DNA of 64,000 nucleotides, taken from positions 744,001 to 808,000 of the forward strand of contig NZ_CP115174.1 in assembly GCF_027625475.1 (NCBI RefSeq), read 5' to 3'. Below are positions 1-64,000 of this stretch, in pieces. Both the position numbers and the translations under genes were made by a program. Positions within the stretch are counted from its first letter, which is position 1. Each line of letters begins with the position of its first letter. This DNA comes from Sphingomonas abietis. Its GTDB lineage: Bacteria; Pseudomonadota; Alphaproteobacteria; Sphingomonadales; Sphingomonadaceae. The notes under the pieces are model-generated. The model saw nothing but the letters and a program-made list of their open reading frames with translations, made no database searches and was not told the DNA's origin.

Positions 1-1740
1 GTCAACCTGAACCCCAAGCTGTTCGCGCGCGTCAAGACGCTGTGGGACAAGCGGGCGGCACTCAAGCTGACCGCCGAACAGACCCAGGTGCTCAAAATCT
101 ATTATGACGGCTTCGTCCATGCCGGCGCCCAGCTGTCGGCGGCCGACCAGACCAAGCTGAAGGCACTCAACACCCAGCTCGCCAGCCTGGAGACGAGCTA
201 CCAGCAGAAGCTGCTCGCCGCCGCCAAGGCCGGTGGGTTGGTGGTCGACGACAAGGCCAAGCTGGCCGGTCTCGACGACGGCAAGATCGCGGCGGCGGCC
301 AATGACGCCAAGGGCCGTGGACTGGACGGCAAATGGCTGATCCCGCTCCAGAACACGACGCAGCAGCCGAGCCTCGAGGACATGACCGACCGCGCGACCC
401 GCGAGGCGCTCTTCCACAGCAGCATCACGCGCGCCGAGAAGGGCGATGCCAACGATACCCGCCCGGTGATCCAGCAGCTTGCGATGCTGCGCGCGCAGAA
501 GGCGCAGCTGCTCGGCTATCCGAGCTGGGCGGCCTACACGCTCTATGACCAGATGGCGAAGACGCCGCAGGCCGCCGAGGCGTTCATGGAGCAGCTCGGC
601 ACCGCGACGGCGCCCGAGCAGAAGCGGGAAGCCGCCGAGCTGCAGGCGCAGATCGACAAGGACGGCGACAAGATCCAGCTCAAGCCCTGGGACTGGGATC
701 ATTATGCCGCGCAGGTCCGCCAGGCCAAATATGATCTCGACCAGAACCAGGTGAAGCCCTATTTCGAGCTGCACACCGTGCTGGAGCAGGGCGTGTTCTA
801 CGCCGCCAACCAGCTCTATGGCGTGACCTTCAAGCGCCGCACCGACATTCCGGTCTACCAGCCCGACGTGATGGTCTACACCGTCTACGACAAGGACGGC
901 TCCGAGCTCGGCCTGATGTATTTCGATTACTTCAAGCGCGACAACAAGTCGGGCGGTGCCTGGATGTCGAACTTCGTCGGCCAGTCCAAGCTGCTCGGCA
1001 CCAAGCCGGTGATCTACAACGTCGCCAATTTCCAGAAGCCGGCCGAGGGCCAGCCCGCGCTGATCAGCTCGGACGACGTGACGACGATGTTCCATGAATT
1101 CGGCCATGCCCTGCACGGCCTGTTCGCGAACCAGATCTACCCGACCGTCTCGGGCACCAACACCGCGCGCGACTGGGTGGAATTCCCGTCGCAGTTCAAC
1201 GAGCATTGGGCGCTCGATCCCAAGGTGCTCGCCCACTACGCCAAGAACTACAAGACCGGCGCGCCGATCCCGCAGGCGCTGGTCGACAAGATCAAGAAGG
1301 CGGCCAACTTCAACCAGGGCTATGCGCTGGGCGAAGTGATCGCGGCGGCGATGCTCGACATGGACTGGCATTCGCTGCCGGCCTCGGCGCCCAAGCAGGA
1401 TGTCGACCAGTTCGAGACGGCGGCGCTCGCCAAGACCGGGCTCGACGTTACCGACGTGCCGCCGCGCTACCGGTCGAGCTACTTCCTCCACATCTGGTCG
1501 AACGGCTATTCGGCGGGCTATTACGCCTATCTGTGGACCCAGATGCTGGAGCATGACTCCTATCACTGGTTCATGGATCATGGCGGCCTGACCCGCGAAA
1601 ACGGACAGCGCTTCCGCGACATGATCCTGAGCAAGGGGCACACCGAGGATTACGGCCCGATGTTCAAGGCCTTCTACGGCAAGGATCCGGATGTCGGGCC
1701 GATGCTGGAAGAGCACGGCCTCGCGCCGGTCGCCCAGTAA
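1..1740 (+). CDS. dcp: M3 family peptidyl-dipeptidase (Dcp-like), 5' end outside the window
   Basis: The frame is open from base 1 with no stop, so the N-terminal part lies upstream of the window; about 579 codons are visible. The zinc-binding HEFGH motif is encoded at 1093-1107 inside TMFHEFGHALHGL, the gluzincin signature of family M3. The flanking segments (GGAWMSNFVGQS before it, and the C-terminal YAYLWTQMLEHDSYHWF) are typical of bacterial Dcp. Family members remove C-terminal dipeptides from oligopeptides in the periplasm or cytoplasm; the signal peptide, if any, is not visible here. A GTG at 88 is only an internal codon. A GC-rich hairpin follows the stop. Family assignment is firm; the choice of Dcp over oligopeptidase A is likely rather than proven. 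It fits the peptide-degrading theme of the window. Confidence 0.9.
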   Translation, partial: VNLNPKLFARVKTLWDKRAALKLTAEQTQVLKIYYDGFVHAGAQLSAADQTKLKALNTQLASLETSYQQKLLAAAKAGGLVVDDKAKLAGLDDGKIAAAANDAKGRGLDGKWLIPLQNTTQQPSLEDMTDRATREALFHSSITRAEKGDANDTRPVIQQLAMLRAQKAQLLGYPSWAAYTLYDQMAKTPQAAEAFMEQLGTATAPEQKREAAELQAQIDKDGDKIQLKPWDWDHYAAQVRQAKYDLDQNQVKPYFELHTVLEQGVFYAANQLYGVTFKRRTDIPVYQPDVMVYTVYDKDGSELGLMYFDYFKRDNKSGGAWMSNFVGQSKLLGTKPVIYNVANFQKPAEGQPALISSDDVTTMFHEFGHALHGLFANQIYPTVSGTNTARDWVEFPSQFNEHWALDPKVLAHYAKNYKTGAPIPQALVDKIKKAANFNQGYALGEVIAAAMLDMDWHSLPASAPKQDVDQFETAALAKTGLDVTDVPPRYRSSYFLHIWSNGYSAGYYAYLWTQMLEHDSYHWFMDHGGLTRENGQRFRDMILSKGHTEDYGPMFKAFYGKDPDVGPMLEEHGLAPVAQ

Positions 1741-1752
1741 GGGGCAAAGGGG

Positions 1753-1778
1753 CGGCCCGCTGCGTCTGGAGCGGGCCG
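1753..1778 (+). terminator. Hairpin after the M3 peptidase gene
   Basis: Nine-base arms CGGCCCGCT (1753-1761) and AGCGGGCCG (1770-1778) flank an 8-base loop, 12 bases past the stop codon. Only two T follow, so this is a GC-rich terminator without a real U-tract. Confidence 0.5.
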
Positions 1779-1880
1779 TTCGATCACCCGATTGCTGCGC
1801 AGCATCGGCTTGTTGTGCATGACACGCGTTTGCGGTCTGCCCAAGCTTGTCTGCCTTTCGGGCATGGCCACGGGCCATGA

Positions 1881-1917
1881 TGTGCCCCGCCACACCGGAA
1901 GGCATGGCGGGGACACA
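1881..1917. repeat. Inverted repeat upstream of the receiver/winged-helix regulator
   Basis: Arms TGTGCCCCGCCA (1881-1892) and TGGCGGGGACACA (1905-1917) pair with one bulged A around a 12-base loop. It lies 64 bases before the regulator start. It could be a second terminator for the upstream gene, a leader structure or an operator; the sequence does not decide between these. Confidence 0.4.
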
Positions 1918-1949
1918 TGGCAGCAAAATTATGGCATCGACTGACATCG

Positions 1950-1980
1950 GAGGGAGAGGCGGCATCGCCATCGATCCCTC
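1950..1980 (+). promoter_or_regulatory. Possible ribosome-site-sequestering hairpin
   Basis: GAGGGA (1950-1955) is complementary to TCCCTC (1975-1980), and GGCG (1958-1961) to CGCC (1966-1969). The structure would end directly at the ATG at 1981 and bury the only purine-rich ribosome site nearby. This is a reading of complementarity only. Confidence 0.35.
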
Positions 1981-2754
1981 ATGATGCATAATCCCCATTC
2001 CGCTTTCACCAGCCCCGCGACCCCGCCGGCTTCCGATCAATCCGTGCTGTTGGTCGGGCGGGTCGGCGGGATCGCCGACGGGTTGCTGCCCAGCCTTCGG
2101 GCCTATGGCTATCATGTCGAGCGACGGGATCTGGTCGGCAACATGTCGCAAGGTCTGGCTGGAAGCATGGTCGGCACGCTGATCATCGAGTCCCGCACCG
2201 GCGCGGCCGGCCTGCTGCCCTTCATCCGCGATGTCGCGGCTCTCCCGGCCCGGCCGGCGATCATCATCATCGATACCGTGCGGGATGTTGCCGATTGCGT
2301 CCTCGCGCTGGAAATGGGCGCGGATGATTATCTCGAATGGCCCTGTCCCCTCCGTGAGCTGATCGCGCGTATCCGTGCGATCGCCCGGAGGCGGGATGGG
2401 AGCCAGGCTCGTCCGTCCGCGATCGAGGCGGGGGCGGCCAGCTTCTCTTTCTCGGGTTGGCACCTCGATCGTTCGCAGCGATGGCTGACCGGAGCGGACG
2501 GGCGCAGCGCAAGCCTGTCCGCGGCGGAGTTTGCGGTGCTCGATGCCTTGGCAAGCCGGCCCGGCCGGGTGGTCAGCCGTGAAACCCTCCTGCAAAGAAC
2601 GGCGCATGAGGGCGAACCCGATTCCCGCAATCTTCGCGCGATCGACATCCAGGTCAGCCGGCTGAGGAAGCGGCTGGAGGTCGGCAGCGAGGAAATCATC
2701 CGTACCGTCCGGGGCCGGGGCTATATATTGATCCCCGCCGTCACATTCGGTTGA
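1981..2754 (+). CDS. OmpR/PhoB-type winged-helix regulator with degenerate receiver domain
   Basis: 257 residues. About residues 20-135 have the receiver-fold pattern (LLVGRVGG, LIIESRTGAAG, ALEMGADDYLEWPCPLRELI), and about 150-255 form an OmpR-type winged helix (LSAAEFAVLDAL, ending EEIIRTVRGRGYIL). The phosphorylation residues are missing. The usual N-terminal acidic pair is GR, the phospho-acceptor Asp aligns with Glu (IIES), and the conserved Lys of the KP motif is Trp (EWP). It should therefore bind DNA without classic phosphorelay control. No histidine kinase is adjacent. It is convergent with a TonB receptor gene. A purine-rich Shine-Dalgarno-like stretch (1949-1959) ends about 21 bases from the ATG and can pair with the bases just before it. 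DNA-binding family is certain; target genes are unknown. Confidence 0.85.
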   Translation: MMHNPHSAFTSPATPPASDQSVLLVGRVGGIADGLLPSLRAYGYHVERRDLVGNMSQGLAGSMVGTLIIESRTGAAGLLPFIRDVAALPARPAIIIIDTVRDVADCVLALEMGADDYLEWPCPLRELIARIRAIARRRDGSQARPSAIEAGAASFSFSGWHLDRSQRWLTGADGRSASLSAAEFAVLDALASRPGRVVSRETLLQRTAHEGEPDSRNLRAIDIQVSRLRKRLEVGSEEIIRTVRGRGYILIPAVTFG

Positions 2755-2760
2755 GAAGGA

Positions 2761-2785
2761 ACGGGAGGCGGCGATCGCCTCCCGT
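2761..2785. terminator. Bidirectional terminator-like hairpin
   Basis: Perfect 10-base arms ACGGGAGGCG (2761-2770) and CGCCTCCCGT (2776-2785) with a 5-base loop lie between two convergent genes. There is no T-run on either side. Confidence 0.55.
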
Positions 2786-2794
2786 CCGCAACCG

Positions 2795-5632
2795 TCAGAG
2801 CTTCACGCCGACATTGACGAAGAAGGTCCGGCCATAGGGGTCGTAGGTGGACGGATAGGTGTTCGCCTGCTCCTGGTTGTCGCCGAGCAGCGGCGGCTGC
2901 TTGTTGGCGACGTTGTTGACGCCGAACGTCCAGGTGAAGTGGTCGCCCGCGGCGATCTGCGCGGTCAGGTCGAAATAATTATACGCCTTGATCCGCTCCA
3001 CCGAATAGGTGGTCGAATCATCGTCGTCATGCACCGGCGACAGATAGCGCCACTGCACCGACAGATCGACCGGCCCGGTCGACCAGGTGGCGCGACCATT
3101 GAGTCGCCACTTGGCATAGGGGTTGCCGCAGATCGTGCCGAACCGGCCAGAGCAATGCTCGACCAGATCGGGGATCGAGGTGAGCGGGTTGACGTCGAAC
3201 TTGAGCAGCCGGGTGCCGCTCAGGCGCAGCGCGAGGTTGCTCTCCTTGGTGCCGAACAGGCCGAAGGCGAAGGGGATCGAGTAATTACCCTCGAAATCGA
3301 CGCCGCGGGTGTGGAGGCCGCCCGAGTTGACGAGGTTGTTCTGCACCACCGCGGTGTAGCTGTTCTTGTCGCGGCTGATCAGCGAGCAATAGCTGCTGGC
3401 ATAGGGCGTCCAGCCATTGGCGGCGGTGCCGTAGCACGCCGCCATGATGTTCGAGACGCCGACCGTGGTGATGTAGTTCGAGATGTTGACGCGGTAATAG
3501 TCGACGGTCAGCGACAGCCGCCGGATTTCGCGCGGCTGGATCACGAAGCCGGCGGTCAGGGTCCGCGCCTTCTCGGCCTTCAGCGAGCTGTTGCCGCCCG
3601 AATAGCCCTCGATCTGGGCATCGCCGCCGTCATAGGCGGTGCCGAGCGCCGAGGTCGGCACGCCGGTGGCGACGCAGGACGCCGCCAGGCTGGCATTGCT
3701 GGTCGCCGCTGCGGTGGTGCAGGGATCGCTGGCATCATAATAGCCCTGGGCGCTGCCGGCATAGAGATCGGCGACGGTCGGCGCGCGCACCGCGGTCGAA
3801 TATTGGCCGCGGAAGCTGATGTCGTGGATCGGCGCATAGACGACGCCGGCCGAGAAGGTGTTCACCGAACCCGCCGACACCGAATAATCGGAGTGGCGAT
3901 AGGCACCGTTGACCGCGAGCTTGTCGATGAACGGCTTGTCGCCGATCAGCGGCACGTCGAGTTCGAGGAATTCCTCCTTGACGTTGTAGCCGCCCGAAAT
4001 GCCCTCGCTGGCGTTGAAGCCGACGACGTCGCCGGACGACAGCTCGGCATCGGGATCGTAGCCGCCATGCTCCCGGCGATATTCGACGCCGAAGGCGAGG
4101 CCGGCATAGCCGCCGCCGAGGCCGAGATCGAACAGATGGTCGTTGGTGATCGCGCCGCTGGCGACCTCCTCGGTGATGTCCGACACGTTGCGGGTGGTCA
4201 CCGAGATATACTTCGCCGCCGCCGCGCTGATGTTGCCGGCGCCGAAGATGTCGAGCGGCACGCAGCCGCCGCTCTGATCCGAGCAGACCAGGTTGCCGCT
4301 GGAGTCATAGCTGGTGTGCAGCGCCTGGAGGACGCGGCTGTTCGAGACGTTGCCATATTGCGTCTCGACGAAATGGGTGCGCGAATAGCTCACATAGGCG
4401 TCGTAGTTCCAGTTGCCGACGATCTGGCCCTTGACCCCGAACAGGCCGCGATAGGAATGCACGTCGTCCGACGAGATGCGGTCGCCGACCTCGTTCAGGC
4501 GGCGGTAGATCGCGGCGGAGGTGTAGCCGCTGCCGGTGGTGTCGTAGCTTTGCAGCAGCTGCTGCGTCGCCGACGACAGGAAGGACGAGTCGTTGTCGAT
4601 CTCGACGGTGCCGGTGTAGGGCGTCGGCGCAAGCTGGTTCTTCACCTGGGTGCGGACATACTGGCCCTCACCGTAGAATTTCAGATGATCGCTGACGTCG
4701 AAATGAACCTGCGTGCCGAACATCAGGCGCTTGAGCGGCACCTGGAGATAGTTGGCGGGCGCGTAGTTATAGGCATCGGTCGCGCTGTTGTACGGCGTGT
4801 AGCCGCCATCGGCGGTGAACTTGTTGCTCACGCCGTTGATGGTGAAGCGGCCGGCCGGGATCGAGCTCGATCCGCCCGCGGTCAGGCCGCCATTGCCGTC
4901 GTCGGTGAGGGTGGTGTCCGAATATTTGCGATCGGACTGGGCGATCGACTTGCGCTTGCTGTAATCGGCGAAGACGGTGACGTTGGCGCGATTGTCCGCG
5001 AAATTATGGCCTGCGACGACGCTGCTGTCGAACGTGCCGCCGTCACCGGCGCCGGTCAGGCGATAGCCGGCATCGGCCTGCAGGCCCTCGAAATTCTGCT
5101 TCATCACGAAGTTGATGACGCCGCCGATCGCGTCCGATCCATAGACCGCCGACTTGCCGCCGGTGACGACGTCGACCCGCTGGACAAGCGCCGCCGGGAT
5201 CGTGTTGAGATCGACGATCTGGTTGGTGTCGTAGGAGATGTAGCGATGGCCGTTGACCAGGACGAGCGAACGCTGGGCACCGAGCCCGCGCAGGTCCGCA
5301 GTCGACACGCCGCCACCCGGATTGTTCGATGCGGCGGTGCTGCTGGGGATGAATTGCGGCATCTCGTTCAGCACATTCTCGATGCTGGACTGGCCGGACA
5401 GGGAGATGTCCTTGGCGGTGATCACCTCGATCGGCGCGGCCTGGGCCAGCGCCGGGTTGGACAGCCGCGAACCGGTGACGACGATCTCGCCGCTGCTGGC
5501 GGGGGCTGGCGTCCCAGAGTTGGCCGACGCGGGATTGGCGGGGGCAGCACCGGCGTCCTGGGCCATTGCCGCGCCGGTCGCGCCGATCAACATCGTGGAC
5601 GTCAGGCATAGACTGCGGAAGGAAAAACGCAT
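2795..5632 (-). CDS. TonB-dependent outer-membrane receptor
   Basis: 945 residues from the chosen ATG at 5632, which has AGGGAG eight bases upstream and is followed by a clear signal peptide (MRFSFRSLCL...AAMAQ). An ATG 48 bases further up lacks both. After a low-complexity linker comes EIVVTGSRLSNP, the usual sphingomonad TonB-box/plug entry. The plug domain follows (VLNEMPQF, VNGHRYISYDT, VDVVTGGKSAVYGSDAIGGVINFVMK), then a beta-barrel with the C-terminal GRTFFVNVGVKL strand. Such receptors import siderophores, oligosaccharides, peptides or other bulky substrates using TonB energy. The substrate cannot be read from sequence. Neighbours (M3 peptidase upstream, M20 amidohydrolase nearby) would fit a peptide or peptide-like compound, but that is inference. 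Confidence 0.9.
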   Translation of the reverse strand: MRFSFRSLCLTSTMLIGATGAAMAQDAGAAPANPASANSGTPAPASSGEIVVTGSRLSNPALAQAAPIEVITAKDISLSGQSSIENVLNEMPQFIPSSTAASNNPGGGVSTADLRGLGAQRSLVLVNGHRYISYDTNQIVDLNTIPAALVQRVDVVTGGKSAVYGSDAIGGVINFVMKQNFEGLQADAGYRLTGAGDGGTFDSSVVAGHNFADNRANVTVFADYSKRKSIAQSDRKYSDTTLTDDGNGGLTAGGSSSIPAGRFTINGVSNKFTADGGYTPYNSATDAYNYAPANYLQVPLKRLMFGTQVHFDVSDHLKFYGEGQYVRTQVKNQLAPTPYTGTVEIDNDSSFLSSATQQLLQSYDTTGSGYTSAAIYRRLNEVGDRISSDDVHSYRGLFGVKGQIVGNWNYDAYVSYSRTHFVETQYGNVSNSRVLQALHTSYDSSGNLVCSDQSGGCVPLDIFGAGNISAAAAKYISVTTRNVSDITEEVASGAITNDHLFDLGLGGGYAGLAFGVEYRREHGGYDPDAELSSGDVVGFNASEGISGGYNVKEEFLELDVPLIGDKPFIDKLAVNGAYRHSDYSVSAGSVNTFSAGVVYAPIHDISFRGQYSTAVRAPTVADLYAGSAQGYYDASDPCTTAAATSNASLAASCVATGVPTSALGTAYDGGDAQIEGYSGGNSSLKAEKARTLTAGFVIQPREIRRLSLTVDYYRVNISNYITTVGVSNIMAACYGTAANGWTPYASSYCSLISRDKNSYTAVVQNNLVNSGGLHTRGVDFEGNYSIPFAFGLFGTKESNLALRLSGTRLLKFDVNPLTSIPDLVEHCSGRFGTICGNPYAKWRLNGRATWSTGPVDLSVQWRYLSPVHDDDDSTTYSVERIKAYNYFDLTAQIAAGDHFTWTFGVNNVANKQPPLLGDNQEQANTYPSTYDPYGRTFFVNVGVKL

Positions 5633-5841
5633 CGAAAACTCCCTGAGGATGATCACGGCGGCCGTTGCCTGGCCTGCCACTCAGGGGATGATGGGAAAGA
5701 TTCGCTGTAATGTTCAACCGATCAATGCGGTGTGGTATTCATTGATTTGTCATAGTGATCGAGAAGATACGTTTATTTTCAAAATCATTTCGTCGGAAAT
5801 ATTTCGTAAAAAGTCTCATGGAAACATGGCGACGTAAAATG
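5633..5841. promoter_or_regulatory. AT-rich promoter region of the TonB receptor
   Basis: These 209 bases between the receptor start and the sigma-factor stop are much richer in A and T than the surroundings, as expected for the receptor promoter. I could not pick a confident -35/-10 pair. Confidence 0.4.
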
Positions 5842-6729
5842 TCATTTCCTTTCTATATTAATCGACGAGATTGCAGCGGGAACGTGTGCGAGTTTTTCGG
5901 GATTGCGCATGATATAGACGCCGGCGATGCGGCCATCCCGGATTTCGAGGGCGGTGGTCTGCAGGATCTGCCCACGATCGATGCTCGCATAGCCGGGCAG
6001 GCCGTCGATCGACATCCGGCTGAGCAGGACAGGCCTGTCCCGATGCTTGCGCGCCAGCCCCGCGAAAAGTCGCAAGGCCTTGGCGATGCCGATGATCGGG
6101 TTGAGGAAGGCGAGCACCCGCCCACCGCCGTCCGAATGGATCACGACATCCTCGGCGAGCATCGCGCCCAGCGCGACGATGTCGCCATCGCGCGATGCGG
6201 CGAAAAAGGCCTGGGTGATCCGCTCCGCCTCGGCCGCCTCGACCGCAAAACGGGGGCGTGCGGCCTGGACGTGCCGGCGCGCGCGCACCGCCAGCTGGCG
6301 AACCGCGGCGTCGTCGCGGTCGAGCGTGGTGGCGACATCGCTCAACGGGACGCCGAATACATCGTGGAGCAGGAAGGCGGTGCGTTCCAGCGGAGACAGG
6401 CGTTCGAGCGCCAGCATCAACGGAAGCGTGATGTCGTCCGTCTGTTCGTCCTCGGTGCTGCCGACCAGCGGATCGGGCAACCACGCCCCGACATAGCGCT
6501 CGCGGCGCACCCGCGCGGATCGCATGTGATCGAGGCATAGCCGGGTGACGATCCGCACCAGATAGGCGGACGGGGCATCGATCGGCCCCGCCACGCGAGA
6601 CCAGCGCAACCACGCATCCTGCACGATATCCTCGGCTTCGGCGATCGAGCCGAGCATCCGATAGGCGAGGCGCAGCAACCGGGGCCGCTGCGCCTCGAAA
6701 TCGGAATCGGCCCGATCAGGCGGCGGCAC
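5842..6729 (-). CDS. sigJ: ECF41-type RNA polymerase sigma factor (SigJ-like) with SnoaL-like C-terminal domain
   Basis: 295 residues. Sigma region 2 is at about 12-80 (LAYRMLGSIAEAEDIVQDAWLRW) and region 4 at about 120-180 (LSPLERTAFLLHDVFGVPLSDVA). A C-terminal SnoaL-like domain follows. The three hallmarks of ECF41 are visible in slightly varied form: WLPDP (for WLPEP), DGGGR, and NPEKL (for NPDKL). In this family the C-terminal extension controls the sigma factor in place of a separate anti-sigma factor. The start is GTG and overlaps the end of the upstream AhpD-like gene by 14 bases, so the two are co-transcribed and probably translationally coupled. ECF41 factors typically activate only the promoter of their own partner gene; a matching promoter is present at 7223-7250. 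Confidence 0.93.
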   Translation of the reverse strand: MPPPDRADSDFEAQRPRLLRLAYRMLGSIAEAEDIVQDAWLRWSRVAGPIDAPSAYLVRIVTRLCLDHMRSARVRRERYVGAWLPDPLVGSTEDEQTDDITLPLMLALERLSPLERTAFLLHDVFGVPLSDVATTLDRDDAAVRQLAVRARRHVQAARPRFAVEAAEAERITQAFFAASRDGDIVALGAMLAEDVVIHSDGGGRVLAFLNPIIGIAKALRLFAGLARKHRDRPVLLSRMSIDGLPGYASIDRGQILQTTALEIRDGRIAGVYIMRNPEKLAHVPAAISSINIERK

Positions 6730-7180
6730 GGGCGCGACCGACCGGATGCGCGGCGCGGAAGCCGATCGCCAGCCGGTTCCAGGCGTTGATCGCGCCGATC
6801 ATCAGGGTGAGCTGCACCTGCTCTTCCTCGCTGAACATGGCGCCGAGCGTGGCATAGTCGGCATCCGGCGCGTGGGTTTCGGCGATCCGGGTCAGTGCCT
6901 CCGTCCAGCCGAGGGCGGCGCGCTCGCGATCGCTGTAGAGCGAGGATTCGCGCCAGGCATCGAGCATATAGAGGCGCATCTCGCTTTCGCCCGCCTTGCG
7001 CAGGTCAGTCGCATGCATGTGGATGCAATAGGCGCAGCCGTTGATCTGCGAGGCCCTGAGCTTCACCAGTTCCTTGATGTGGGGCTCGATGGCGCTGGAG
7101 GCGAAGCTCGCCTCCAGCGCGTACATCGCTTGGATGCTCTCGGGTGCCAGGGTGGCGTAATTCTTCAGGCGCTGGGTCAT
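6716..7180 (-). CDS. Carboxymuconolactone decarboxylase / AhpD-like protein, ECF41 partner
   Basis: 154 residues from the ATG at 7180, chosen because GTAGGAG precedes it and because family members start at this point (MTQRLKNYATLAPE); a start 42 bases upstream lacks support. The CAYCIHMHA segment carries the CxxC and distal His of alkylhydroperoxidase AhpD-core proteins, which reduce peroxides through a disulfide/thiol cycle. The ECF41 sigma gene begins inside its last codons. An AhpD-like or other 'COE' enzyme next to an ECF41 factor is the standard arrangement. The physiological substrate is unknown in the family. Confidence 0.9.
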   Translation of the reverse strand: MTQRLKNYATLAPESIQAMYALEASFASSAIEPHIKELVKLRASQINGCAYCIHMHATDLRKAGESEMRLYMLDAWRESSLYSDRERAALGWTEALTRIAETHAPDADYATLGAMFSEEEQVQLTLMIGAINAWNRLAIGFRAAHPVGRARAAA

Positions 7181-7195
7181 GGCGGGTCTCCTACG

Positions 7196-7212
7196 GCGTG
7201 CATCATGCACGC
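7196..7212. repeat. Perfect inverted repeat in the leader of the AhpD-like gene
   Basis: GCGTGCAT-C-ATGCACGC has 8-base arms around one base. It lies between the predicted ECF41 promoter and the ribosome site, so it may be an operator or a short leader hairpin. Confidence 0.45.
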
Positions 7213-7222
7213 TCCCAGACAA

Positions 7223-7250
7223 GACGCGACGGACAGGGGCGAATGTGACA
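7223..7250 (-). promoter_or_regulatory. Predicted ECF41 sigma promoter (TGTCACA ... CGTC)
   Basis: On the minus strand TGTCACA (7244-7250) is followed after 17 bases by CGTC (7223-7226). The published ECF41 consensus, as I recall it, is TGTCACA-N16-CGTC, so the spacing is one base longer. A second CGTC lies at 7228-7231. The site is about 43 bases upstream of the AhpD-like start, exactly where autoregulation would need it. Confidence 0.6.
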
Positions 7251-7261
7251 TCGCCCGCAAT

Positions 7262-8611
7262 CTATTTTCCGGCGACGGTCAGCACCGACAGCGCGAGCGT
7301 CATGACGCCGGTGCGGATCGTCGGTTCGGGCACGGGGGCGAAGAAGGGCGAATGGTTGACCGGCACCGGCTTGCCCTGCGCCTTGTCGTCCGCAAGCATC
7401 CTGGGGTCGTCGCCGCCGACCGCATAGAATACCGACGGTATGCCGGCATCGATGAAGGCGGAATAATCCTCGCTGGCGGTCCAGCCCGGCATGGTGGCGG
7501 GAATGACCTGCGCGGCGTCGCCCATCGCGGCGGCTAAGACCGGCGCGACGCGGGCGACCAGCTGGCTGTCGTTGCGGACGGACGCGGTGCCCGCCTTCCA
7601 GACGATCGTCGGGGGCGGGGCATCGGACATCATTGCCGAGGCCTTGGCCGTCTCGCTCACCCCGTCGAGCAGCAGCTTGCGGATGTCGGGCGCATAGGAG
7701 CGCAGCGTCAGCTGGAGCACGGCCTGGTCCGGGATGATGTTGTCAACCGTGCCGGCGTTGAAGGCGCCGACGGTGACGACGCCGAACTGCTGCGGATCCT
7801 TGCGGCGGCTGATCACGGCCTGCACGTCGGTCACGAAGCGCGCGCCCATCACGATCGGATCGATGCTCTTGTCGGGCATCGAGCCATGCGCGCCGCGGCC
7901 GTTGAAGGTGATGTCGACGGTGTCGGACGCGGATGTCACCGCGCCGTCCTTGATCGCCACCGTGCCGTAGGCGGTCGGCCCGACATGGGCGGCGAAGCCG
8001 TAATCGGGCTTGGGGAAGCGGGTGAAGAGCCCATCCGCGATCATCGCCTTGGCGCCGCCGATCGTCTCCTCCGCCGGCTGGCCGATGAACATCAGCGTGC
8101 CGTGCCAGAGATCCTTCGTCGCCAGCAGCGCCTCGGCGGTGCCGACCCACCAGGCCATGTGGCTGTCATGGCCGCAGGCATGATCGACATAGCTGAGCTT
8201 GCCGTCGACGGTCTGCTGCGCATGGCTGGCATAGGGCAGGCCGGTCTTCTCCTCCAGCGGCAGGGCGTCCAGTTCGGTGCGGATCATCACGGTCGGGCCG
8301 GGGCCGTTGCGGTAGATCGCGACGATGCCGGTCTTGCCGACATGCTCGGTCACCTGAAAGCCGATCTTGCGCATTTCGCCGGCGAGAAGGGCGGCGGTGC
8401 GGACTTCCTGGAAGCCGACTTCGGGATGCTGGTGGATATCCTTGTAGAGCGCGTCGAGGTGGGGATAGTCCTTGTCCAGCTCGGCGTTGATCCGCTGCTT
8501 CGCGGCGGCGACGTCGAAAGACGCGTTCGGTGCGGCGTTCGTCTGGGCGGCAACCGTCTGGGCGGCGGCCGGCGCCGCGATCGCGGCGGCAAGGAGCAGA
8601 CAATTTTTCAA
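7262..8611 (-). CDS. Exported M20-family amidohydrolase/peptidase
   Basis: 449 residues starting at a TTG with a very strong ribosome site (AGGGGAGG six bases upstream). An Ala-rich signal peptide follows (MKNCLLLAAAIAAPAAAQ). The M20D amidohydrolase pattern is present: HQHPEVGFQE, HACGHDSHMAW (metal Cys/His and His), the catalytic Glu in GQPAEETIGGA, and a dimerisation domain in the middle. Relatives hydrolyse N-acyl amino acids, hippurate or indole-acetyl conjugates, or act as dipeptidases. Export suggests a periplasmic substrate. It is transcribed in the same direction as the ECF41 pair, but the ECF41 promoter lies between them, so it is probably a separate unit. Family is certain; substrate is not. 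Confidence 0.88.
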   Translation of the reverse strand: MKNCLLLAAAIAAPAAAQTVAAQTNAAPNASFDVAAAKQRINAELDKDYPHLDALYKDIHQHPEVGFQEVRTAALLAGEMRKIGFQVTEHVGKTGIVAIYRNGPGPTVMIRTELDALPLEEKTGLPYASHAQQTVDGKLSYVDHACGHDSHMAWWVGTAEALLATKDLWHGTLMFIGQPAEETIGGAKAMIADGLFTRFPKPDYGFAAHVGPTAYGTVAIKDGAVTSASDTVDITFNGRGAHGSMPDKSIDPIVMGARFVTDVQAVISRRKDPQQFGVVTVGAFNAGTVDNIIPDQAVLQLTLRSYAPDIRKLLLDGVSETAKASAMMSDAPPPTIVWKAGTASVRNDSQLVARVAPVLAAAMGDAAQVIPATMPGWTASEDYSAFIDAGIPSVFYAVGGDDPRMLADDKAQGKPVPVNHSPFFAPVPEPTIRTGVMTLALSVLTVAGK

Positions 8612-8776
8612 GGCGGACCTCCCCTGGCAGGAGGCTTCACTCTATGCCAATCGCCCGTGGGTGCCAGCGTTTAAGCGCATGGCCGCGTCCTTCCGGATCG
8701 GGATCCGGCAGGGCGGTCGCCCGGCGGCGCATGAGCGGTGACGCCTTGCCCGGCTGGCATGGCGCTGCTAGGGCAA

Positions 8777-8790
8777 TTGTCTGAGTATTC
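8777..8790. promoter_or_regulatory. Putative operator A of the arabinose regulon
   Basis: TTGTCTGAGTATTC lies 15 bases before the dehydrogenase ATG. Its first 12 bases recur exactly, inverted, at 15344-15355, and its first 8 bases match the palindrome at 18007-18017. Such recurrence only at arabinose genes points to a regulator site, most likely for the GntR protein at 12540-13280. Confidence 0.55.
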
Positions 8791-8804
8791 TAGGCGAGGC
8801 ATAT

Positions 8805-10379
8805 ATGATCAACGGCAGCATCTTCGTCGGCGGGCAGGAACATGGCGGCGGGGCGATCTTCCAGGCGGTCGATCCGGCGACCGGCGCCCAGATCGAACCC
8901 GGTTTCGCATCGGCCAGCCCGGCGGACGTCGAGAGCGCCTGCGCCTTGGCAGAGGCGGCGTTCGAGAGCTTCTCGGCGACCACGCTGGAAGAGCGCGCGG
9001 CGTTTCTGGAAGCGGTCGCCGATCGCATCCTGGCCGCCAAGGACGCGATCGTGCCGCGTGCCGTGACCGAGACGGGCCTGCCCAAGCCTCGCCTCGAGGG
9101 TGAGGTGGGCCGTACCGTCGGCCAGCTCCGCCTGTTCGCCTCGGTGGTGCGCCAGGGCGACTGGCTGGACGCGACGATCGATCCTGCACTGCCCGATCGT
9201 CAGCCGCTGCCCCGCGTCGATCTGCGCCGCGCCAATGTCGCGGTCGGCCCGGTGGCGGTGTTCGGCGCCTCCAACTTCCCGCTCGCTTTCTCGGTCGCCG
9301 GTGGCGACACCGCCTCGGCATTCGCGGCCGGCTGCCCGGTGGTGGTGAAGGGCCATCCGGCGCATCCGGGGACGGGCGAACTCGTCGCCCGTGCGGTGCG
9401 CGAAGCCGTCGCCGCCTGCGGGCTGCATGAGGGCGTCTTCTCCTACCTGCCCGGCCCGTCGATCGAGCTGGGCGGTGCGCTGGTCGCCGATCCGCGGATC
9501 AAGGCGGTGGGTTTCACCGGATCGCGCGGTGGTGGCCTCGCGCTCATGAAGATCGCGTCCGAGCGGGCCGAGCCGATCCCCGTCTATGCGGAGATGAGCT
9601 CGATCAATCCGGTGATCCTGTTCCCGGCCGCGCTGGAAGCGCGCGGGCAGGCGATCGCCGAGGGCTTCGTCCAGTCGCTGACGATGGGCGCGGGGCAGTT
9701 CTGCACCAATCCCGGCCTGCTGATCGGCATCGCGGGCGAGGCGCTCGATCGTTTCGCCGAAGTCGCCGGCAAGGCGCTGGAGTCGAGCCAGCCGGTCACG
9801 ATGCTCACCCCGGGCATCCACAGCAGCTTCGAGAAGGGCGTCGCGGCGCTCGAATCGCATGAGGCGGTCACGGTCGTGGCGCGCGGTTGCGTCGGTGAAG
9901 GCGTGAACCAGGCGCGGGGCGCGCTGTTCACCACCGACGCCGCCAGCTTCCTCGCCGATCCGGTGCTCGGGCATGAGGTGTTCGGCTCCTCCTCGGTGCT
10001 GATCCGCTGCAAGGATGTGGCCGAGGTGAAGCAGGTCATCGCCGGCCTCGAAGGCCAGCTGACCGCCACGCTGATGATGGACGAGGCCGATCACGGTCTC
10101 GCCGCCGAACTGGTCCAGCCGCTTGCCCGCAAAGCCGGCCGCGTGCTCGCCAATGGCTGGCCGACGGGCGTCGAGGTGAGCCATGCCATGGTCCATGGCG
10201 GTCCTTACCCGGCGACTTCCGATGGCCGCACCACCTCGGTGGGTAGCCTTGCCATCGCCCGCTTCCTGCGCCCGGTGTGCTTCCAGAACCTGCCGGACGC
10301 GCTGCTGCCGGCGGCGCTGCGCTCGGACAATCCTTGGCAGATTGCCCGCCGGGTCGACGGAACCGTCGTCAAGGCCTGA
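8805..10379 (+). CDS. Alpha-ketoglutarate semialdehyde (2,5-dioxopentanoate) dehydrogenase
   Basis: 524 residues, NAD(P)-dependent aldehyde dehydrogenase superfamily. The nucleophile is Cys300 in [11 protein letters not shown]; the nucleotide-binding GFTGSRGGG and the [20 protein letters not shown] segment are those of the longer KGSADH class (about 525 residues). It oxidises 2,5-dioxopentanoate to 2-oxoglutarate, the last step of the oxidative pathways for L-arabinose, D-xylose, sugar acids and 4-hydroxyproline. It is first in a three-gene unit with the AraD1-type and sugar 1-dehydrogenase genes, which places it in arabinose oxidation. No other copy lies in the window, so it may also serve the hydroxyproline locus. 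A 12-bp hairpin separates it from the next gene. Confidence 0.88.
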
Positions 10380-10387
10380 GATAAGAC

Positions 10388-10417
10388 CGGCCGGCGGGGC
10401 AGCGACTCCGCCGGCCG
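10388..10417 (+). repeat. Intercistronic hairpin in the arabinose operon
   Basis: A 12-bp stem (10388-10399 with 10406-10417, one G-T pair) encloses a 6-base loop, between the dehydrogenase stop and the next ribosome site. There is no T-run, so it may stabilise or process the mRNA, or attenuate the downstream genes. Confidence 0.45.
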
Positions 10418-10447
10418 TAATGATGTGGTTGGAGAGAGGAGAGTTTG

Positions 10448-11428
10448 GTGGCCCTGTCGCTCATTCAGTTTCGGGATTCCGATGGCACGCGTGGCGTCGC
10501 CGCGCTTGATGATACCGGTGCGCATCGCGTCGCCGGTGCGACCAGCGTCCTCGAACTCGCCAAGGCGGCGATCGCGGCCGGACAGAGCCTCGCCGAGGCG
10601 ATCGCGGCGGCCGGCGACGGCGGCACGGTCGATCTCGATACGGTGGAGCTGCTCGCGCCGATCGACCATCCCGATACCGCGCATCTGCTGATGACCGGCA
10701 CCGGCCTTACCCATCTCGGCTCGGCCGAGGGGCGCGACAAGATGCACCGCGCGGCCAAGGAAAACCCCGAACCGACCGATTCGATGAAGATGTTCCTGAT
10801 GGGCGTCGAGGGCGGCAAGCCCGCCGACGGCGTCGAAGGCGCGCAGCCGGAATGGTTCTACAAGGGCGATGGCTCCCAGCTCGTCGCGCCCGGTGCGCCG
10901 CTGCAGTCGCCCGCCTTCGCCAAGGATGCCGGCGAGGAGCCGGAGATCGCCGGAATCTACATCATCGATGCGGACGGCACGCCGGTGCGGATCGGCTTCG
11001 CGCTGGGCAACGAGTTTTCCGACCATGTGACCGAGCGCGGCAATTATCTCTGGCTTGCCCACAGCAAGCTGCGCCAGGCCGCGCTGGGACCGGAAATCCT
11101 GATCGGCGATCTGCCGGCCGACGTGCGTGGCGCGAGCCGCATCGTCCGTGACGGCAAGACGATCTGGGAGAAGCCCTTCCTGTCCGGCGAAGCGAACATG
11201 TCCCACAGTCTCGACAATCTGGAGCATCACCACTTCAAATATGGCCTGTTTCGTCGGCCGGGCGACGTTCATGTCCACTTCTTCGGCACCGCGACATTGT
11301 CGTTCAGCGATGGCGTGCAGACGCAGGCGGGCGACGTGTTCGAGATCGAGGCGGCGCCGTTCCGCCTGCCCGTCAGCAATCCGATCGCGATCGCCGAGGC
11401 GACAACGGTTCAGGTGAAGGCACTCTGA
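10448..11428 (+). CDS. araD1: AraD1-family protein (fumarylacetoacetate-hydrolase fold), probable 2-keto-3-deoxy-L-arabonate dehydratase
   Basis: 326 residues from the GTG at 10448, five bases after AGGAGAG; a TTG directly before it is a possible alternative. The sequence shows the AraD1 pattern: a mobile N-terminal part, MTGTGLTHLGSAEGRDKMH, and a C-terminal FAH-like core (GNEFSDHVTERGNYLWLAHSKLR, FFGTATLSFSDGVQTQAGD). Members dehydrate 2-keto-3-deoxy acids to alpha-ketoglutarate semialdehyde or hydrolyse diketo acids. Between a semialdehyde dehydrogenase and an L-arabinose/galactose dehydrogenase the first reaction is the natural one. It replaces the DHDPS-type AraD of Azospirillum. Its stop shares one base with the next start (TGATG), so translation is coupled. 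Confidence 0.8.
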   Translation: MALSLIQFRDSDGTRGVAALDDTGAHRVAGATSVLELAKAAIAAGQSLAEAIAAAGDGGTVDLDTVELLAPIDHPDTAHLLMTGTGLTHLGSAEGRDKMHRAAKENPEPTDSMKMFLMGVEGGKPADGVEGAQPEWFYKGDGSQLVAPGAPLQSPAFAKDAGEEPEIAGIYIIDADGTPVRIGFALGNEFSDHVTERGNYLWLAHSKLRQAALGPEILIGDLPADVRGASRIVRDGKTIWEKPFLSGEANMSHSLDNLEHHHFKYGLFRRPGDVHVHFFGTATLSFSDGVQTQAGDVFEIEAAPFRLPVSNPIAIAEATTVQVKAL

Positions 11429-12378
11429 TGGCGATCCGCCTCGCCGTCGTCGGCCTCGGCAAGATCGCGCAGGACCAGCATCTGCCGGCCATCGCCGCAT
11501 CGGCCGATTTCGAGCTGGTCTGCGCCGCCAGCCTCCAGGGCGAGAGCCCGCGAGGCCATACCTATCGCGCGGTGGATGCCATGTTCGCGGCGGAGCCGTC
11601 GATCGAGGCAGTGTCCTTGTGCCAGCCGCCGCAGGTGCGCTTCGAGGCGGCCCGCGCCGCCCTGCTCGCCGGCAAGCATGTGCTGCTCGAAAAGCCGCCG
11701 GGCGCGACGCTGAGCGAGGTCGTGGCGCTGACCGAACTCGCCCAGGAGAAGGGGCTGACCCTGTTTGCGGCATGGCACAGCCGCCACGCGCCTGCGGTCA
11801 CTCCGGCATGCCACTGGCTCGAGGGCAAGACGATCCGCTCGGCGACGATCACCTGGCGCGAGGATGTGCGGATCTGGCATCCGGGCCAGAAGTGGATCTG
11901 GCAGCCGGGCGGGCTCGGCGTGTTCGATCCGGGCATCAACGCGCTGTCGATCGCGACGAAGATCCTGCCGCCCTTCCATCTGACCGAGGGCATCCTGTCC
12001 TATCCCTCCAACCAGGCGGCGCCGATCGCGGCGGACCTGCGCTTCGCCACCTTCGACGGCGTGCCGGTGATTGCGGATTTCGATTTCCGGCAGACTGGCC
12101 CGCAGACCTGGGATATCCGGGTCGAAACCGAAGAGGGCGTGCTGCTCCTCTCCAAGGGCGGCTCCGAGATGCGGATCGACGGCGTGGCCCAATCGCTGCC
12201 GCACGAAGCGGAATATCCCAGCCTCTACGCGCGCTTCGCCGAGTTGATCGCGGCGGGCGAGAGCGAGGTCGATGTCCGGCCGCTGCGCCATGTCGCCGAT
12301 GCCTTCCTGCGCGCCGGCCATGTCGAGGTCGAGGCGTTCGTCGAGGAAGAGCCGGGCCGGCAGACCGTCCCGGCCTGA
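11428..12378 (+). CDS. araA: L-arabinose / D-galactose 1-dehydrogenase (Gfo/Idh/MocA family)
   Basis: 316 residues. The N-terminal Rossmann motif VVGLGKIAQDQHLPAI is followed by EKPPGATLSEV (the conserved EKP of Gfo/Idh/MocA enzymes) and HSRHAP. The WIWQPGGLGVFDPGINALSI block is, from memory, nearly the same in Azospirillum L-arabinose 1-dehydrogenase and pseudomonad galactose dehydrogenase. It oxidises the sugar at C1 to the 1,4-lactone with NAD(P). Those homologues accept both L-arabinose and D-galactose, so both may be substrates here. It overlaps the upstream gene by one base. The lactonase normally needed next is not seen in the window; hydrolysis may be spontaneous or encoded elsewhere. 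Confidence 0.85.
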   Translation: MAIRLAVVGLGKIAQDQHLPAIAASADFELVCAASLQGESPRGHTYRAVDAMFAAEPSIEAVSLCQPPQVRFEAARAALLAGKHVLLEKPPGATLSEVVALTELAQEKGLTLFAAWHSRHAPAVTPACHWLEGKTIRSATITWREDVRIWHPGQKWIWQPGGLGVFDPGINALSIATKILPPFHLTEGILSYPSNQAAPIAADLRFATFDGVPVIADFDFRQTGPQTWDIRVETEEGVLLLSKGGSEMRIDGVAQSLPHEAEYPSLYARFAELIAAGESEVDVRPLRHVADAFLRAGHVEVEAFVEEEPGRQTVPA

Positions 12379-12539
12379 CGGCGATAGGTGTGCCGGCGGG
12401 CGACCTTCTCGCGCAGGCCGGCGGAGGCGGGCGCATGGCGTTTTCGATCCGTCGCCGCTGGTCGTCATAAACCCGCTGTCTCGACAAGGGGGCAGCCGCC
12501 AACCATAGTCACGGCAGATACAGAGAAGGGGAGAGCGGC

Positions 12540-13280
12540 TTGGCAGTTCCGGGGAAGCCGAAGATCGGTGGTCGGGCAAAGACTGCAGGCGCGAAGCGGA
12601 TCCACGGTTCGATCGCCCATGATCTGGGCGTGGCCATCGTCACCGGCCACTATCAGCCCGGCGATACCCTCTCGGGCGAGATCGAGTTCGCCGAACAGCT
12701 GCAGGTCTCGCGCAGCGCCTATCGCGAGGCGGTACGGATTTTGGCCGCCAAGGGCCTGGTGGAGAGCCGGCCCAAGACGGGTACGCGAGTCACCGCGCGC
12801 AGTCGCTGGCAATTGCTCGATCCCGATGTGCTGGCCTGGGCGTTCGAGGGGGAGCCCAGCGCGCACTTCATCGCCGATCTGTTCGAACTGCGCATGATCG
12901 TGGAGCCGGCCGCCGCCGAACTGGCCGCCCGCCGCCGTGACGGGACGGATCTGGCGCGGATGGGGCATGCGCTGGAGGAGATGGCGCAATATGGGCTGAG
13001 CAATCCGCTGGGGCGGGCGGCGGACCAGCTGTTCCACCACAGCGTCCTCCAGGCGACGCGCAACGAGCCGCTGATTTCGCTGTCGAGCTCGATCGAGGCG
13101 GCGGTGGGCTGGACGACCATCTTCAAGCAGCGCAACCGCAAGCTGCCGCGCGATCCGCTGCCGGATCATCGTATGCTGTTCACCGCCATCGCCGATGGCG
13201 ATCCTGCGGCCGCCCGTGCGGCGATGACCGAGCTGGTGCGGCTCGCGCTCCAGGATACGGAAACCGCCCTGCGCGATTGA
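12540..13280 (+). CDS. GntR/FadR-family transcriptional regulator of the arabinose genes
   Basis: 246 residues starting at TTG, supported by AAGGGGAGAG seven bases upstream. The N-terminal winged helix (about 20-85: GEIEFAEQLQVSRSAYREAVRILAAKGLVESRPKTGTRV) is followed by an all-helical FCD ligand domain. Its potential metal ligands lie in the DQLFHHSVLQ and DHRMLFTAI segments. The FadR subfamily recognises sites of the form TNGTNNNACNA. The palindrome at 18007-18017 fits this exactly, and related 12-mers sit at the other arabinose promoters. The ligand is probably a pathway intermediate such as the sugar acid or 2-keto-3-deoxy acid. It follows the dehydrogenase gene by 161 bases and may have its own promoter. 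Confidence 0.85.
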   Translation: MAVPGKPKIGGRAKTAGAKRIHGSIAHDLGVAIVTGHYQPGDTLSGEIEFAEQLQVSRSAYREAVRILAAKGLVESRPKTGTRVTARSRWQLLDPDVLAWAFEGEPSAHFIADLFELRMIVEPAAAELAARRRDGTDLARMGHALEEMAQYGLSNPLGRAADQLFHHSVLQATRNEPLISLSSSIEAAVGWTTIFKQRNRKLPRDPLPDHRMLFTAIADGDPAAARAAMTELVRLALQDTETALRD

Positions 13281-13312
13281 TCGCCGGACGGAAAGGCAAT
13301 GGCGATAGCGAT

Positions 13313-13348
13313 CCCGATCCGGCCTCCTGACGGGGAGGCCGGATCGGG
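13313..13348. terminator. Bidirectional terminator between regulator and dehydratase
   Basis: A perfect 15-bp stem (13313-13327 with 13334-13348) and a 6-base loop lie between two convergent genes. Confidence 0.7.
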
Positions 13349-13363
13349 CCGCATGTCATCGGC

Positions 13364-15166
13364 TTAGTGGTTGTCGCGCGGCAGGCCGCGGGTCTGGGCG
13401 ATGCGCTGATATTTCTCGGCGCCTTCCAGGATCGCGCCGGTGTTCATCTGGCCGACCACCGCGCGCTGGATTTCCTGCCACGGTGTCTGCGAGGCGGGGT
13501 AGGCGAAGCCGCCGGCCTCCATCAGCACGCGACGGCGCTCGGCCAGCTCGGCATCGGGGATCAGCACGTTGGCGGTGCCGAGGTTGAGGTCGATCCGCAC
13601 CCGGTCGCCGGTCTTGAGCAGCGCGAGGCCGCCATTGGCCGCCGCCTCCGGCGAGGCGTTGAGGATTGAGGGCGAGCCGCTGGTGCCCGACTGGCGGCCG
13701 TCACCGATGCAGGGCAGGGCATGGACGCCCTCGCGGATCAGATAGGCCGGCGGGCGCATGTTCACGACCTCGGCCGCGCCCGGATAGCCGATCGGGCCGG
13801 CGCCGCGCATGAACAGCAGGGTGTCGGTGGTGATGCCGGTCGCCGGATCGTCGATCCGGTGATGATAATCCTCCGGGCCATCGAACACGACCGCCGGGCC
13901 CTCGAAGGCGTCCAGATCATCAGGGTTGGACAGGTAGCGATCGCGGAATTCCGGCGAGATCACGCTGGTCTTCATGATCGCCGCGTCGAACAGATTGCCC
14001 TTGAGGACGATGAAGCCGGCCTCTTCCACCAGCGGTGTAGCGAACGGACGGATCACCTTCTCGTCCTCGATCGCGACGCCGCGATTATTGTCGCCGAAGG
14101 TCTTGCCATTGGCGGTCATCACGCCCTCGTGGATCAGGCCCTGCTCCATGAGCTGGTTGACCACCGCGGGCACGCCGCCGGCGCGATAGAAATCCTCGCC
14201 GAGATATTCGCCGGCGGGCTGGAGGTTCACCAGCAGCGGCACCTTGTGGCCATGCTCCTGCCAGTCGTCGAGCGCGAGATCGACGCCCATGTGGCGGGCG
14301 ATCGCGGCGAGATGGATGGGCGCGTTGGTCGATCCGCCGATCGCCGAATTGACGACGATCGCGTTCAGGAAGGATTCGCGGGTCATGATGTCGGAGGGCT
14401 TCAGATCCTCCGCGACCATCTCGACGATGCGCTTGCCGGTGTAATAGGAGATTTCCTGGCGGTCGCGATACGGGGCCGGGATCGCGGCGGCGCCCGGCAG
14501 CTGCATACCCAGCGCCTCGGCCAGCGAGTTCATCGTCGTCGCGGTGCCCATCGTGTTGCAATAGCCGGTGGACGGGGCCGACGAGGCGACGAGCTTGATG
14601 AAGCCGGCATCGTCGATCTCGCCGGCGGCCAGCATCTGCCGGCCCTTCCACACGATCGTGCCCGAGCCGGTGCGCTCGCCCTTGTGCCAGCCGTTGAGCA
14701 TCGGGCCGACCGACAGCGCGATCGCCGGGATGTTCACGGTCGCGGCGGCCATCAGGCAGGCCGGAGTCGTCTTGTCGCAGCCGATCGTCAGCACCACGCC
14801 GTCGAGCGGATAGCCGTACAGCACCTCGACCAGCGCCATGTAGGAAAGGTTGCGATCGAGGCCCGCGGTCGGCCGCTTGCCGGTTTCCTGGATCGGATGG
14901 ACCGGGAATTCCAGCGCGATGCCGCCGGCTTCGCGAATGCCCTCGCGCAGCCGCTCGGCCAGCACGAGATGGTGGCGGTTGCAGGGGCTGAGATCGCTGC
15001 CGGTCTGCGCGATGCCGATGATCGGCTTGCCGGACTGGAGCTCCTCCAGGCTCAGGCCGAAATTCAGATACCGCTCCAGATACAAGGACGTCATGTCGAT
15101 GTTCTCGGGGTTATCGAACCACGCGCGCGAGCGGAGCTTCGGCGAAGGGCTGGTCGAATCGGACAT
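13364..15166 (-). CDS. IlvD/Edd-family sugar-acid dehydratase, probable L-arabonate dehydratase
   Basis: 600 residues from the ATG at 15166, chosen because family members begin near [13 protein letters not shown]. The frame stays open further up with an ATG at 15217, and neither start has a good ribosome site. Cluster-binding cysteines are visible in [22 protein letters not shown] and [11 protein letters not shown], and the C-terminal half carries [26 protein letters not shown]. The enzyme removes water from pentonates or hexonates to give 2-keto-3-deoxy acids. This subgroup includes L-arabonate, D-xylonate and galactonate dehydratases. The cluster supports L-arabonate. It is transcribed away from the MFS transporter gene, with a putative operator in between. 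Confidence 0.85.
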
Positions 15167-15343
15167 GGCAGGGAGGTTTCCGAGCAAGAGTTCAGAAGGA
15201 ATGCGAGCGGAAGCCATGTGGCACCCAGCCGCCAGCGAGCGCCTTGCAGCGGCCCACTGGGCGATCGTCCGGGTATTGCATGAAGACAGTCCTCGCCGTT
15301 CATGCGCCATTCGCCGAGGCATTGACGCATCATTTTAGGCCAT

Positions 15344-15355
15344 ATACTCAGACAA
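15344..15355. promoter_or_regulatory. Putative operator B of the arabinose regulon
   Basis: ATACTCAGACAA is the exact reverse complement of TTGTCTGAGTAT at 8777-8788. It lies in the divergent region between the dehydratase and transporter genes, where one site can control both. Confidence 0.55.
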
Positions 15356-15406
15356 AAAGTCGAGGGCAAGCCCCGCTCCGGCGGAGACATGGGAAGAGGA
15401 TCTGCG

Positions 15407-16699
15407 ATGGCCGGACCGGTCACAACCAGCACACACGCCGCCACATCACCGGGCACCGGCCCCGTCGCTTACCGATCGGCGCTCACGCTGCTCGCCAGCC
15501 TGTTCTTCATGTGGGGCTTCATCACCGTCATCAACGGCACGCTGCTGCCGCATCTGCGCAGCGTGTTCCAGCTCTCCTATTTCCAGGCGGCGCTGATCGA
15601 AAGCGTGTGGTTCATCGCCTATTTCTTCGCCTCGATCCCGTCGGCCAAGCTGATCGAGCGGATCGGCTACCAGAAGTCGATGGTGACGGGCCTGCTGATC
15701 ATGGCCGCAGGCGCGTTGGGCATGACGCTGGCCGCCAGCCTGCCCTCCTATGGCGTCACCCTGTTCATGCTGTTCGTGATCGCCAGCGGCATCACCTTGT
15801 TGCAGGTCGCGGCCAACCCCTATGTCGCGGTGATCGGCGCGCCGGAAACCGCCTCGTCGCGGCTCAACCTCGTCCAGGCGATGAACTCGGCGGGCACGAT
15901 GCTCGCCCCGCTGTTCGGCGCCTATCTGATCCTCGGCCGCTCCAAGGGGGGCACTGCCAAGGCCGGCACCGTCCTCACCCAGGCCGAGCGGCTGGCCGAC
16001 GCCCATTCGGTGATCCTGCCTTATGTGCTGGTCGCCGTGGTGCTGTGCGTCCTCGCGATCGTCATCGCCCGCTTCCCGCTGCCGGCGATGGGGACTGCCA
16101 CGGCCCGCATGGCGCGCACCGAGCGCGCGAAATATTCGCTGTGGAAGCACCGCAACCTCGTGTTCGGCATGGGCGCGATCTTCATCTACCTGATTGCCGA
16201 GATCGGCGTCGGCAATCTCTTCGTCAGCTTCGTCAGCCGGCCCGAGATCGGCAACATGACCACCGAAGCGGCGGGGCGCTATCTGACCCTGCTGTGGGGC
16301 GGTATGATGGTCGGGCGGTTCGTGGGCTCTGCGATCATGCAGCGCGTCGCCGCCGAGAATGTGCTCGCCGTCTTCTCGATCGGCGCGCTGGTGGTGGTGC
16401 TCATCACCATCTTCACGACCGGGCCGGTGGCGATGTGGGCGCTGATCCTCGTCGGCCTGTTTCACTCGATCATGTTCCCGACGATCTTCACGCTCGGCAT
16501 CCGCGGCCTCGGCCCGTTGACCGAAGAGGGCTCGGGCCTGCTGATCATGGCGATCGCCGGTGGCGCGCTGGTGGCGGTGCAGGGCTGGCTGGCGGACGCC
16601 TATGGCCTCCAGTGGAGCTTCCTGCTCACCGCGGCCTGCGAACTCTATGTGCTGTTCTATGCATTGTGGGGCTGCAAGGATCCCAACAACCGGGCCTGA
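15407..16699 (+). CDS. MFS sugar transporter, FucP (fucose permease) family
   Basis: 430 residues from the ATG at 15407, preceded by GAAGAGG at good distance; an ATG 18 bases upstream lacks this. About twelve hydrophobic segments are seen. The first has the FucP-family pattern ASLFFMWGFITVINGTLLPH; later segments include VIASGITLLQVAANPYV and RLNLVQAMNSAGTMLAPLFG, typical of fucose/glucose/galactose:H+ symporters. It is an inner-membrane proton symporter. Position opposite the arabonate dehydratase, with a shared operator, makes L-arabinose or D-galactose the likely substrate. It is convergent with the aldose 1-epimerase gene across a strong terminator. Confidence 0.88.
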   Translation: MAGPVTTSTHAATSPGTGPVAYRSALTLLASLFFMWGFITVINGTLLPHLRSVFQLSYFQAALIESVWFIAYFFASIPSAKLIERIGYQKSMVTGLLIMAAGALGMTLAASLPSYGVTLFMLFVIASGITLLQVAANPYVAVIGAPETASSRLNLVQAMNSAGTMLAPLFGAYLILGRSKGGTAKAGTVLTQAERLADAHSVILPYVLVAVVLCVLAIVIARFPLPAMGTATARMARTERAKYSLWKHRNLVFGMGAIFIYLIAEIGVGNLFVSFVSRPEIGNMTTEAAGRYLTLLWGGMMVGRFVGSAIMQRVAAENVLAVFSIGALVVVLITIFTTGPVAMWALILVGLFHSIMFPTIFTLGIRGLGPLTEEGSGLLIMAIAGGALVAVQGWLADAYGLQWSFLLTAACELYVLFYALWGCKDPNNRA

Positions 16700-16743
16700 T
16701 CCGGCGGGCGCGGCGCGGGCCGCGCCCCACGGAGGATGGTCGT

Positions 16744-16783
16744 GAAAAAGGGCGCGCTCCCGGCCGGGAGCGCGCCCTTTTTC
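16744..16783. terminator. Strong bidirectional terminator (perfect 40-base palindrome)
   Basis: The 40 bases from 16744 to 16783 are their own reverse complement: 18-base arms beginning GAAAAAGGGCGCG and ending CGCGCCCTTTTTC, around GGCC. Each strand therefore has a stable stem and a T-run after it. It serves the convergent transporter and epimerase genes. Confidence 0.92.
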
Positions 16784-16789
16784 ATGGGA

Positions 16790-17944
16790 TCATCTCGGCG
16801 AATTGGAAAAACGGAAGACGATATGGTTGGTGTAGGTCTGGCCGGGATCGAGGCGGATCGAGCCGAACGCCGGATGGTTGGGCGTGTCGGGGAACATCTG
16901 CGGCTCCAGCACGATGGCATCGCCGCCGCGATAGACGTGGTTCGATTTGCCGATGATCGTGCCGTCGAGGAAATTGCCCGAGTAGAATTGGATGCCGGGC
17001 TGGGCGGAGATCACCTCCAGCGTGCGGCCCGAGACCGGATCCTCGACCCGCGCCATCACCCGCGGCGCGGCGGCTGCCTTGCGGCTCACCACCCAATTAT
17101 GGTCGTAACCCCGGCCGTAGCGGATCTGGATGTCCGATCCGTCGCGCACGCGATCGCCGACCGGGGTGGGCTTGCGGAAATCGAACACCGTGCCGGCGAC
17201 CTTGCGGAATTCGCCGGTTGGGATCGCGGTGGCGTCGGTCGGGCTATATTCGTCCGCCGGGATGGTGAGCCGCTGCGCCATCGCGTTGCGCGGCGAGCCT
17301 TCGCCCGCCAGATTCCAGAAGGTGTGGTTGGAGATGTTGACGATCGTCGGCTTGTCGGTGGTGGCGCTGTAGTCGACCGCCAGATCGCCCTTCTCGTCGA
17401 GCGAATAGGTGGCGGTGGTGGTCAGCGTGCCGGGATAGCCCTGGTCGCCATCGGGGCTGACATAGCGCAGCACGACCTTGGCGACCGGCCCCGGCGTCGC
17501 CGAAACGAGCTGCCACAACACCTTGTCGAAGCCCTTGGTGCCGCCGTGCAGCGAATTGGGGCCGTCGCTCAGCGGTAGCTGATAGGATTGGCCGTCGAGG
17601 GTGAACTGCCCCTTGGCGATGCGGTTGGCGACGCGGCCGACGGTGGCGCCGAAGAAATTGGGCTTGTCGGCATAGCCCTTGAGGTCGTCATAGCCGAGCA
17701 CGACGTCCGCCTTGTTGCCCTGGGCATCGGGCACGATCACCGATTGCACGCTGGCGCCCAGCGTGATGATCGTGGCGCTCATACCGTGGCTGTTGGCGAG
17801 CGTGATCGCCTCCACCGTCCTGCCATCCGCCATGGTTCCGAAGGCATGGCGGGCCACGGTCGTCGCGGTGGCGCTGCCTGCGGCGAAGCCCGCCGTCAGA
17901 CAGGTGGCCAGCAAAGCTGCGCCCTTGGTTGTCGTGCGTACCAT
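16790..17944 (-). CDS. Exported aldose 1-epimerase (galactose mutarotase family)
   Basis: 384 residues from the ATG at 17944, which has GAGGAGG six bases upstream; ATG codons at 17950 and 17959 fit less well. A signal peptide (MVRTTTKGAALLATCLTAGFAAGSATA) directs it to the periplasm. GalM motifs are present: GATVGRVANRIAKGQF, NSLHGGTKGFDKVLW, NHTFWNLAGE (catalytic His) and the C-terminal ALVLEPQMFPDTPNHP-like segment with the catalytic Glu. It interconverts alpha and beta anomers of free sugars. In this cluster it would supply the anomer taken by the transporter or the 1-dehydrogenase. The palindrome TTGTCTGACAA lies 63 bases upstream of its start. Confidence 0.9.
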   Translation of the reverse strand: MVRTTTKGAALLATCLTAGFAAGSATATTVARHAFGTMADGRTVEAITLANSHGMSATIITLGASVQSVIVPDAQGNKADVVLGYDDLKGYADKPNFFGATVGRVANRIAKGQFTLDGQSYQLPLSDGPNSLHGGTKGFDKVLWQLVSATPGPVAKVVLRYVSPDGDQGYPGTLTTTATYSLDEKGDLAVDYSATTDKPTIVNISNHTFWNLAGEGSPRNAMAQRLTIPADEYSPTDATAIPTGEFRKVAGTVFDFRKPTPVGDRVRDGSDIQIRYGRGYDHNWVVSRKAAAAPRVMARVEDPVSGRTLEVISAQPGIQFYSGNFLDGTIIGKSNHVYRGGDAIVLEPQMFPDTPNHPAFGSIRLDPGQTYTNHIVFRFSNSPR

Positions 17945-18399
17945 CAGCATCCTCCTCATTATCCTTCATGCCGGGATATCCCGACGCCAGATTTTGTCCA
18001 TATATTTTGTCTGACAAGAAGGCCGGCACGGCATGGGCATGACCGTCGGTCGCAGCCGCGTCGTGCGCACCTTTCGACCCTGCATCCCGCCTCGGGCCAG
18101 CGTCGCGGCTTTTCGAGATAGGGGCGGGGCGATCCATTCGGCGGTGCGGCTGCGGCGGCCGGCGGCCGGCAGCCTTGCAAAATTCCGCCAAAGCGCGCAA
18201 AGAGAGTGCGCCGGATATCGCCGCTGCGATACCGGCCCGCACTTGGCAGCCCCCGCTACCGCTTGTGAATGCGACGACGCCGTCGCAGCCCAGCGATTGG
18301 AAAGCGACTGCGCGCCCTTCTTTTGCTTTTCGTCTTCGTTCCGCAGGATGGCGAAGCGTTTCGGCCGTCCGGCCCCGATCCTGATGTGAGGAAATCCGA
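17945..18399. other. Intergenic region holding operator C; otherwise no gene recognised
   Basis: 455 bases between divergent genes. Besides the palindrome at 18007-18017, I find no frame with a credible ribosome site, start or protein-like composition. The remainder is GC-rich and unremarkable. Confidence 0.6.
18007..18017. promoter_or_regulatory. Putative operator C: TTGTCTGACAA palindrome
   Basis: TTGTC-T-GACAA is a perfect inverted repeat matching the FadR-subfamily consensus TNGTNNNACNA. Its first eight bases equal those of operators A and B. It lies upstream of the aldose 1-epimerase. Confidence 0.6.
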
Positions 18400-18609
18400 A
18401 TGCCCAGAACCGCCGTCCGCCCCTATCTGATCGTCAAGGACGAGGAGGGGCTCTTCCGCATCACCGTGCGGACGACGCGTTTCAACTCGCAGGGCTATCC
18501 TCTCGTCACCGCGAACCTGCTCGAAGGCGGCTTCCCCACGCTGACGACCGCGCGCGCCTATGTCCGCCAGCAATTCCGGGCCGAAGCGACCGATATCGCG
18601 ACCAAATAA
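18400..18609 (+). CDS. Small hypothetical protein
   Basis: 69 residues, starting at ATG with GTGAGGAAA seven bases upstream. The product is soluble-looking: two beta-rich stretches (RPYLIVKDEEGLFRITVRTT) and a C-terminal helix (TTARAYVRQQF). No domain is recognised. The good ribosome site and the hairpin directly after the stop support a real short gene. It is convergent with the spermidine-synthase-like gene. Confidence 0.6.
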   Translation: MPRTAVRPYLIVKDEEGLFRITVRTTRFNSQGYPLVTANLLEGGFPTLTTARAYVRQQFRAEATDIATK

Positions 18610-18616
18610 GTGGCAA

Positions 18617-18642
18617 ATGGCCGGCCCGTCGGGGCCGGCCAT
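18617..18642. terminator. Bidirectional terminator-like hairpin
   Basis: ATGGCCGGCCC (18617-18627) pairs with GGGCCGGCCAT (18632-18642) around a 4-base loop, eight bases after the small gene and before the convergent stop at 18691. Confidence 0.6.
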
Positions 18643-18690
18643 GGCCTTGCAGATATCCCGTTCCGGCGCAGCGCCGGGCCGGGTGCCCGG

Positions 18691-19389
18691 CTATGCCGTC
18701 TTCGTGGCGAGCCAGAGGGTGTGCATTCCGTTATCCTCGCCCGGATAGGCGTCGATGGTGATCTCATCGACCGCGAAGCCGGCCTTTTCCAGCCGTCCAA
18801 CGAATGCGGCATCGGCATAGGCCGACCAGACCGCGAGAATGCCGGCGGGTTTGAGCGCGGCATAGGCGGCGCGCAGCCCCCAATTGCAGTAAAGCCGCTC
18901 GTTGGCGAGATGGATCAGCCCGTCCGGCCCATTGTCGACATCGAGCAGGATGGCGTCGAACCCGGCGGTTTCGCGGACGATCACGTTATGGACGTCGGCC
19001 ATTTCGATCGTCACGCGCGGATCGGCGAGGTTGTCGCCGAACAGATGGGCCAGCGGCCCGTTCGCCCACTCCACGATCTTGGGCACCAGTTCGGCGACGA
19101 CGATGCTCGATCCGGGCGAGATCGCCTTGAGCGCCGCGCCGAGCGTGAAGCCCATGCCGAGGCCGCCGATCAGCATCCGGGCCGGCCGCGCGCCCAGCCG
19201 CTCGCACGTCAAGGTCGCGAGCGCCTGTTCGGAATGGCGGACCTGGTTGCCCATCAGCTCTTCGGGGCCGAAGCGGATCGAGAAATCCTCGCCTCGCCGC
19301 AACAGCCGCAGCTGGCCGCCATCCGGCAGGTCTGCCGTGTCGATCAGCTCGACCGGGTCGGTGGCCGGAACGTCTTGCGTTTCCAGCAC
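18691..19389 (-). CDS. Spermidine synthase-like (class I aminopropyl/methyltransferase fold) protein
   Basis: 232 residues. The S-adenosyl binding pattern MLIGGLGMGFTLGAAL, the acidic strand VVAELVPKIVEW and the FDAILLDVDNGPDGL segment match spermidine-synthase-like proteins, which in sphingomonads and relatives often lack an assigned substrate. The protein is shorter than true SpeE (about 280-300) and misses its N-terminal beta domain. It starts 15 bases after a small basic protein gene, so the two are probably one transcript. A polyamine role is possible but not shown. Confidence 0.75.
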   Translation of the reverse strand: MLETQDVPATDPVELIDTADLPDGGQLRLLRRGEDFSIRFGPEELMGNQVRHSEQALATLTCERLGARPARMLIGGLGMGFTLGAALKAISPGSSIVVAELVPKIVEWANGPLAHLFGDNLADPRVTIEMADVHNVIVRETAGFDAILLDVDNGPDGLIHLANERLYCNWGLRAAYAALKPAGILAVWSAYADAAFVGRLEKAGFAVDEITIDAYPGEDNGMHTLWLATKTA

Positions 19390-19403
19390 GATCGGGGCGG
19401 TGC

Positions 19404-19679
19404 TCAGGCGTCGGCTTTCTGGGCCGGGGCGGCGGCCTTGGCGTCGTTCGCCGGTGCCTTGGAGGCGGTCAGGCGTGCGGCGACGGCGCGTTTGTGCCGC
19501 TTGTTGGCGGTGCGGAGCTGGCCCATGGAATATCCTGTCAGGTAGAAATCGGTCGCGGTGTTGGCCAGGTCGGCGTCCGTCACGCGGTGATCACGCCATC
19601 CTTGGTCATGTTTGGGTGCTGCTGGCAAGCCAGGCCCGTTTTTGTGCGGCGCCGGCGGGACGACCATTTGTCCGTCCAT
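19404..19679 (-). CDS. Small basic hypothetical protein
   Basis: About 91 residues if the ATG at 19679 is used; the frame is also open to 19739, which would overlap the divergent oxoprolinase start. The C-terminal half is Lys/Arg/Ala-rich and helix-prone (GQLRTANKRHKRAVAARLTASKAP). No family is recognised and the ribosome site is weak. It sits 14 bases before the spermidine-synthase-like gene on the same strand. Moderate to low support. Confidence 0.4.
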   Translation of the reverse strand: MDGQMVVPPAPHKNGPGLPAAPKHDQGWRDHRVTDADLANTATDFYLTGYSMGQLRTANKRHKRAVAARLTASKAPANDAKAAAPAQKADA

Positions 19680-19727
19680 TGCGGAAGCGGTTGACGCGCG
19701 ATCGGGCCGGGCGGCAAGACTGGGCGA

Positions 19728-22700
19728 ATGATGTGGCAATTCTGGATCGATCGCGGCGGCACCTTCACGGACATCGTCGCGCGATCGCCCGACGGGGATA
19801 TCCGTGCCGCGAAGCTGCTATCCGAGGATCCCGACCGTTACGCGGACGCAGCGGTGGAGGGTATCCGCCGGCTGACCGGGGCCGGTATCGACGCGCTGCC
19901 GCCGCTGTCGGTGCGGATCGGCACCACGGTCGCCACCAACGCGCTGCTCGAACGCAAGGGCGAGCCGGTGCTGCTGGCGATCACGCGCGGCTTCGGCGAT
20001 GCGCTGGCGATCGGCTATCAGGAGCGGCCCGATATCTTCGCGCGCCGCATCGATCGGCCGGCCCCGCTCTATGCCGAGGCGATCGAGATCGACGAGCGCG
20101 TCACCGCCGAGGGCGAAGTGCTGGTCCCGCTCGACGAGGCGGCGGCGCGGGCGACGCTGGGAGAGGCTTTCGGCCGAGGCCTGCGGTCGATCGCGATCGT
20201 GCTGATGCACGGCTATCGTCATACCGCGCATGAGGCGACGCTGGCCGGCATCGCGCGCGCGATCGGCTTCACCCAGGTGTCGGTGAGCCATGAGGTCGGG
20301 CCGCTGATCAAGCTGATCGGGCGCGGCGATACCAGCGTGGCCGACGCCTATCTGTCGCCGGTGCTCGGCCGTTACGTGCAGGGCTTCTCCGCCGCGCTGG
20401 GCGAGGGGCAGGCGCCGCTGTTCATGCAATCGAGCGGCGGGCTGATCGAGGGCGCGCGGCTGGCCGGCAAGGACGCGATCCTCTCCGGCCCGGCGGGCGG
20501 CATCGTCGGCATGGCGAAGACGGCGGCGGCGGCCGGCTTCGATCACATCATCGGCTTCGACATGGGCGGCACCTCGACCGATGTGTCGCATTATGCCGGC
20601 GATTATGAGCGCGACACCGAGACGGCCATCGCGGGCGTGCGGCTGCGGGTGCCGATGCTGCGGATCCATACCGTTGCAGCCGGGGGCGGATCGATCTGCC
20701 GGTTCGAGGGCGGCCGTTACCGGGTCGGCCCGGAATCGGCCGGCGCGGTGCCGGGGCCGGCGAGCTACCGGCGGGGCGGGCCGCTGACCGTCACCGATTG
20801 CAATGTGCTGCTCGGCAAGCTCCAGCCCGGCTTCTTCCCGGCGCTGTTCGGGCCATCGGGCGACGAACCGCTCGATGCCGGTGTGGTGGCGCAGCGCTTC
20901 GCCGAAGTCGCCGAAGAGGTGGCGACGGCGACCGGCGCGCGGCCCGATGTGAAGGCGATGGCGGAGGGGATGATCGCCATCGCCGTCGCCAATATGGCCC
21001 ATGCGATCAAGCGCATCTCGGTGGCGCGCGGGCATGATGTCAGCCGCTACACGCTGGCCTGCTTCGGCGGGGCGGGCGGGCAACATGCCTGCCTCGTCGC
21101 CGATGCGCTCGGCATGCGGCGGGTGATGATCCATCCCCATGCCGGCGTGCTCTCCGCCTACGGCATGGGACTGGCCGACCGCACGGTGCTGCGCGAACGA
21201 ACCGTCGCGCTGCCGATCGAGGACGTCGCGGGGATCGGCGCGGCCGCCGGATCGCTGGAGGAGGCCGCCCGGCAGGCGCTCGCGGAGCAGGATATCGGCG
21301 ACGCCGCGATCGAGATTTTGTGCCGCGCACATCTTCGCCTCGCCGGCGCTGACAGCCTGATCGAGGTGATGCTGGATAGGCCGGCGGCGATGCGCGCCGC
21401 CTTCGATGTGGCGCATCGCGCGCGCTTCGGCTTCGTGGCGGCCGGCGACCTGCTCTGCGACATGCTCCAGGTCGAGGCGATCGCACGATCCGGCGAAGGC
21501 GCCGACCTGTCGCGGGCACCGGATGTCGCAGGTCCGCCCGCTGCCAAAGCGAAAGTGGAGGCGTTCCTGGCCGGCGCGTTGCGGACCATGCCGCTCTACG
21601 ATCGCGCCGCGCTGCCGTCCGGCTGGTCGGTCGACGGGCCGGCGCTGGTGATCGATGCCGTCTCCACCACGGTGGTCGAGCCCGGCTGGCGCATCATGGT
21701 CGATCCGCTCGGCAATCTGATCCTCACCCGCACCGCGGCGCTGGGCGTGGCGGCGGCCGGCACCGATGTCGATCCGGTGCGGCTGGAGATCTTCTCCGCT
21801 TTGTTCATGGCGATCGCCGAGGAGATGGGCGCCGCGCTCCAGCATTCGGCGGCGTCGGTGAACATCCGCGAGCGGCTCGATTTTTCCTGCGCGCTGTTCG
21901 ATGCGGGCGGCAACCTGATCGCCAACGCGCCGCACATGCCGGTGCATCTGGGGTCGATGGGCGAGAGCATCCGCACCGTGATCGAGGCGCGGGCCGGGCG
22001 GATGCAGCCCGGCGACGCCTATGCGCTCAACGATCCCTTCGGCGGCGGCACCCATCTGCCCGACATCACCGTCGTCATGCCGGTGTTCGTGGGTGAGCGG
22101 GATGTGGATGGGCAGGACGATGCGCCGGCTTATTATGTCGCGGCGCGCGGCCACCATGCCGATATCGGCGGGATCAGCCCCGGATCGATGCCGCCGGGCA
22201 GTACCCGCATCGATCAGGAAGGCATCATCCTGCGCGACGTGCCGGTGGTGGAGCAGGGCCGCTTCCGCGAGGCCGAACTGCGCGCATTGCTGGCCGAAGG
22301 GCCATGGCCGGCGCGCAATGTCGACCAGAATATCGCGGATCTCCAGGCGCAGGTCGCGGCGTGCGCGCGCGGCGCCGCCGAACTGCGCCGGATCACCGCC
22401 GATTACGGCGCCGATGTCGTCGCCGCCTATATGGAGCATGTCCAGGCCCATGCCGAAGCGGCGGTGCGCGCGATCATCGGGCGGCTGTCCGACGGTGCCT
22501 TCGCCTATGAGATGGACGATGGCGCGGTGGTACAGGTGGCGGTGTCGATCGATCGCGCGCACGGCAGCGCGACGGTGGATTTCACCGGCAGCAGCGCGCA
22601 ACTCGGCAGCAATTTCAACGCGCCGCGTTCGATCACGCGGGCGGCGGTGCTCTATGCCTTCCGCACGTTGTTGGATGAGCCGATCCCGATGAACGATGGC

Positions 22701-23318
22701 TGCCTGCGGCCGATCCGCATCATCGTGCCCGAAGGGTCGATGCTCGATCCGCGTCCGCCGGCCGCGGTCGTCGCCGGCAATGTCGAGACCAGCCAGGTGG
22801 TGACCGACGCGATCTTCGGCGCGCTCGGCGTGATGGCGGCGGCGCAGGGGACGATGAACAACTTCACCTTCGGCAACGCCCGCGTCCAATATTATGAGAC
22901 GATCGCGGGCGGATCGGGCGCCGGCCCCGATTTCGACGGCACCGCCGCCATCCAGACCCACATGACCAACAGCCGCCTGACCGATCCCGAAATCCTCGAG
23001 ACGCGCTTCCCGGTGTTGCTGGAGCGGTTCGCGATCCGCCACGGCTCGGGCGGGCGTGGCGGCCATGACGGCGGCGACGGCGCCGTCCGGGTGATCCGGG
23101 CGCGCGAGCCGATGTCCGCCGGCATTCTCGCCAACCGGCGCCGGGTGCCGCCGTTCGGGCTGGCCGGCGGCGCGCCGGGCGCGGTCGGCACCAACCATGT
23201 CGAGCGCGCCGATGGACGCATCGAACCCTTGCCCGCCACCGCCGCCGTCGAACTGGAGGCGGGCGACCGCTTCGTGATCGAGACGCCGGGCGGCGGCGGC
23301 TATGGCGTGCCGCGCTGA
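19728..23318 (+). CDS. 5-oxoprolinase / hydantoinase A+B fusion
   Basis: 1196 residues. The N-terminal half (about 1-680) is HyuA-like and has an actin/ASKHA-type ATP site ([39 protein letters not shown]). The C-terminal half (about 690-1195) is HyuB-like ([47 protein letters not shown], ending ETPGGGGYG). Fused length and order are those of ATP-dependent 5-oxoprolinase, which opens pyroglutamate to glutamate; fused hydantoinases are the alternative. It leads a four-gene unit with two membrane proteins and DUF2891, and its stop shares one base with the next start. In a peptide-catabolic locus, pyroglutamate freed from N-terminal Gln is a plausible substrate. Confidence 0.85.
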
Positions 23319-23998
23319 TGCTGGTGCTCGCCGGGATCGCGGTGATCGTGCTGGGCTTCCTGCTCCGCTTCAATCCGCTGCTCGTCATTGCCGTATCGGC
23401 GGCCGTGACGGGGTGGGCAGCGGGATTGAGCCCGCTCGCGATCCTCGCGGCGATCGGCAAGGCGTTCAACGGGGTGCGCTATGTCTCGATCATCTGGATC
23501 ATCTTGCCGGTGATCGGCCTGCTCGAGCGCTACGGCTTGCAGGAGCGTGCGCGCATCTTCGTCGCCGGCCTGGCACGGGCGACGGCGGGGCGGCTGCTGA
23601 TCGTCTATCTGCTGTTCCGCCAGATCACCGCCGCGATCGGGCTGAATTCGATCGCCGGGCCGGCGCATACGGTGCGGCCGCTGGTCGCGCCGATGGCGGA
23701 GGCACTGGCCGAGACGCAGGCCGGGCCGTTGGACGACGGGCAGCGCGAGCATATCCGGGCGATGGCCGCCGCCACCGACAATGTCGGGGTGTTCTTCGGG
23801 GAGGACATCTTCCTCGCCATCGGCTCGGTGCTGCTGATTAAGGGGCTGCTCGAACAGTTCGGCATCGTCCTCCAGCCGTTCAGCCTGTCGCTGTGGGCGA
23901 TCCCGAGCGCGATCGCCGCCTTCCTGATCCACGGTGCGCGCCTGCTGTGGCTGGACCGGCGGCTCGGCCGGCAGATGGCTCGAAGGGCGGCGCGATGA
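23318..23998 (+). CDS. DUF969 family membrane protein
   Basis: 226 residues with about five hydrophobic segments (VLAGIAVIVLGFLLRF, LLVIAVSAAVTGWAAG, YVSIIWIILPVIGLLERYG and others) and the RQITAAIGLNSIAGPAHTVRPLVAPM block typical of DUF969. It always occurs with a DUF979 partner; here that gene starts inside its stop (ATGA). In Bacillus the DUF969/DUF979 pair, as I recall, lies beside pyroglutamyl peptidase. With a 5-oxoprolinase immediately upstream, the pair is best read as a two-component permease, possibly for 5-oxoproline. That function is inference. Confidence 0.8.
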   Translation: MLVLAGIAVIVLGFLLRFNPLLVIAVSAAVTGWAAGLSPLAILAAIGKAFNGVRYVSIIWIILPVIGLLERYGLQERARIFVAGLARATAGRLLIVYLLFRQITAAIGLNSIAGPAHTVRPLVAPMAEALAETQAGPLDDGQREHIRAMAAATDNVGVFFGEDIFLAIGSVLLIKGLLEQFGIVLQPFSLSLWAIPSAIAAFLIHGARLLWLDRRLGRQMARRAAR

Positions 23999-24927
23999 TC
24001 GGGCTGCCCTTCATCTATACGGTCGCGGGCGTGATGTTCGCGCTCTATGCGACGCTGAGTCTCGCTGATCGGCGTTTGGCCAATGCCGCCTTCTGGGGTC
24101 TGCTGGCGCTGAGCTTTCTGTTCGGCGATCGGCTGGGCGATATCGCCAATGGCTGCCTCGTGCTGGGGCTGGTCGCGGTCGCGGCGACCGGGCGGATGCG
24201 GCGTTCGGGCAGCGAGGACGGCGCTGATCGCAGCGCGGAAGCCGCGCGCCGGGGCAATCGCCTGTTCCTGCCCGTGCTGATCGTGCCGGTGGTGGCGCTG
24301 GTCGGCACGCTGGCCTTCTGGCGGTGGCCGGGGCTGGCCGATCCCAAGCAGGCGACGCTGGTGGCGCTGGCGCTGGGCGTGCTGATCGCGCTGGCGGTCG
24401 CCTGCGCCTGGCTGCGCCCGCATCCGGCGACGCCGCTGCGCGAAGGCCTGCGGCTGATGGACTCGGTCGGCTGGGCGGCGGTGCTGCCGCAGATGCTGGC
24501 GAGCCTCGGCGCGGTGTTCGCGCTGTCGGGCGTCGGCACGGTCGTGGGCGGCCTGATCGGGCATATGGTGCCGCAGGGCAGCCTGATCGGTGCGACGATC
24601 GCCTATGGACTCGGCATGGCGCTGTTCACCATCGTGATGGGCAATGCCTTCGCCGCCTTTCCGGTGATGATGGCGGCGGTCGGCCTGCCGTTGCTGATCC
24701 ACGGCCAGCATGGCGATCCGGCGGTGATCGCGGCGATCGGGATGCTGTGCGGCTTCTGCGGCACCCTGCTGACGCCGATGGCGGCCAATTTCAACATCGT
24801 GCCGGCGGTCCTGCTCGACCTGAAGGATCGCCATGGCGTGATCCGCGCGCAGGCGCCGACCGCGCTGCCGCTGCTGGCGGTCAACATCCTGCTCATCCTC
24901 TGGCTCGCTTTTCCAGGACATTCATGA
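23995..24927 (+). CDS. DUF979 family membrane protein
   Basis: 310 residues from the ATG at 23995, which overlaps the preceding stop by four bases. About eight to nine hydrophobic segments are seen, with conserved glycine-rich loops (SGVGTVVGGLIGHMVPQGS, FTIVMGNAFAAFPVMMAAVGLP, LCGFCGTLLTPMAANFNIVP). Together with DUF969 it probably forms an inner-membrane transporter. The same ATGA overlap joins it to the DUF2891 gene, indicating translational coupling through the whole operon. Confidence 0.8.
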   Translation: MIGLPFIYTVAGVMFALYATLSLADRRLANAAFWGLLALSFLFGDRLGDIANGCLVLGLVAVAATGRMRRSGSEDGADRSAEAARRGNRLFLPVLIVPVVALVGTLAFWRWPGLADPKQATLVALALGVLIALAVACAWLRPHPATPLREGLRLMDSVGWAAVLPQMLASLGAVFALSGVGTVVGGLIGHMVPQGSLIGATIAYGLGMALFTIVMGNAFAAFPVMMAAVGLPLLIHGQHGDPAVIAAIGMLCGFCGTLLTPMAANFNIVPAVLLDLKDRHGVIRAQAPTALPLLAVNILLILWLAFPGHS

Positions 24928-25904
24928 CCCCCGAGACCGCTGCCCGCTTCGCCCGCCTCACCCTCGCCCATGTCGGCCGCGAATATCCCAACAAGCTCGA
25001 TCATGTGATGGCCGGGCCGGAGGATGCGCGCACCCCGTCCGAGCTTCACCCGATCTTCTACGGCAGCTTCGACTGGCATAGCTGCGTGCATGGCTGGTGG
25101 CAGTTGCTGCGGCTGGCGCGGCTGCATCCCGATCTCCCCGAAAGCGCCCTCATCCGGGACCGGGCGGACGCGATGCTGACGGTGGAGAAGATGGCGGGCG
25201 AACTCGCCTATCTCGATCGCCCGGCGTCGGCCGGCTTCGAGCGGCCTTATGGCTGGGCGTGGGCGATGGCGCTCCATCACGAGGCGGCCGGCACGCGATG
25301 GGAAGGCGTGCTGGCGCCGCTGGCCCATGCCTTCGCCGATCGCTGGCAGGCCCATCTGCCCAAGCTCACCTATCCCATTCGGGCCGGTGCCCATTCCAAC
25401 ACGGCATTCGCGCTGATCCATGCCTTTGACTGGGCCGTCGATTTCCGGCCGGAACTGGCAGCGACGATCCGTGAGCGGGCGACGCACTGGTATGCAGCGG
25501 ACAAGGGCTGCCAGGCCTGGGAGCCGAGCGGCGACGATTTCCTGTCGCCGGCTTTGTGCGAGGCTCAGTTGATGAGCCGCGTGCTCGGCCCGGAGCAATT
25601 CGCGCCATGGTTCGATGGCTTCCTGCCGGATGCGGCGGTGGCGCGCCCGGCGACGCTGTTCATGCCCGCGTATGTCTCCGATCGCAGCGATGGCAAGATC
25701 GCGCATCTCGACGGGTTGAACCTCAGCCGTGCCTGGTGCTGGCGGGCGATCACCGCCGCGCTGGGCGCTTCGCATCCGGTTGTGCCGCTGGCGAAGGCGG
25801 CGGCCGAGCGCCATCTGGATGCCAGTCTGCCCCATATCGCGGGGGACTATATGGGCGAGCATTGGCTGGCGACTTTCGCGCTTTTGGCGATCGATCAGGG
25901 CTGA
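24924..25904 (+). CDS. DUF2891 family protein
   Basis: 326 residues, soluble, without a signal peptide. It is rich in Trp and His with an alpha-toroid look: SELHPIFYGSFDWHSCVHGWW near residue 40, GWAWAMALHHEA, RAGAHSNTAFALIHAFDWA, and GLNLSRAWCWRAI near the C-terminus. The repeated helical blocks and aromatic/acidic residues recall (alpha/alpha)6 barrels, but no function is established for DUF2891. Operon position after 5-oxoprolinase and its putative transporter ties it to the same substrate. Confidence 0.75.
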   Translation: MTPETAARFARLTLAHVGREYPNKLDHVMAGPEDARTPSELHPIFYGSFDWHSCVHGWWQLLRLARLHPDLPESALIRDRADAMLTVEKMAGELAYLDRPASAGFERPYGWAWAMALHHEAAGTRWEGVLAPLAHAFADRWQAHLPKLTYPIRAGAHSNTAFALIHAFDWAVDFRPELAATIRERATHWYAADKGCQAWEPSGDDFLSPALCEAQLMSRVLGPEQFAPWFDGFLPDAAVARPATLFMPAYVSDRSDGKIAHLDGLNLSRAWCWRAITAALGASHPVVPLAKAAAERHLDASLPHIAGDYMGEHWLATFALLAIDQG

Positions 25905-25977
25905 CGACGACCATGTCCGTCCACCACTTTCATTTCACCGCCGCGCACAATTTGTCTGTTGCCTTGATAAAGGATAC

Positions 25978-25985
25978 CGTATACG
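25978..25985. promoter_or_regulatory. Putative hydroxyproline-regulon operator 1 (CGTATACG)
   Basis: The palindrome CGTATACG, in the context GATACCGTATACGAAATA, lies 31 bases before the deaminase ATG. The same 8-mer occurs at 35446-35453, upstream of the D-amino-acid dehydrogenase. A GTATAC core is typical of several GntR/FadR-family operators. Confidence 0.55.
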
Positions 25986-26016
25986 AAATAGGGAACCGCT
26001 TGGAGGAAAGATTTTT

Positions 26017-26937
26017 ATGACCGCTTCGCCGACCCTTTGGAAAGGCGTCTACCCGGCTGCGACCACCCAGTTCGCCGAAGACCTGTCGATCGATCTGGAT
26101 TACACGCAGCGCGTCCAGACCGCGCTCGTCGATGATGGCGTGGACGGGCTGATCCTGCTCGGCACCTGCGGCGAGAACAACTCGCTTGAGCATGACGAGA
26201 AGCGCACTGTCCTGAAGGGCGGCGTCGAAGCCGTCGGTGGCCGCGTGCCGCTCGTCGCCGGCGTGTCCGAATTCACCACCGCGCGCGCGATCGAATATGT
26301 GAAGGATGCCGAGAAGATCGGTGTCGACGCGCTGATGCTGCTGCCGGCGATGGTCTATGTGCCGACCACCGAGGAACTGGTCGCCCATTTCCGCGCCGTC
26401 GCCGAGGCAACCTCGCTGCCGATCATGCTCTACAACAATCCGCCGGCCTATCGCGTCAACGTCTCGTTCGAGGCGCTCGAGGGTCTGCGCGACGTCAAGA
26501 ACATCGTCGCGGTCAAGGAAAGCGCGCCCGACGCGCGCCGCTTCACCGACGTGCTCAACCGCTTCGGTGATCGCTACACCGTGATGGCCGGTCTCGACGA
26601 CGTGGCGCTCGAGGGCATGGCGCTCGGTGCGTCCGGCTGGGTCTCCGGCCTGACCAGCGCCTTCCCGGAAGAGTCGGTGCGCCTGATCGCCGCCTTCTAC
26701 GAGGGCAAGTGGGAAGAGGCGCGTGCCATCTACCGCTGGTTCATGCCGCTCCTCCACCTCGATGCCGAGCATGATCTCGTCCAGTCGATCAAGCTCGCCG
26801 AGCAGATCATGGGCCGTGGTTCGGAGCGCGTCCGTATGCCGCGCATGCCGCTGACCGGTCAGCGGCGCGCCGACGTGATCAAGTGGGTCGAGGAGGCTGC
26901 GGCCACCCGGCCGAGCCAGCAGGCCAAGGCCGCCTAA
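26017..26937 (+). CDS. DHDPS-family aldolase/deaminase, probable pyrroline-4-hydroxy-2-carboxylate deaminase
   Basis: 306 residues from the ATG at 26017, supported by TTGGAGGAAAG at good distance. It is a Schiff-base TIM barrel of the dihydrodipicolinate synthase family: GLILLGTCGENNSL loop, Tyr139 in MLYNNPP and Lys167 in IVAVKES. In hydroxyproline catabolism a member of this family (LhpC/HypD) deaminates 1-pyrroline-4-hydroxy-2-carboxylate to alpha-ketoglutarate semialdehyde. A hydroxyproline 2-epimerase gene follows 29 bases later, which favours this role over 2-keto-3-deoxy-arabonate dehydratase or lysine biosynthesis. A CGTATACG operator-like site precedes it. Confidence 0.8.
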   Translation: MTASPTLWKGVYPAATTQFAEDLSIDLDYTQRVQTALVDDGVDGLILLGTCGENNSLEHDEKRTVLKGGVEAVGGRVPLVAGVSEFTTARAIEYVKDAEKIGVDALMLLPAMVYVPTTEELVAHFRAVAEATSLPIMLYNNPPAYRVNVSFEALEGLRDVKNIVAVKESAPDARRFTDVLNRFGDRYTVMAGLDDVALEGMALGASGWVSGLTSAFPEESVRLIAAFYEGKWEEARAIYRWFMPLLHLDAEHDLVQSIKLAEQIMGRGSERVRMPRMPLTGQRRADVIKWVEEAAATRPSQQAKAA

Positions 26938-26966
26938 CGGGGCCGCGTAACGGAGCGACAGCAGCG

Positions 26967-27965
26967 ATGCGCCACACCTTCTTCTGCATCGACGGCCATA
27001 CGGCGGGCAATCCTGTCCGCCTGGTGACCGGTGGCGCACCGCTGCTCCGCGGCACCAACATGATCGAGCGGCGCCAGGATTTCCTGGCCCGCTTCGACTG
27101 GATCCGCACCGGCCTGTGCTTCGAGCCGCGCGGCCACGACATGATGTCGGGCGGCTTCCTCTATCCGCCGACCCGCGAGGATGCCGATTGCGGCATCCTG
27201 TTCATCGAGACCTCCGGCTGTCTGCCGATGTGCGGGCACGGCACGATCGGCATGGTGACGTTCGGGCTGGAAAACGGCCTGATCACGCCGCGCGAGCCGG
27301 GCAAGCTGCGCATCGAGGTGCCGGCCGGCCTCATCGACATCGAATATGGCGCCGAGGGCAATCGCGTCCGCTGGGTCCGCATCCGCAACGTGCCGGCCTA
27401 TGTCGCCGCCACCGGCGTGCAGATCGACGTGCCGGGCTTCGGCCCGCTCAGCATCGATGTCTCCTATGGCGGCAATTATTACGCGATCGTCGAGCCGCAG
27501 GGTGCATATACCGGGCTGGACGATCTCGGCGCGTCGCGCATCGTGGAACTCAGCCGCACCGTCCGCACGCTGATGCAGGCGGCCTATGAGCCGATCCATC
27601 CGCTGGACGATCGCATCCGCGGCGTCACCCATGTGCTGTGGGCCGACAAGCCGCGCGGCGAGGGTGCCGATGGCCGCAATGCCGTGTTCTACGGCGAGCG
27701 CGCGATCGATCGCAGCCCGTGCGGCACCGGTACGTCGGCGCGGCTGGCGCATCTCGTCCACAAGGGCGTGCTGAAGGTCGGCGATCGTTTCGTCCACGAA
27801 AGCTATATCGGCAGCCGTTTCATCGGCCGGGTCGAGGAAGCGGTAGACGTGGGCGGCGTGCCGGGTATCATCCCCTCTATCGAGGGATCGGCGATCGCGA
27901 CCGGTTTCAACACGATCTGGATCGATCGCGAAGACCCCTTCTGGGCGGGCTTCTCGGTCGTCTGA
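26967..27965 (+). CDS. 4-hydroxyproline 2-epimerase (proline racemase family)
   Basis: 332 residues. Both catalytic cysteines of the two-base racemase mechanism are present: Cys89 in LPMCGHGTIG and Cys252 in DRSPCGTGTSARLA. This excludes the trans-3-hydroxyproline dehydratase branch, which has Thr in place of one Cys. The CIDGHTAGNPVRLV N-terminus is the family signature. It converts trans-4-hydroxy-L-proline to cis-4-hydroxy-D-proline in the cytoplasm. Neighbours are the deaminase before it and an amino-acid permease 23 bases after it, one probable transcript. Proline racemase activity is less likely given the deaminase and D-amino-acid dehydrogenase nearby. Confidence 0.85.
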   Translation: MRHTFFCIDGHTAGNPVRLVTGGAPLLRGTNMIERRQDFLARFDWIRTGLCFEPRGHDMMSGGFLYPPTREDADCGILFIETSGCLPMCGHGTIGMVTFGLENGLITPREPGKLRIEVPAGLIDIEYGAEGNRVRWVRIRNVPAYVAATGVQIDVPGFGPLSIDVSYGGNYYAIVEPQGAYTGLDDLGASRIVELSRTVRTLMQAAYEPIHPLDDRIRGVTHVLWADKPRGEGADGRNAVFYGERAIDRSPCGTGTSARLAHLVHKGVLKVGDRFVHESYIGSRFIGRVEEAVDVGGVPGIIPSIEGSAIATGFNTIWIDREDPFWAGFSVV

Positions 27966-27988
27966 CGACATAATAAAAGGGTGGCTGA

Positions 27989-29410
27989 ATGGGTATTCTG
28001 GGTCCGATCAAACCGATATCGCGCAGTACCGACCCCGATGCCGCCCATCGCCTGAAACCGACGCTTTCCTGGCCCCATCTGATCGCGCTCGGCGTCGGCG
28101 CGATCGTCGGCACCGGCATCTACACGCTGATCGGCGTCGGTGCCGAGCGCGCCGGCCCGGCGGTGATCCTCGCCTTCCTCGTCGCCGGTGCGGTCTGCGC
28201 CTGCGCCGCGCTCGCTTACGCCGAACTGGCGACGATGATTCCGGCCGCCGGCAGCGCCTATACCTATACCTATTCGGTGGTCGGCGAGACCGTCGCCTGG
28301 GTGGTCGGCTGGAGCCTGATCCTCGAATATTCGCTGGCCTGCTCGACCGTCGCGGTCGGCTGGTCGGGCTATCTGGTCGGCTGGCTGCAATCGGCCGGGC
28401 TGCACCTGCCCGCGATCATCCTCAACGGCCCGCACGCCGGCGGCCTCGTCAACCTGCCCGCCGTGATCGTCTCGCTCGCCATCGCCGCGATGCTGATGCT
28501 CGGCACCCGCGAGAGCGCGACGCTCAACATCGTGCTGGTGGCGATCAAGCTGATCGCGCTGACCGCGTTCGTCGTGCTGTCGCTGCCGGCGTTCGACGCC
28601 AGCCATCTCCACCCGTTCATGCCCTATGGCTTCGCCAGCCATGCCGACGGCAGCAGCACCAAGGGCGTGATGGCGGCCGCCGCGATCGTCTTTTTCGCCT
28701 TCTACGGCTTCGACGCGGTCGCGACCTCGGCCGAGGAGGCGCGCAATCCGGGGCGCGACCTGACCATCGGTATCATCGGATCGATGGCGCTATGCACCAC
28801 CATCTACATCCTCGTCGCCGTCGCCGCGATCGGTGCGCTGCCGTTCACGACGCTCGGCAACTCGGCCGAACCGCTGGCGCTGGTGCTGCGCGTGCTCGGC
28901 CATCCTTTTGCCTCTTGGGCGATCGCGGGTGCGGCGCTGGTCGCGCTGCCCTCGGTAATCCTGGTGATGATGTACGGCCAGAGCCGCATCTTCTTCGTGA
29001 TGGCGCGCGACGGCCTGCTGCCGCCATTGCTGTCCAAGGTGTCGAAGCGGACCGGCACGCCGGTGATCGTCACCGGCATCACCGGCCTGTTCGTGGCAGG
29101 CGTCGCCGGCTTCTTCCGCCTCGATGAGATCGCCGAGCTCGCCAATGCGGGCACGCTGATCGCGTTCATCGCGGTCGGCGCCTGCATGATGATCCTGCGC
29201 CGCCGGTCGCCCGATGTGCCGCGCATCTTCCGCTGCCCGCAGCCTTATTTGGTCGGCACGCTGGCCGTGCTCGGCTGCCTCTATCTGCTCTTCTCGCTGC
29301 CTTCGGCGACGCTGGAGCGCTTCGTGATCTGGAACCTGATCGGTCTGGTCGCTTATTTCGCCTATGGCCGCTCGCGCAGCCTGCTGACGCGCGAAGCGAA
29401 GGCAGCCTAA
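27989..29410 (+). CDS. APC-superfamily amino-acid permease
   Basis: 473 residues with about twelve to thirteen transmembrane segments. The first helix has the APC signature ALGVGAIVGTGIYTLIG; the consensus amphipathic loop EEARNPGRDLTIGIIGS follows helix 6. It belongs to the cationic-amino-acid-transporter-like branch, whose bacterial members carry varied amino acids. Placement 23 bases after the epimerase suggests import of hydroxyproline or proline. A 14-bp terminator hairpin follows. Confidence 0.85.
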   Translation: MGILGPIKPISRSTDPDAAHRLKPTLSWPHLIALGVGAIVGTGIYTLIGVGAERAGPAVILAFLVAGAVCACAALAYAELATMIPAAGSAYTYTYSVVGETVAWVVGWSLILEYSLACSTVAVGWSGYLVGWLQSAGLHLPAIILNGPHAGGLVNLPAVIVSLAIAAMLMLGTRESATLNIVLVAIKLIALTAFVVLSLPAFDASHLHPFMPYGFASHADGSSTKGVMAAAAIVFFAFYGFDAVATSAEEARNPGRDLTIGIIGSMALCTTIYILVAVAAIGALPFTTLGNSAEPLALVLRVLGHPFASWAIAGAALVALPSVILVMMYGQSRIFFVMARDGLLPPLLSKVSKRTGTPVIVTGITGLFVAGVAGFFRLDEIAELANAGTLIAFIAVGACMMILRRRSPDVPRIFRCPQPYLVGTLAVLGCLYLLFSLPSATLERFVIWNLIGLVAYFAYGRSRSLLTREAKAA

Positions 29411-29418
29411 ATCCCCGA

Positions 29419-29452
29419 CGTCGCCATGCCGGTGAAAGCCGGCATGGCGACG
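29419..29452. terminator. Bidirectional terminator hairpin
   Basis: A perfect 14-bp stem (29419-29432 with 29439-29452) with loop TGAAAG lies between two convergent genes. Confidence 0.75.
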
Positions 29453-29459
29453 CGCGCGA

Positions 29460-30551
29460 TCAGTTCGTCCGCTGGAGCAGATCGGCCAGATCGGCCTTCC
29501 AGTTCACCGCCCAGGTGTGCGTGCCATGGCCGTGGGTGTCGTCGGTCTCGGGGATCAGGCGGAAGCGCGTGTTCGGCATCCGCTTCAGCGCCTCCTGCGG
29601 ATAGGCGAAGTTGCGCGGGTTGATGAAGTCGTCGGCCGAGTTGAGCCACGTCATCGGCGCCTTGATCGTCTCCAGCTTCGGCCAGGGATCGTAGGTGCGT
29701 GAAGCATCGACCTGGTAGATGAGGTCGTTGGCATCCAGCCCCGCCATGCCCTTGCTGATGCGATCGCGGACGAAGGCGGTCGCCTTGTCGCGGGTCGGAT
29801 AGAGCTTCTGCCAGTTGAGCGGCGCCGAGCCTGCGATCAGCAGGATCGATTCCGCCAGCCGCAGGCCCTCTTGCGGTTCGGCCTTGTAGTCGCCGCCCGT
29901 CCAGGCCGGATCGGCTTCGATGCCGTCGATGATCATCTGCCGCCACATCCGGTTCAATCCGGCCAGCTCGATCGGCTCGCAGGCCAGCGGCATCAGCGCG
30001 CGGGCATAGTCCGGATAGGCCTCGCCCCACACGAAGGCGTGCATGCAGCCCATCGAGGTGCCCATGATCAGCCGCGCGTGCGCGATGCCGAGGCCCTCGA
30101 CTAGCAGGTGATGCTGCAACTCCACCATGTCGGTATAGTCGTAGCGCGGGAACTTCATGTGCAGGCCGTCGGACGGCTTGGACGATCGCCCATGACCGAT
30201 ATTGTCGGGCAGGATGATCCAATATCGGCGGATGTCGAGCGGCTGGCCCGGCCCGTAGAGCTCGTCGGCGAACTGCGGCACGAGGAACTGGTGGCCGCTG
30301 CCGCCGGTGCCGTGGAGCACCATCACCGCATTGTCGATCTCGCCCTTCGCATTGCGGTGGGGCTGGCCGAGCGTGGTGTAGTGCAGCCGGACTTCGGCCA
30401 TCGTCTCGCCGGATCGGAAGTGGAAATCGCGAACGACGTAATCCGCCTCCTTCGCCGGCCACTTGATGGCGGCCGCGGCGGTCGGCTTCGGCGCCAGCAC
30501 GGCAGGCGCAGCTACGGAGGCCTGGAGGGAGAGGGCGAGCGCGAGGATCAT
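29460..30551 (-). CDS. Exported alpha/beta hydrolase, homoserine O-acetyltransferase-like fold
   Basis: 363 residues from the ATG at 30551, which overlaps the preceding DUF885 stop (ATGA). A short signal peptide (MILALALSLQASVAAPA) is visible. The fold is that of MetX-like hydrolases: VMVLHGTGGSGHQF near residue 75, nucleophile in IMGTSMGCMHAF, later acid in NSADDFINPR and His in GHGTHTWA. MetX itself is cytoplasmic, so an exported member is more likely a periplasmic esterase or peptidase-like hydrolase. Overlapping genes link it to two peptidases and suggest a role in the same periplasmic degradation. Confidence 0.8.
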   Translation of the reverse strand: MILALALSLQASVAAPAVLAPKPTAAAAIKWPAKEADYVVRDFHFRSGETMAEVRLHYTTLGQPHRNAKGEIDNAVMVLHGTGGSGHQFLVPQFADELYGPGQPLDIRRYWIILPDNIGHGRSSKPSDGLHMKFPRYDYTDMVELQHHLLVEGLGIAHARLIMGTSMGCMHAFVWGEAYPDYARALMPLACEPIELAGLNRMWRQMIIDGIEADPAWTGGDYKAEPQEGLRLAESILLIAGSAPLNWQKLYPTRDKATAFVRDRISKGMAGLDANDLIYQVDASRTYDPWPKLETIKAPMTWLNSADDFINPRNFAYPQEALKRMPNTRFRLIPETDDTHGHGTHTWAVNWKADLADLLQRTN

Positions 30552-32263
30552 GGCTGGGCTCCCGGAGTGGCGGATCGGCGCGCGATCCATTGGCTGACCT
30601 GATCGTGCAGGACTGACAGAGGCATGGGCCCGTCGTCCAGCACCGCATCGTGGAAGGCGCGGATATCGAAGCGCGGCCCGAGCACCTGTTCGGCACGCTG
30701 ACGCTCGGTGAGGAACTGCAACTCGCCGATCTTGTAGGCGAGCGCCTGCGCCGGCCAGGCGATGTAGCGCTGGGTCTCGCCCTTTACCACGCGATCGGGC
30801 AGTGCGGTATTGTCCTCAAGGCAGCGCATCGCCTGCTCGGCGCTCCAGCCTTTCATGTGGATGCCGACGTCCATGATCAGGCGGCAGGCGCGCCACATGT
30901 CGAAGGAGAGCCGGCCGAACTGTTCGTAGGGCGTGCGATAGACGCCCATGTCCTGGCCGAGCTGCTCCGCATACAGCGCCCAGCCCTCGACGAAGGCGGT
31001 CGGCTCGTCGCGGCGACGGAAGGCGGGCAGGTCGGTGCGTTCCTGCCCCAGCGCGATCTGGATATGATGACCCGGCACGCCCTCGTGGAGGATCCAGGCC
31101 GGCAGACCGAACAGCGGATCGCCGAACGAGGCACGGCCGACCACCACCGAACCCGCCACGCCCTTCGCCGGATCGCCGAGATTATAGCCGCCGGACGAGC
31201 CTTCCAGTTCGGGCGGCTTGATCCGGATCGTCCAGGGCAGTCGGGGCAGCGTGCCGAACCACAGGGGCAGCAGCCCGTCGATCCGCTTGCCGATCTCGCT
31301 GGCCTTCTCGATATAGGTTTCGAGATCGGGTGCGTAGAACTGCTTGTCGGTGCGCAGCTTCACCAGGAATTCGGGCAGCGTGCCGGTGAAGCCGGTGGCG
31401 CGCATCTGCGCCTCCATCTCGTCGTGGATCCGCGCGATCTCCTTTTCGCCGAGCGCGAAGATCTGGTCCGGGGTGAGATCGGTGGTGGTCGAGCGGCGGA
31501 CGGTGAAGGCGTAATAGGCCTTGCCGTCGGGCAGGCTCGATGCGCCCAGCGTGGTGCGGGCGTGGGGCACGTAGTCGTCGGCGAAGAAGGCGACCATCTG
31601 CCGCTGCGCCGGCTTCACCGCCTGCTCGACCGCGGCGAGCGCGTCAGTGCGGAGGGCCGCCTGCCGATCGGTCGGGATGGTCGAGGGCAGGGTCTTGAAC
31701 GGGGCGAGCAGCGGGCTGGCGGACGCCGGTTGATCGGATGCGATCCTGAGGATCGCGAGCACCGAGGCGGCGGTCGGCCTCGGCTGGATGAAGCCGGTGG
31801 CGAGGCCGCGCCGCATGTTGGCCGTTTCCTGCGCATAATAAGCGGGGAAGGCGCGGATGCGCGCGATCCACGCCGTCGCGTCCGCCTCGCTACGGATCAC
31901 CGTGTTGGCCGCGGCATAGTTGGCGGTGTTGAAGAAGCCGTCGCCATTGTCGAACGGGATACGGTCCTCGTCCCAGCGCGCGCCCTCGATGTCGATGCCG
32001 AGCCGCCAGTCGAGCAGGCGCCGGGTCAGCGCCGCCTCGCTGCCGGCGGGCGAGGGCGGCAGCGCATCGAGCTTCGCCTTCAAGGCGATCGACGTCGCGG
32101 TGCGCCGATCCGCCGCCGCCTTGCTCATGTCCGGCCATTGCGGCCCGGCGTCGGCGTCGGTTTGCTGGCCGAGCGCATCATAGGCGGCCACGACATCGTC
32201 GATGGGCGTGGCGCAGGCGGGCGCCGCGGCGAGCAGTGCGGCGACGAGGGCGATGCGGATCAC
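30548..32263 (-). CDS. Exported DUF885 family (putative metallo-carboxypeptidase)
   Basis: 571 residues from the GTG at 32263, which forms a GTGA overlap with the S9 peptidase stop. The frame runs open further up, but only as a shadow inside that gene. A signal peptide (MIRIALVAALLAAAPACA) is present. The metal-site motif is LHEGVPGHHIQIAL, followed by EGWALYAEQLGQDMG, the pattern of DUF885 proteins, which are related to zinc carboxypeptidases/M3-like gluzincins. Length fits the family (about 580). With S9 and alpha/beta hydrolase partners it likely trims peptides in the periplasm. Confidence 0.85.
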   Translation of the reverse strand: MIRIALVAALLAAAPACATPIDDVVAAYDALGQQTDADAGPQWPDMSKAAADRRTATSIALKAKLDALPPSPAGSEAALTRRLLDWRLGIDIEGARWDEDRIPFDNGDGFFNTANYAAANTVIRSEADATAWIARIRAFPAYYAQETANMRRGLATGFIQPRPTAASVLAILRIASDQPASASPLLAPFKTLPSTIPTDRQAALRTDALAAVEQAVKPAQRQMVAFFADDYVPHARTTLGASSLPDGKAYYAFTVRRSTTTDLTPDQIFALGEKEIARIHDEMEAQMRATGFTGTLPEFLVKLRTDKQFYAPDLETYIEKASEIGKRIDGLLPLWFGTLPRLPWTIRIKPPELEGSSGGYNLGDPAKGVAGSVVVGRASFGDPLFGLPAWILHEGVPGHHIQIALGQERTDLPAFRRRDEPTAFVEGWALYAEQLGQDMGVYRTPYEQFGRLSFDMWRACRLIMDVGIHMKGWSAEQAMRCLEDNTALPDRVVKGETQRYIAWPAQALAYKIGELQFLTERQRAEQVLGPRFDIRAFHDAVLDDGPMPLSVLHDQVSQWIARRSATPGAQP

Positions 32264-34575
32264 GGCGCCTTCGGGGCCTGTGCGGGAATGATGTTCCAGT
32301 TCGGGGTCGACTCGCCCAGCAGATTGCGGACGAAGAAGCCGAACTGGCGGCGTGCGACATAGTCGATCGGCCCGGTCGAGCGGCCGACGGTATGTTCGCC
32401 GCCGGGGATGGTCAGCATCTCGAAATCCTTGTTGGCGTTGATCAGCGCGTTGACCACCTGGCCCGTCGACGAAGGATCGACATTGCTGTCCTGCTCGCCG
32501 TCGATCAGCAGCAGTTTGCCGGTCAGCCGCCAGGCATTGTCGACACCGGAAGCTGCGGCATAGCTCTGGTCGACCGGCCAGCCGAGCCACTGTTCGTTCC
32601 AGCTGATCTTGTCCATGCGGTTGTCGTAGCAGCCGGCATAGGCGACCCCGACCTTGTAGAAGTCGCCATGGAAGAGCAGCGCGTTGAGCGTGCTCTGGCC
32701 GCCGGCGGACGCGCCATAGATGCCGACCCGGCCGATGTCGTAGGACGGATCGCGGGCCGCCATCGCCTTGTGCCAGAGAATGCGATCGGGGAAGCCCGAG
32801 TCCGCGAGGTTCTTCCACGCGACATCCTGGAAGGCCTTGGAGCGGTTGGCGGTGCCCATGCCGTCGATCTGGACGACGATGAAGCCGAGATCGGCCTGCT
32901 CCTGCATCCCGATCACCTTGTCGCCGCCCGAATGATAGCCGAACGGCCAGAAATCCTTCGGCACGAAGCTGTCGTGCGGGCCGGCGTAGATATTCTCGAT
33001 GACCGGATATTTCTTGGCGGGATCATAGTCGCGCGGGCGCACCACCACGCCCCAGATATCGGTCTTGCCGTCGCGGCCCTTGGCGGTGAAGACCTCGGGC
33101 GGCTTGAAGCCGGCGGCGGTGAGGCGGCTGATGTCGCCCTTGGTGATGGTCGCGACCAGCGATCCGTCGGCGCGGTGGAGTTCGCTGACATTGGGCAGAT
33201 CGACGCGCGAATAATTGTCCACGAACATCGTCATGTCGGGCGAGAAGGCGGCATTATGGTCGGCCTTGACCGGTGTGAGGGCGGTCAGGTGCCGCCCGTC
33301 GAAATCGATCCGGTAATAATGCTTGAAATAGGGGTCTTCGCCCGCGTTCACGCCTGAGGCGGCGAACCAGATCTGGCGCCTGGCATCGTCCACCTTCACC
33401 ACGTCGCGCACCACCCAGTCGCCGGTGGTGATGCGGTTCTTCACCCGGCCAGTCTTGCCGTCGATCAGGTAGAGATGGTTCCAGCCGTCGCGCTCGGACG
33501 CCCAGACGATCTCGTTGCCGAGCCCGTTCACGTCATGGACGAAGCGGCGGTCGGCGTAGAAGAAGGTCTTGGCGTCTTCGGTGACGGCGGCGTGGGCCGT
33601 GCCGGTGGCCGCATCGACGGCGATCACGCGGGCCTGCTGGAAACCCCGCCTGTCATAGTCGAACTCGACGCTCTGCCCGTCCTTCCGCCAGCGTGGCTCG
33701 GAAAGCTGATAGGGGTTCGGGAACAGCGCGGCGTCGATCACCGTCTCGCGGCGCTGGGCGACGTCGAACAGCACCGGCTGCTCCTGATCGACCGCGTCGC
33801 CGGGCTTGGGATAGAGCTGGCTGCGCAGGATCGGCTGCTTCTGGTCGGCGGGCGAGGATTCGACCCGCAGCACATGGCGCTGATAGCCGGGGCGGACCCG
33901 GTAGAGCATGAGGTGGCGGCTGTCCGGCGACCATTCGATCGTCTCGGGATCATAGAAATCGCCGGCCGATCCGTCGGTGGAGAGTCGCACCGGCTCGGTG
34001 GTGCCGGCCTTGCGGATGACGAGATTGTCATCCTCGACCAGCGCCTCCCACTGGCCGTCCGGCGACAGGCGGGGATGATTGTCGGCCGGGACCGAAAGAT
34101 CGCGGACGACGCCGAAGCCCCGTGGGCGCTGATGGCTGGCTTCCGGTGCGCAGCGGCTGCCGTCGAGTTGGCATTGCCAGCTCTGCTCGTCCATCTCGAA
34201 GCGGATCGCCTTGCCGTCGCCCGCATAATCGAACGCATCGAAGGGCAGGCGCAGTGCATCGACCGGATGACCGAGCGCGGCCGTGAGACCCTGTGCGACC
34301 TTCGCCTGATCGAAGGCGGGTGCCCTTGCGAGCGTGCGTGCATCCACCGTCTCGAACGCAAAACCGCCCTCCACCGTCTTGCGGTAGAAGAAATGGCTGC
34401 CGTCCTCACTCCAATGCGCCGGCCATGCGACATCGCGGGTCAGATATTCCCAGCTCTGGCGCAGACCGATCGAGCGGGTGAAGGCCGCCTCGTCGGGGGC
34501 GGCGGCATGAAGGAGGGTGGGCGCGCACGAAAGCGCGAGCGCGAGCAGGGATGCCCGCGCGCCGGTCTTGATCAT
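32260..34575 (-). CDS. S9-family prolyl peptidase (DPP IV-like), exported
   Basis: 771 residues, ATG with GAGGACTTTCG before it, and a signal peptide (LLALALSCAPTLLHAA). The N-terminal beta-propeller region (DPPIV_N-like; WSPDSRHLMLYRVRPGYQRHVL) covers about 60-500, and the catalytic alpha/beta domain about 520-771. Ser623 lies in GIYGASAGGQS, Asp in LLIDGEQDSNVD and His in PGGEHTVGRS. S9 enzymes cleave after proline, and some accept hydroxyproline. It heads a three-gene unit with DUF885 and the alpha/beta hydrolase. It is a natural supplier of proline/hydroxyproline dipeptides to the M24 enzyme encoded at 36736. Confidence 0.9.
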   Translation of the reverse strand: MIKTGARASLLALALSCAPTLLHAAAPDEAAFTRSIGLRQSWEYLTRDVAWPAHWSEDGSHFFYRKTVEGGFAFETVDARTLARAPAFDQAKVAQGLTAALGHPVDALRLPFDAFDYAGDGKAIRFEMDEQSWQCQLDGSRCAPEASHQRPRGFGVVRDLSVPADNHPRLSPDGQWEALVEDDNLVIRKAGTTEPVRLSTDGSAGDFYDPETIEWSPDSRHLMLYRVRPGYQRHVLRVESSPADQKQPILRSQLYPKPGDAVDQEQPVLFDVAQRRETVIDAALFPNPYQLSEPRWRKDGQSVEFDYDRRGFQQARVIAVDAATGTAHAAVTEDAKTFFYADRRFVHDVNGLGNEIVWASERDGWNHLYLIDGKTGRVKNRITTGDWVVRDVVKVDDARRQIWFAASGVNAGEDPYFKHYYRIDFDGRHLTALTPVKADHNAAFSPDMTMFVDNYSRVDLPNVSELHRADGSLVATITKGDISRLTAAGFKPPEVFTAKGRDGKTDIWGVVVRPRDYDPAKKYPVIENIYAGPHDSFVPKDFWPFGYHSGGDKVIGMQEQADLGFIVVQIDGMGTANRSKAFQDVAWKNLADSGFPDRILWHKAMAARDPSYDIGRVGIYGASAGGQSTLNALLFHGDFYKVGVAYAGCYDNRMDKISWNEQWLGWPVDQSYAAASGVDNAWRLTGKLLLIDGEQDSNVDPSSTGQVVNALINANKDFEMLTIPGGEHTVGRSTGPIDYVARRQFGFFVRNLLGESTPNWNIIPAQAPKAP

Positions 34576-34653
34576 CGAAAGTCCTCGGATGGAAAATGTC
34601 GGGGGCGGCAGGCCGCGATCAGTCGGGCGGCGGCTCCGGGCGCGACAGGGGCA

Positions 34654-35298
34654 TCACCGGCCGAGCTGTCGCCGAAGATCGGCGAGCGTCCGGCCGATGT
34701 GGGTGGCGGCCAGCGTCTTCAACTGATCGGTGTCGCGCGCGGCCCATGCGTCGAGCAGTTCCGCATGTTCGAGATGGGCACGATCCTCCCGGCCGGCGGG
34801 CTCGAGATGCTTGTGGACATAGCGTTCCGCGAGCACCTGGAGCCGCTCGACCAACTGGGTGGTCAGCAGGCGGGGACCAGGGCGGACCAACGCCATGTGG
34901 AAATCACGGTTGCGGGCGGCGACCTCTTCCAGATGCCCATTGGCCGCATCGTTCAGCGCGGCCAGCGCATCGCGGGCAGCCTGCCGATCCTCGTCGGTGG
35001 CGGCGAGGGCCGCGGCGACGACGGCATCGGGCTCGATCGACAAGCGCAGCGCGTAGATTTCCTCGGCTTCGCCCGCCGACATCGCGCGCACGAAGAAGCC
35101 GCGATTGGCCTGGCTGATCAGCAGGCCCTCCTGCTCCAGCCGGGCCAGCGCCTCGCGCAGCGGAATCTTGCTCACCCCGAGCTCGTTGGCCAGCGCATCC
35201 TGCCGGATCGCCTGGTCGACGGGCAATTTGCCGGAGACGATCTGTTCGCGAACGATACTGAAGATCTGTTCGGAAAGGGTGCGAACGACGATGCTCAT
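34654..35298 (-). CDS. GntR-family (FCD) regulator of the hydroxyproline/peptide locus
   Basis: 214 residues from the ATG at 35298 (MSIVVRTLSEQIF); the frame is open 54 bases further. The winged helix is at about 8-75 (RQDALANELGVSKIPLREALARLEQEGLLISQANRGFFV). The FCD domain follows, with candidate metal ligands in FHMAL and the C-terminal THIGRTL. It is divergent from the D-amino-acid dehydrogenase gene, with the CGTATACG palindrome between them. It is the best candidate for the factor binding the CGTATACG sites. The ligand may be hydroxyproline or a pathway intermediate. Confidence 0.85.
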   Translation of the reverse strand: MSIVVRTLSEQIFSIVREQIVSGKLPVDQAIRQDALANELGVSKIPLREALARLEQEGLLISQANRGFFVRAMSAGEAEEIYALRLSIEPDAVVAAALAATDEDRQAARDALAALNDAANGHLEEVAARNRDFHMALVRPGPRLLTTQLVERLQVLAERYVHKHLEPAGREDRAHLEHAELLDAWAARDTDQLKTLAATHIGRTLADLRRQLGR

Positions 35299-35445
35299 CG
35301 GAAATGTGTCTCCAGCGTTAAGGCCGGACTGTGCCGCGATGCAGCAGGACATCGCAATGAAGAAACTTCCGGTTCCGACGATATCGGGCAGAAAGATGCG
35401 TGATCGGTGATCATGGACGCGTGCGATCCTCTTGTCCCCTTATAA

Positions 35446-35453
35446 CGTATACG
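35446..35453. promoter_or_regulatory. Putative hydroxyproline-regulon operator 2 (CGTATACG)
   Basis: The palindrome CGTATACG, in the context TATAACGTATACGATAAA, lies 29 bases before the D-amino-acid dehydrogenase ATG, in the divergent promoter of the GntR gene. The same 8-mer occurs at 25978-25985, and TATACGATA recurs at 41581-41589. Confidence 0.6.
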
Positions 35454-35482
35454 ATAAAGGCGCCTGATCATCAAGGCAGAAC

Positions 35483-36721
35483 ATGAACGAAAAGACGATC
35501 ATCATCGGCGGCGGCGTGGTGGGGCTCGCCAGTGGCGTGGCTCTGGCGCGGCGCGGCTATCCCGTCACATTGATCGAGGCGACACCCGGCCGGCAGGCGG
35601 CGTCCTGGGGCAATGCGGGGCATATCGCGATCGAGCAGATCGAGCCGCTGGCCTCCTATGCCGCGATCCGCTCGGCACCGGGGCGGCTATTTTCGCGGGG
35701 CGGTGCGCTGGCTTTGCCGCCCGCCCAGTGGCGCGCGTGGCTGCCCTTCGCGGCCCGCATGATGGCGGCGGCGCGGCCCCGTCGCTTCGAGGCGGGCAAG
35801 GCGGCGCTGTCCGCGCTGGTCGGCGAAGCGATGCCGGCGTGGCGGAGGCTGGCGGCCCACCTGCCCGATAGCGATCTGCTCCGCGAGCAGGGGCATTTCG
35901 TGCTGTGGGGCAGCGATGCCGCCGCCAGCAAGGGGCGCTCGTCATGGTCCGCCGCCGACACCGGCACCGCGCGTTTCCGCGATATCGGTGAGGATGAAAG
36001 GCGCACGCTGGCGGCGTTGCTGAAGACGGCGCCGGCTGGCGCGATCCGTTTCGAGAATAGCGGCCAGATCGCCGATCTCGGCCGGCTGGCCAACGCGCTG
36101 GAACGCGCCTTCCTGCAGGCCGGCGGGCGGATCGTCCACGGACATGTGCGGTTGAAGCCGGTGAGCGGGTGTGCGGGCGTGTCGATCGACGGTGGCGCGA
36201 CATTCCTGCCCGATCAGGTCGTGCTGGCCGCCGGCATCCGCTCCGGCGCGCTGATCGCGCCGGTCGGCCATCGTGCGCCGATCGTCGCCGAGCGCGGTTA
36301 TCATATTCGCGCCCGTCATCATGACTGGCCGGCGAACCTGCCGCCCGTGGTGTTCGAGGATCGATCGATGATCGTCACCCGCTATGGCGATTGCGTGCAG
36401 GCGGCGAGCATCGTCGAACTCGGCGATCCTGATGCGCCCGCCGATCCCGCGAAATGGCAGCGGCTGGAGCGGCATGTCGCCGAACTCGGCCTGCCGATGC
36501 GCGGCCCGTTCGAACGCTGGATGGGATCGCGCCCGACATTGCCCGATTACCTGCCGGCGATCGGCCGCAGCGCGCGCTGCGACAATCTGGTCTACGCATT
36601 CGGGCACCAGCATCTCGGCCTGACGCTGGCGCCCGTCACCGGCGAGATCGTCGGTGCGCTGGTCGCAGGCGAGGCACCCCTATTGGATATCGGCGCGTTC
36701 GACATCGATCGCTTTGCCTGA
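35483..36721 (+). CDS. FAD-dependent D-amino-acid dehydrogenase, probable cis-4-hydroxy-D-proline dehydrogenase
   Basis: 412 residues. The N-terminal dinucleotide motif IIIGGGVVGLASGVALARRG and the C-terminal GSRPTLPDYLPAIGRS...GHQHLGLTLAPVTGEIV are typical of DadA-type flavoproteins. It would oxidise cis-4-hydroxy-D-proline, the epimerase product, to 1-pyrroline-4-hydroxy-2-carboxylate, passing electrons to the respiratory chain. D-alanine/D-proline dehydrogenase is the alternative. The shared palindrome with the deaminase gene ties the two together. The M24 peptidase gene follows 14 bases later. Confidence 0.82.
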   Translation: MNEKTIIIGGGVVGLASGVALARRGYPVTLIEATPGRQAASWGNAGHIAIEQIEPLASYAAIRSAPGRLFSRGGALALPPAQWRAWLPFAARMMAAARPRRFEAGKAALSALVGEAMPAWRRLAAHLPDSDLLREQGHFVLWGSDAAASKGRSSWSAADTGTARFRDIGEDERRTLAALLKTAPAGAIRFENSGQIADLGRLANALERAFLQAGGRIVHGHVRLKPVSGCAGVSIDGGATFLPDQVVLAAGIRSGALIAPVGHRAPIVAERGYHIRARHHDWPANLPPVVFEDRSMIVTRYGDCVQAASIVELGDPDAPADPAKWQRLERHVAELGLPMRGPFERWMGSRPTLPDYLPAIGRSARCDNLVYAFGHQHLGLTLAPVTGEIVGALVAGEAPLLDIGAFDIDRFA

Positions 36722-36735
36722 CGAGGAAGACGGAC

Positions 36736-37929
36736 ATGACCATCGGAGGTTCCACCACCGCGGCTGAACTGGCCGCGATCAGCCGCTGGACGGCGTGCGC
36801 GCCCGCGATCACCCGTGAGGAGCGGCTGCAGCGGATCGAGCGGGCGCGCGCCTTCACCAGCGCGATGGGCGCGGACGCATTGCTGATCAACGCCGGCGCA
36901 TCGCTGCGCTATTTCGCCGGTGTGCCGTGGGGTGCGACCGAGCGGCTGGTGGCGATGCTGCTGCCGGTGCGGGGCGAACCGATCATGGTCTGCCCGAATT
37001 TCGAGCTGGGCTCGCTGCAGGCGGACCTGCTGATCGACGTCGACATCCGGCTGTGGGAAGAGGACGAAGACCCGCACGCGCTGGTCGCCGATGCGCTGGC
37101 GGGGATCGGCGGGCGGACGGTGGCGATCGATCCGGCCTTGCCCTTCCAGATGGCCGAGCGCCTGCGCCGTGCCGCGCCCGGCATCGTGCTGGTGGATGGC
37201 GCGCCGGCGATCGACGGCTGCCGGATGCGGAAATCCCCGGCCGAGATCGCGCTGATGCAGCAAGCCAAGGACATGACGCTGGAGGTGCATCGCCGCGCCG
37301 CGCGGATCATGGCGCCGGGCATCACCACCACCGAGGTGAAGCGCTTCATCGACGAGGCGCACCGGGCGATGGGAGCAAGCGGCTACAGCTTCTGCATCGT
37401 CCAATATGGTCGCGCCACCGCCTTCCCGCACGGCCTTCCCGGCGAACAGCGGCTGGAGGAAGGCGATCTCGTGCTGATCGACACCGGCTGCACGATCGAG
37501 GGCTATCATTCGGACATCACGCGAACTTACGCCTTTGGCAATCCGTCCGACGACCAGCGGGCGATCTGGAATCTGGAAAAGGAGGCGCAGGCGGCTGCCT
37601 TCGTCGCCGCGATGCCGGGTGCCCCGTGCGAGACGGTCGACGCGGCGGCGCGTTCGGTGCTGGAGAAGGGTGGGCTCGGCCCCGATTATCGCCTGCCGGG
37701 CCTGCCGCATCGCACCGGCCACGGCATCGGCCTGTCGATCCACGAACCCGCCTATCTGGTGCGGGGCGACCGGACATTGCTGGATACGGGCATGTGCTTT
37801 TCCAACGAGCCGATGATCGTCGTGCCCGATCGCTTCGGCGTGCGGCTGGAGGATCATTTCTACATGACCGACGCCGGCCCCCGCTGGTTCACCGAGCCGC
37901 AGCCGGCGATCGACCGGCCCTTCGTCTGA
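36736..37929 (+). CDS. M24B metallopeptidase (Xaa-Pro aminopeptidase/dipeptidase type)
   Basis: 397 residues from the ATG at 36736 with GAGGAAG upstream. An N-terminal creatinase-like domain covers about 1-165 and the pita-bread catalytic domain about 175-390. All five metal ligands are seen: Asp249 (VLIDTG), Asp260 (SDITRTY), His329 (TGHGIG), Glu358 (SNEPM) and Glu372 (LEDHF). There is no signal peptide, so it is cytoplasmic. Such enzymes cleave Xaa-Pro or Xaa-Hyp bonds, releasing (hydroxy)proline. Co-transcription with the D-amino-acid dehydrogenase links peptide cleavage to hydroxyproline oxidation. Confidence 0.88.
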   Translation: MTIGGSTTAAELAAISRWTACAPAITREERLQRIERARAFTSAMGADALLINAGASLRYFAGVPWGATERLVAMLLPVRGEPIMVCPNFELGSLQADLLIDVDIRLWEEDEDPHALVADALAGIGGRTVAIDPALPFQMAERLRRAAPGIVLVDGAPAIDGCRMRKSPAEIALMQQAKDMTLEVHRRAARIMAPGITTTEVKRFIDEAHRAMGASGYSFCIVQYGRATAFPHGLPGEQRLEEGDLVLIDTGCTIEGYHSDITRTYAFGNPSDDQRAIWNLEKEAQAAAFVAAMPGAPCETVDAAARSVLEKGGLGPDYRLPGLPHRTGHGIGLSIHEPAYLVRGDRTLLDTGMCFSNEPMIVVPDRFGVRLEDHFYMTDAGPRWFTEPQPAIDRPFV

Positions 37930-37938
37930 ACTGATCGA

Positions 37939-37964
37939 CGGCGCCCTGCCTGGCCGGGGCGCCG
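37939..37964 (+). terminator. Terminator-like hairpin after the M24 gene
   Basis: CGGCGCCC (37939-37946) pairs with GGGCGCCG (37957-37964) across a 10-base loop, nine bases past the stop. Confidence 0.5.
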
Positions 37965-38038
37965 CCAAATCCGCGCGCGGACGGAACGATCGGCGCGGTG
38001 CGGCCTTATCACGCCGAATTATTCGGGATGAGGGCATC

Positions 38039-38317
38039 ATGCATATGAGCATCAGCAGCGACAATCTTCTTCTGGCGTTTGTGCTCTGGATCGTGGTCGG
38101 CGCGATCATCGGCTGGCTGGCCGGCCTGCTCGTGCAGGGCGGCGGCTTCGGCTTCATCGCCGACGCGCTGATCGGCATCTTCGGCTCGGTGGTGGCCGGC
38201 TGGCTGTTCCCGCATCTGGGTATCACGCTGGGTGGCGGACTGATCGGGTCCGTCCTGGCATCGATTGCGGGCGCGGTGATCGTGATCGTGGTGATCAGGC
38301 TGCTGCGACGAATCTAG
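38039..38317 (+). CDS. GlsB/YeaQ/YmgE (transglycosylase-associated) small membrane protein
   Basis: 92 residues, three hydrophobic segments (LLLAFVLWIVVGAIIGWLAG, FIADALIGIFGSVVAGWLF, LIGSVLASIAGAVIVIVVIRLL) with the glycine-zipper pattern of the family, a general stress-linked inner-membrane protein of unknown activity. GAGGG lies five bases before the ATG; a second ATG is two codons on. It appears unrelated to the neighbouring catabolic genes. A 10-bp hairpin follows the stop. Confidence 0.88.
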   Translation: MHMSISSDNLLLAFVLWIVVGAIIGWLAGLLVQGGGFGFIADALIGIFGSVVAGWLFPHLGITLGGGLIGSVLASIAGAVIVIVVIRLLRRI

Positions 38318-38326
38318 ATGGGCTTT

Positions 38327-38350
38327 CGGGCGGACGGGATCGTCTGCCCG
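38327..38350 (+). terminator. Terminator-like hairpin after the GlsB-type gene
   Basis: CGGGCGGACG (38327-38336) and CGTCTGCCCG (38341-38350) form a 10-bp stem with loop GGAT, ten bases after the stop. Confidence 0.55.
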
Positions 38351-38528
38351 GCCGTTATCGGCGGTGTGCGGACATCATTGGCCTGCCTGCCGATATTGCG
38401 CGACGCGTCGAAGGGGCGCCCGGCGCAATGGCGGTACGCTGGCACCCAAAACAAAGCGACCGCGCCCGCCGCACCGCCGGGTTCCAGCGGATCGCGGTCA
38501 GCGCGGTCGAAGATATTCTGGAAATGAT

Positions 38529-38554
38529 GGGGCCGCCGCCGAAGCGGCGGCCCC
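38529..38554 (-). terminator. Terminator-like hairpin after the second TonB receptor
   Basis: GGGGCCGCCGC (38529-38539) and GCGGCGGCCCC (38544-38554) form an 11-bp stem with a 4-base loop, ten bases downstream of the receptor stop. Confidence 0.6.
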
Positions 38555-38563
38555 GAAAGTCTA

Positions 38564-41509
38564 TCAGAAGTTGATGCTGGCGCCGACGAACATCTCGCGG
38601 CCCATCACGTCGTAGACGCCGGCAAAGGTGTTGCCGTTGCCGAACGAGGTCAGGATGTTGGTGGCGATCGCCGGCGGATCCTTGTCGGCGATGTTGTTGA
38701 CGCCGGCCCGCAGCTCGAGCTGCTTGTTGATGGCGATCGTCCCGGCCAGATCGAAGTAGTTGTAGGTCGGGATGTGGCTGTTGATCACGCTGCTTTCGCC
38801 CGTGTCGGACAGCTTGACCTTGTTGAGGTAGCGCCAGGACACCGACAGCGACGCATCGCCGGGGATCATCCAGGTCAGGCGCGCGGCGTGGTGCCAGGTC
38901 GGGTTGGGCTCGCCGCACGAATAACCGAACGTGCCCTTGCATTCGAAGGAGGCGAAGCCGGGCTGCGGCTGTTCCTTCTGATGCAGAAGCCAGGTGCCCA
39001 CCAGATTGGCGTTGATCTTGCCGAACTTGCCGATGCCGAAGGTGTAATCGACATTGAAGTCGACACCCGAGGTCATCAGATAGCCGGTGTTGAGCGTGGT
39101 CGCCTCGACATAGCCATCGTTCACCGTGCTGCCGAACAGCGCGCCGGTGGTCGGGTTGCGGTGGAACAGGTTACAATAATAGGTGTTCCCGGTCATGCAC
39201 TGGCTGATGATCAGGGACGGATCGAGCGAGCCGATATAGTCCTTGACCTTGATGTGGTAGTAATCCGCCGAGAAGGAGAAGTTGCGGATCTGGCGCGGCG
39301 TGAGCACGAGGCCGAACGTGTAGGTGTTCGCCTTTTCCGGCTTCAGCTTGGCATTGCCGCCGTACAGTTCGCTGCAGGTGTCGGCCGGGCACTGAATGAT
39401 ATGGCCATATTGCGCGGAGGAAACGCCGGACAGCGCGCAGACTTGCGCGGAGTATTGCGGATTGGAACCGGCGCAAGGATCGTCAGTGGTGACATTGCCG
39501 ACGCCGCCCGGGCCGAACAGCTCGCTGATGTTGGGCGCGCGGATCGCCCGGTTGAAGCTGGCGCGCAGGCGGGCATCGGCGACCGGCGCCCAGTTCACTT
39601 CGGCCTTGAACGTCTTGGCGTTGTAGTTCGAGCTCGTGTCGGTGGAGCTTTGCTCATTGTGATAATGGGAATAGCGCGCACCGCCGTTGAGCGTGAGGGC
39701 ATGGGCGAAGGGCAGATCCTGAAGGACCGGAATTTCGATCTCGCCATAGCCTTCCGTGACGGTGACTCGTCCATCGGTCGGAACTGAGCCGCCCTCCTGC
39801 GCGATCGCATCGGCAGTATATTGCAGTGATTCATGGCGACGCTCCGCACCCAGCGCGATGCTGACGCCGCGATTCGCCCACGGGCTCTTGATGCCGAAGG
39901 TTCCCAGGTCGCCGTTGATGTTGGCCGAAATGACCGTCATCGTGTCGCGCTCGGCGGTATTGCTGTCGGCGAACAGATATTGCGCCTGATCGGAGGTGAT
40001 GCCGTTGGCCTTGAAGATGTCGATCGGCACGCAGCTCGGGTCGGTACCATCGACGACCGACTGGCAGGTCGCGGTGCCGTTGACATTGACGGCATCGATC
40101 GCACGCTGGGCTTTGACCGTATCGACGTTGTTCTGATAGGTCTCGTTATACTTCACCAGCGAGTGGAGATAGTTGACGTCGTAGCTGAAGCCGTGGCCGA
40201 TATCGCCGCGGACACCCGCCGTGTAGCGGAAGTCGTTGTGACGAAGATCGTCGCGACGCGAAAAATCATTGTTGAGGCGGTAGCCGATCAGCGTGTCGAT
40301 CTTGGCGCTGGTTCCCGCCGCCGAGCCGCACAGCGCCGTCGCCTGCTGGCTGCTCATCAGCGGATTGTCGCAGTTCAGGGTGAAGTTGCTGCCGAGGAAC
40401 AGGGCGGATGGCGCCACCTGCGAGAAGGTGTGATCGCGCATGTACATGAAGCTGCCATAGACTTCGGCGGCCGGGCTGATCTTGAACTTGCCGAACGAGC
40501 CGGCGGTGTAGCGCTGATCCGAGCGCTGGATATAATTGCTGGGCGAGTAATTATAGGCGTAGCTGGTGTCGTAGGGCACCCAGGTCTTGGACCCGTCCTT
40601 GGCGTTGGTCAGATAGCCCATGCCAGCGCTCGGGCCGCTCTCCGGCGCGAAGGTGCCATATTGCGAGCTGCTCGATCCGCCGCAGTAGAGACCGGCGCCG
40701 TTGACGGTATCGGTGTCGAGCTGGTTGAGCGCGCAGTTGGAGACATCGCGGGTCGATTCCAGCACCGGATCGGTGTGGCGATAGCCGCCATAGACGGTGA
40801 TGTTGCCGCGGCCTTCGGCGAAATTCTTGCCATAGGCCGCATTGATGTCCTGTTTGGCGCCATCCAGCACATTGCTGGGGGCGTTGTTGAAGCCCTCGGC
40901 GGTGTTGAGCCCGCGCACATAGTTATCGCCATTGCTGTGCTGCGAGATGCCGGTCTGCATATCCATGCGGAAACCATCGAGATGGTCCTTCAGCACGAAA
41001 TTGACCACGCCGGCGACGGCGTCCGAGCCGTAGACGGCGGAGGCGCCGCCGCTGACCACGTCGATCCGGTCGATCAGCGCGGACGGCACGAAGTTGATGT
41101 CGACATTCTGCGACGACATCATGCGCTGGCCGTTGATCAAGGTCAGCACGCGGCTGGCGCCGAGGTTGCGCAGATTGATCTTGGCGGTGCCGTCCGAGCC
41201 GTTCGACATGTTCTCGTTGGCGTCGGCGGTGAACTGCGGCATCCGGTTCAGGATGTCCTCCGCGTTGACCGCGCCTTCATATTTGATCTCTTTGCTGCTG
41301 ATCGTGGTCAGCGGGCTGTTGCTTTCCAGATCCGGGCGCTTGATGCGCGTGCCGGTCACGACGATCGCGTCGGCGTCCGAACTGGCGCTCGGCTGGCTCG
41401 ACGACGTGGGTGCAGGCGTCACCTGCGTATAGGCACTGCTCGCCAGCAGGCCCGTCATCAATGCACCGATCGCGGCAGTGCGATGCGTTTTACGAAGTGT
41501 CCTTGCCAT
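38564..41509 (-). CDS. TonB-dependent outer-membrane receptor of the peptide/glycopeptide locus
   Basis: 981 residues, ATG preceded by GGGGAAATAA. Signal peptide is followed by a low-complexity linker and AIVVTGTRIKRPDLESNSPL (TonB-box region). The plug contains ILNRMPQF, RVLTLINGQRMMSSQNVDI and DVVSGGASAVYGSDAVAG. The beta-barrel ends in EMFVGASINF with the terminal Phe typical of Omp85-inserted proteins. It is the same subclass as the receptor at 2795-5632. Its location between the prolidase/dehydrogenase genes and the glycosidase-like/POT pair suggests uptake of peptides or glycopeptides across the outer membrane. TATACGATA in its promoter partly matches the CGTATACG sites. Confidence 0.9.
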   Translation of the reverse strand: MARTLRKTHRTAAIGALMTGLLASSAYTQVTPAPTSSSQPSASSDADAIVVTGTRIKRPDLESNSPLTTISSKEIKYEGAVNAEDILNRMPQFTADANENMSNGSDGTAKINLRNLGASRVLTLINGQRMMSSQNVDINFVPSALIDRIDVVSGGASAVYGSDAVAGVVNFVLKDHLDGFRMDMQTGISQHSNGDNYVRGLNTAEGFNNAPSNVLDGAKQDINAAYGKNFAEGRGNITVYGGYRHTDPVLESTRDVSNCALNQLDTDTVNGAGLYCGGSSSSQYGTFAPESGPSAGMGYLTNAKDGSKTWVPYDTSYAYNYSPSNYIQRSDQRYTAGSFGKFKISPAAEVYGSFMYMRDHTFSQVAPSALFLGSNFTLNCDNPLMSSQQATALCGSAAGTSAKIDTLIGYRLNNDFSRRDDLRHNDFRYTAGVRGDIGHGFSYDVNYLHSLVKYNETYQNNVDTVKAQRAIDAVNVNGTATCQSVVDGTDPSCVPIDIFKANGITSDQAQYLFADSNTAERDTMTVISANINGDLGTFGIKSPWANRGVSIALGAERRHESLQYTADAIAQEGGSVPTDGRVTVTEGYGEIEIPVLQDLPFAHALTLNGGARYSHYHNEQSSTDTSSNYNAKTFKAEVNWAPVADARLRASFNRAIRAPNISELFGPGGVGNVTTDDPCAGSNPQYSAQVCALSGVSSAQYGHIIQCPADTCSELYGGNAKLKPEKANTYTFGLVLTPRQIRNFSFSADYYHIKVKDYIGSLDPSLIISQCMTGNTYYCNLFHRNPTTGALFGSTVNDGYVEATTLNTGYLMTSGVDFNVDYTFGIGKFGKINANLVGTWLLHQKEQPQPGFASFECKGTFGYSCGEPNPTWHHAARLTWMIPGDASLSVSWRYLNKVKLSDTGESSVINSHIPTYNYFDLAGTIAINKQLELRAGVNNIADKDPPAIATNILTSFGNGNTFAGVYDVMGREMFVGASINF

Positions 41510-41580
41510 TTATTTCCCCAGCGCCTTTTGTGGCTTGTGGAAACGAATGCAACATGATCGTCACGCGATGTCAAATATTT

Positions 41581-41589
41581 TATACGATA
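41581..41589. promoter_or_regulatory. Partial match to the hydroxyproline-regulon motif
   Basis: TATACGATA matches one side of the site at 35446 (GTATACGATA) and lies 72 bases upstream of the TonB receptor ATG. The palindrome itself is not complete (TTTATACGATAT), so this is weaker than the other two sites. Confidence 0.3.
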
Positions 41590-41630
41590 TTCCTTATGAC
41601 AAAATTGTAACAGCTCGCGAGCGGCGGATA

Positions 41631-43955
41631 TCAGCCAATTTCAATCCTGACCTTCCGGACCCGGTGATCGGCTGCGGCGATGGGAATGTCCCCGAAGGCG
41701 GTGGCGATGGCCGTCTTCCCATCCACGAAGGCCCGGCGAATCTGTCGATCGGCGGGCAGGCGGACACGTAACAATGTTTCGCGGGGGGCCTTGGCGGGAA
41801 GCGAGATTTCGCCTTCGATGATGCCCGGCCCGCTCCGGCGAAGCGAGAATCCAACCTTTCCCCAGCGGGTCGGCGCGTCCCGGATCGCGATCGGTTGACC
41901 CGACATGATCCATCGCGTCGGCACCGCGCGGGCGAGATGGAGGCGATCGGCGTCCTGGTCCTCGTAGACGAGCATCCAGCGGACCAGTTTCGGAATGGTC
42001 AGCTGTGCCGGGATGCAGAACAGCGCCAGACCGCCATCGATGCCGGAGACCTCGCCCCCCATCCAGCTGCCGCGCGTATGGGCGTGGAAGCGGTGAGAAT
42101 AGAGGAACAGCAGATACTCCTCGATCCGGTCGAGCCGCAGCAGCGCCTCGGCATAGCCATAGGAGATGAAGCCCAATATGTCGCGGCTTGCGGGATCGGG
42201 CCGGCCGATATTGGCGACCACGCCCAGCGTCGTGCCGCCATGGCCACGCAGGCAATCCACCACCAGCGCTTCCAGATCGGGTGGCAGCACGCCGGGCTGG
42301 AGCAGCTCGGCATAGGCGCGGTGCGGCCAGCCCTGTTCCGATTCATTCTCGGCGGTGAGCGCCTCGCGGAAGGTGTTGGTGACGCCCGGCAGCGGGCCGA
42401 CATAGGGCGGCGTCAGGTCATGGCGGATATTGGCGCGCAGCCGCTGCTCGAGATGCTGCTGGAGGCGCGTCGCGCGCGCCGACCAGTCCGCCGCATCCTG
42501 GGTGCTGCCGCCGATCGCCGGCCAGATCGCGGCGATCTCGCGCCAGCCCCGAACGGCGAAGGCCGAGTTGGCCCAATAGGGCTTCCACCAGATCGTCGGA
42601 TCGGGATGGAGGCAGGAATCGGATTCGTTCCAGCCGTGGATCAGCCCGAAGCCGCGATCGGCCGCGGGCAGGGCGAGGCTCTGGTCGTGCAGGTCGGTGA
42701 GCAGCGTCACGGTCGCGCGGATCTTGTCGCGATGCTTCACCAGCGTCGCGAGGTCGCCGGTCAGCCGCAGATAGCGGGCGAGTAGCGCCAGGGTGAGTCC
42801 ATATTGCGCGGTCTCCGGTCCGCGCATGTCGACCAGGCCGTCGGGCAGGACGAAGGCGGTGAAATACTGGTCGAGCACCGCGCGTGCCTGCGCGAACCGG
42901 CCCCATAGCAGATTGGCGTAGAGCGAGCTCGTGAACGTGTCCTGGAAGCCGTCATATTCCGAGCCATAATAGTCGCGATCGACCGCGCCATATTTGGGCC
43001 AGACCCCGTTGGGGCGGATCACCAGCTCCTTGGCGAAGGCGTGATCGACCATGTCGGTCCATTCGGGATCGGGCAGGGTGGCCTTGGCACCCTCGGCCAG
43101 CTCGGCCTGCCAGCTGCGCGCGAAGCGGAACATCGCGGTGTAGAAGGCTTCCGGTGTCGGATGCTGGCGGCGGGGCGGATAGGGGGCGTAGCTGTGGCCG
43201 TAATCGGCCTCGACGATGCGGCCCTGCTCGATGCGGAGCGTGCGATGCCAGGTCTCGACGATGAAGCGGTTGTCGGCATCGACATCGGCGAAGACGAGCA
43301 GATCCCAATGCCCGCCCGCCTCATGTCCGCCCGTCTTGCGCGGGATGACCTTGTGGACGGCTGGCAGCCAGCCGCCGAGCAGCCCTTCGCGGCGCTGGAG
43401 CGCGCTGTCGTCGCCGGACAGTTCGGGAAAGCGATGCTCGGGGCGGTAGGTGCGGGTCCGGCCATTGCGGAACACCGGCATGGTGTCCTCGGCCTGTTTG
43501 GTGCCGACCAGTGCCGTCCAGGGCAGGCGCGTGCCGATCTCGTCGGGCTTGAAGTTCGAGGCGCTCGGCGGGGCCGCGTCGCGCACCCGATCCGGATCGG
43601 GATCACCGCCGCCGGCGAGCAGCGCGTCGGCGAGCAGATCGGCATCGGCGAGCGCGATATCCCGCATCGCGAGGCCGAGATGGGGCGGATCGGCGGTGGC
43701 GAACATCGCCTCGGTGCGCTTGGCGAGCACGAGCGTGCCGGCGGCCGAGACGAAGCTGATCGCGCCGTCGGGATCGCGCAGATCCTCCCATACCGTCCAG
43801 CGTTCGCCGTCGATCTCGATGTCGAGCAGGCGGCTATGGCCGGCGACGGCGCTGGCGGGAAGCCGGGGCAGCGCCGGTGCGGCGCGCAGCGCTGTTGCCG
43901 TGCTGGCGGCGGCCGCGCCCGCCACCGAGGATTGCAGGAAATCGCGGCGGTTCAT
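41631..43955 (-). CDS. Tat-exported glycoside-hydrolase-like (alpha/alpha toroid) protein
   Basis: 774 residues from the ATG at 43955, which overlaps the POT transporter stop (ATGA). The N-terminus NRRDFLQSSVAGAAAAS is a twin-arginine signal. Next come a beta-rich region (about 40-300), a long helical region with repeated Trp/Tyr/Glu-rich turns as in (alpha/alpha)6 glycosidases (DGFQDTFTSSLYANLLWGRF, GLIHGWNESDSCLHPDPTIWW, ENESEQGWPHRAYAELL), and a C-terminal beta domain. Conserved acidic residues in the toroid could be catalytic. I cannot assign a GH family; enzymes acting on arabinosyl or other plant-derived glycans have this architecture. Pairing with a peptide transporter suggests a glycopeptide substrate. 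Confidence 0.65.
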   Translation of the reverse strand: MNRRDFLQSSVAGAAAASTATALRAAPALPRLPASAVAGHSRLLDIEIDGERWTVWEDLRDPDGAISFVSAAGTLVLAKRTEAMFATADPPHLGLAMRDIALADADLLADALLAGGGDPDPDRVRDAAPPSASNFKPDEIGTRLPWTALVGTKQAEDTMPVFRNGRTRTYRPEHRFPELSGDDSALQRREGLLGGWLPAVHKVIPRKTGGHEAGGHWDLLVFADVDADNRFIVETWHRTLRIEQGRIVEADYGHSYAPYPPRRQHPTPEAFYTAMFRFARSWQAELAEGAKATLPDPEWTDMVDHAFAKELVIRPNGVWPKYGAVDRDYYGSEYDGFQDTFTSSLYANLLWGRFAQARAVLDQYFTAFVLPDGLVDMRGPETAQYGLTLALLARYLRLTGDLATLVKHRDKIRATVTLLTDLHDQSLALPAADRGFGLIHGWNESDSCLHPDPTIWWKPYWANSAFAVRGWREIAAIWPAIGGSTQDAADWSARATRLQQHLEQRLRANIRHDLTPPYVGPLPGVTNTFREALTAENESEQGWPHRAYAELLQPGVLPPDLEALVVDCLRGHGGTTLGVVANIGRPDPASRDILGFISYGYAEALLRLDRIEEYLLFLYSHRFHAHTRGSWMGGEVSGIDGGLALFCIPAQLTIPKLVRWMLVYEDQDADRLHLARAVPTRWIMSGQPIAIRDAPTRWGKVGFSLRRSGPGIIEGEISLPAKAPRETLLRVRLPADRQIRRAFVDGKTAIATAFGDIPIAAADHRVRKVRIEIG

Positions 43956-45298
43956 GCTGCTTCTCCGGCAGGGTTGAGCGGCGCCGAAAGCACGCCGCGC
44001 AGCGCCATTGCGATCAGCACGCCGGCGGCGGCGATGGCGCCATGCAGCGCCCAGAACCGCACCGGCCCGAGCGGCCCGTAGAAACGCGCGAGCCAGCCGC
44101 CGGTGAGGTTGGCGACGAACAGCCCGGCATAAGCGACGCCCATCAGCGTCGCCGTCAGCCGCACCGGTGCTGCGCGTGAGACGGCGGCGAGCAGCACCGG
44201 CATCACGAACAGATAGGCGGAGGAGGAGAGCAGGAAATAGCCGAAGCCCCACAGGACGCCGAGCGAATGGGCACCGGGCGAGATCTGGGCGAAGATCGCC
44301 AGCAGCGCATCGGCCGCCGCCATCATCGCGCAGCCGATCGCGAACTTGACCGGCACGCGCGGTTCGCGCCCCGCCGCCGCCTGTCGCTTCCACAGCAGGA
44401 TGATGATCGGCGTCGATAGCACCGTGATCAGGCCGTCGCTGGCCAGATACCAGGCGATCGGCATCTCGAAGCCGCCGATGTGGCGGTTGGCGGCAGCGTC
44501 GATCCACAGCGGGAAGACGTTGTAGCCCTGAGAGAAGGGCACATTGTAGCAGGCCGACAGCGCCACCAGCCCGAGCAGGGCGGCGATGCGCTTGCCGTCG
44601 CCGACGGCGCCCTGCTCGCGCACCACCGAGCGTCCGCGTGGGCGATCGGCGGGGAGATAACGCCAGCCCGACGCATAGATGACGATGCCGATCAGCATCC
44701 CGAAGCCGGCGCTGGCAAAGCCGAGATGCCAGCCATGGCTCTCGCCGATCGTGCCGCAAATCAGTGGCCCTGCGAAGGCGCCGATGTTAATGCCGAAGTT
44801 GAACAGCAGAAAGGCGCGGTCCCGCCGCGCATCGCCGGCATCGTAGAGCCGGCCGACCTGGGTGGCGATATTGCCCTTGAGGCACCCCGATCCGAGGATC
44901 AGCGCGGCGAGCGCGATCAGGAAGCTCGCATCGAAGGCGAGCAGGAAATGCCCCGCCGCCATCAGCGCCGCGCCGAGCAGCACGGTGCGCCGGCCGCCAA
45001 GCAGTCGATCGCCGACCAGTCCGCCCAGCAAGGGCGTCAGATAGACGAGACCGGCATAGAGGCCGAAAATCTGTGAGGCGAGCGCCTGATCGGACAGCGG
45101 CCCGGTCACCGCCTCCACGGCATCACGGAAGCCGGCGAAGCCCCACACTTTCCGCTCGGGTGCGGACGGCAGCAGGGTCGTCGCCATGTACAGCACGAGC
45201 AGCGCCTGCATGCCGTAGAAGGAGAAGCGCTCCCAGGCCTCGGTCAGCGAAAGGATCGGCAGGCCGCGCGGATGGCGGGCAGGCGCGGTGTCGGTCAT
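43952..45298 (-). CDS. POT/PTR-family proton-dependent oligopeptide transporter
   Basis: 448 residues from the ATG at 45298 (an in-frame ATG lies 12 bases upstream; neither has a clear ribosome site). About twelve to fourteen membrane segments. The POT signature EAWERFSFYGMQALLVLYM is in helix 1, and FLLFNFGINIGAFAGPLICG in helix 5 matches the second PTR2 signature. It imports di- and tripeptides with protons across the inner membrane. The downstream Tat-exported glycosidase-like gene overlaps its stop, so peptide import and glycan removal are coupled in expression. Confidence 0.9.
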   Translation of the reverse strand: MTDTAPARHPRGLPILSLTEAWERFSFYGMQALLVLYMATTLLPSAPERKVWGFAGFRDAVEAVTGPLSDQALASQIFGLYAGLVYLTPLLGGLVGDRLLGGRRTVLLGAALMAAGHFLLAFDASFLIALAALILGSGCLKGNIATQVGRLYDAGDARRDRAFLLFNFGINIGAFAGPLICGTIGESHGWHLGFASAGFGMLIGIVIYASGWRYLPADRPRGRSVVREQGAVGDGKRIAALLGLVALSACYNVPFSQGYNVFPLWIDAAANRHIGGFEMPIAWYLASDGLITVLSTPIIILLWKRQAAAGREPRVPVKFAIGCAMMAAADALLAIFAQISPGAHSLGVLWGFGYFLLSSSAYLFVMPVLLAAVSRAAPVRLTATLMGVAYAGLFVANLTGGWLARFYGPLGPVRFWALHGAIAAAGVLIAMALRGVLSAPLNPAGEAA

Positions 45299-45427
45299 GT
45301 ACGGGCCCATCTGATCGCGGCGAAGTCGCGCGGCTGTTGGGCCGCTACGATATGTTCAAAATAGAATATAATATCCTATCTGCGGAATCCGGCTTGTCCA
45401 CCCTGCTATTATTGCGCGGCGGGCCGC

Positions 45428-48400
45428 TTAGTGGAAATCGCGTGACTTGGGGATCACCCGGGCGTCGCGAGGATGGCCGCCGCGCGGCATCTGCGGATGG
45501 ACGAAGGCGTCGGCGCGCGAGACGTCGATCGGCACCGCGCCCTCATTGCTCAGCCGGTCGAGCAGGTCGCTGCGGTCGATGATGCGATCCGCCATCAGGT
45601 GGATGACGCCCTCCTCGCTCTTCTGGACGACGCCGTGCGCCTCCATCAATCGGCTCGCCATCAGCGGGCGGCGATAGCGCTCGAACAGTCTTGCCCACAG
45701 CAGGATGTTCATGATCCCGGTCTCGTCCTCCAGCGTCGCGAAGATGGCGTTGCCCTTGCCAGGCCGCTGGCGGACCAGCACCACGCCCGCCACTTTCGCG
45801 CGCGTGCCGTTGCGGGCTTCCACCATTTCCGCGCTGGTCAGGATGCGTTCGCGGCGCATCGTCATACGCAGAAAATGCATCGGATGCTGCTTCAGCGACA
45901 GCCGCGTGGTCTGGTAGTCGGCGCTGACTTCCTCGGCGAGCGGCATGGCGGGCAGCATCGCATCGGGCTCTGCGGCAAGCTCGCGGGCATGGGCGGCGGC
46001 GAACAGCGGCAGCTCCGTGCCGCCCGGCATCCGCCGCACCTCCCATGCTGCCGCGCGCCGGCCGAGGTCGATCGAGCGGCAGGCATCGGCATCCGCCAGC
46101 AGACGCAGTGCGCGCGAGGGGAGCCTTGCGCGCCGGGCCAGTTCCTCGATGCTGGCGAAGCGGCCCCCGGCTTCGCGCTCGCTGGCGATGGCATGGCCCC
46201 ATTCCTCGCGAAAACCGTCGATCTGGCGGAAACCGATACGCAGCGCGAGGGTGTCGTCCTGGCGCTGGCCGTCGGGTACATCGCCCCAGCGACCATGGCG
46301 GGGCAGGGCGACGGCCTCCGCTTCGAGGCTGTTGTCCCAGTGGCTGTGATTGACGTCGGCGGCCCGCACCTCGACGCCATGCTCGCGCGCATCGCGGACC
46401 AGCTGGGCGGGCGCGTAGAAGCCCATCGGTTGCGAATTGAGGATCGCGCAGGCGAACACCGCCGGCTGGAAGCATTTGATCCACGACGAGACATAGACGA
46501 GCCGCGCGAAGGACAGCGCGTGGCTTTCCGGAAAGCCGTAGCTGCCGAAGCCCTTGATCTGGTTGTAGCAGCGCTGGGCGAACGCCCGCTCATAACCGCG
46601 GGCCGCCATGCCCTCCACCATGTCGCGCTCGAAATCGCCGATCGTGCCGACATTGCGGAAGGTCGCCATCGCCTTTCTGAGATCATTGGCCTTGTCGGGC
46701 GAGAAGCCGGCGGCGACGATTGCCAGCCGCATCGCCTGTTCCTGAAAGAGCGGCACGCCATGGGTCTTGCCGAGCACGCCGACCAGTTCGTCGCGCGGAT
46801 GGGGCGGTGCGGGTTCCGGAAATTCGACCGCTTCCTTGCCCGCGCGCCGGCGCAGATAGGGGTGGACCATGTCGCCTTCGATCGGGCCGGGGCGCACGAT
46901 CGCGACCTGCACGACGAGATCGTAGAATTGCTTGGGCTTCAACCGCGGCAGCATGTTGATCTGGGCGCGGCTCTCGACCTGGAACACGCCGATGCTGTCG
47001 CCCTTCTGGAGCATGGCATAGACGGCCGGATTCTCGTCCTGGATGGTGTCGAGATCATAGTCGCCGAGGCCGTGGGCCCGCATCAGGGTGAACGCCTTGC
47101 GGATGCAGGTGAGCATCCCGAGCGCCAGGATATCGACCTTCATCAGCTTGAGCGCGTCGATATCGTCCTTGTCCCATTCGATGAAGGTGCGCTCGTCCAT
47201 CGCGGCATTGTGGATCGGCACCATTTCGTCGAGCCGCCCCTCGGTGAGCACGAAGCCGCCGACATGCTGGGAGAGATGGCGCGGGGCGTGGAGCAGCTGG
47301 TTGACGATCCACTGCAGCCGCTCGAGATCGCCGCTGGCAAGATCATAGCCGGCATCGGCGAAGCGGCGCGTCTCCATGCGATCGGCAAAGCTGCCCCAGA
47401 CGGTGCTGGTGAGGCGGGCGGTCACATCCTCCGACAGCCCAAGCACCTTGCCGACCTCGCGCACGGCGCTGCGCGGACGGTAATGGATCACGGTGGCGGC
47501 GATCGCGGCGCGATGCTGTCCATAGCGCTCGTAGATGTGCTGGATCACCTCCTCGCGCCGCTCATGCTCGAAATCGACGTCAATGTCGGGCGGCTCCTTG
47601 CGTTCGGACGAGACGAAGCGGGAGAAGAGCAGGTTATGCTTGACCGGATCGACCGAGGTGATGCCAAGCATGTAGCAGACCGCCGAGTTGGCGGCCGATC
47701 CACGCCCCTGGCAAAGGATCGGCGGTTCGAGCGAACGGGCGAACTTCACCGCTTCGTAGACGGTGAGGAAATAATAGGCATATTGCTGCTGGCGGATGAT
47801 GCCGAACTCCTCGTCGAGGAGAGTTCTCATCGCCTGCGGTATGCCTTCCGGATATTTCTCTCCCGCCAGCCGCAGCGTCTCCTGCTCCAGCCAGTCCTGC
47901 GGCTCCCATCCCTCGGGCACCGGCTCGTGCGGATATTCGTAGGAGAGCTGGTCGAGCGTGAAGGTGATGCGCCCCACGATGTCGGCCCATGCCGCCACCG
48001 CCTGCGGGGCGTCGCGGAACAGGCGCGCCATCTCGCCGCCGGGCTTGAGATGGCGCTCGGCATTGGCGAGCAGGCGCTGGCCGGCCTCGGCGATCGTCGT
48101 GCCCTCACGGATGCAGGTGACGACATCGTGGAGCGGGCGCTGGGCGGCACTGGCGTAGAGTGCGTCGCACGTCGCGAGCAATGGGATGCCGGTGGCGCGC
48201 GACAGGCGTTGCAGCCGCGCCAGCCGACGCTGGTCGTCGCCCAGGCGCGGCATCGTCGCCGCGATCCACAGCGGTGCCGCGCGGGACAAGCGGCGGAGCA
48301 GGAATTCATGGGTCTCGTCGGCGACCGCGATCAGCAGCAGGCCTTGCGCATGGTCGATCAGATCGGCGAGATGGAGTTCGCATTCGCCCTTGGCCGCGCG

Positions 48401-48742
48401 CCGGTTGCCGAGCGTCAGCAGGCGGGTGAGGCGGCCCCAGCCGGCGCGATCGACGGGGTAGGCGACGATGTCCGGCGTGTCGTCCGCGAACACCAGCCGC
48501 GCACCGACGACGAGGCGGAAATCGATATCGGGCAGACCGGCGGCGGCGGCGTCGGTGCGGGCATCCTTGAGCGCCGTGTAAGCCCGCACCACGCCTGCCA
48601 CGGTGTTGCGGTCGGCGATGCCGATGGCCTTGTGGCCGAGCGTCAGCGCCTCGCCCACCATGTCGCTCGGGTGCGAGGCGCCGCGCAGGAAGCTGTAGTT
48701 GGTCGCCGCCAGTAGCTCGGCGAAGTCGGTCGTGTCGGTCAT
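45428..48742 (-). CDS. dnaE2: Error-prone DNA polymerase DnaE2 (ImuC)
   Basis: 1104 residues. The N-terminal PHP domain (about 5-230) begins LLAATNYSFLRGASHPSDMV. The polymerase core has CQGRGSAANSAVCY and the catalytic aspartates in PPDIDVDFEHERREEV. Helix-hairpin-helix and OB-fold parts follow (GVVLVRQRPGKGNAIFATLEDETG near the end). DnaE2 performs translesion synthesis with ImuB and ImuA after DNA damage. The ATG overlaps the ImuB stop by four bases (ATGA). It is the last gene of the SOS-controlled cassette. Length is normal for the family. Confidence 0.95.
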   Translation of the reverse strand: MTDTTDFAELLAATNYSFLRGASHPSDMVGEALTLGHKAIGIADRNTVAGVVRAYTALKDARTDAAAAGLPDIDFRLVVGARLVFADDTPDIVAYPVDRAGWGRLTRLLTLGNRRAAKGECELHLADLIDHAQGLLLIAVADETHEFLLRRLSRAAPLWIAATMPRLGDDQRRLARLQRLSRATGIPLLATCDALYASAAQRPLHDVVTCIREGTTIAEAGQRLLANAERHLKPGGEMARLFRDAPQAVAAWADIVGRITFTLDQLSYEYPHEPVPEGWEPQDWLEQETLRLAGEKYPEGIPQAMRTLLDEEFGIIRQQQYAYYFLTVYEAVKFARSLEPPILCQGRGSAANSAVCYMLGITSVDPVKHNLLFSRFVSSERKEPPDIDVDFEHERREEVIQHIYERYGQHRAAIAATVIHYRPRSAVREVGKVLGLSEDVTARLTSTVWGSFADRMETRRFADAGYDLASGDLERLQWIVNQLLHAPRHLSQHVGGFVLTEGRLDEMVPIHNAAMDERTFIEWDKDDIDALKLMKVDILALGMLTCIRKAFTLMRAHGLGDYDLDTIQDENPAVYAMLQKGDSIGVFQVESRAQINMLPRLKPKQFYDLVVQVAIVRPGPIEGDMVHPYLRRRAGKEAVEFPEPAPPHPRDELVGVLGKTHGVPLFQEQAMRLAIVAAGFSPDKANDLRKAMATFRNVGTIGDFERDMVEGMAARGYERAFAQRCYNQIKGFGSYGFPESHALSFARLVYVSSWIKCFQPAVFACAILNSQPMGFYAPAQLVRDAREHGVEVRAADVNHSHWDNSLEAEAVALPRHGRWGDVPDGQRQDDTLALRIGFRQIDGFREEWGHAIASEREAGGRFASIEELARRARLPSRALRLLADADACRSIDLGRRAAAWEVRRMPGGTELPLFAAAHARELAAEPDAMLPAMPLAEEVSADYQTTRLSLKQHPMHFLRMTMRRERILTSAEMVEARNGTRAKVAGVVLVRQRPGKGNAIFATLEDETGIMNILLWARLFERYRRPLMASRLMEAHGVVQKSEEGVIHLMADRIIDRSDLLDRLSNEGAVPIDVSRADAFVHPQMPRGGHPRDARVIPKSRDFH

Positions 48743-50406
48743 GCGAACAGGCCGTGGAGATACCAGTCCGGGCTGGCCGTCTCGTTTTCATAGAGACCAT
48801 GGCGGAACAGCCAGAAGCGGCGGCCACGGACATCCTCGACGCGGAAATAGTCCCGGGTCAGCAGCGGCTTCGCCGGCCTTGGTGGCAGCACGGGGTCTGC
48901 CCGTTCCGCCGCGTCGCAGTCCATCGCGTCGCGGCCGGGCGCGGGCTGCGCGGTCGACGGGCCGGGATCGGGCAGGCGGTCGACGCGCACCCGCCACCAT
49001 TCGCCGGCGATCCGCTCTGGCCCCTCGAACCGCGCGACCTCGTGGCTGGTGCGGCGCCAGCGGAAGCGGCGGGGCGGGCCGTCGGGCACCTCGGCGATCA
49101 CTTCGATCTTCTGGGGCGGATCGAACAGATGGAGCGGGCGCAGCGGCGGTTCGCCCGGCGGCGGCATCTGCCATGCGGCCGGATCGGGCAACGCGACCGC
49201 CGGCAGCACCAGCGCCTGCTGCTCGGGAATATGGGTGGCGCGCGGGGCGAAGCGGCGGACACGGTCGCGGCCGAGGCGCGTGCTCAGCCGATCGACCAGC
49301 GCCGCCATCGCCTCCTCGGCGATCCGCCCGCCTTCGAGCCGGAGCTGGGTCGCCGCGAGCGGCTCGATCGCCGGCACCGCGAGGCGGATCATGTCGAAGC
49401 CGAAGCCGGGATCGATCGGATCGGCGAGCGTGTCGATCCGCTCGCGGAACAGACGCGCGGGCACCTTCGGATCGCGCGTCGGCAGGCCGGTCTCGATCGC
49501 GATCTCGCGCACCACGCCGTCGCTGCGATAGAGCCGCCCGACGAAGCGCCGGCCGCCGCCATGACGCTCCTCCAGTGCGATCACCGCCTCGCGGACCAGT
49601 TCGTCGAGCACGCCCAGCGCATCGTCGGTGCGCGCGATCGGCTCGGCGAACCGGCGCTCGCAGACGATGGCGGGGAGCGCGCGGCGCGGGCTGATGCGGC
49701 TGTCGGCACGGCCCAGCATCCGATCGAGCGCGGCGACCAGCTCGGCCCCGAAGCGCGCGGCGAGCGGCGCTGGCGGACGATCGGCAAGGTCGCCGATGGT
49801 CTTGAGGCCGGCGCGGCGCAGCGCGGTCTCCGCCTCCTCCTCGATGCGCAGCGCGACGATCGGCAGGCGGCGGATGGCGCCGGCCTCGGCGGCGGCGGGC
49901 AGCGACTGGTAGCGGACGAGCGCCTGCGCCGCCTCCGGACTGTTGGCGAAGGCCAGGCGGAGCGTCATGCCGGCTTCGGTGAGGCGCCGGGTCACGTCGG
50001 CCGCCAGGCTGTCCTCGGCATGGATGGACGGGGAGGACGCATAGCCCTGCAGGCAGCCGGTGATGTCGAGCGTCACCCCGTCCTGGGAATCGAGCGCCAC
50101 CATCGGCGTCCAGCGATCGCAGCCATCGGCGATGCGTTCCAGCCAGAGCCGGTCGCCATAGGGATCATGATCGATGCCCAGCAGCTCGGGAACGCGGGCG
50201 CGGGCATCCGCCAGCGTCAGGCCGGGGGCGAGGCCGAGCTTGAGCGCGCGCGCATCGAGCGCGACGATCCGCATCGCGCCGCGCTGCTTCTCGATGAAGG
50301 CGACCGGCGCATCGTCAGGCCCGCAGAGGCGACGTCGCCGATCCGCCGGCAGCAGCGGGAACCATAGCGCCAGATAGCGCCGGTTCGTGGAATCGGCCTC
50401 GCTCAC
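48739..50406 (-). CDS. imuB: ImuB, catalytically inactive Y-family polymerase homologue
   Basis: 555 residues from a GTG at 50406. The conserved part begins at residue 9 (RRYLALWFPLLPADR), so the true start must lie inside the end of imuA and the two genes overlap by up to 92 bases. Segments LALDARALKLGLAPGLTLADARARVPEL and LADRPPAPLAARFGAEL are Y-family-like, but the acidic catalytic residues of active enzymes are not evident, as known for ImuB. ImuB tethers DnaE2 to the beta clamp and ImuA. The stop overlaps the dnaE2 start. Confidence 0.93.
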   Translation of the reverse strand: MSEADSTNRRYLALWFPLLPADRRRRLCGPDDAPVAFIEKQRGAMRIVALDARALKLGLAPGLTLADARARVPELLGIDHDPYGDRLWLERIADGCDRWTPMVALDSQDGVTLDITGCLQGYASSPSIHAEDSLAADVTRRLTEAGMTLRLAFANSPEAAQALVRYQSLPAAAEAGAIRRLPIVALRIEEEAETALRRAGLKTIGDLADRPPAPLAARFGAELVAALDRMLGRADSRISPRRALPAIVCERRFAEPIARTDDALGVLDELVREAVIALEERHGGGRRFVGRLYRSDGVVREIAIETGLPTRDPKVPARLFRERIDTLADPIDPGFGFDMIRLAVPAIEPLAATQLRLEGGRIAEEAMAALVDRLSTRLGRDRVRRFAPRATHIPEQQALVLPAVALPDPAAWQMPPPGEPPLRPLHLFDPPQKIEVIAEVPDGPPRRFRWRRTSHEVARFEGPERIAGEWWRVRVDRLPDPGPSTAQPAPGRDAMDCDAAERADPVLPPRPAKPLLTRDYFRVEDVRGRRFWLFRHGLYENETASPDWYLHGLFA

Positions 50407-51079
50407 GATCCCACTCCACCCGCCACTGCCCGCCGTCCGGCCGACCGCGCTGGCGCAGCAGGGTGAGGTCGAAGGCCGGATGCCCCGGCGCGTCCGCCTC
50501 CAGCGCCAGCGAGGGGGCGGACGCGATCCGCCAGCGGGTCTGGGCGGCGCTGGGGCCGGGGTCCGCCCCGCCGCGCAGCATCAGCGTGGTGACGCCGGAG
50601 TCCTCGGCCGCCACCGCCAGGCGCCGGCTCGCGGTCAGGTCGAGCGCACGGGGATGGCCCCACAATTCGATCACCGCCGCGCCGACCTGCGGACATCGCA
50701 CCACGTCGGCGGCGGCGCGCAGCAATGTCACCGGATCGGCGACCACGACCAGCACCAGCCGGGCGGGATCGAGCCCGATCTCCATCAATCCCGGCGCATG
50801 GAGACGCCCGCCGCGCTGCTCCGCTTCGCCCTGCCGGAGCCACAGCAAGGGGGCGGAGGCGGGCATGGCCAGTCGCGCGAGAAGTGCGGCAAAGCCCGTG
50901 GCGGCACCGCCGTCCGCCGGCTCGGCCGCGAACAGATCGTGCAGCCTGCCCCGCGCGAGGCCGCCGCCCAGCGCACGATCGATCGAATCGACTCCCAGCG
51001 GGGCTGCTGCCAGCATGGCGGCAGGGCGATGGCCCTCGATCTGGGCGATGCTGTTCCGCAAGGCGCATAAGGCGTCCAC
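50315..51079 (-). CDS. imuA: ImuA, SOS mutagenesis accessory protein (RecA-like)
   Basis: 254 residues from a GTG at 51079. The N-terminal half is RecA/SulA-like (GVDSIDRALGGGLARGRLHDLFAAEPADGGAATGFAALL), although the Walker A is degenerate. The C-terminal tail is Gly/Ala-rich and lies in the region that also encodes the start of ImuB. ImuA interacts with ImuB and RecA in the mutasome. A GTTC-N7-GTTC box centred about 27 bases upstream of the start shows LexA control. Confidence 0.92.
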   Translation of the reverse strand: MDALCALRNSIAQIEGHRPAAMLAAAPLGVDSIDRALGGGLARGRLHDLFAAEPADGGAATGFAALLARLAMPASAPLLWLRQGEAEQRGGRLHAPGLMEIGLDPARLVLVVVADPVTLLRAAADVVRCPQVGAAVIELWGHPRALDLTASRRLAVAAEDSGVTTLMLRGGADPGPSAAQTRWRIASAPSLALEADAPGHPAFDLTLLRQRGRPDGGQWRVEWDRERGRFHEPALSGAMVPAAAGGSATSPLRA

Positions 51080-51098
51080 CGACTCACTTGTCCATTAT

Positions 51099-51113
51099 GT
51101 TCCTGATATGTTC
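51099..51113. promoter_or_regulatory. LexA (SOS) box of the imuA-imuB-dnaE2 operon
   Basis: GTTC-CTGATAT-GTTC is an exact match to the alphaproteobacterial SOS box GTTCN7GTTC. It lies 20 bases upstream of the imuA start codon. Confidence 0.9.
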
Positions 51114-51317
51114 TAATCGCGCTTTCCGGCCGTCGGAGTCAAGACGGCCGGGAGCGCGGATTTCCGCGATGCCTGCCCGGGCAGAATTGTGCTGGGGGAA
51201 TCAATATAGTTTCAAGATAAAACGCGTATTTGCGATCATGCCGCTTCATTTTACTTTGAAAGATATCATGTTATTCTTGCCTGGCGTCGCCGCGAGATCG
51301 ACGCGAGGAGTTGGTCG

Positions 51318-51425
51318 ATGGAACATATCGATTCCCGGGTCTGCGCAATCGAATTTCGGCTGCTCTGTTTCATGAGCGCGATCTCGCTGGCGATATCCGG
51401 GACGGTGATCCTCTTTCTGATCTGA
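51318..51425 (+). CDS. Candidate 35-residue membrane peptide
   Basis: An ATG with GAGGAG at ideal distance opens a 35-codon frame ending TGA. The product starts MEHIDSRVCAIEFRL and then has one hydrophobic stretch (CFMSAISLAISGTVILFLI) to its C-terminus, as in single-pass small membrane proteins. The flanking region is AT-richer than its neighbours, like a promoter. No family is recognised. It precedes the aminotransferase gene by 138 bases, so a leader peptide role is conceivable, but the composition shows no run of branched-chain codons typical of classic attenuators. Confidence 0.45.
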   Translation: MEHIDSRVCAIEFRLLCFMSAISLAISGTVILFLI

Positions 51426-51563
51426 CGATATTCCGCGTCATTATCGTTCGTCCGGACCCGTTTTTCCGCATCCTCCTTCCGTGATCCGGCCCCTTCGGGG
51501 GGCTGGCATGTCCCCGCCTTGGCCGATAAGGGAGCGCAGTCCCGTCCCCCAAGGAGCAGCGTG

Positions 51564-52658
51564 ATGAACGCGGAAGCCGACCATATCTTTGCGATCGAAC
51601 CCAATCCCGCCATGCGGGCAGCGGCGGAGCGCGCGGTATTGCTGGAGGATCCTGCGTTCGGCCGTGTGTTCACCGATCATATGGTGACGGTGAAGTGGAC
51701 CGAGGGCCAGGGCTGGCACAGTGCCACCGTGGGCGCGCGCAAGCCGTTCCTGCTCGATCCCGCCTGTGCGGTGTTGCATTATGCGCAGGAAATCTTCGAG
51801 GGCATGAAGGCCTATCGCCTCGATGATGGCGGCATCGGCCTGTTCCGGCCCGAGCAGAATGCCCGGCGCTTCAACCTGTCCGCGCAGCGCATGGCGATGC
51901 CGGAGGTGCCCGAGGGGCTGTTCCTCGGCGCGATCGACGCGCTGGTGACGATCGACGAGGCGTGGATTCCGGGCGGCGAGGGCAGCCTCTATCTGCGCCC
52001 CTTCATGTTCGCGTCGGAAACCTTCCTCGGCGTGAAGCCGGCCGCCGAATATATCTTCTGCGTGATCGCCTGCCCGGTCGGCGCCTATTTCAAGGGCGGC
52101 AAGAAGGCGGTGTCCTTGTGGGTGTCCGATCACCTCAACCGCGCCGGCCCGGGCGGCACCGGCGCCGCCAAGTGCGGCGGCAATTATGCCGCCAGCCTGA
52201 TGGCGCAGGCCGAGGCGACGACGCATGGCTGCGACCAGGTCGTGTTCCTCGACGCGGTCGAGCATCGCTGGGTGGACGAGCTTGGCGGCATGAACATCTT
52301 CTTCCTGTTCGATGACGGCAAGCTCCGCACGCCGCCGCTCAGCGGCACGATCCTGCCCGGCATCACCCGCGCCTCGATCCTCGCGCTGGCGAAAGCCAGG
52401 GGCATGGACGTCGCGGAAGAACCCTATGCGATCGACCAGTGGCGGGCCGACGCGCAGAGCGGCAAGCTCCGTGAGGTGTTCGCCTGCGGCACGGCGGCGG
52501 TGGTCACCCCGATCGGCCATGTGAAGAGCACCGGCGGCGACTTCACGATCGGCAATGGCGAGGGCGGTTCCGTGACCGAGGCGCTCAAGGATGCGCTGGT
52601 CGGCATCCAGCGCGGGCGCATCGAAGGGCCGGACGGCTGGGTGCGTCGCGTCGCCTGA
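51564..52658 (+). CDS. ilvE: Branched-chain amino-acid aminotransferase
   Basis: 364 residues from the ATG at 51564, with AAGGAG seven bases upstream. It is a fold-type IV PLP enzyme of the larger BCAT class (about 360 residues): [31 protein letters not shown], the Schiff-base lysine in [35 protein letters not shown] and [13 protein letters not shown]. It interconverts Leu, Ile and Val with their 2-oxo acids using glutamate. It stands alone and is convergent with a TetR gene. Confidence 0.94.
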
Positions 52659-52686
52659 GGGGTGACGCGGGCCGGCGATCCTGCGA

Positions 52687-53310
52687 TCACGCAGGGTTGC
52701 CGGCTCGACCCTCCGCCATATCGCCGCAGGCGACCGGTATCGGCACCAGGGCGATCTCCGCGATGTCATGGAGCATATCGCGGGAGACGCCGGCCTTGGC
52801 TTGCAGGGCGAGGCCGCAACTGACCGAAACGAGATACATGGCCAGCTTGGACGTGTCGGTGCCTGCCGGCAGATCGCCTTCCTGAACGGAACGGGCGAAA
52901 CGGACGTCCAGCGCCTGCTCGTAGGCCGAGCGTCTCTCCAGGACTTTCATGCGGACAGGTTCACTGTCCGGCGAGCAGGCGACGGCGGCATGGGTATTGA
53001 GACAGCCCGGCGGTAATGTTTTCTCGGTGATGGCGTCGATGAATCCGCACAGAAAGGAGTGGGCGACACCATAAGCCGTGGCGGCGGAGAGCGCCGTCCA
53101 TATGACCGTCAGATATTTCTGCTCGTAGCGTGCCAGCACCCGCTCGAACAATTTCTCCTTGCTGCCGAACGCGAGGTAGAGGCTGGGCCTCTCTATTCCC
53201 ATGGCAGAAACGAGATCGGCCAGGCTCGTCCCCTCATAACCCTTCAGGCAGAATTCGCGCATGGCGGCATCCAGCGCCACATCGATATCGAACCGCCGCC
53301 GCCGTCCCAC
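52687..53310 (-). CDS. TetR/AcrR-family regulator at the end of the efflux operon
   Basis: 207 residues from a GTG with GGGAGG six bases upstream. The N-terminal helix-turn-helix (ALDAAMREFCLKGYEGTSLADLVSAMGIERPSLYLAFGSKEKLF) is clear. The C-terminal half, with PPGCLNTHAAVACSPDSEPVR, resembles regulators of the YxaF/LmrA-like group. It is the last gene on the efflux strand, 33 bases after the outer-membrane factor, so it is probably co-transcribed. It may be an autoregulatory repressor. A second, divergent TetR gene lies at the other end of the operon. Confidence 0.88.
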   Translation of the reverse strand: MGRRRRFDIDVALDAAMREFCLKGYEGTSLADLVSAMGIERPSLYLAFGSKEKLFERVLARYEQKYLTVIWTALSAATAYGVAHSFLCGFIDAITEKTLPPGCLNTHAAVACSPDSEPVRMKVLERRSAYEQALDVRFARSVQEGDLPAGTDTSKLAMYLVSVSCGLALQAKAGVSRDMLHDIAEIALVPIPVACGDMAEGRAGNPA

Positions 53311-53343
53311 GTCAGGCCTCCCGGCCCGCCTGCATCGCTCTCG

Positions 53344-54825
53344 TCATTTGAGGCCGCCGCCCAGTGCGCGATAGAGTTCGACGGCATTGCTCTGCCGGGC
53401 GAGTCTGGTGGCAACGAGCGTCTGCTGGGCGGAATAATAGGACCGCTGGGCATCGAGCGTGTTGAGGAAGCTATCCACGCCCTCCTGATAGCGCGCGTCG
53501 GCCAGCCGATAGCTTCCCTGGGCGGCATCGCGCAGCGAGACCTGTGCGCTCAACTGCTCGTCGATCGTGCCGCGCCGGGCCAATGCATCGGCAACCTCGC
53601 GAAAGGCCGTCTGCACCGATTTCTCATAGGTGGCGACCATCGCGTCGCGCGTTGCCTCGGCATAATGGAGGTTGCCCCTGTTCTTGCCGAAATCGAAGAT
53701 CGGCAGGGTGACCGAGGGCGCCACGGACCAGAAGCTGCTGCCGTTGCCGAACAGGTTCGAGAGGCCGAGGCTGGTCGTGCCGAACGCGGCGGTCAGCGAG
53801 ATCTGCGGGAAGAAGGCAGCCCGTGCCGCGCCGATATCGGCGTTGGCGGCCCGCAGCTTATCCTCGGCACCGGCGACGTCGGGCCGGCGCAGCAGCAGTT
53901 GCGAGGGGAGGCCGGCTGGCAGATCGGTGATGGTGACGTCGCTGCCGCCCAGTTCGGCCGGCAGCAGGTCCGCACTGACCGGGGTGCCGGCCAGCAGATC
54001 CAGCGCGTTCCGATCCTGCGCCACCGCGGTGGTGGTCGAGGCGATATCGGAACGGGCCTGCTCATAGCTGGTCTGGGCCTGCTTCACGTCCAGATCGGAC
54101 GCGCTGCCCTCATGGGCACGACCCTGGATGATGATCAGGGTTTCGCCATAGGCCCTGGCGGTATCCTGGGCGATCCGCAGCCGGTCCCGATCGGCGGCAA
54201 GGTTCAGCCAGGCGGTGGCGACTTCGGCGATCAGCGAGGTGCGGGCCGCGTCCCTGTTTTCGGCGGCAGCGAAGAACTGCTCCTGCGCGGCCTGCGAGAG
54301 ATTGCGGACGCGGCCGAACAGATCGACCTCCCAGGCGGATACGCCGACGCTTGCCGAATAGATGTTCGAACGGATGGAGTTGTTGTTGCTGGCACCGACC
54401 AATGTGCCGAGGCCGTTATTCGCGCTGGCGCCGCCGCCGCCGCTGGCGGTGCCGTCGCTTTCCGAAATGATCTGGCCGGGAATGCGCTGGAAGGTGCCGC
54501 CGCCATTCACGCCGATGGTCGGGAAGATATCGGCGTTCTGCACGCGATATTGGGCGCGTGCCTGGGCGACGTTGGCGACCGCGATCCGGAGATCCCGGTT
54601 GTTGTCGAGCGCCACCGCGATCAGCTTGCGGAGCCGATCGTCGGTGAAGAAGGCCTGCCAGGAAAGATCGGCGATGGCGGCCGAGCCGTCCTGGGCCGGC
54701 GCATAGGATGGCCCCTGCGGCGTCGCGGCCGGCACCGGCATGGCGGGCCGCACATAATGCGGCGCCATGTTGCAGGCCGCGAGCGCGAGCAGGCTGCTGA
54801 GGGCGAGGGGCTTGCGGGCGATCAT
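53344..54825 (-). CDS. Outer-membrane efflux lipoprotein (NodT/OprM family)
   Basis: 493 residues from the ATG at 54825, preceded by AGGAGG. The lipoprotein signal ends LLALAACNMAP with lipidation Cys. Two outer-membrane-efflux repeats are seen: long helices with RIAVANVAQARAQYR, SAWEVDLFGRVRNLSQAAQEQF, and again LLLRRPDVAGAEDKLRAANADIGAARAAFFPQIS. It forms the trimeric exit channel of a tripartite pump. Only one base separates its ATG from the pump stop. Confidence 0.93.
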   Translation of the reverse strand: MIARKPLALSSLLALAACNMAPHYVRPAMPVPAATPQGPSYAPAQDGSAAIADLSWQAFFTDDRLRKLIAVALDNNRDLRIAVANVAQARAQYRVQNADIFPTIGVNGGGTFQRIPGQIISESDGTASGGGGASANNGLGTLVGASNNNSIRSNIYSASVGVSAWEVDLFGRVRNLSQAAQEQFFAAAENRDAARTSLIAEVATAWLNLAADRDRLRIAQDTARAYGETLIIIQGRAHEGSASDLDVKQAQTSYEQARSDIASTTTAVAQDRNALDLLAGTPVSADLLPAELGGSDVTITDLPAGLPSQLLLRRPDVAGAEDKLRAANADIGAARAAFFPQISLTAAFGTTSLGLSNLFGNGSSFWSVAPSVTLPIFDFGKNRGNLHYAEATRDAMVATYEKSVQTAFREVADALARRGTIDEQLSAQVSLRDAAQGSYRLADARYQEGVDSFLNTLDAQRSYYSAQQTLVATRLARQSNAVELYRALGGGLK

Positions 54826-54826
54826 G

Positions 54827-57800
54827 TCAGGCCTCCTGCGGATGTGGGCCATCCGTCGTGTCGTGGGTATCGCCCTCTGCCCGGTTGGGCTGGTCCTGCT
54901 TGAACAGCTGCTTCACCACCCGGAAGAAGGTGGGCACGAAGAAGATGGCGAGGATCGTCGCCGAGAGCATGCCGCCCACCACCGACCAGCCGATCGCATT
55001 CTGTCCGCCGGCGCCGGCGCCGGTCGATATCGCCAGCGGCAGCACACCGAAGATGAAGGCGAAGCTGGTCATCAGGATCGGCCGGAGGCGGAGCTTGGCC
55101 GCTTCCAGCGCGGCGGCGCTCGCGCTCATCCCCTCGCGCATCTTCTCCTCCGCGAACTCGACGATCAGGATCGCGTTCTTGGCGGAGACGCCGACCGTCG
55201 TGATCAGGCCGACCTGAAGGTAGATGTCGTTGTTGAGGCCGGCGAGCTTGGCCGCGATCACCGCGCCGAGCACGCCGAGCGGCACCACCAGCAACACGGC
55301 GATCGGGATCGACCAGCTTTCGTACAGCGCGGCAAGGCAGAGGAACACGATCAGCAGCGACAGCGCATAGAGCATCGGCGCCTGCCCGGCCGACAGTTCC
55401 TGCTCGTAGGAAAGGCCGGTCCACTCATAGCCGATGCCCTCGGGCAGCTTCGATGCGAGCGCCTGCATCGCCTGCATCGCCTGGCCTGTGGAATAACCGG
55501 GAGCCGGCGAACCCATCAGTTCGATGGACGACACCCCGTTATACCGTTCGAGCTTGGCCGGCCCGAAGATCCAGTGGGTCGAGGAGAAAGCCGAGAAGGG
55601 CGCCATCTTGCCGTTGCTGGAGCGGACATAGAGATCGCCGATCGACGCAGGGGTCGTGCGGAACTGCCCGTCGGCCTGCACATAGACCTTCTTCACGCGG
55701 CCACGATCCATGAAATCGTTGACATAGGTGCCGCCGAAAGCCGCCGCGATCGTGGTGTTGACGTCCGCCAACGACAGGCCGAGCGCCCCGGCGCGAGGCT
55801 GATCGACATTCAGCTTCACCTGTGGCGTGTCTTCCAGGCCGTTGGAGCGGACCTGCATGAGGCGCGGATCCTTGGCCGCCATGCCGAGCAGCTGGTTGCG
55901 CGCGGCAATCAGCTTGGCGTGGCCGAGATTATTATTGTCCTTCAGTTCGAAATCGAAGCCGTCGGCATTGCCGAGATCCAGCACGGCCGGCGGATTGAAG
56001 GCGATGACCATGCCGGCGCGGATCTTCTGGAACGCCGCATTGGCACGTTGGACGATGGCGGGAACATGGTTGGTGGCGCCGCTGCGGACATCCCAGTCCT
56101 TGGTGCGAATGAAGGCGATGCCGACATTCTGGCCCTGCCCCACGAAGCCGAAGCCGGCGACCGTGAAGACCAAAGCGACATTCTTGCTCTCATCCTTCAG
56201 ATAATGATCGCGGACCCGATCCAGGGTGGCCTGGGTCTCCTCGATCGAGCTGCCGACCGGCAGCGTGACCTGGGTGAACAGCAGCCCCTGATCCTCCGCC
56301 GGCAGGAAGCCGCCGGGCAGGCGCCAGAAGATCAGGCCCATGCCGACGACGAGCAGGGCGTAGACGAGCAGGGTGCGGCCCCAGCGACGCTCGACGCGCT
56401 CGACGCCATTGCCATAGCGTTCGCGGGTCCGGTCGAAGGTGCGGTTGAACCAGCCGAAGAAACCCGTGCTGTGGGCATGTTCGTCCTTGGCGGGCTTCAG
56501 GATCGTGGCGCACAGCGCCGGGGTCAGGATCAGGGCGGTCAGCACCGAGAGCGCCATCGCCGAGACGATCGTGATCGAGAACTGGCGGTAGATCACGCCG
56601 GTCGATCCGCCGAAGAAGGCCATGGGCAGGAACACCGCCGAAAGCACCAGGCCGATGCCGATCAGTGCGCCCGAAATTTCTTCCATCGACTTGAGCGCAG
56701 CCTCCTTGGGGCTGAGCTTCTCCTCCTGGATCAGGCGTTCGACATTCTCGACCACGACGATCGCGTCGTCCACGAGCAGCCCGATCGCCAGCACCATGCC
56801 GAACAGGGTCAGCGTGTTGATCGTGAATCCCGCAGCGTAGAGAATGCCGAACGATCCCATCAGCACCACCGGCACCGCGATCGTCGGGATCAGCGTGGCG
56901 CGCCAGTTCTGGAGGAAGACGAACATCACCACGAAGACCAGGATGATCGCTTCGATCAGCGTCTTCACGACCTCATGCACCGACAGGCTCACGAAGGTCG
57001 AGTTGTCGACCGGGTAAGCGACCTTGATGTCCGGCGGGAACTGCTTGGAAATCTGGGCGATTTCGGCCTTCACAGCCTTCACCGTATCGAGCGCGTTGGC
57101 GTTGGGGGCCAGCTTGATGCCGAAACCGGCGGACTCCTTGCCGTTGAAGCGGGCGAGGAAGCTGTAATTCTCCGACCCCATTTCGACCCGCGCGACATCC
57201 GACATCCGCACGAGCGAACCGTCGCTGTTGGTCTTCAGAATGATGTTGCGGAACTGATCCGGCGTTTCGAGCCGGCTCTGGGCCGTCACGATGGCGTTGA
57301 GGGCCTGCCCCTTGGGCGAGGGCAGGCTGCCGACCTGGCCGGCGGATACCTGCGCGTTCTGCGCGGTGATCGCCGAGGTGACGTCGTTCATCGTCAGCGC
57401 ATAGTTGGTCAGCTTGTAGGGATCGACCCAGATGCGCATCGCATATTGGGCGCCGAGCACCTGGGTATCGCCCACGCCGTTGACGCGGCTGAGCGGATCC
57501 TGGAGCTTCGAGGCGACGAAATCGCCCAGATCGATCTGGTTGTGGGCGCCATTGTCCGAATAGAGGGCGAGCACCAGCAGGAAGTTCTTGGTCGCCTTGG
57601 TGACGCGCAGCCCCTGTTGCTGAACCTCCTGAGGGAGCAGGGGAGTCGCCTGTTGCAGCTTGTTCTGCACCTGCACCTGCGCGATGTCCGGGTCGGTGCC
57701 CTGCGCGAAGGTCAGGGTGATCGTCAGGTTGCCGGCGCTATCGCTGCTCGATGCGAAATATTCGAGGTGATCGATGCCCTTCATCTGCTGCTCGATCACC

Positions 57801-57988
57801 TGCGTGGTGGTGTTTTCGAGGGTCTGGGCATCGGCGCCGGGATAGAGGGTCGTGATCGCGACGGCGGGCGGGGCGATCTCCGGATATTGCGCAACGGCGA
57901 GGCTGCGGATCGCCAATATGCCGGCGAGCAGCATCATGGTCGCAAGCACCCATGCGAAGATGGGGCGATGGATGAAATAGCGCGACAT
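54827..57988 (-). CDS. RND multidrug efflux pump, inner-membrane subunit (HAE1/AcrB type)
   Basis: 1053 residues from the ATG at 57988 ([16 protein letters not shown], the normal AcrB-type start); the frame is open 51 bases further but without support. Twelve membrane helices and two large periplasmic loops are seen. The proton-relay aspartates are in [17 protein letters not shown]. Also present are [34 protein letters not shown] and the C-terminal [20 protein letters not shown]. The pump exports drugs, detergents or bile-salt-like compounds using proton force. It starts four bases after the adaptor stop. Confidence 0.95.
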
Positions 57989-57992
57989 CAGA

Positions 57993-59171
57993 TCAATTCC
58001 CGCTTTGCCCGCTGGCGCTGTCGGCACTGCTGGCGACAACCTGTTGCGGTGCGCGCGGCTGCACCTGTTCGCCGGGCTTCAGCATCAGGAGCCCTTCCAC
58101 GATGAGGCGATCGCCCGGCTTCAGGCCGCTGGAAACGACCCATTTGTCGCCGACGGCCTGTTCGGTCGTGACTTTGCGCTGTTCGACCTTGTTCTGGGCA
58201 TCCACCACCATTGCGACGGCATTGCCCTGCTCGTCCCGGGTGATGCCCTGCTGCGGAGCGAGGATAGCCTGGCGGCGCGTGCCTTCCACCAGCTTGGCGC
58301 GGACATACATGCCGGGCAGCAGCAGCCCGTCCGGATTGGGGAAGCTCGCCCGGATCGTGACCGAGCCGGACGAGGGATCGACCGTCACGTCCGAGAATTC
58401 GAACCTGCCCTCGATCGGATAAGTGGTGCCATTGGGCAGCAGCAACTGCACGCGGGCGGCGCCGGGGCCGTCCCGCGTGATGCTGCCGGCCTGCATCGCC
58501 TGGCGCAGGTCGAGCATGTCGGCCGCCGATTCGGTCACATCGACATAGACCATGTTCATCCGCTGGATGGTCGCGAGAGGATCGCTCTGTCCGGTCTGGG
58601 CGAGCGCGCCGACGGTGATCAGCGATCGGCCGATACGGCCCGTAATGGGCGCGCGGATCTGGGTGAAGCCGAGGTTGACCCGTGCCGCATCCACGGCGGC
58701 GCGCTGCGCCTGCACGCCGGCGCGGGCCTGCTGTGCGGCAGCCTGCGCATTGTCGGCATCCTGCTGGCTGACGCCCTTGATCGCGAGCAGACGGCCATAG
58801 CGATCGGCCTGGAGCTGGGTGGAACGGATCGTAGCCTGCGCGTTGGCGAGATTGCCCTGCGCCGTGCCCAGGGCGGCACGGTAGGGCGCATCCTCGATCT
58901 GGTACAGAAGCTGCCCGGTATGAACGATCGAGCCTTCCTCGAACAGGCGCCGACGGATGATGCCGCTGACCTGAGGCCGCACTTCCGATGTTTCGGCGGC
59001 GGCGACTCGCCCGGGCAGATTGGTCGACAATGTGACCGACTGGCTCTGCAGGGTGACAATGCCGACTTCCGGCGGGGGCGGCGCTTTCTGGGGTTGTTGC
59101 GAGCCACAGGCGGCCAGCGAACCGAAGAGAATAGCAGCTATCGCTACGCGGGCATGGGGCGCATGGGGCAT
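57993..59171 (-). CDS. RND periplasmic adaptor lipoprotein (AcrA type)
   Basis: 392 residues from the ATG at 59171. The signal [14 protein letters not shown] gives a lipidated Cys. The adaptor order is visible: [42 protein letters not shown] (lipoyl-like half), an alpha-hairpin rich in Ala/Gln (residues about 95-165), and the second lipoyl half [22 protein letters not shown]. The frame is open to 59276 but that part would cover the operator and the divergent start. First gene of the efflux operon. Confidence 0.92.
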
Positions 59172-59195
59172 AGAGGATTCCGTGAACAGAATGCG

Positions 59196-59211
59196 GAATG
59201 AACGTTCATTC
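59196..59211. promoter_or_regulatory. Perfect palindromic operator between efflux operon and TetR gene
   Basis: GAATGAACGTTCATTC equals its own reverse complement and sits between the divergent starts at 59171 and 59270. Length and position fit a TetR/AcrR operator (AcrR- and TtgR-type regulators bind such sites), allowing repression of both genes. Confidence 0.75.
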
Positions 59212-59269
59212 TTGTTGCGGAGCATTAAGCTCTGTTGCAGCAGGTTCAAGAGAAAAGAGGGAAGCACAT

Positions 59270-59848
59270 ATGGCATCCAAGCGAACCGCCGACGGGGGGC
59301 GCGCCCAGATCATCGAGGCGGCGCGCTGCCTCTTCGCCGGGAACGGCTTCCATCAGACCAATATGGCGGAACTGGCGGCGCGGGCGTCAGTCAGCGTCGG
59401 GCAGATTTACCGCCTTTATGCGCACAAGACCGATATCATCGCGGCGATCATTCAGATCGATGCCGATCAGCGGCTCGCGGAATTGCAGGTCATCTCCGAT
59501 GCCGCCCTGTCCAAGGCGATGCCGATTCGCGATGCGTTCGAGGAGCTCGCGCGCACCGTGCTGAATCAGGGCGGCGAGGCGCTGACCTTCCAGATTCTGG
59601 CGGAAGGGCACCGGGATGCGAATGTCGCAGCCGTGATCGCCCGCCTTTGCGAGCGCTATCGCGAACTGCTGCGCGGCATGGCGTTGCTTGCCAACGACAG
59701 CCTGGAGGGAGATCGGCTGGCCTGCGCGGGGGAGATACTCCTTTCCTGCCTCTTCGGCCTCGGCAATCGCGAATTGTCACGGCCCGATCTGTCCGTCGAC
59801 GATACCGCGAGGCTGGCGGCCGATTTTTTCCTGGCTGCGTTGCGCTGA
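59270..59848 (+). CDS. TetR-family repressor of the RND efflux operon
   Basis: 192 residues from the ATG at 59270 with GAGGGAAG upstream; an ATG 72 bases earlier would overlap the operator. The helix-turn-helix region IIEAARCLFAGNGFHQTNMAELAARASVSVGQIYRLYAHKTDII is typical. The C-terminal ligand domain contains FQILAEGHRDANVAAVIARLCERYR. It is divergent from the adaptor gene with a perfect palindrome between, the usual local repressor arrangement. Confidence 0.9.
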   Translation: MASKRTADGGRAQIIEAARCLFAGNGFHQTNMAELAARASVSVGQIYRLYAHKTDIIAAIIQIDADQRLAELQVISDAALSKAMPIRDAFEELARTVLNQGGEALTFQILAEGHRDANVAAVIARLCERYRELLRGMALLANDSLEGDRLACAGEILLSCLFGLGNRELSRPDLSVDDTARLAADFFLAALR

Positions 59849-59914
59849 TCGCAGATGTCGCCGGGTCGCCGGGTCGCCGGTCGGGCGGCCCAGAATCCGT
59901 CTGTATGACCATCC

Positions 59915-60790
59915 TCAATCGTAGAGGCGCACGAGCCTTTGCAGATTTTCCGGCATGGCGCCCGCCCGGCGGCGCAGTAGGAAGGGGGCGGTGATCATCT
60001 CCTTGATCGGGGCGAAGCCGATATCCGAGCGGGCGAGGCGCTGGACCGATTCGGGGATGATGCACGCGCCGGCGCCGGAGGCGACCATCACCAGCGCCGT
60101 CTGCAATTCCCTGACCTCCACGATGTTGGGCGGCATCAGGTCGCGCTCCTGAAAGAAGGAGAGGGTCAGGTCGGCATAGCTGGGACGGGGCGCGCCGGGA
60201 TAGACGATCAGCGGCAGGCTCGCGATGTCCGCCAGCGCCACCTCGGCGCCTCCGGCCAGCAGGGCATGGCCGCTGGGCAGCGCCACGATCAGCGGCTCCT
60301 CGCGCAGCAGCATGTGGACGACGAGCGGATCGTCCACGATGATACGGTCGAAGCCGACATCGATGCGCCCGTCCTTCAGCGCCGCGACCTGCTCGATGCT
60401 GTCCATTTCGGCGAGGGCGATATCGAGATCGCCGGCCTCGGCCCGATAGCGCGCGATGATCTCCGGCAGGCGCGCATAGAGGGTGGAGGGAACCAGGCCG
60501 ATCACGAAGCGCGGGCGCTCTGCGGCGATGAACCGCCGCATCGTGGCCTGGAGCTGATCGAGCCCGCGCACCACCCGTATCGCCTCCTCCCTTAGCAGAT
60601 GGCCGGCAGGGGTGAGCGTGATCGGGCGTTTCTCGCGATCGAAAAGCTGGACCGAAAGCTCTTCTTCCAGTTCCTGGATACGCTTGCTGAGCGGCGCCTG
60701 CGCCATGTTCAGCCGGCGTGCGCCCTGCGTGAAACTGCGCTCCGCCGCGACGGCGAGGAAATAGCGTAATTGCCGGATGTCGATCGTCAT
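59915..60790 (-). CDS. LysR-family regulator (CatM/BenM-like)
   Basis: 291 residues from the ATG at 60790 (MTIDIRQLRYFLAVAAERSFTQGARRLNMAQAPLSKRIQELE), the normal LysR start; the frame is open further up without a ribosome site. A helix-turn-helix occupies residues 1-60 and a periplasmic-binding-type effector domain about 90-290. The pattern QAPLSKRIQELEEELSVQLFDR with IDVGFDRIIVDDP recalls the aromatic-acid-responsive CatM/BenM branch. The target is unclear; the nearby CoA-transferase is on the same strand, not divergent. Confidence 0.85.
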   Translation of the reverse strand: MTIDIRQLRYFLAVAAERSFTQGARRLNMAQAPLSKRIQELEEELSVQLFDREKRPITLTPAGHLLREEAIRVVRGLDQLQATMRRFIAAERPRFVIGLVPSTLYARLPEIIARYRAEAGDLDIALAEMDSIEQVAALKDGRIDVGFDRIIVDDPLVVHMLLREEPLIVALPSGHALLAGGAEVALADIASLPLIVYPGAPRPSYADLTLSFFQERDLMPPNIVEVRELQTALVMVASGAGACIIPESVQRLARSDIGFAPIKEMITAPFLLRRRAGAMPENLQRLVRLYD

Positions 60791-60850
60791 ATGCGGCATC
60801 GGTATAAGCCGCGATCGCACCGATGGCGACAATTTGCGATCTGCTGCCAC

Positions 60851-60886
60851 GACCGGCCATTCTCGAGGGGGAGAGAATGGCCGGTC
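60851..60886. terminator. Hairpin between small exported protein gene and LysR gene
   Basis: A perfect 14-bp stem (60851-60864 with 60873-60886) and an 8-base loop lie downstream of the gene ending at 60971. There is no T-run. Confidence 0.6.
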
Positions 60887-60970
60887 TCCTGTCGTGGAAG
60901 GGCGACGAAATCGGGGAGAGGCGTTTCGCGCGGCCACGGCGGGATCAGGGGGTAGGATGGAGCGCGGCGC

Positions 60971-61354
60971 TCAGTCGTGAGCCGGATCGCGTTCCACGGT
61001 GAAGGAATCGACCGTGCCGGCCGTGGTCTGGAAATCGACCGTCCAGCTGACATCCTGCAGGATCTCGTCCTGCACGCGCAGATCATTGTAGCGGCAGCGC
61101 ATCCGGCCGTCGGTGGCGGGTTGGCGGCAATGCGCGCCGGCATCGTGCATAAGCGTGCGGGCATCGGCGACGCGGCTACCCTGGGGGATGCGGGCGGCGA
61201 GATCGGCGCGGACATCGGGGAGGCGCGAGGCGGGATCGGCCTCGAACTCGATCGACCGGAAGCTCTCGATCGCGGGCGTTTCGGCGAAGGCCTGCTGCAC
61301 GAGCATGAGGCCTGCGGCGGCGATCGGGAGGGCGGCAATTTTGAAGATGAACAT
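60971..61354 (-). CDS. Small exported hypothetical protein
   Basis: 127 residues from the ATG at 61354 (MFIFKIAALPIAAAG), with AGGA upstream. The signal peptide probably ends at QQAFA. The mature part is about 105 residues, with two cysteines (AHCRQ and MRCRYND) that could form a disulfide, and a C-terminal acidic end. The pattern RVADARTLMHDAGAHCRQ...MRCRYNDL resembles UrcA-like small exported proteins of sphingomonads and caulobacters, but I cannot confirm the family. Confidence 0.55.
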   Translation of the reverse strand: MFIFKIAALPIAAAGLMLVQQAFAETPAIESFRSIEFEADPASRLPDVRADLAARIPQGSRVADARTLMHDAGAHCRQPATDGRMRCRYNDLRVQDEILQDVSWTVDFQTTAGTVDSFTVERDPAHD

Positions 61355-61561
61355 GGCGTGCGTCCTGTGGAGCCGGATCATCGCCGGCTCCGGGGATGTG
61401 CGCTTCCGGCATCGGCATCGCCAATATTGTCTTCATTCGGAAACATACCGGAATGGTATGCGGATATCTTGGAAGGTCCGTTGGGGCTGTGGCGCAGACC
61501 GCAGCAGGCCGCCCGCCCGCCCGTCCGCCGGCAGGGCCGCGGGCGGTGCGGCAGAACCATT

Positions 61562-61591
61562 GGAGAGGGGTGGTCTCGCCACGCCCTCTCC
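61562..61591 (-). terminator. Terminator-like hairpin after the CoA-transferase gene
   Basis: GGAGAGGGGTGG (61562-61573) pairs with CCACGCCCTCTCC (61579-61591) with one bulge, just past the stop at 61598. Confidence 0.5.
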
Positions 61592-61597
61592 GTCGCT

Positions 61598-63118
<1,521 letters not shown>

Positions 63119-63390
63119 TTATCCCTCCCGATCTGGCGCCTCATCGGCGCTGGGCGATTTTGCTCCGAAAATTCACTGCGGAACGCGGCTATGCGCTTCC
63201 AATACCGTTTCGATCTGTTTCCATACCGGGTTGATATGGGGTCGTCCGATCGCGAAACGCGGAACGTGCCGGCCGACACCACGGGGGTGGCGGCAGCCGG
63301 CACGACGCCCGGCATGGTCCGGGCGCCTCATCATCGAAACGGACTCTCGAAAAACGTCCCGATGATTCCATGGCGCACGCGATTTCCGCC

Positions 63391-64000
63391 TCAGGGCAGA
63401 AAAGCGGGCGTGTCGAAGGGGCGCTGGTGAAAGATATCGGCGATCAGCCCATCGCGGCGTGCGGCGGTGAGGGCGCCCAGAATATCGTCCAGCGGTGGTG
63501 GCGCGGCGGCGGCATCCGCGTCGGCGCCGCGCAACCAGCGCGCATGGGGAAAACGCGGATCGGGGCGACCATGGTTGATCGTCGCCACGACGAACTGATG
63601 CGTATAGCCGATCGCCTCTTCGGCTTCGAAGCGGGCGGCGCCTCGTCCATCGGCAAAGCGGCGGGGCGTCAGCGGCACGAAGGCCAGCATGTCCCGATAA
63701 TGTTGCGGAAAGGCGGCAAGCTGCCGCCCGCCGCCACCAAAACCGGACAGGATGTGCGGTGTCAGGCCGGAGGCCGTGGTGCCATCATCGGCATGATCCG
63801 GAACGGCGGCCGCGGCTAGCGCGATCTCGATCCCGGCACCAGGCTCGATATGGAAGGCATAGTCCCCGGCCAGGACTCCGAGCAGATTCTGCCGCGCGGC
63901 CTCGACATGGCCAAGACGGGCCATGCCATCGCGATGGAGGAGGCAGGTCGAATCGACGAGCATCCACCGCGAATAGCGCTTCCAGGCGATCAGCAACGGC
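63391..64000 (-). CDS. Unrecognised protein, C-terminal fragment (5' end outside window)
   Basis: About 203 codons are visible and the frame runs off the window edge without a required start; the TTG at 63996 is probably internal. The composition is that of a real protein (ARQNLLGVLAGDYAFHIEPG, HILSGFGGGGRQLAAFPQHY, EEAIGYTHQFVVATINHG), with many His and aromatic residues and no membrane segments. I do not recognise a family. The 278-base gap to the CoA-transferase start holds a weak imperfect hairpin near 63265-63304 and nothing else. Confidence 0.6.
   Translation of the reverse strand, partial: PLLIAWKRYSRWMLVDSTCLLHRDGMARLGHVEAARQNLLGVLAGDYAFHIEPGAGIEIALAAAAVPDHADDGTTASGLTPHILSGFGGGGRQLAAFPQHYRDMLAFVPLTPRRFADGRGAARFEAEEAIGYTHQFVVATINHGRPDPRFPHARWLRGADADAAAAPPPLDDILGALTAARRDGLIADIFHQRPFDTPAFLP

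Follow-up and report, generated by a model that had tools for sequence, protein, structure and literature searches.

Gene content of the locus

Genes for hydroxyproline (Hyp) catabolism form a cluster with those for peptidases, a receptor, permeases and a GntR regulator at 26.0-45.3 kb of the window, the 64,000-nt stretch of Sphingomonas abietis NZ_CP115174.1 that was analysed and in which all positions in Table 1 are counted. Every gene named in the first-pass annotation was located where it had been placed, with family support from profile matches; start codons and signal-peptide-like N-termini were assessed by eye.

Table 1. Genes and operator sites in the window
Feature	Position	Strand	Evidence
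Aldehyde dehydrogenase, candidate alpha-ketoglutarate-semialdehyde dehydrogenase	8805..10379	+	PF00171; activity inferred
5-oxoproline operon (oxoprolinase, DUF969, DUF979, DUF2891)	19728..25904	+	Outside Hyp system
5-oxoprolinase	19728-23318	+	Hydantoinase_B 651 bits
Operator ATACCGTATACGAAAT	25974..25989	.	27.1 bits; 2 mismatches to palindrome; promoter of DHDPS-epimerase-APC, 43 bp upstream of DHDPS start
DHDPS-type deaminase, predicted	26017..26937	+	PF00701, E 5e-55; Lys167 in AVKES
4-hydroxyproline 2-epimerase	26967..27965	+	NCBIfam PRK13971, 541.7 bits (cut-off 376)
APC amino-acid permease, predicted Hyp uptake	27989..29410	+	PF13520
Alpha/beta hydrolase (MetX-like), signal-peptide-like start	29460..30590	-	PF00561; PRK06489, 506 bits (cut-off 305)
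DUF885 metallohydrolase-like protein, signal-peptide-like start	30548..32263	-	PF05960, 484 bits; motif HEGVPGHH
S9 dipeptidyl-peptidase-IV-like peptidase, signal-peptide-like start	32260..34575	-	S9/DPPIV family; GASAGG
GntR/FCD regulator, HypR-like	34654..35352	-	PF00392, PF07729; predicted to bind palindrome
Operator ATAACGTATACGATAA	35442..35457	.	26.1 bits; GntR-DadA divergent promoter, 41 bp upstream of DadA start
FAD-dependent D-amino-acid dehydrogenase (DadA-type), predicted D-Hyp dehydrogenase	35483..36721	+	PF01266
M24 Xaa-Pro dipeptidase	36736..37929	+	Match to solved structure 5cik, a proline dipeptidase, 517.7 bits (residues 3-396)
TonB-dependent receptor	38564..41509	-	PF00593, PF07715
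Operator, minus strand ATATCGTATAAAATAT	41575..41590	.	23.4 bits; 81 bp upstream of receptor start
Tat-signal (alpha/alpha)6-barrel protein, candidate glycosidase	41631..43955	-	Structure model, pLDDT 83.9
POT-family oligopeptide permease	43952..45298	-	TIGR00924, 226.5 bits (cut-off 130.2)

The epimerase retains both catalytic cysteines (MCGHG, SPCGTG), and family membership and linkage place a dehydrogenase and a deaminase of predicted activity, DadA-type and DHDPS-type, near it. The core recurred at 80 related Hyp loci, with the DadA-type gene at 69, DHDPS at 66, GntR at 63, APC at 57 and M24 at 51. No signal peptide was seen by eye at the N-terminus of the M24 dipeptidase. The Hyp pathway does not require the semialdehyde dehydrogenase to be clustered with the other genes, and the genes scanned across 26-45.3 kb included no aldehyde dehydrogenase to act on alpha-ketoglutarate semialdehyde. 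The candidate in Table 1 sits in a neighbouring sugar-acid cluster next to GguC/AraD1, scored over the cut-off with none of the 25 NCBIfam models listed, and has homologues of 59-64% identity in 7 of the 80 Hyp loci; a second candidate lies at C1:2288935.

The S9/DPPIV, DUF885 and alpha/beta hydrolase genes do overlap on the minus strand, as first annotated, by 4 nt at each junction when the hydrolase start is taken at 30551. Their slot is variable, since relatives carry subsets of the three genes at the same position with 81-90% identity: the alpha/beta hydrolase as sole occupant at loci L005 and L006 (90%), DUF885 at L003 and L013 (82-83%), and S9 at L003 and L007 (81-82%). Receptors of the same family as the TonB-dependent receptor were found in 26 of the 80 relatives' Hyp loci, and also past M24 in L099 and L108, while no homologue of the receptor, Tat protein or POT permease was found past M24 in G002 (identical to G083), a close congener. 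The Tat-signal protein had been called glycosidase-like, a description that its predicted glycosidase-like fold supports and that Pfam does not: none of the 34 family members matched any Pfam glycosidase family, and a profile search of PDB sequences gave no match at E ≤ 10.

A shared operator at Hyp and glycosidase genes

The palindrome ATATCGTATACGATAT is present at three promoters in the window. Scored with a matrix built from the sites of other genomes, the window contained 3 sites of at least 20 bits, compared with none in 40 shuffles, and the GntR gene shares this operator type, with predicted binding, between its own promoter and the hyp-gene promoters. Among relatives, a site was seen upstream of DHDPS in 62 of the 64 assessed (some of which contributed to matrix training), upstream of the receptor in 19/19 loci assessed (none of which did), and upstream of PF07944 genes in 12 of 17; gene bodies, used as a control, had 0 sites each for DHDPS, the receptor and PF07944. 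Sites elsewhere in relatives were sparse (before GH27 in 1/4, POT in 1/3 and S9 in 1/5). At the present locus no operator was found upstream of the S9-DUF885-alpha/beta hydrolase block (best -0.9 bits), and the POT-Tat promoter has a weak site alone (12.7 bits).

A pattern scan of the genome allowing up to 3 mismatches returned 9 places, compared with 0 for the reversed pattern, and 7 of the 9 score well on the matrix (21-27 bits), 3 in the window and 4 elsewhere. Good sites outside the window lie at a locus encoding a beta-L-arabinofuranosidase (PF07944, GH146-like), S9, DUF885 and GH43 proteins, at the promoter of an alpha-galactosidase (GH27), at that of another DUF885 gene, and at a PEP carboxylase of no obvious role, a site that counts against a regulon. 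The predicted system extends past the window, with loci elsewhere on the chromosome at 1.29, 1.85 and 2.38 Mb.

The nearest solved structure to the PF07944 protein by sequence is 5opj (E 1.6e-136), which we take to be GH146 BT0349, and the GH43 gene lies with the PF07944 gene in an operon-like run. PF07944 occurred in 11/17 epimerase-positive genomes of the family (E ≤ 1e-60) compared with 5/132 others (Fisher p = 3e-9, relatedness ignored), and in 8 of those 11 it was no more than 12 kb from the epimerase, where 0.12 would be expected (Poisson, relatedness ignored). In a chosen panel of 40 epimerase genomes, which overlaps the family set in part, it lay within 20 kb in 23 of the 29 having PF07944, against 0.6 expected, again ignoring relatedness; the other 11, including the near congener G002 (= G083), gave no PF07944 match. 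PF07944 was on another contig in G123, G069, G021, G037 and G038. G021 and G123 have identical coordinates. Some relatives also have GH27, GH2 and GH43 genes near the epimerase. In S. abietis 1.6 Mb separates the PF07944 gene from the Hyp cluster, leaving the operator as its tie to the Hyp genes in this genome. The beta-L-arabinofuranosidase is thus predicted to belong with the Hyp genes, by operator here and by linkage in relatives.

A predicted regulon for plant glycoproteins

We read 26.0-45.3 kb as the probable hub of a HypR-like regulon for using plant hydroxyproline-rich glycoproteins (HRGPs), extensin above all, and put the probability of this at roughly two in three. Gene families, cross-genome linkage and operator distribution, all directly observed, support it, and linkage and operator also favour the plant option that the first-pass annotation had offered. 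GH146, GH43 and GH27 enzymes are also active on arabinan, arabinogalactan proteins (AGPs) or galactosides, which counts against extensin as the target. A GH146 enzyme works mainly on Araf-beta-Hyp (PMC10850190), and Hyp-arabinosides and Ser-galactose decorate extensin (PMC7933510).

As predicted from sequence, with substrates, operator-binding protein, direction of regulation, effector and the compartment of each step all assigned in this way, the GH146-like beta-L-arabinofuranosidase, GH43 and the GH27 alpha-galactosidase, encoded elsewhere, would remove Hyp-O-arabinosides and Ser-O-galactose outside the cytoplasm, probably joined by the Tat-signal (alpha/alpha)6 protein. The TonB receptor would import fragments, the S9 and DUF885 enzymes would cleave the Pro/Hyp-rich backbone, and the POT and APC permeases would bring in small peptides and Hyp. 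M24 would cleave Xaa-Hyp and Xaa-Pro; the epimerase, DadA-type dehydrogenase and DHDPS-type deaminase would convert Hyp to alpha-ketoglutarate semialdehyde, and a dehydrogenase encoded elsewhere would yield 2-oxoglutarate. The GntR/FCD protein may act as a repressor at the palindrome, relieved once Hyp or a derivative is present.

Alternative explanations

The first-pass annotation had treated 19.7-45.3 kb as one system processing pyroglutamate and hydroxyproline in peptides. At its near end, the oxoprolinase gene is accompanied by DUF969, DUF979 and DUF2891 genes at 23318-25904, which had been overlooked, and oxoprolinase, DUF969 and DUF979 stand in the expected order (specificity predicted). 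This fits the 5-oxoproline utilisation operon of DUF969/DUF979 with oxoprolinase (PMC12795558, citing Niehaus 2017), here as a neighbour of the Hyp system at 19.7-25.9 kb. A single system would be consistent with DUF2891 and DHDPS being adjacent, co-directional and 112 bp apart. Against it, the four 5-oxoproline proteins had no match in the DNA around the 80 related Hyp loci, where upstream sequence reached at least 3 kb beyond the epimerase in 69 and at least 7.3 kb in 65, and in 10/10 other family genomes with both, the 5-oxoproline genes were far from the Hyp locus or on another contig (in 6 of the 10, different contigs of partly draft assemblies). The operon also has no operator before it (2.4 bits), and DUF969, present in 54/149 family genomes, mostly occurs without the epimerase (43 of the 54). 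Gene order in relatives does not link the oxoprolinase end to Hyp loci; we hold a single system to be very improbable, and the pyroglutamate genes look like a separate conserved unit, a mere neighbour of the cluster. The grouping of Hyp catabolism, peptide uptake and peptidases is retained for 26.0-45.3 kb and given up for the oxoprolinase end.

The remaining explanations concern the polymer. A Colwellia/Shewanella-like cluster, using peptidases and Hyp catabolism on animal collagen or gelatin fragments, would follow the same peptide-to-Hyp logic published for Alteromonadales (PMC5343134, PMC7883544). No M9 collagenase scored above the family cut-off of 26 bits in the genome, where the best match, away from this locus, reached 20.7 bits, and the regulon and relatives have arabinofuranosidases and alpha-galactosidases instead, which makes this explanation unlikely. 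Slightly better placed, though still improbable, is the scavenging of free Hyp and Pro-rich peptides, with glycosidases co-regulated only because plant material brings both, and with arabinan or AGPs, not extensin, as targets. AGPs, arabinan and rhamnogalacturonan-II likewise contain beta-L-arabinofuranosides (PMC10850190), and the GH43 protein is closest to solved xylosidase/arabinofuranosidases, but the co-location of PF07944 with the epimerase and the common operator point to a Hyp-linked sugar.

Significance and comparison with known systems

In plant walls, extensins form one of the major protein networks, with structural and defensive roles. Bacterial use of extensin has been described for its arabinose side chains (PMC6085000, PMC10850190); if the HRGP regulon is real, leaf and root bacteria would consume the backbone as well, and one operator motif would list the extensin-degrading enzymes, of which several (DUF885, DUF5695, the Tat protein) belong to families of no known function. 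The question of who degrades HRGPs, and with what, would become a testable gene list, and setting the pyroglutamate genes apart avoids misleading annotation. Collagen versions are already published, and literature searches found no plant version. With a little less than even confidence, we propose a plant-directed equivalent of the collagen regulon, in which a Hyp-sensing GntR repressor and one 16-bp palindrome would serve complete extensin use, sugar and protein, by sphingomonads and other Alphaproteobacteria, and the Tat-signal (alpha/alpha)6 protein (perhaps DUF5695 too) would represent a glycosidase family not yet described, with Hyp- or Ser-linked glycans as its targets.

Like the putative enzymes here, Bifidobacterium HypBA1/HypBA2/HypAA and Xanthomonas XeHypBA1/BA2/AA strip arabinose from extensin Hyp with GH127/GH146 and GH43 enzymes; the passages describing them deal with sugar use, and mention no Hyp catabolism or peptidases beside the genes (PMC6085000, PMC10850190). 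Streptomyces HypR, like the predicted regulator here a GntR/FCD repressor of Hyp genes, also represses a putative M9 collagenase, but its motif, CTNTGC(A/C)ATGTCAC, is unlike the palindrome here (PMC6608401). The Colwellia collagen cluster (PMC7883544) combines a TonB receptor, transporter, peptidases and Hyp catabolism in ~21 kb, and differs in its M9 collagenase and prolyl isomerases, with no plant-glycan enzymes mentioned in the passages describing it. Also similar is the proteobacterial HypR regulon (Leyn 2016, PMC5343134; S. meliloti hyp genes), where a GntR regulator stands over epimerase, dehydrogenase and deaminase, and which in Alteromonadales also includes proline dipeptidases, a peptide permease, a TonB transporter and collagenases. 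The term "glycosidase" is absent from the main text of that paper, and its polymer is collagen, whereas in S. abietis a beta-L-arabinofuranosidase, GH43 and GH27 replace the collagenase.

Gene content of the window

Genes were called from open reading frames and codon-position GC and then assigned with Pfam and NCBIfam, and these assignments confirmed the genes that the first-pass annotation had named between 19.7 and 45.3 kb.

Features of the window (positions in nucleotides of the window; Hyp, hydroxyproline; ABH, alpha/beta hydrolase)
Feature	Position	Strand	Basis or remark
Sugar-acid cluster	8805-17959		Own GntR/FCD regulator; 8 kb from Hyp cluster
Oxoprolinase	19728-23318	+	Pfam/NCBIfam
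DUF969	23318-23998	+	Pfam/NCBIfam
DUF979	23995-24927	+	Pfam/NCBIfam
DUF2891	24924-25904	+	Pfam/NCBIfam
DHDPS-type protein	26017-26937	+	Pfam/NCBIfam
Epimerase	26967-27965	+	Pfam/NCBIfam
APC permease	27989-29410	+	Pfam/NCBIfam
S9, DUF885 and ABH genes		-	Behind GntR/FCD gene; 4-nt overlaps (ABH overlap: start taken at 30551)
DadA-type and M24 genes		+	
Transgly_assoc (PF04226) small protein	38039-38317		M24/receptor interval
POT and Tat protein genes	Tat protein 41631-43955	-	4-nt overlap; TonB receptor next
DNA polymerase III alpha-type and weakly impB/mucB-like genes	45428-50406		Right border of Hyp cluster; we take them to resemble an ImuB-DnaE2 mutagenesis cassette

An operator palindrome predicts a wider regulon

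The palindrome ATATCGTATACGATAT is common to the DNA upstream of the relatives' DHDPS genes and to the GntR-DadA gap. An operator matrix was made from 12 sites of the relatives' DHDPS and GntR-DadA promoters, none of them from S. abietis; a thirteenth site, out of register, was excluded, as were some near-identical ones. With this matrix, the window showed sites of at least 20 bits at 25974 (27.1 bits), 35442 (26.1 bits) and 41575 (23.4 bits), while 40 first-order shuffles of its sequence all stayed below 16 bits. The S9-DUF885-ABH block has no operator site of its own within the window. Across the whole genome, the palindrome with at most 3 mismatches was found at 9 places compared to 0 for the reversed control, a scan in which weaker sites go unseen because it used this pattern and not the matrix. 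Outside the window, the sites lie in the divergent promoter of a beta-L-arabinofuranosidase (PF07944) and an S9 gene (22.7 bits), in a GH27 promoter (22.2 bits), in a DUF885 promoter (25.4 bits) and, for no reason known to us, directly 5' of a PEP carboxylase ORF (chromosome C1:103313-103328, L134:9313; 21.0 bits). Sites at C1:859550 and 2438023, with 12 bits and within predicted genes, were set aside as chance.

In the relatives, a site of at least 15 bits was seen upstream of DHDPS in 62/64 cases and of DadA in 40/68, counts that include training loci because the matrix drew on the DHDPS and GntR-DadA promoters, and upstream of the receptor in 19/19 and PF07944 in 12/17, neither of which was in the training set. 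The corresponding counts were 8/19 for DUF885, 6/14 for Ldh_2, 11/63 for GntR, 10/78 for the epimerase, 9/51 for M24, 2/57 for APC, 2/7 for aldehyde dehydrogenase (ALDH), 1/5 for S9, 1/4 for GH27, 1/3 for POT, 0/2 for gamma-glutamyltranspeptidase and 0/1 for ABH, and the gene-body control gave 0 for every gene except the epimerase (3/78). As judged from these sequence comparisons, a predicted regulon extends beyond the window, with the Hyp part as its hub.

The 5-oxoproline operon is a neighbour of the hydroxyproline system

The epimerase scan found 357 relatives, and the comparison used the 80 best loci among them (78-92% identity, at most 10 kb of flank per side). Mapping of the window proteins on these best 80 loci placed DadA in 69, DHDPS in 66, GntR in 63, APC in 57, M24 in 51, DUF885 in 33, S9 in 9 and ABH in 5. 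The receptor was found in 26, POT in 3 and the Tat protein in none (E ≤ 1e-10, limited flanks), and these three counts are lower bounds because the window's gene order would put the genes beyond the fetched flank; DNA upstream of the epimerase reached at least 3 kb in 69/80 loci and at least 7.3 kb in 65/80. Oxoprolinase, DUF969, DUF979 and DUF2891 had zero matches at E ≤ 1e-10 in the best 80 of 357 loci. Among 149 family genomes, DUF969 is present in 54, and 17 have an epimerase match at E ≤ 1e-60; both occur in 10 genomes besides this one, on separate contigs in 6 and on a single contig at distances of 0.35-2.3 Mb in 4. Short DUF969 loci contain all four 5-oxoproline genes in order in 4 of 5 cases and the last three in the fifth, and in two congeners the complete four-gene set is distant from the Hyp cluster. 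The best operator score upstream of oxoprolinase was 2.4 in the window and below 0 in two congeners. The assignment of DUF969/979 as 5-oxoproline transporter genes is backed by a preliminary Campylobacter mutant experiment, as reported in PMC12795558.

A single system spanning 19.7-45.3 kb, as the first-pass annotation had proposed, was rejected, since the 5-oxoproline operon is unlinked to Hyp loci in the relatives compared and has no operator. That interpretation is thus supported in part: its pyroglutamate part is a neighbour, and its Hyp part belongs to the predicted regulon.

The APC-GntR interval, occupied by ABH-DUF885-S9 in the window, contains DUF885 and S9 in L003, ABH in L005 and L006, S9 in L007 and DUF885 in L013 among the relatives' loci (81-90% identical to the window's), and none of the three hydrolases in L008-L011. 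Because the content of this slot differs among L003-L013, the hydrolases look accessory to the Hyp cluster, separately gained or lost.

Arabinofuranosidase genes often accompany the epimerase

Relatives' loci extended beyond the initial flanks revealed PF07944 genes in four loci (L099, L101, L102, L108). Two loci have GH27 alpha-galactosidases, and one has a GH2 enzyme. The genes of these three families are located past M24 or at the opposite side of the cluster and are accompanied by receptor-Tat-POT, receptor-Tat or receptor-POT genes. One extended congener, G083 (L105, L106), shows no PF07944, GH27, GH2 or receptor/Tat/POT genes in the extended DNA. Within the limited flanks of the best 80 of 357 epimerase loci, PF07944 was found in 17 and GH27 in 4. 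PF07944 is present in 11/17 epimerase-positive family genomes compared to 5/132 epimerase-negative ones (Fisher p = 3e-9, relatedness ignored), and it lies at most 12 kb from the epimerase in 8 of the 11, with 8 genus labels (0.12 expected), the exceptions being this genome, G123 and G069. A panel of 40 epimerase genomes, hand-picked from the 80 loci and overlapping the 149-genome panel (identical coordinates, e.g., G002/G083, G003/G163, G021/G123), has PF07944 in 29, at most 20 kb from the epimerase in 23 of these (0.6 expected). This distance count used 63 of 65 PF07944 rows, two second pieces of one frame being dropped; the nearest match in G007 is a weak fragment with a full-length one ~10 kb off, and the match in G011 is weak. 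In L099 and L108, arabinofuranosidase and alpha-galactosidase genes lie at the position of the window's PF04226 gene.

S. abietis has a single PF07944 gene (C1:2377897). It neighbours Ldh_2, DUF885 and GH43 genes in one orientation and S9 and DUF5695 genes in the opposite one, a mixture that resembles the relatives' loci. The protein is closest by sequence to 5opj (E 1.6e-136), which we take to be GH146 BT0349, and retains the cysteines at EHCN and WCC. GH127 and GH146 enzymes have a Cys nucleophile and a Cys3-Glu zinc site in common, and the main target of Xanthomonas XeHypBA1, there called GH146, is Araf-beta-Hyp (PMC10850190). DUF5695 proteins of ~900 aa are recurrent beside Hyp or arabinofuranosidase genes (L120:15616-18531, L099:16728-19451, L008:17432-20191), with an operator-like site of 17.3 bits at the start of the L099 gene. 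An Ldh_2-family dehydrogenase, possibly a pyrroline-2-carboxylate reductase, is near the epimerase in 15/80 loci (L014, L018, L019, L035, L037, L041, L047, L053, L060, L072, L073, L077, L078, L081, L082) and in the genome's own arabinofuranosidase run (L120:9777-10823). For the Tat protein, a PDB sequence profile search gave no family name, and VIA-align no GH121 label among the 50 matches listed.

Substrate reading and the semialdehyde step

Extensin bears Ser-O-galactose and Hyp-O-beta-L-arabinosides (PMC7933510), and the predicted regulon has enzyme families that would fit Hyp-arabinosides and Ser-galactose; it would also supply genes for import and Hyp catabolism together with proline-directed peptidases. 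A reading with collagen as the chief substrate was rejected, with no M9 above cut-off in this genome, and the plant glycoprotein reading is the best supported on the sequence evidence.

Hyp degradation would be expected to end at alpha-ketoglutarate semialdehyde, with its dehydrogenase encoded outside the Hyp cluster. The candidates, at 8805-10379 and C1:2288935 (the latter adjoining a DHDPS gene), are 62% alike, have no detected operator-like site before them and score similarly against most Hyp-linked homologues. The sugar-acid cluster with an ALDH, left of 18 kb, contains GguC/AraD1 (523 bits, above 340) and dihydroxyacid dehydratase (1030 bits, above 684); the match to the L-arabinonate dehydratase model falls short of the cut-off there. 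This cluster and the Hyp cluster may have a common end at alpha-ketoglutarate semialdehyde; if the former is a non-phosphorylating L-arabinose route, breakdown of extensin's two main components would converge on a single intermediate.

Sphingomonas paucimobilis-type epimerase loci (11/80: L049, L050, L051, L052, L055, L056, L062, L066, L068, L069, L070) have DadA and M24 without a DHDPS-type deaminase in the fetched DNA, and another enzyme may perform the deamination step in them. Two Sphingopyxis loci have a gamma-glutamyltranspeptidase gene next to the Hyp cluster (L035:13317-15158, L041:13317).

Comparison with known systems

HypR regulons of Alteromonadales are reported to take in collagenases, dipeptidases and a TonB transporter (PMC5343134), a collagen cluster has been published for Colwellia (PMC7883544), and a putative M9 collagenase is described under HypR control in Streptomyces (PMC6608401). 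Extensin deglycosylation has been published for Bifidobacterium and Xanthomonas (PMC6085000). In the open-licence literature, in part as top-ranked results only, we recognised no plant hydroxyproline-rich glycoprotein version of the HypR regulon in which a Hyp regulon and extensin deglycosylation are joined. The regulon predicted here would join Hyp use and extensin deglycosylation.
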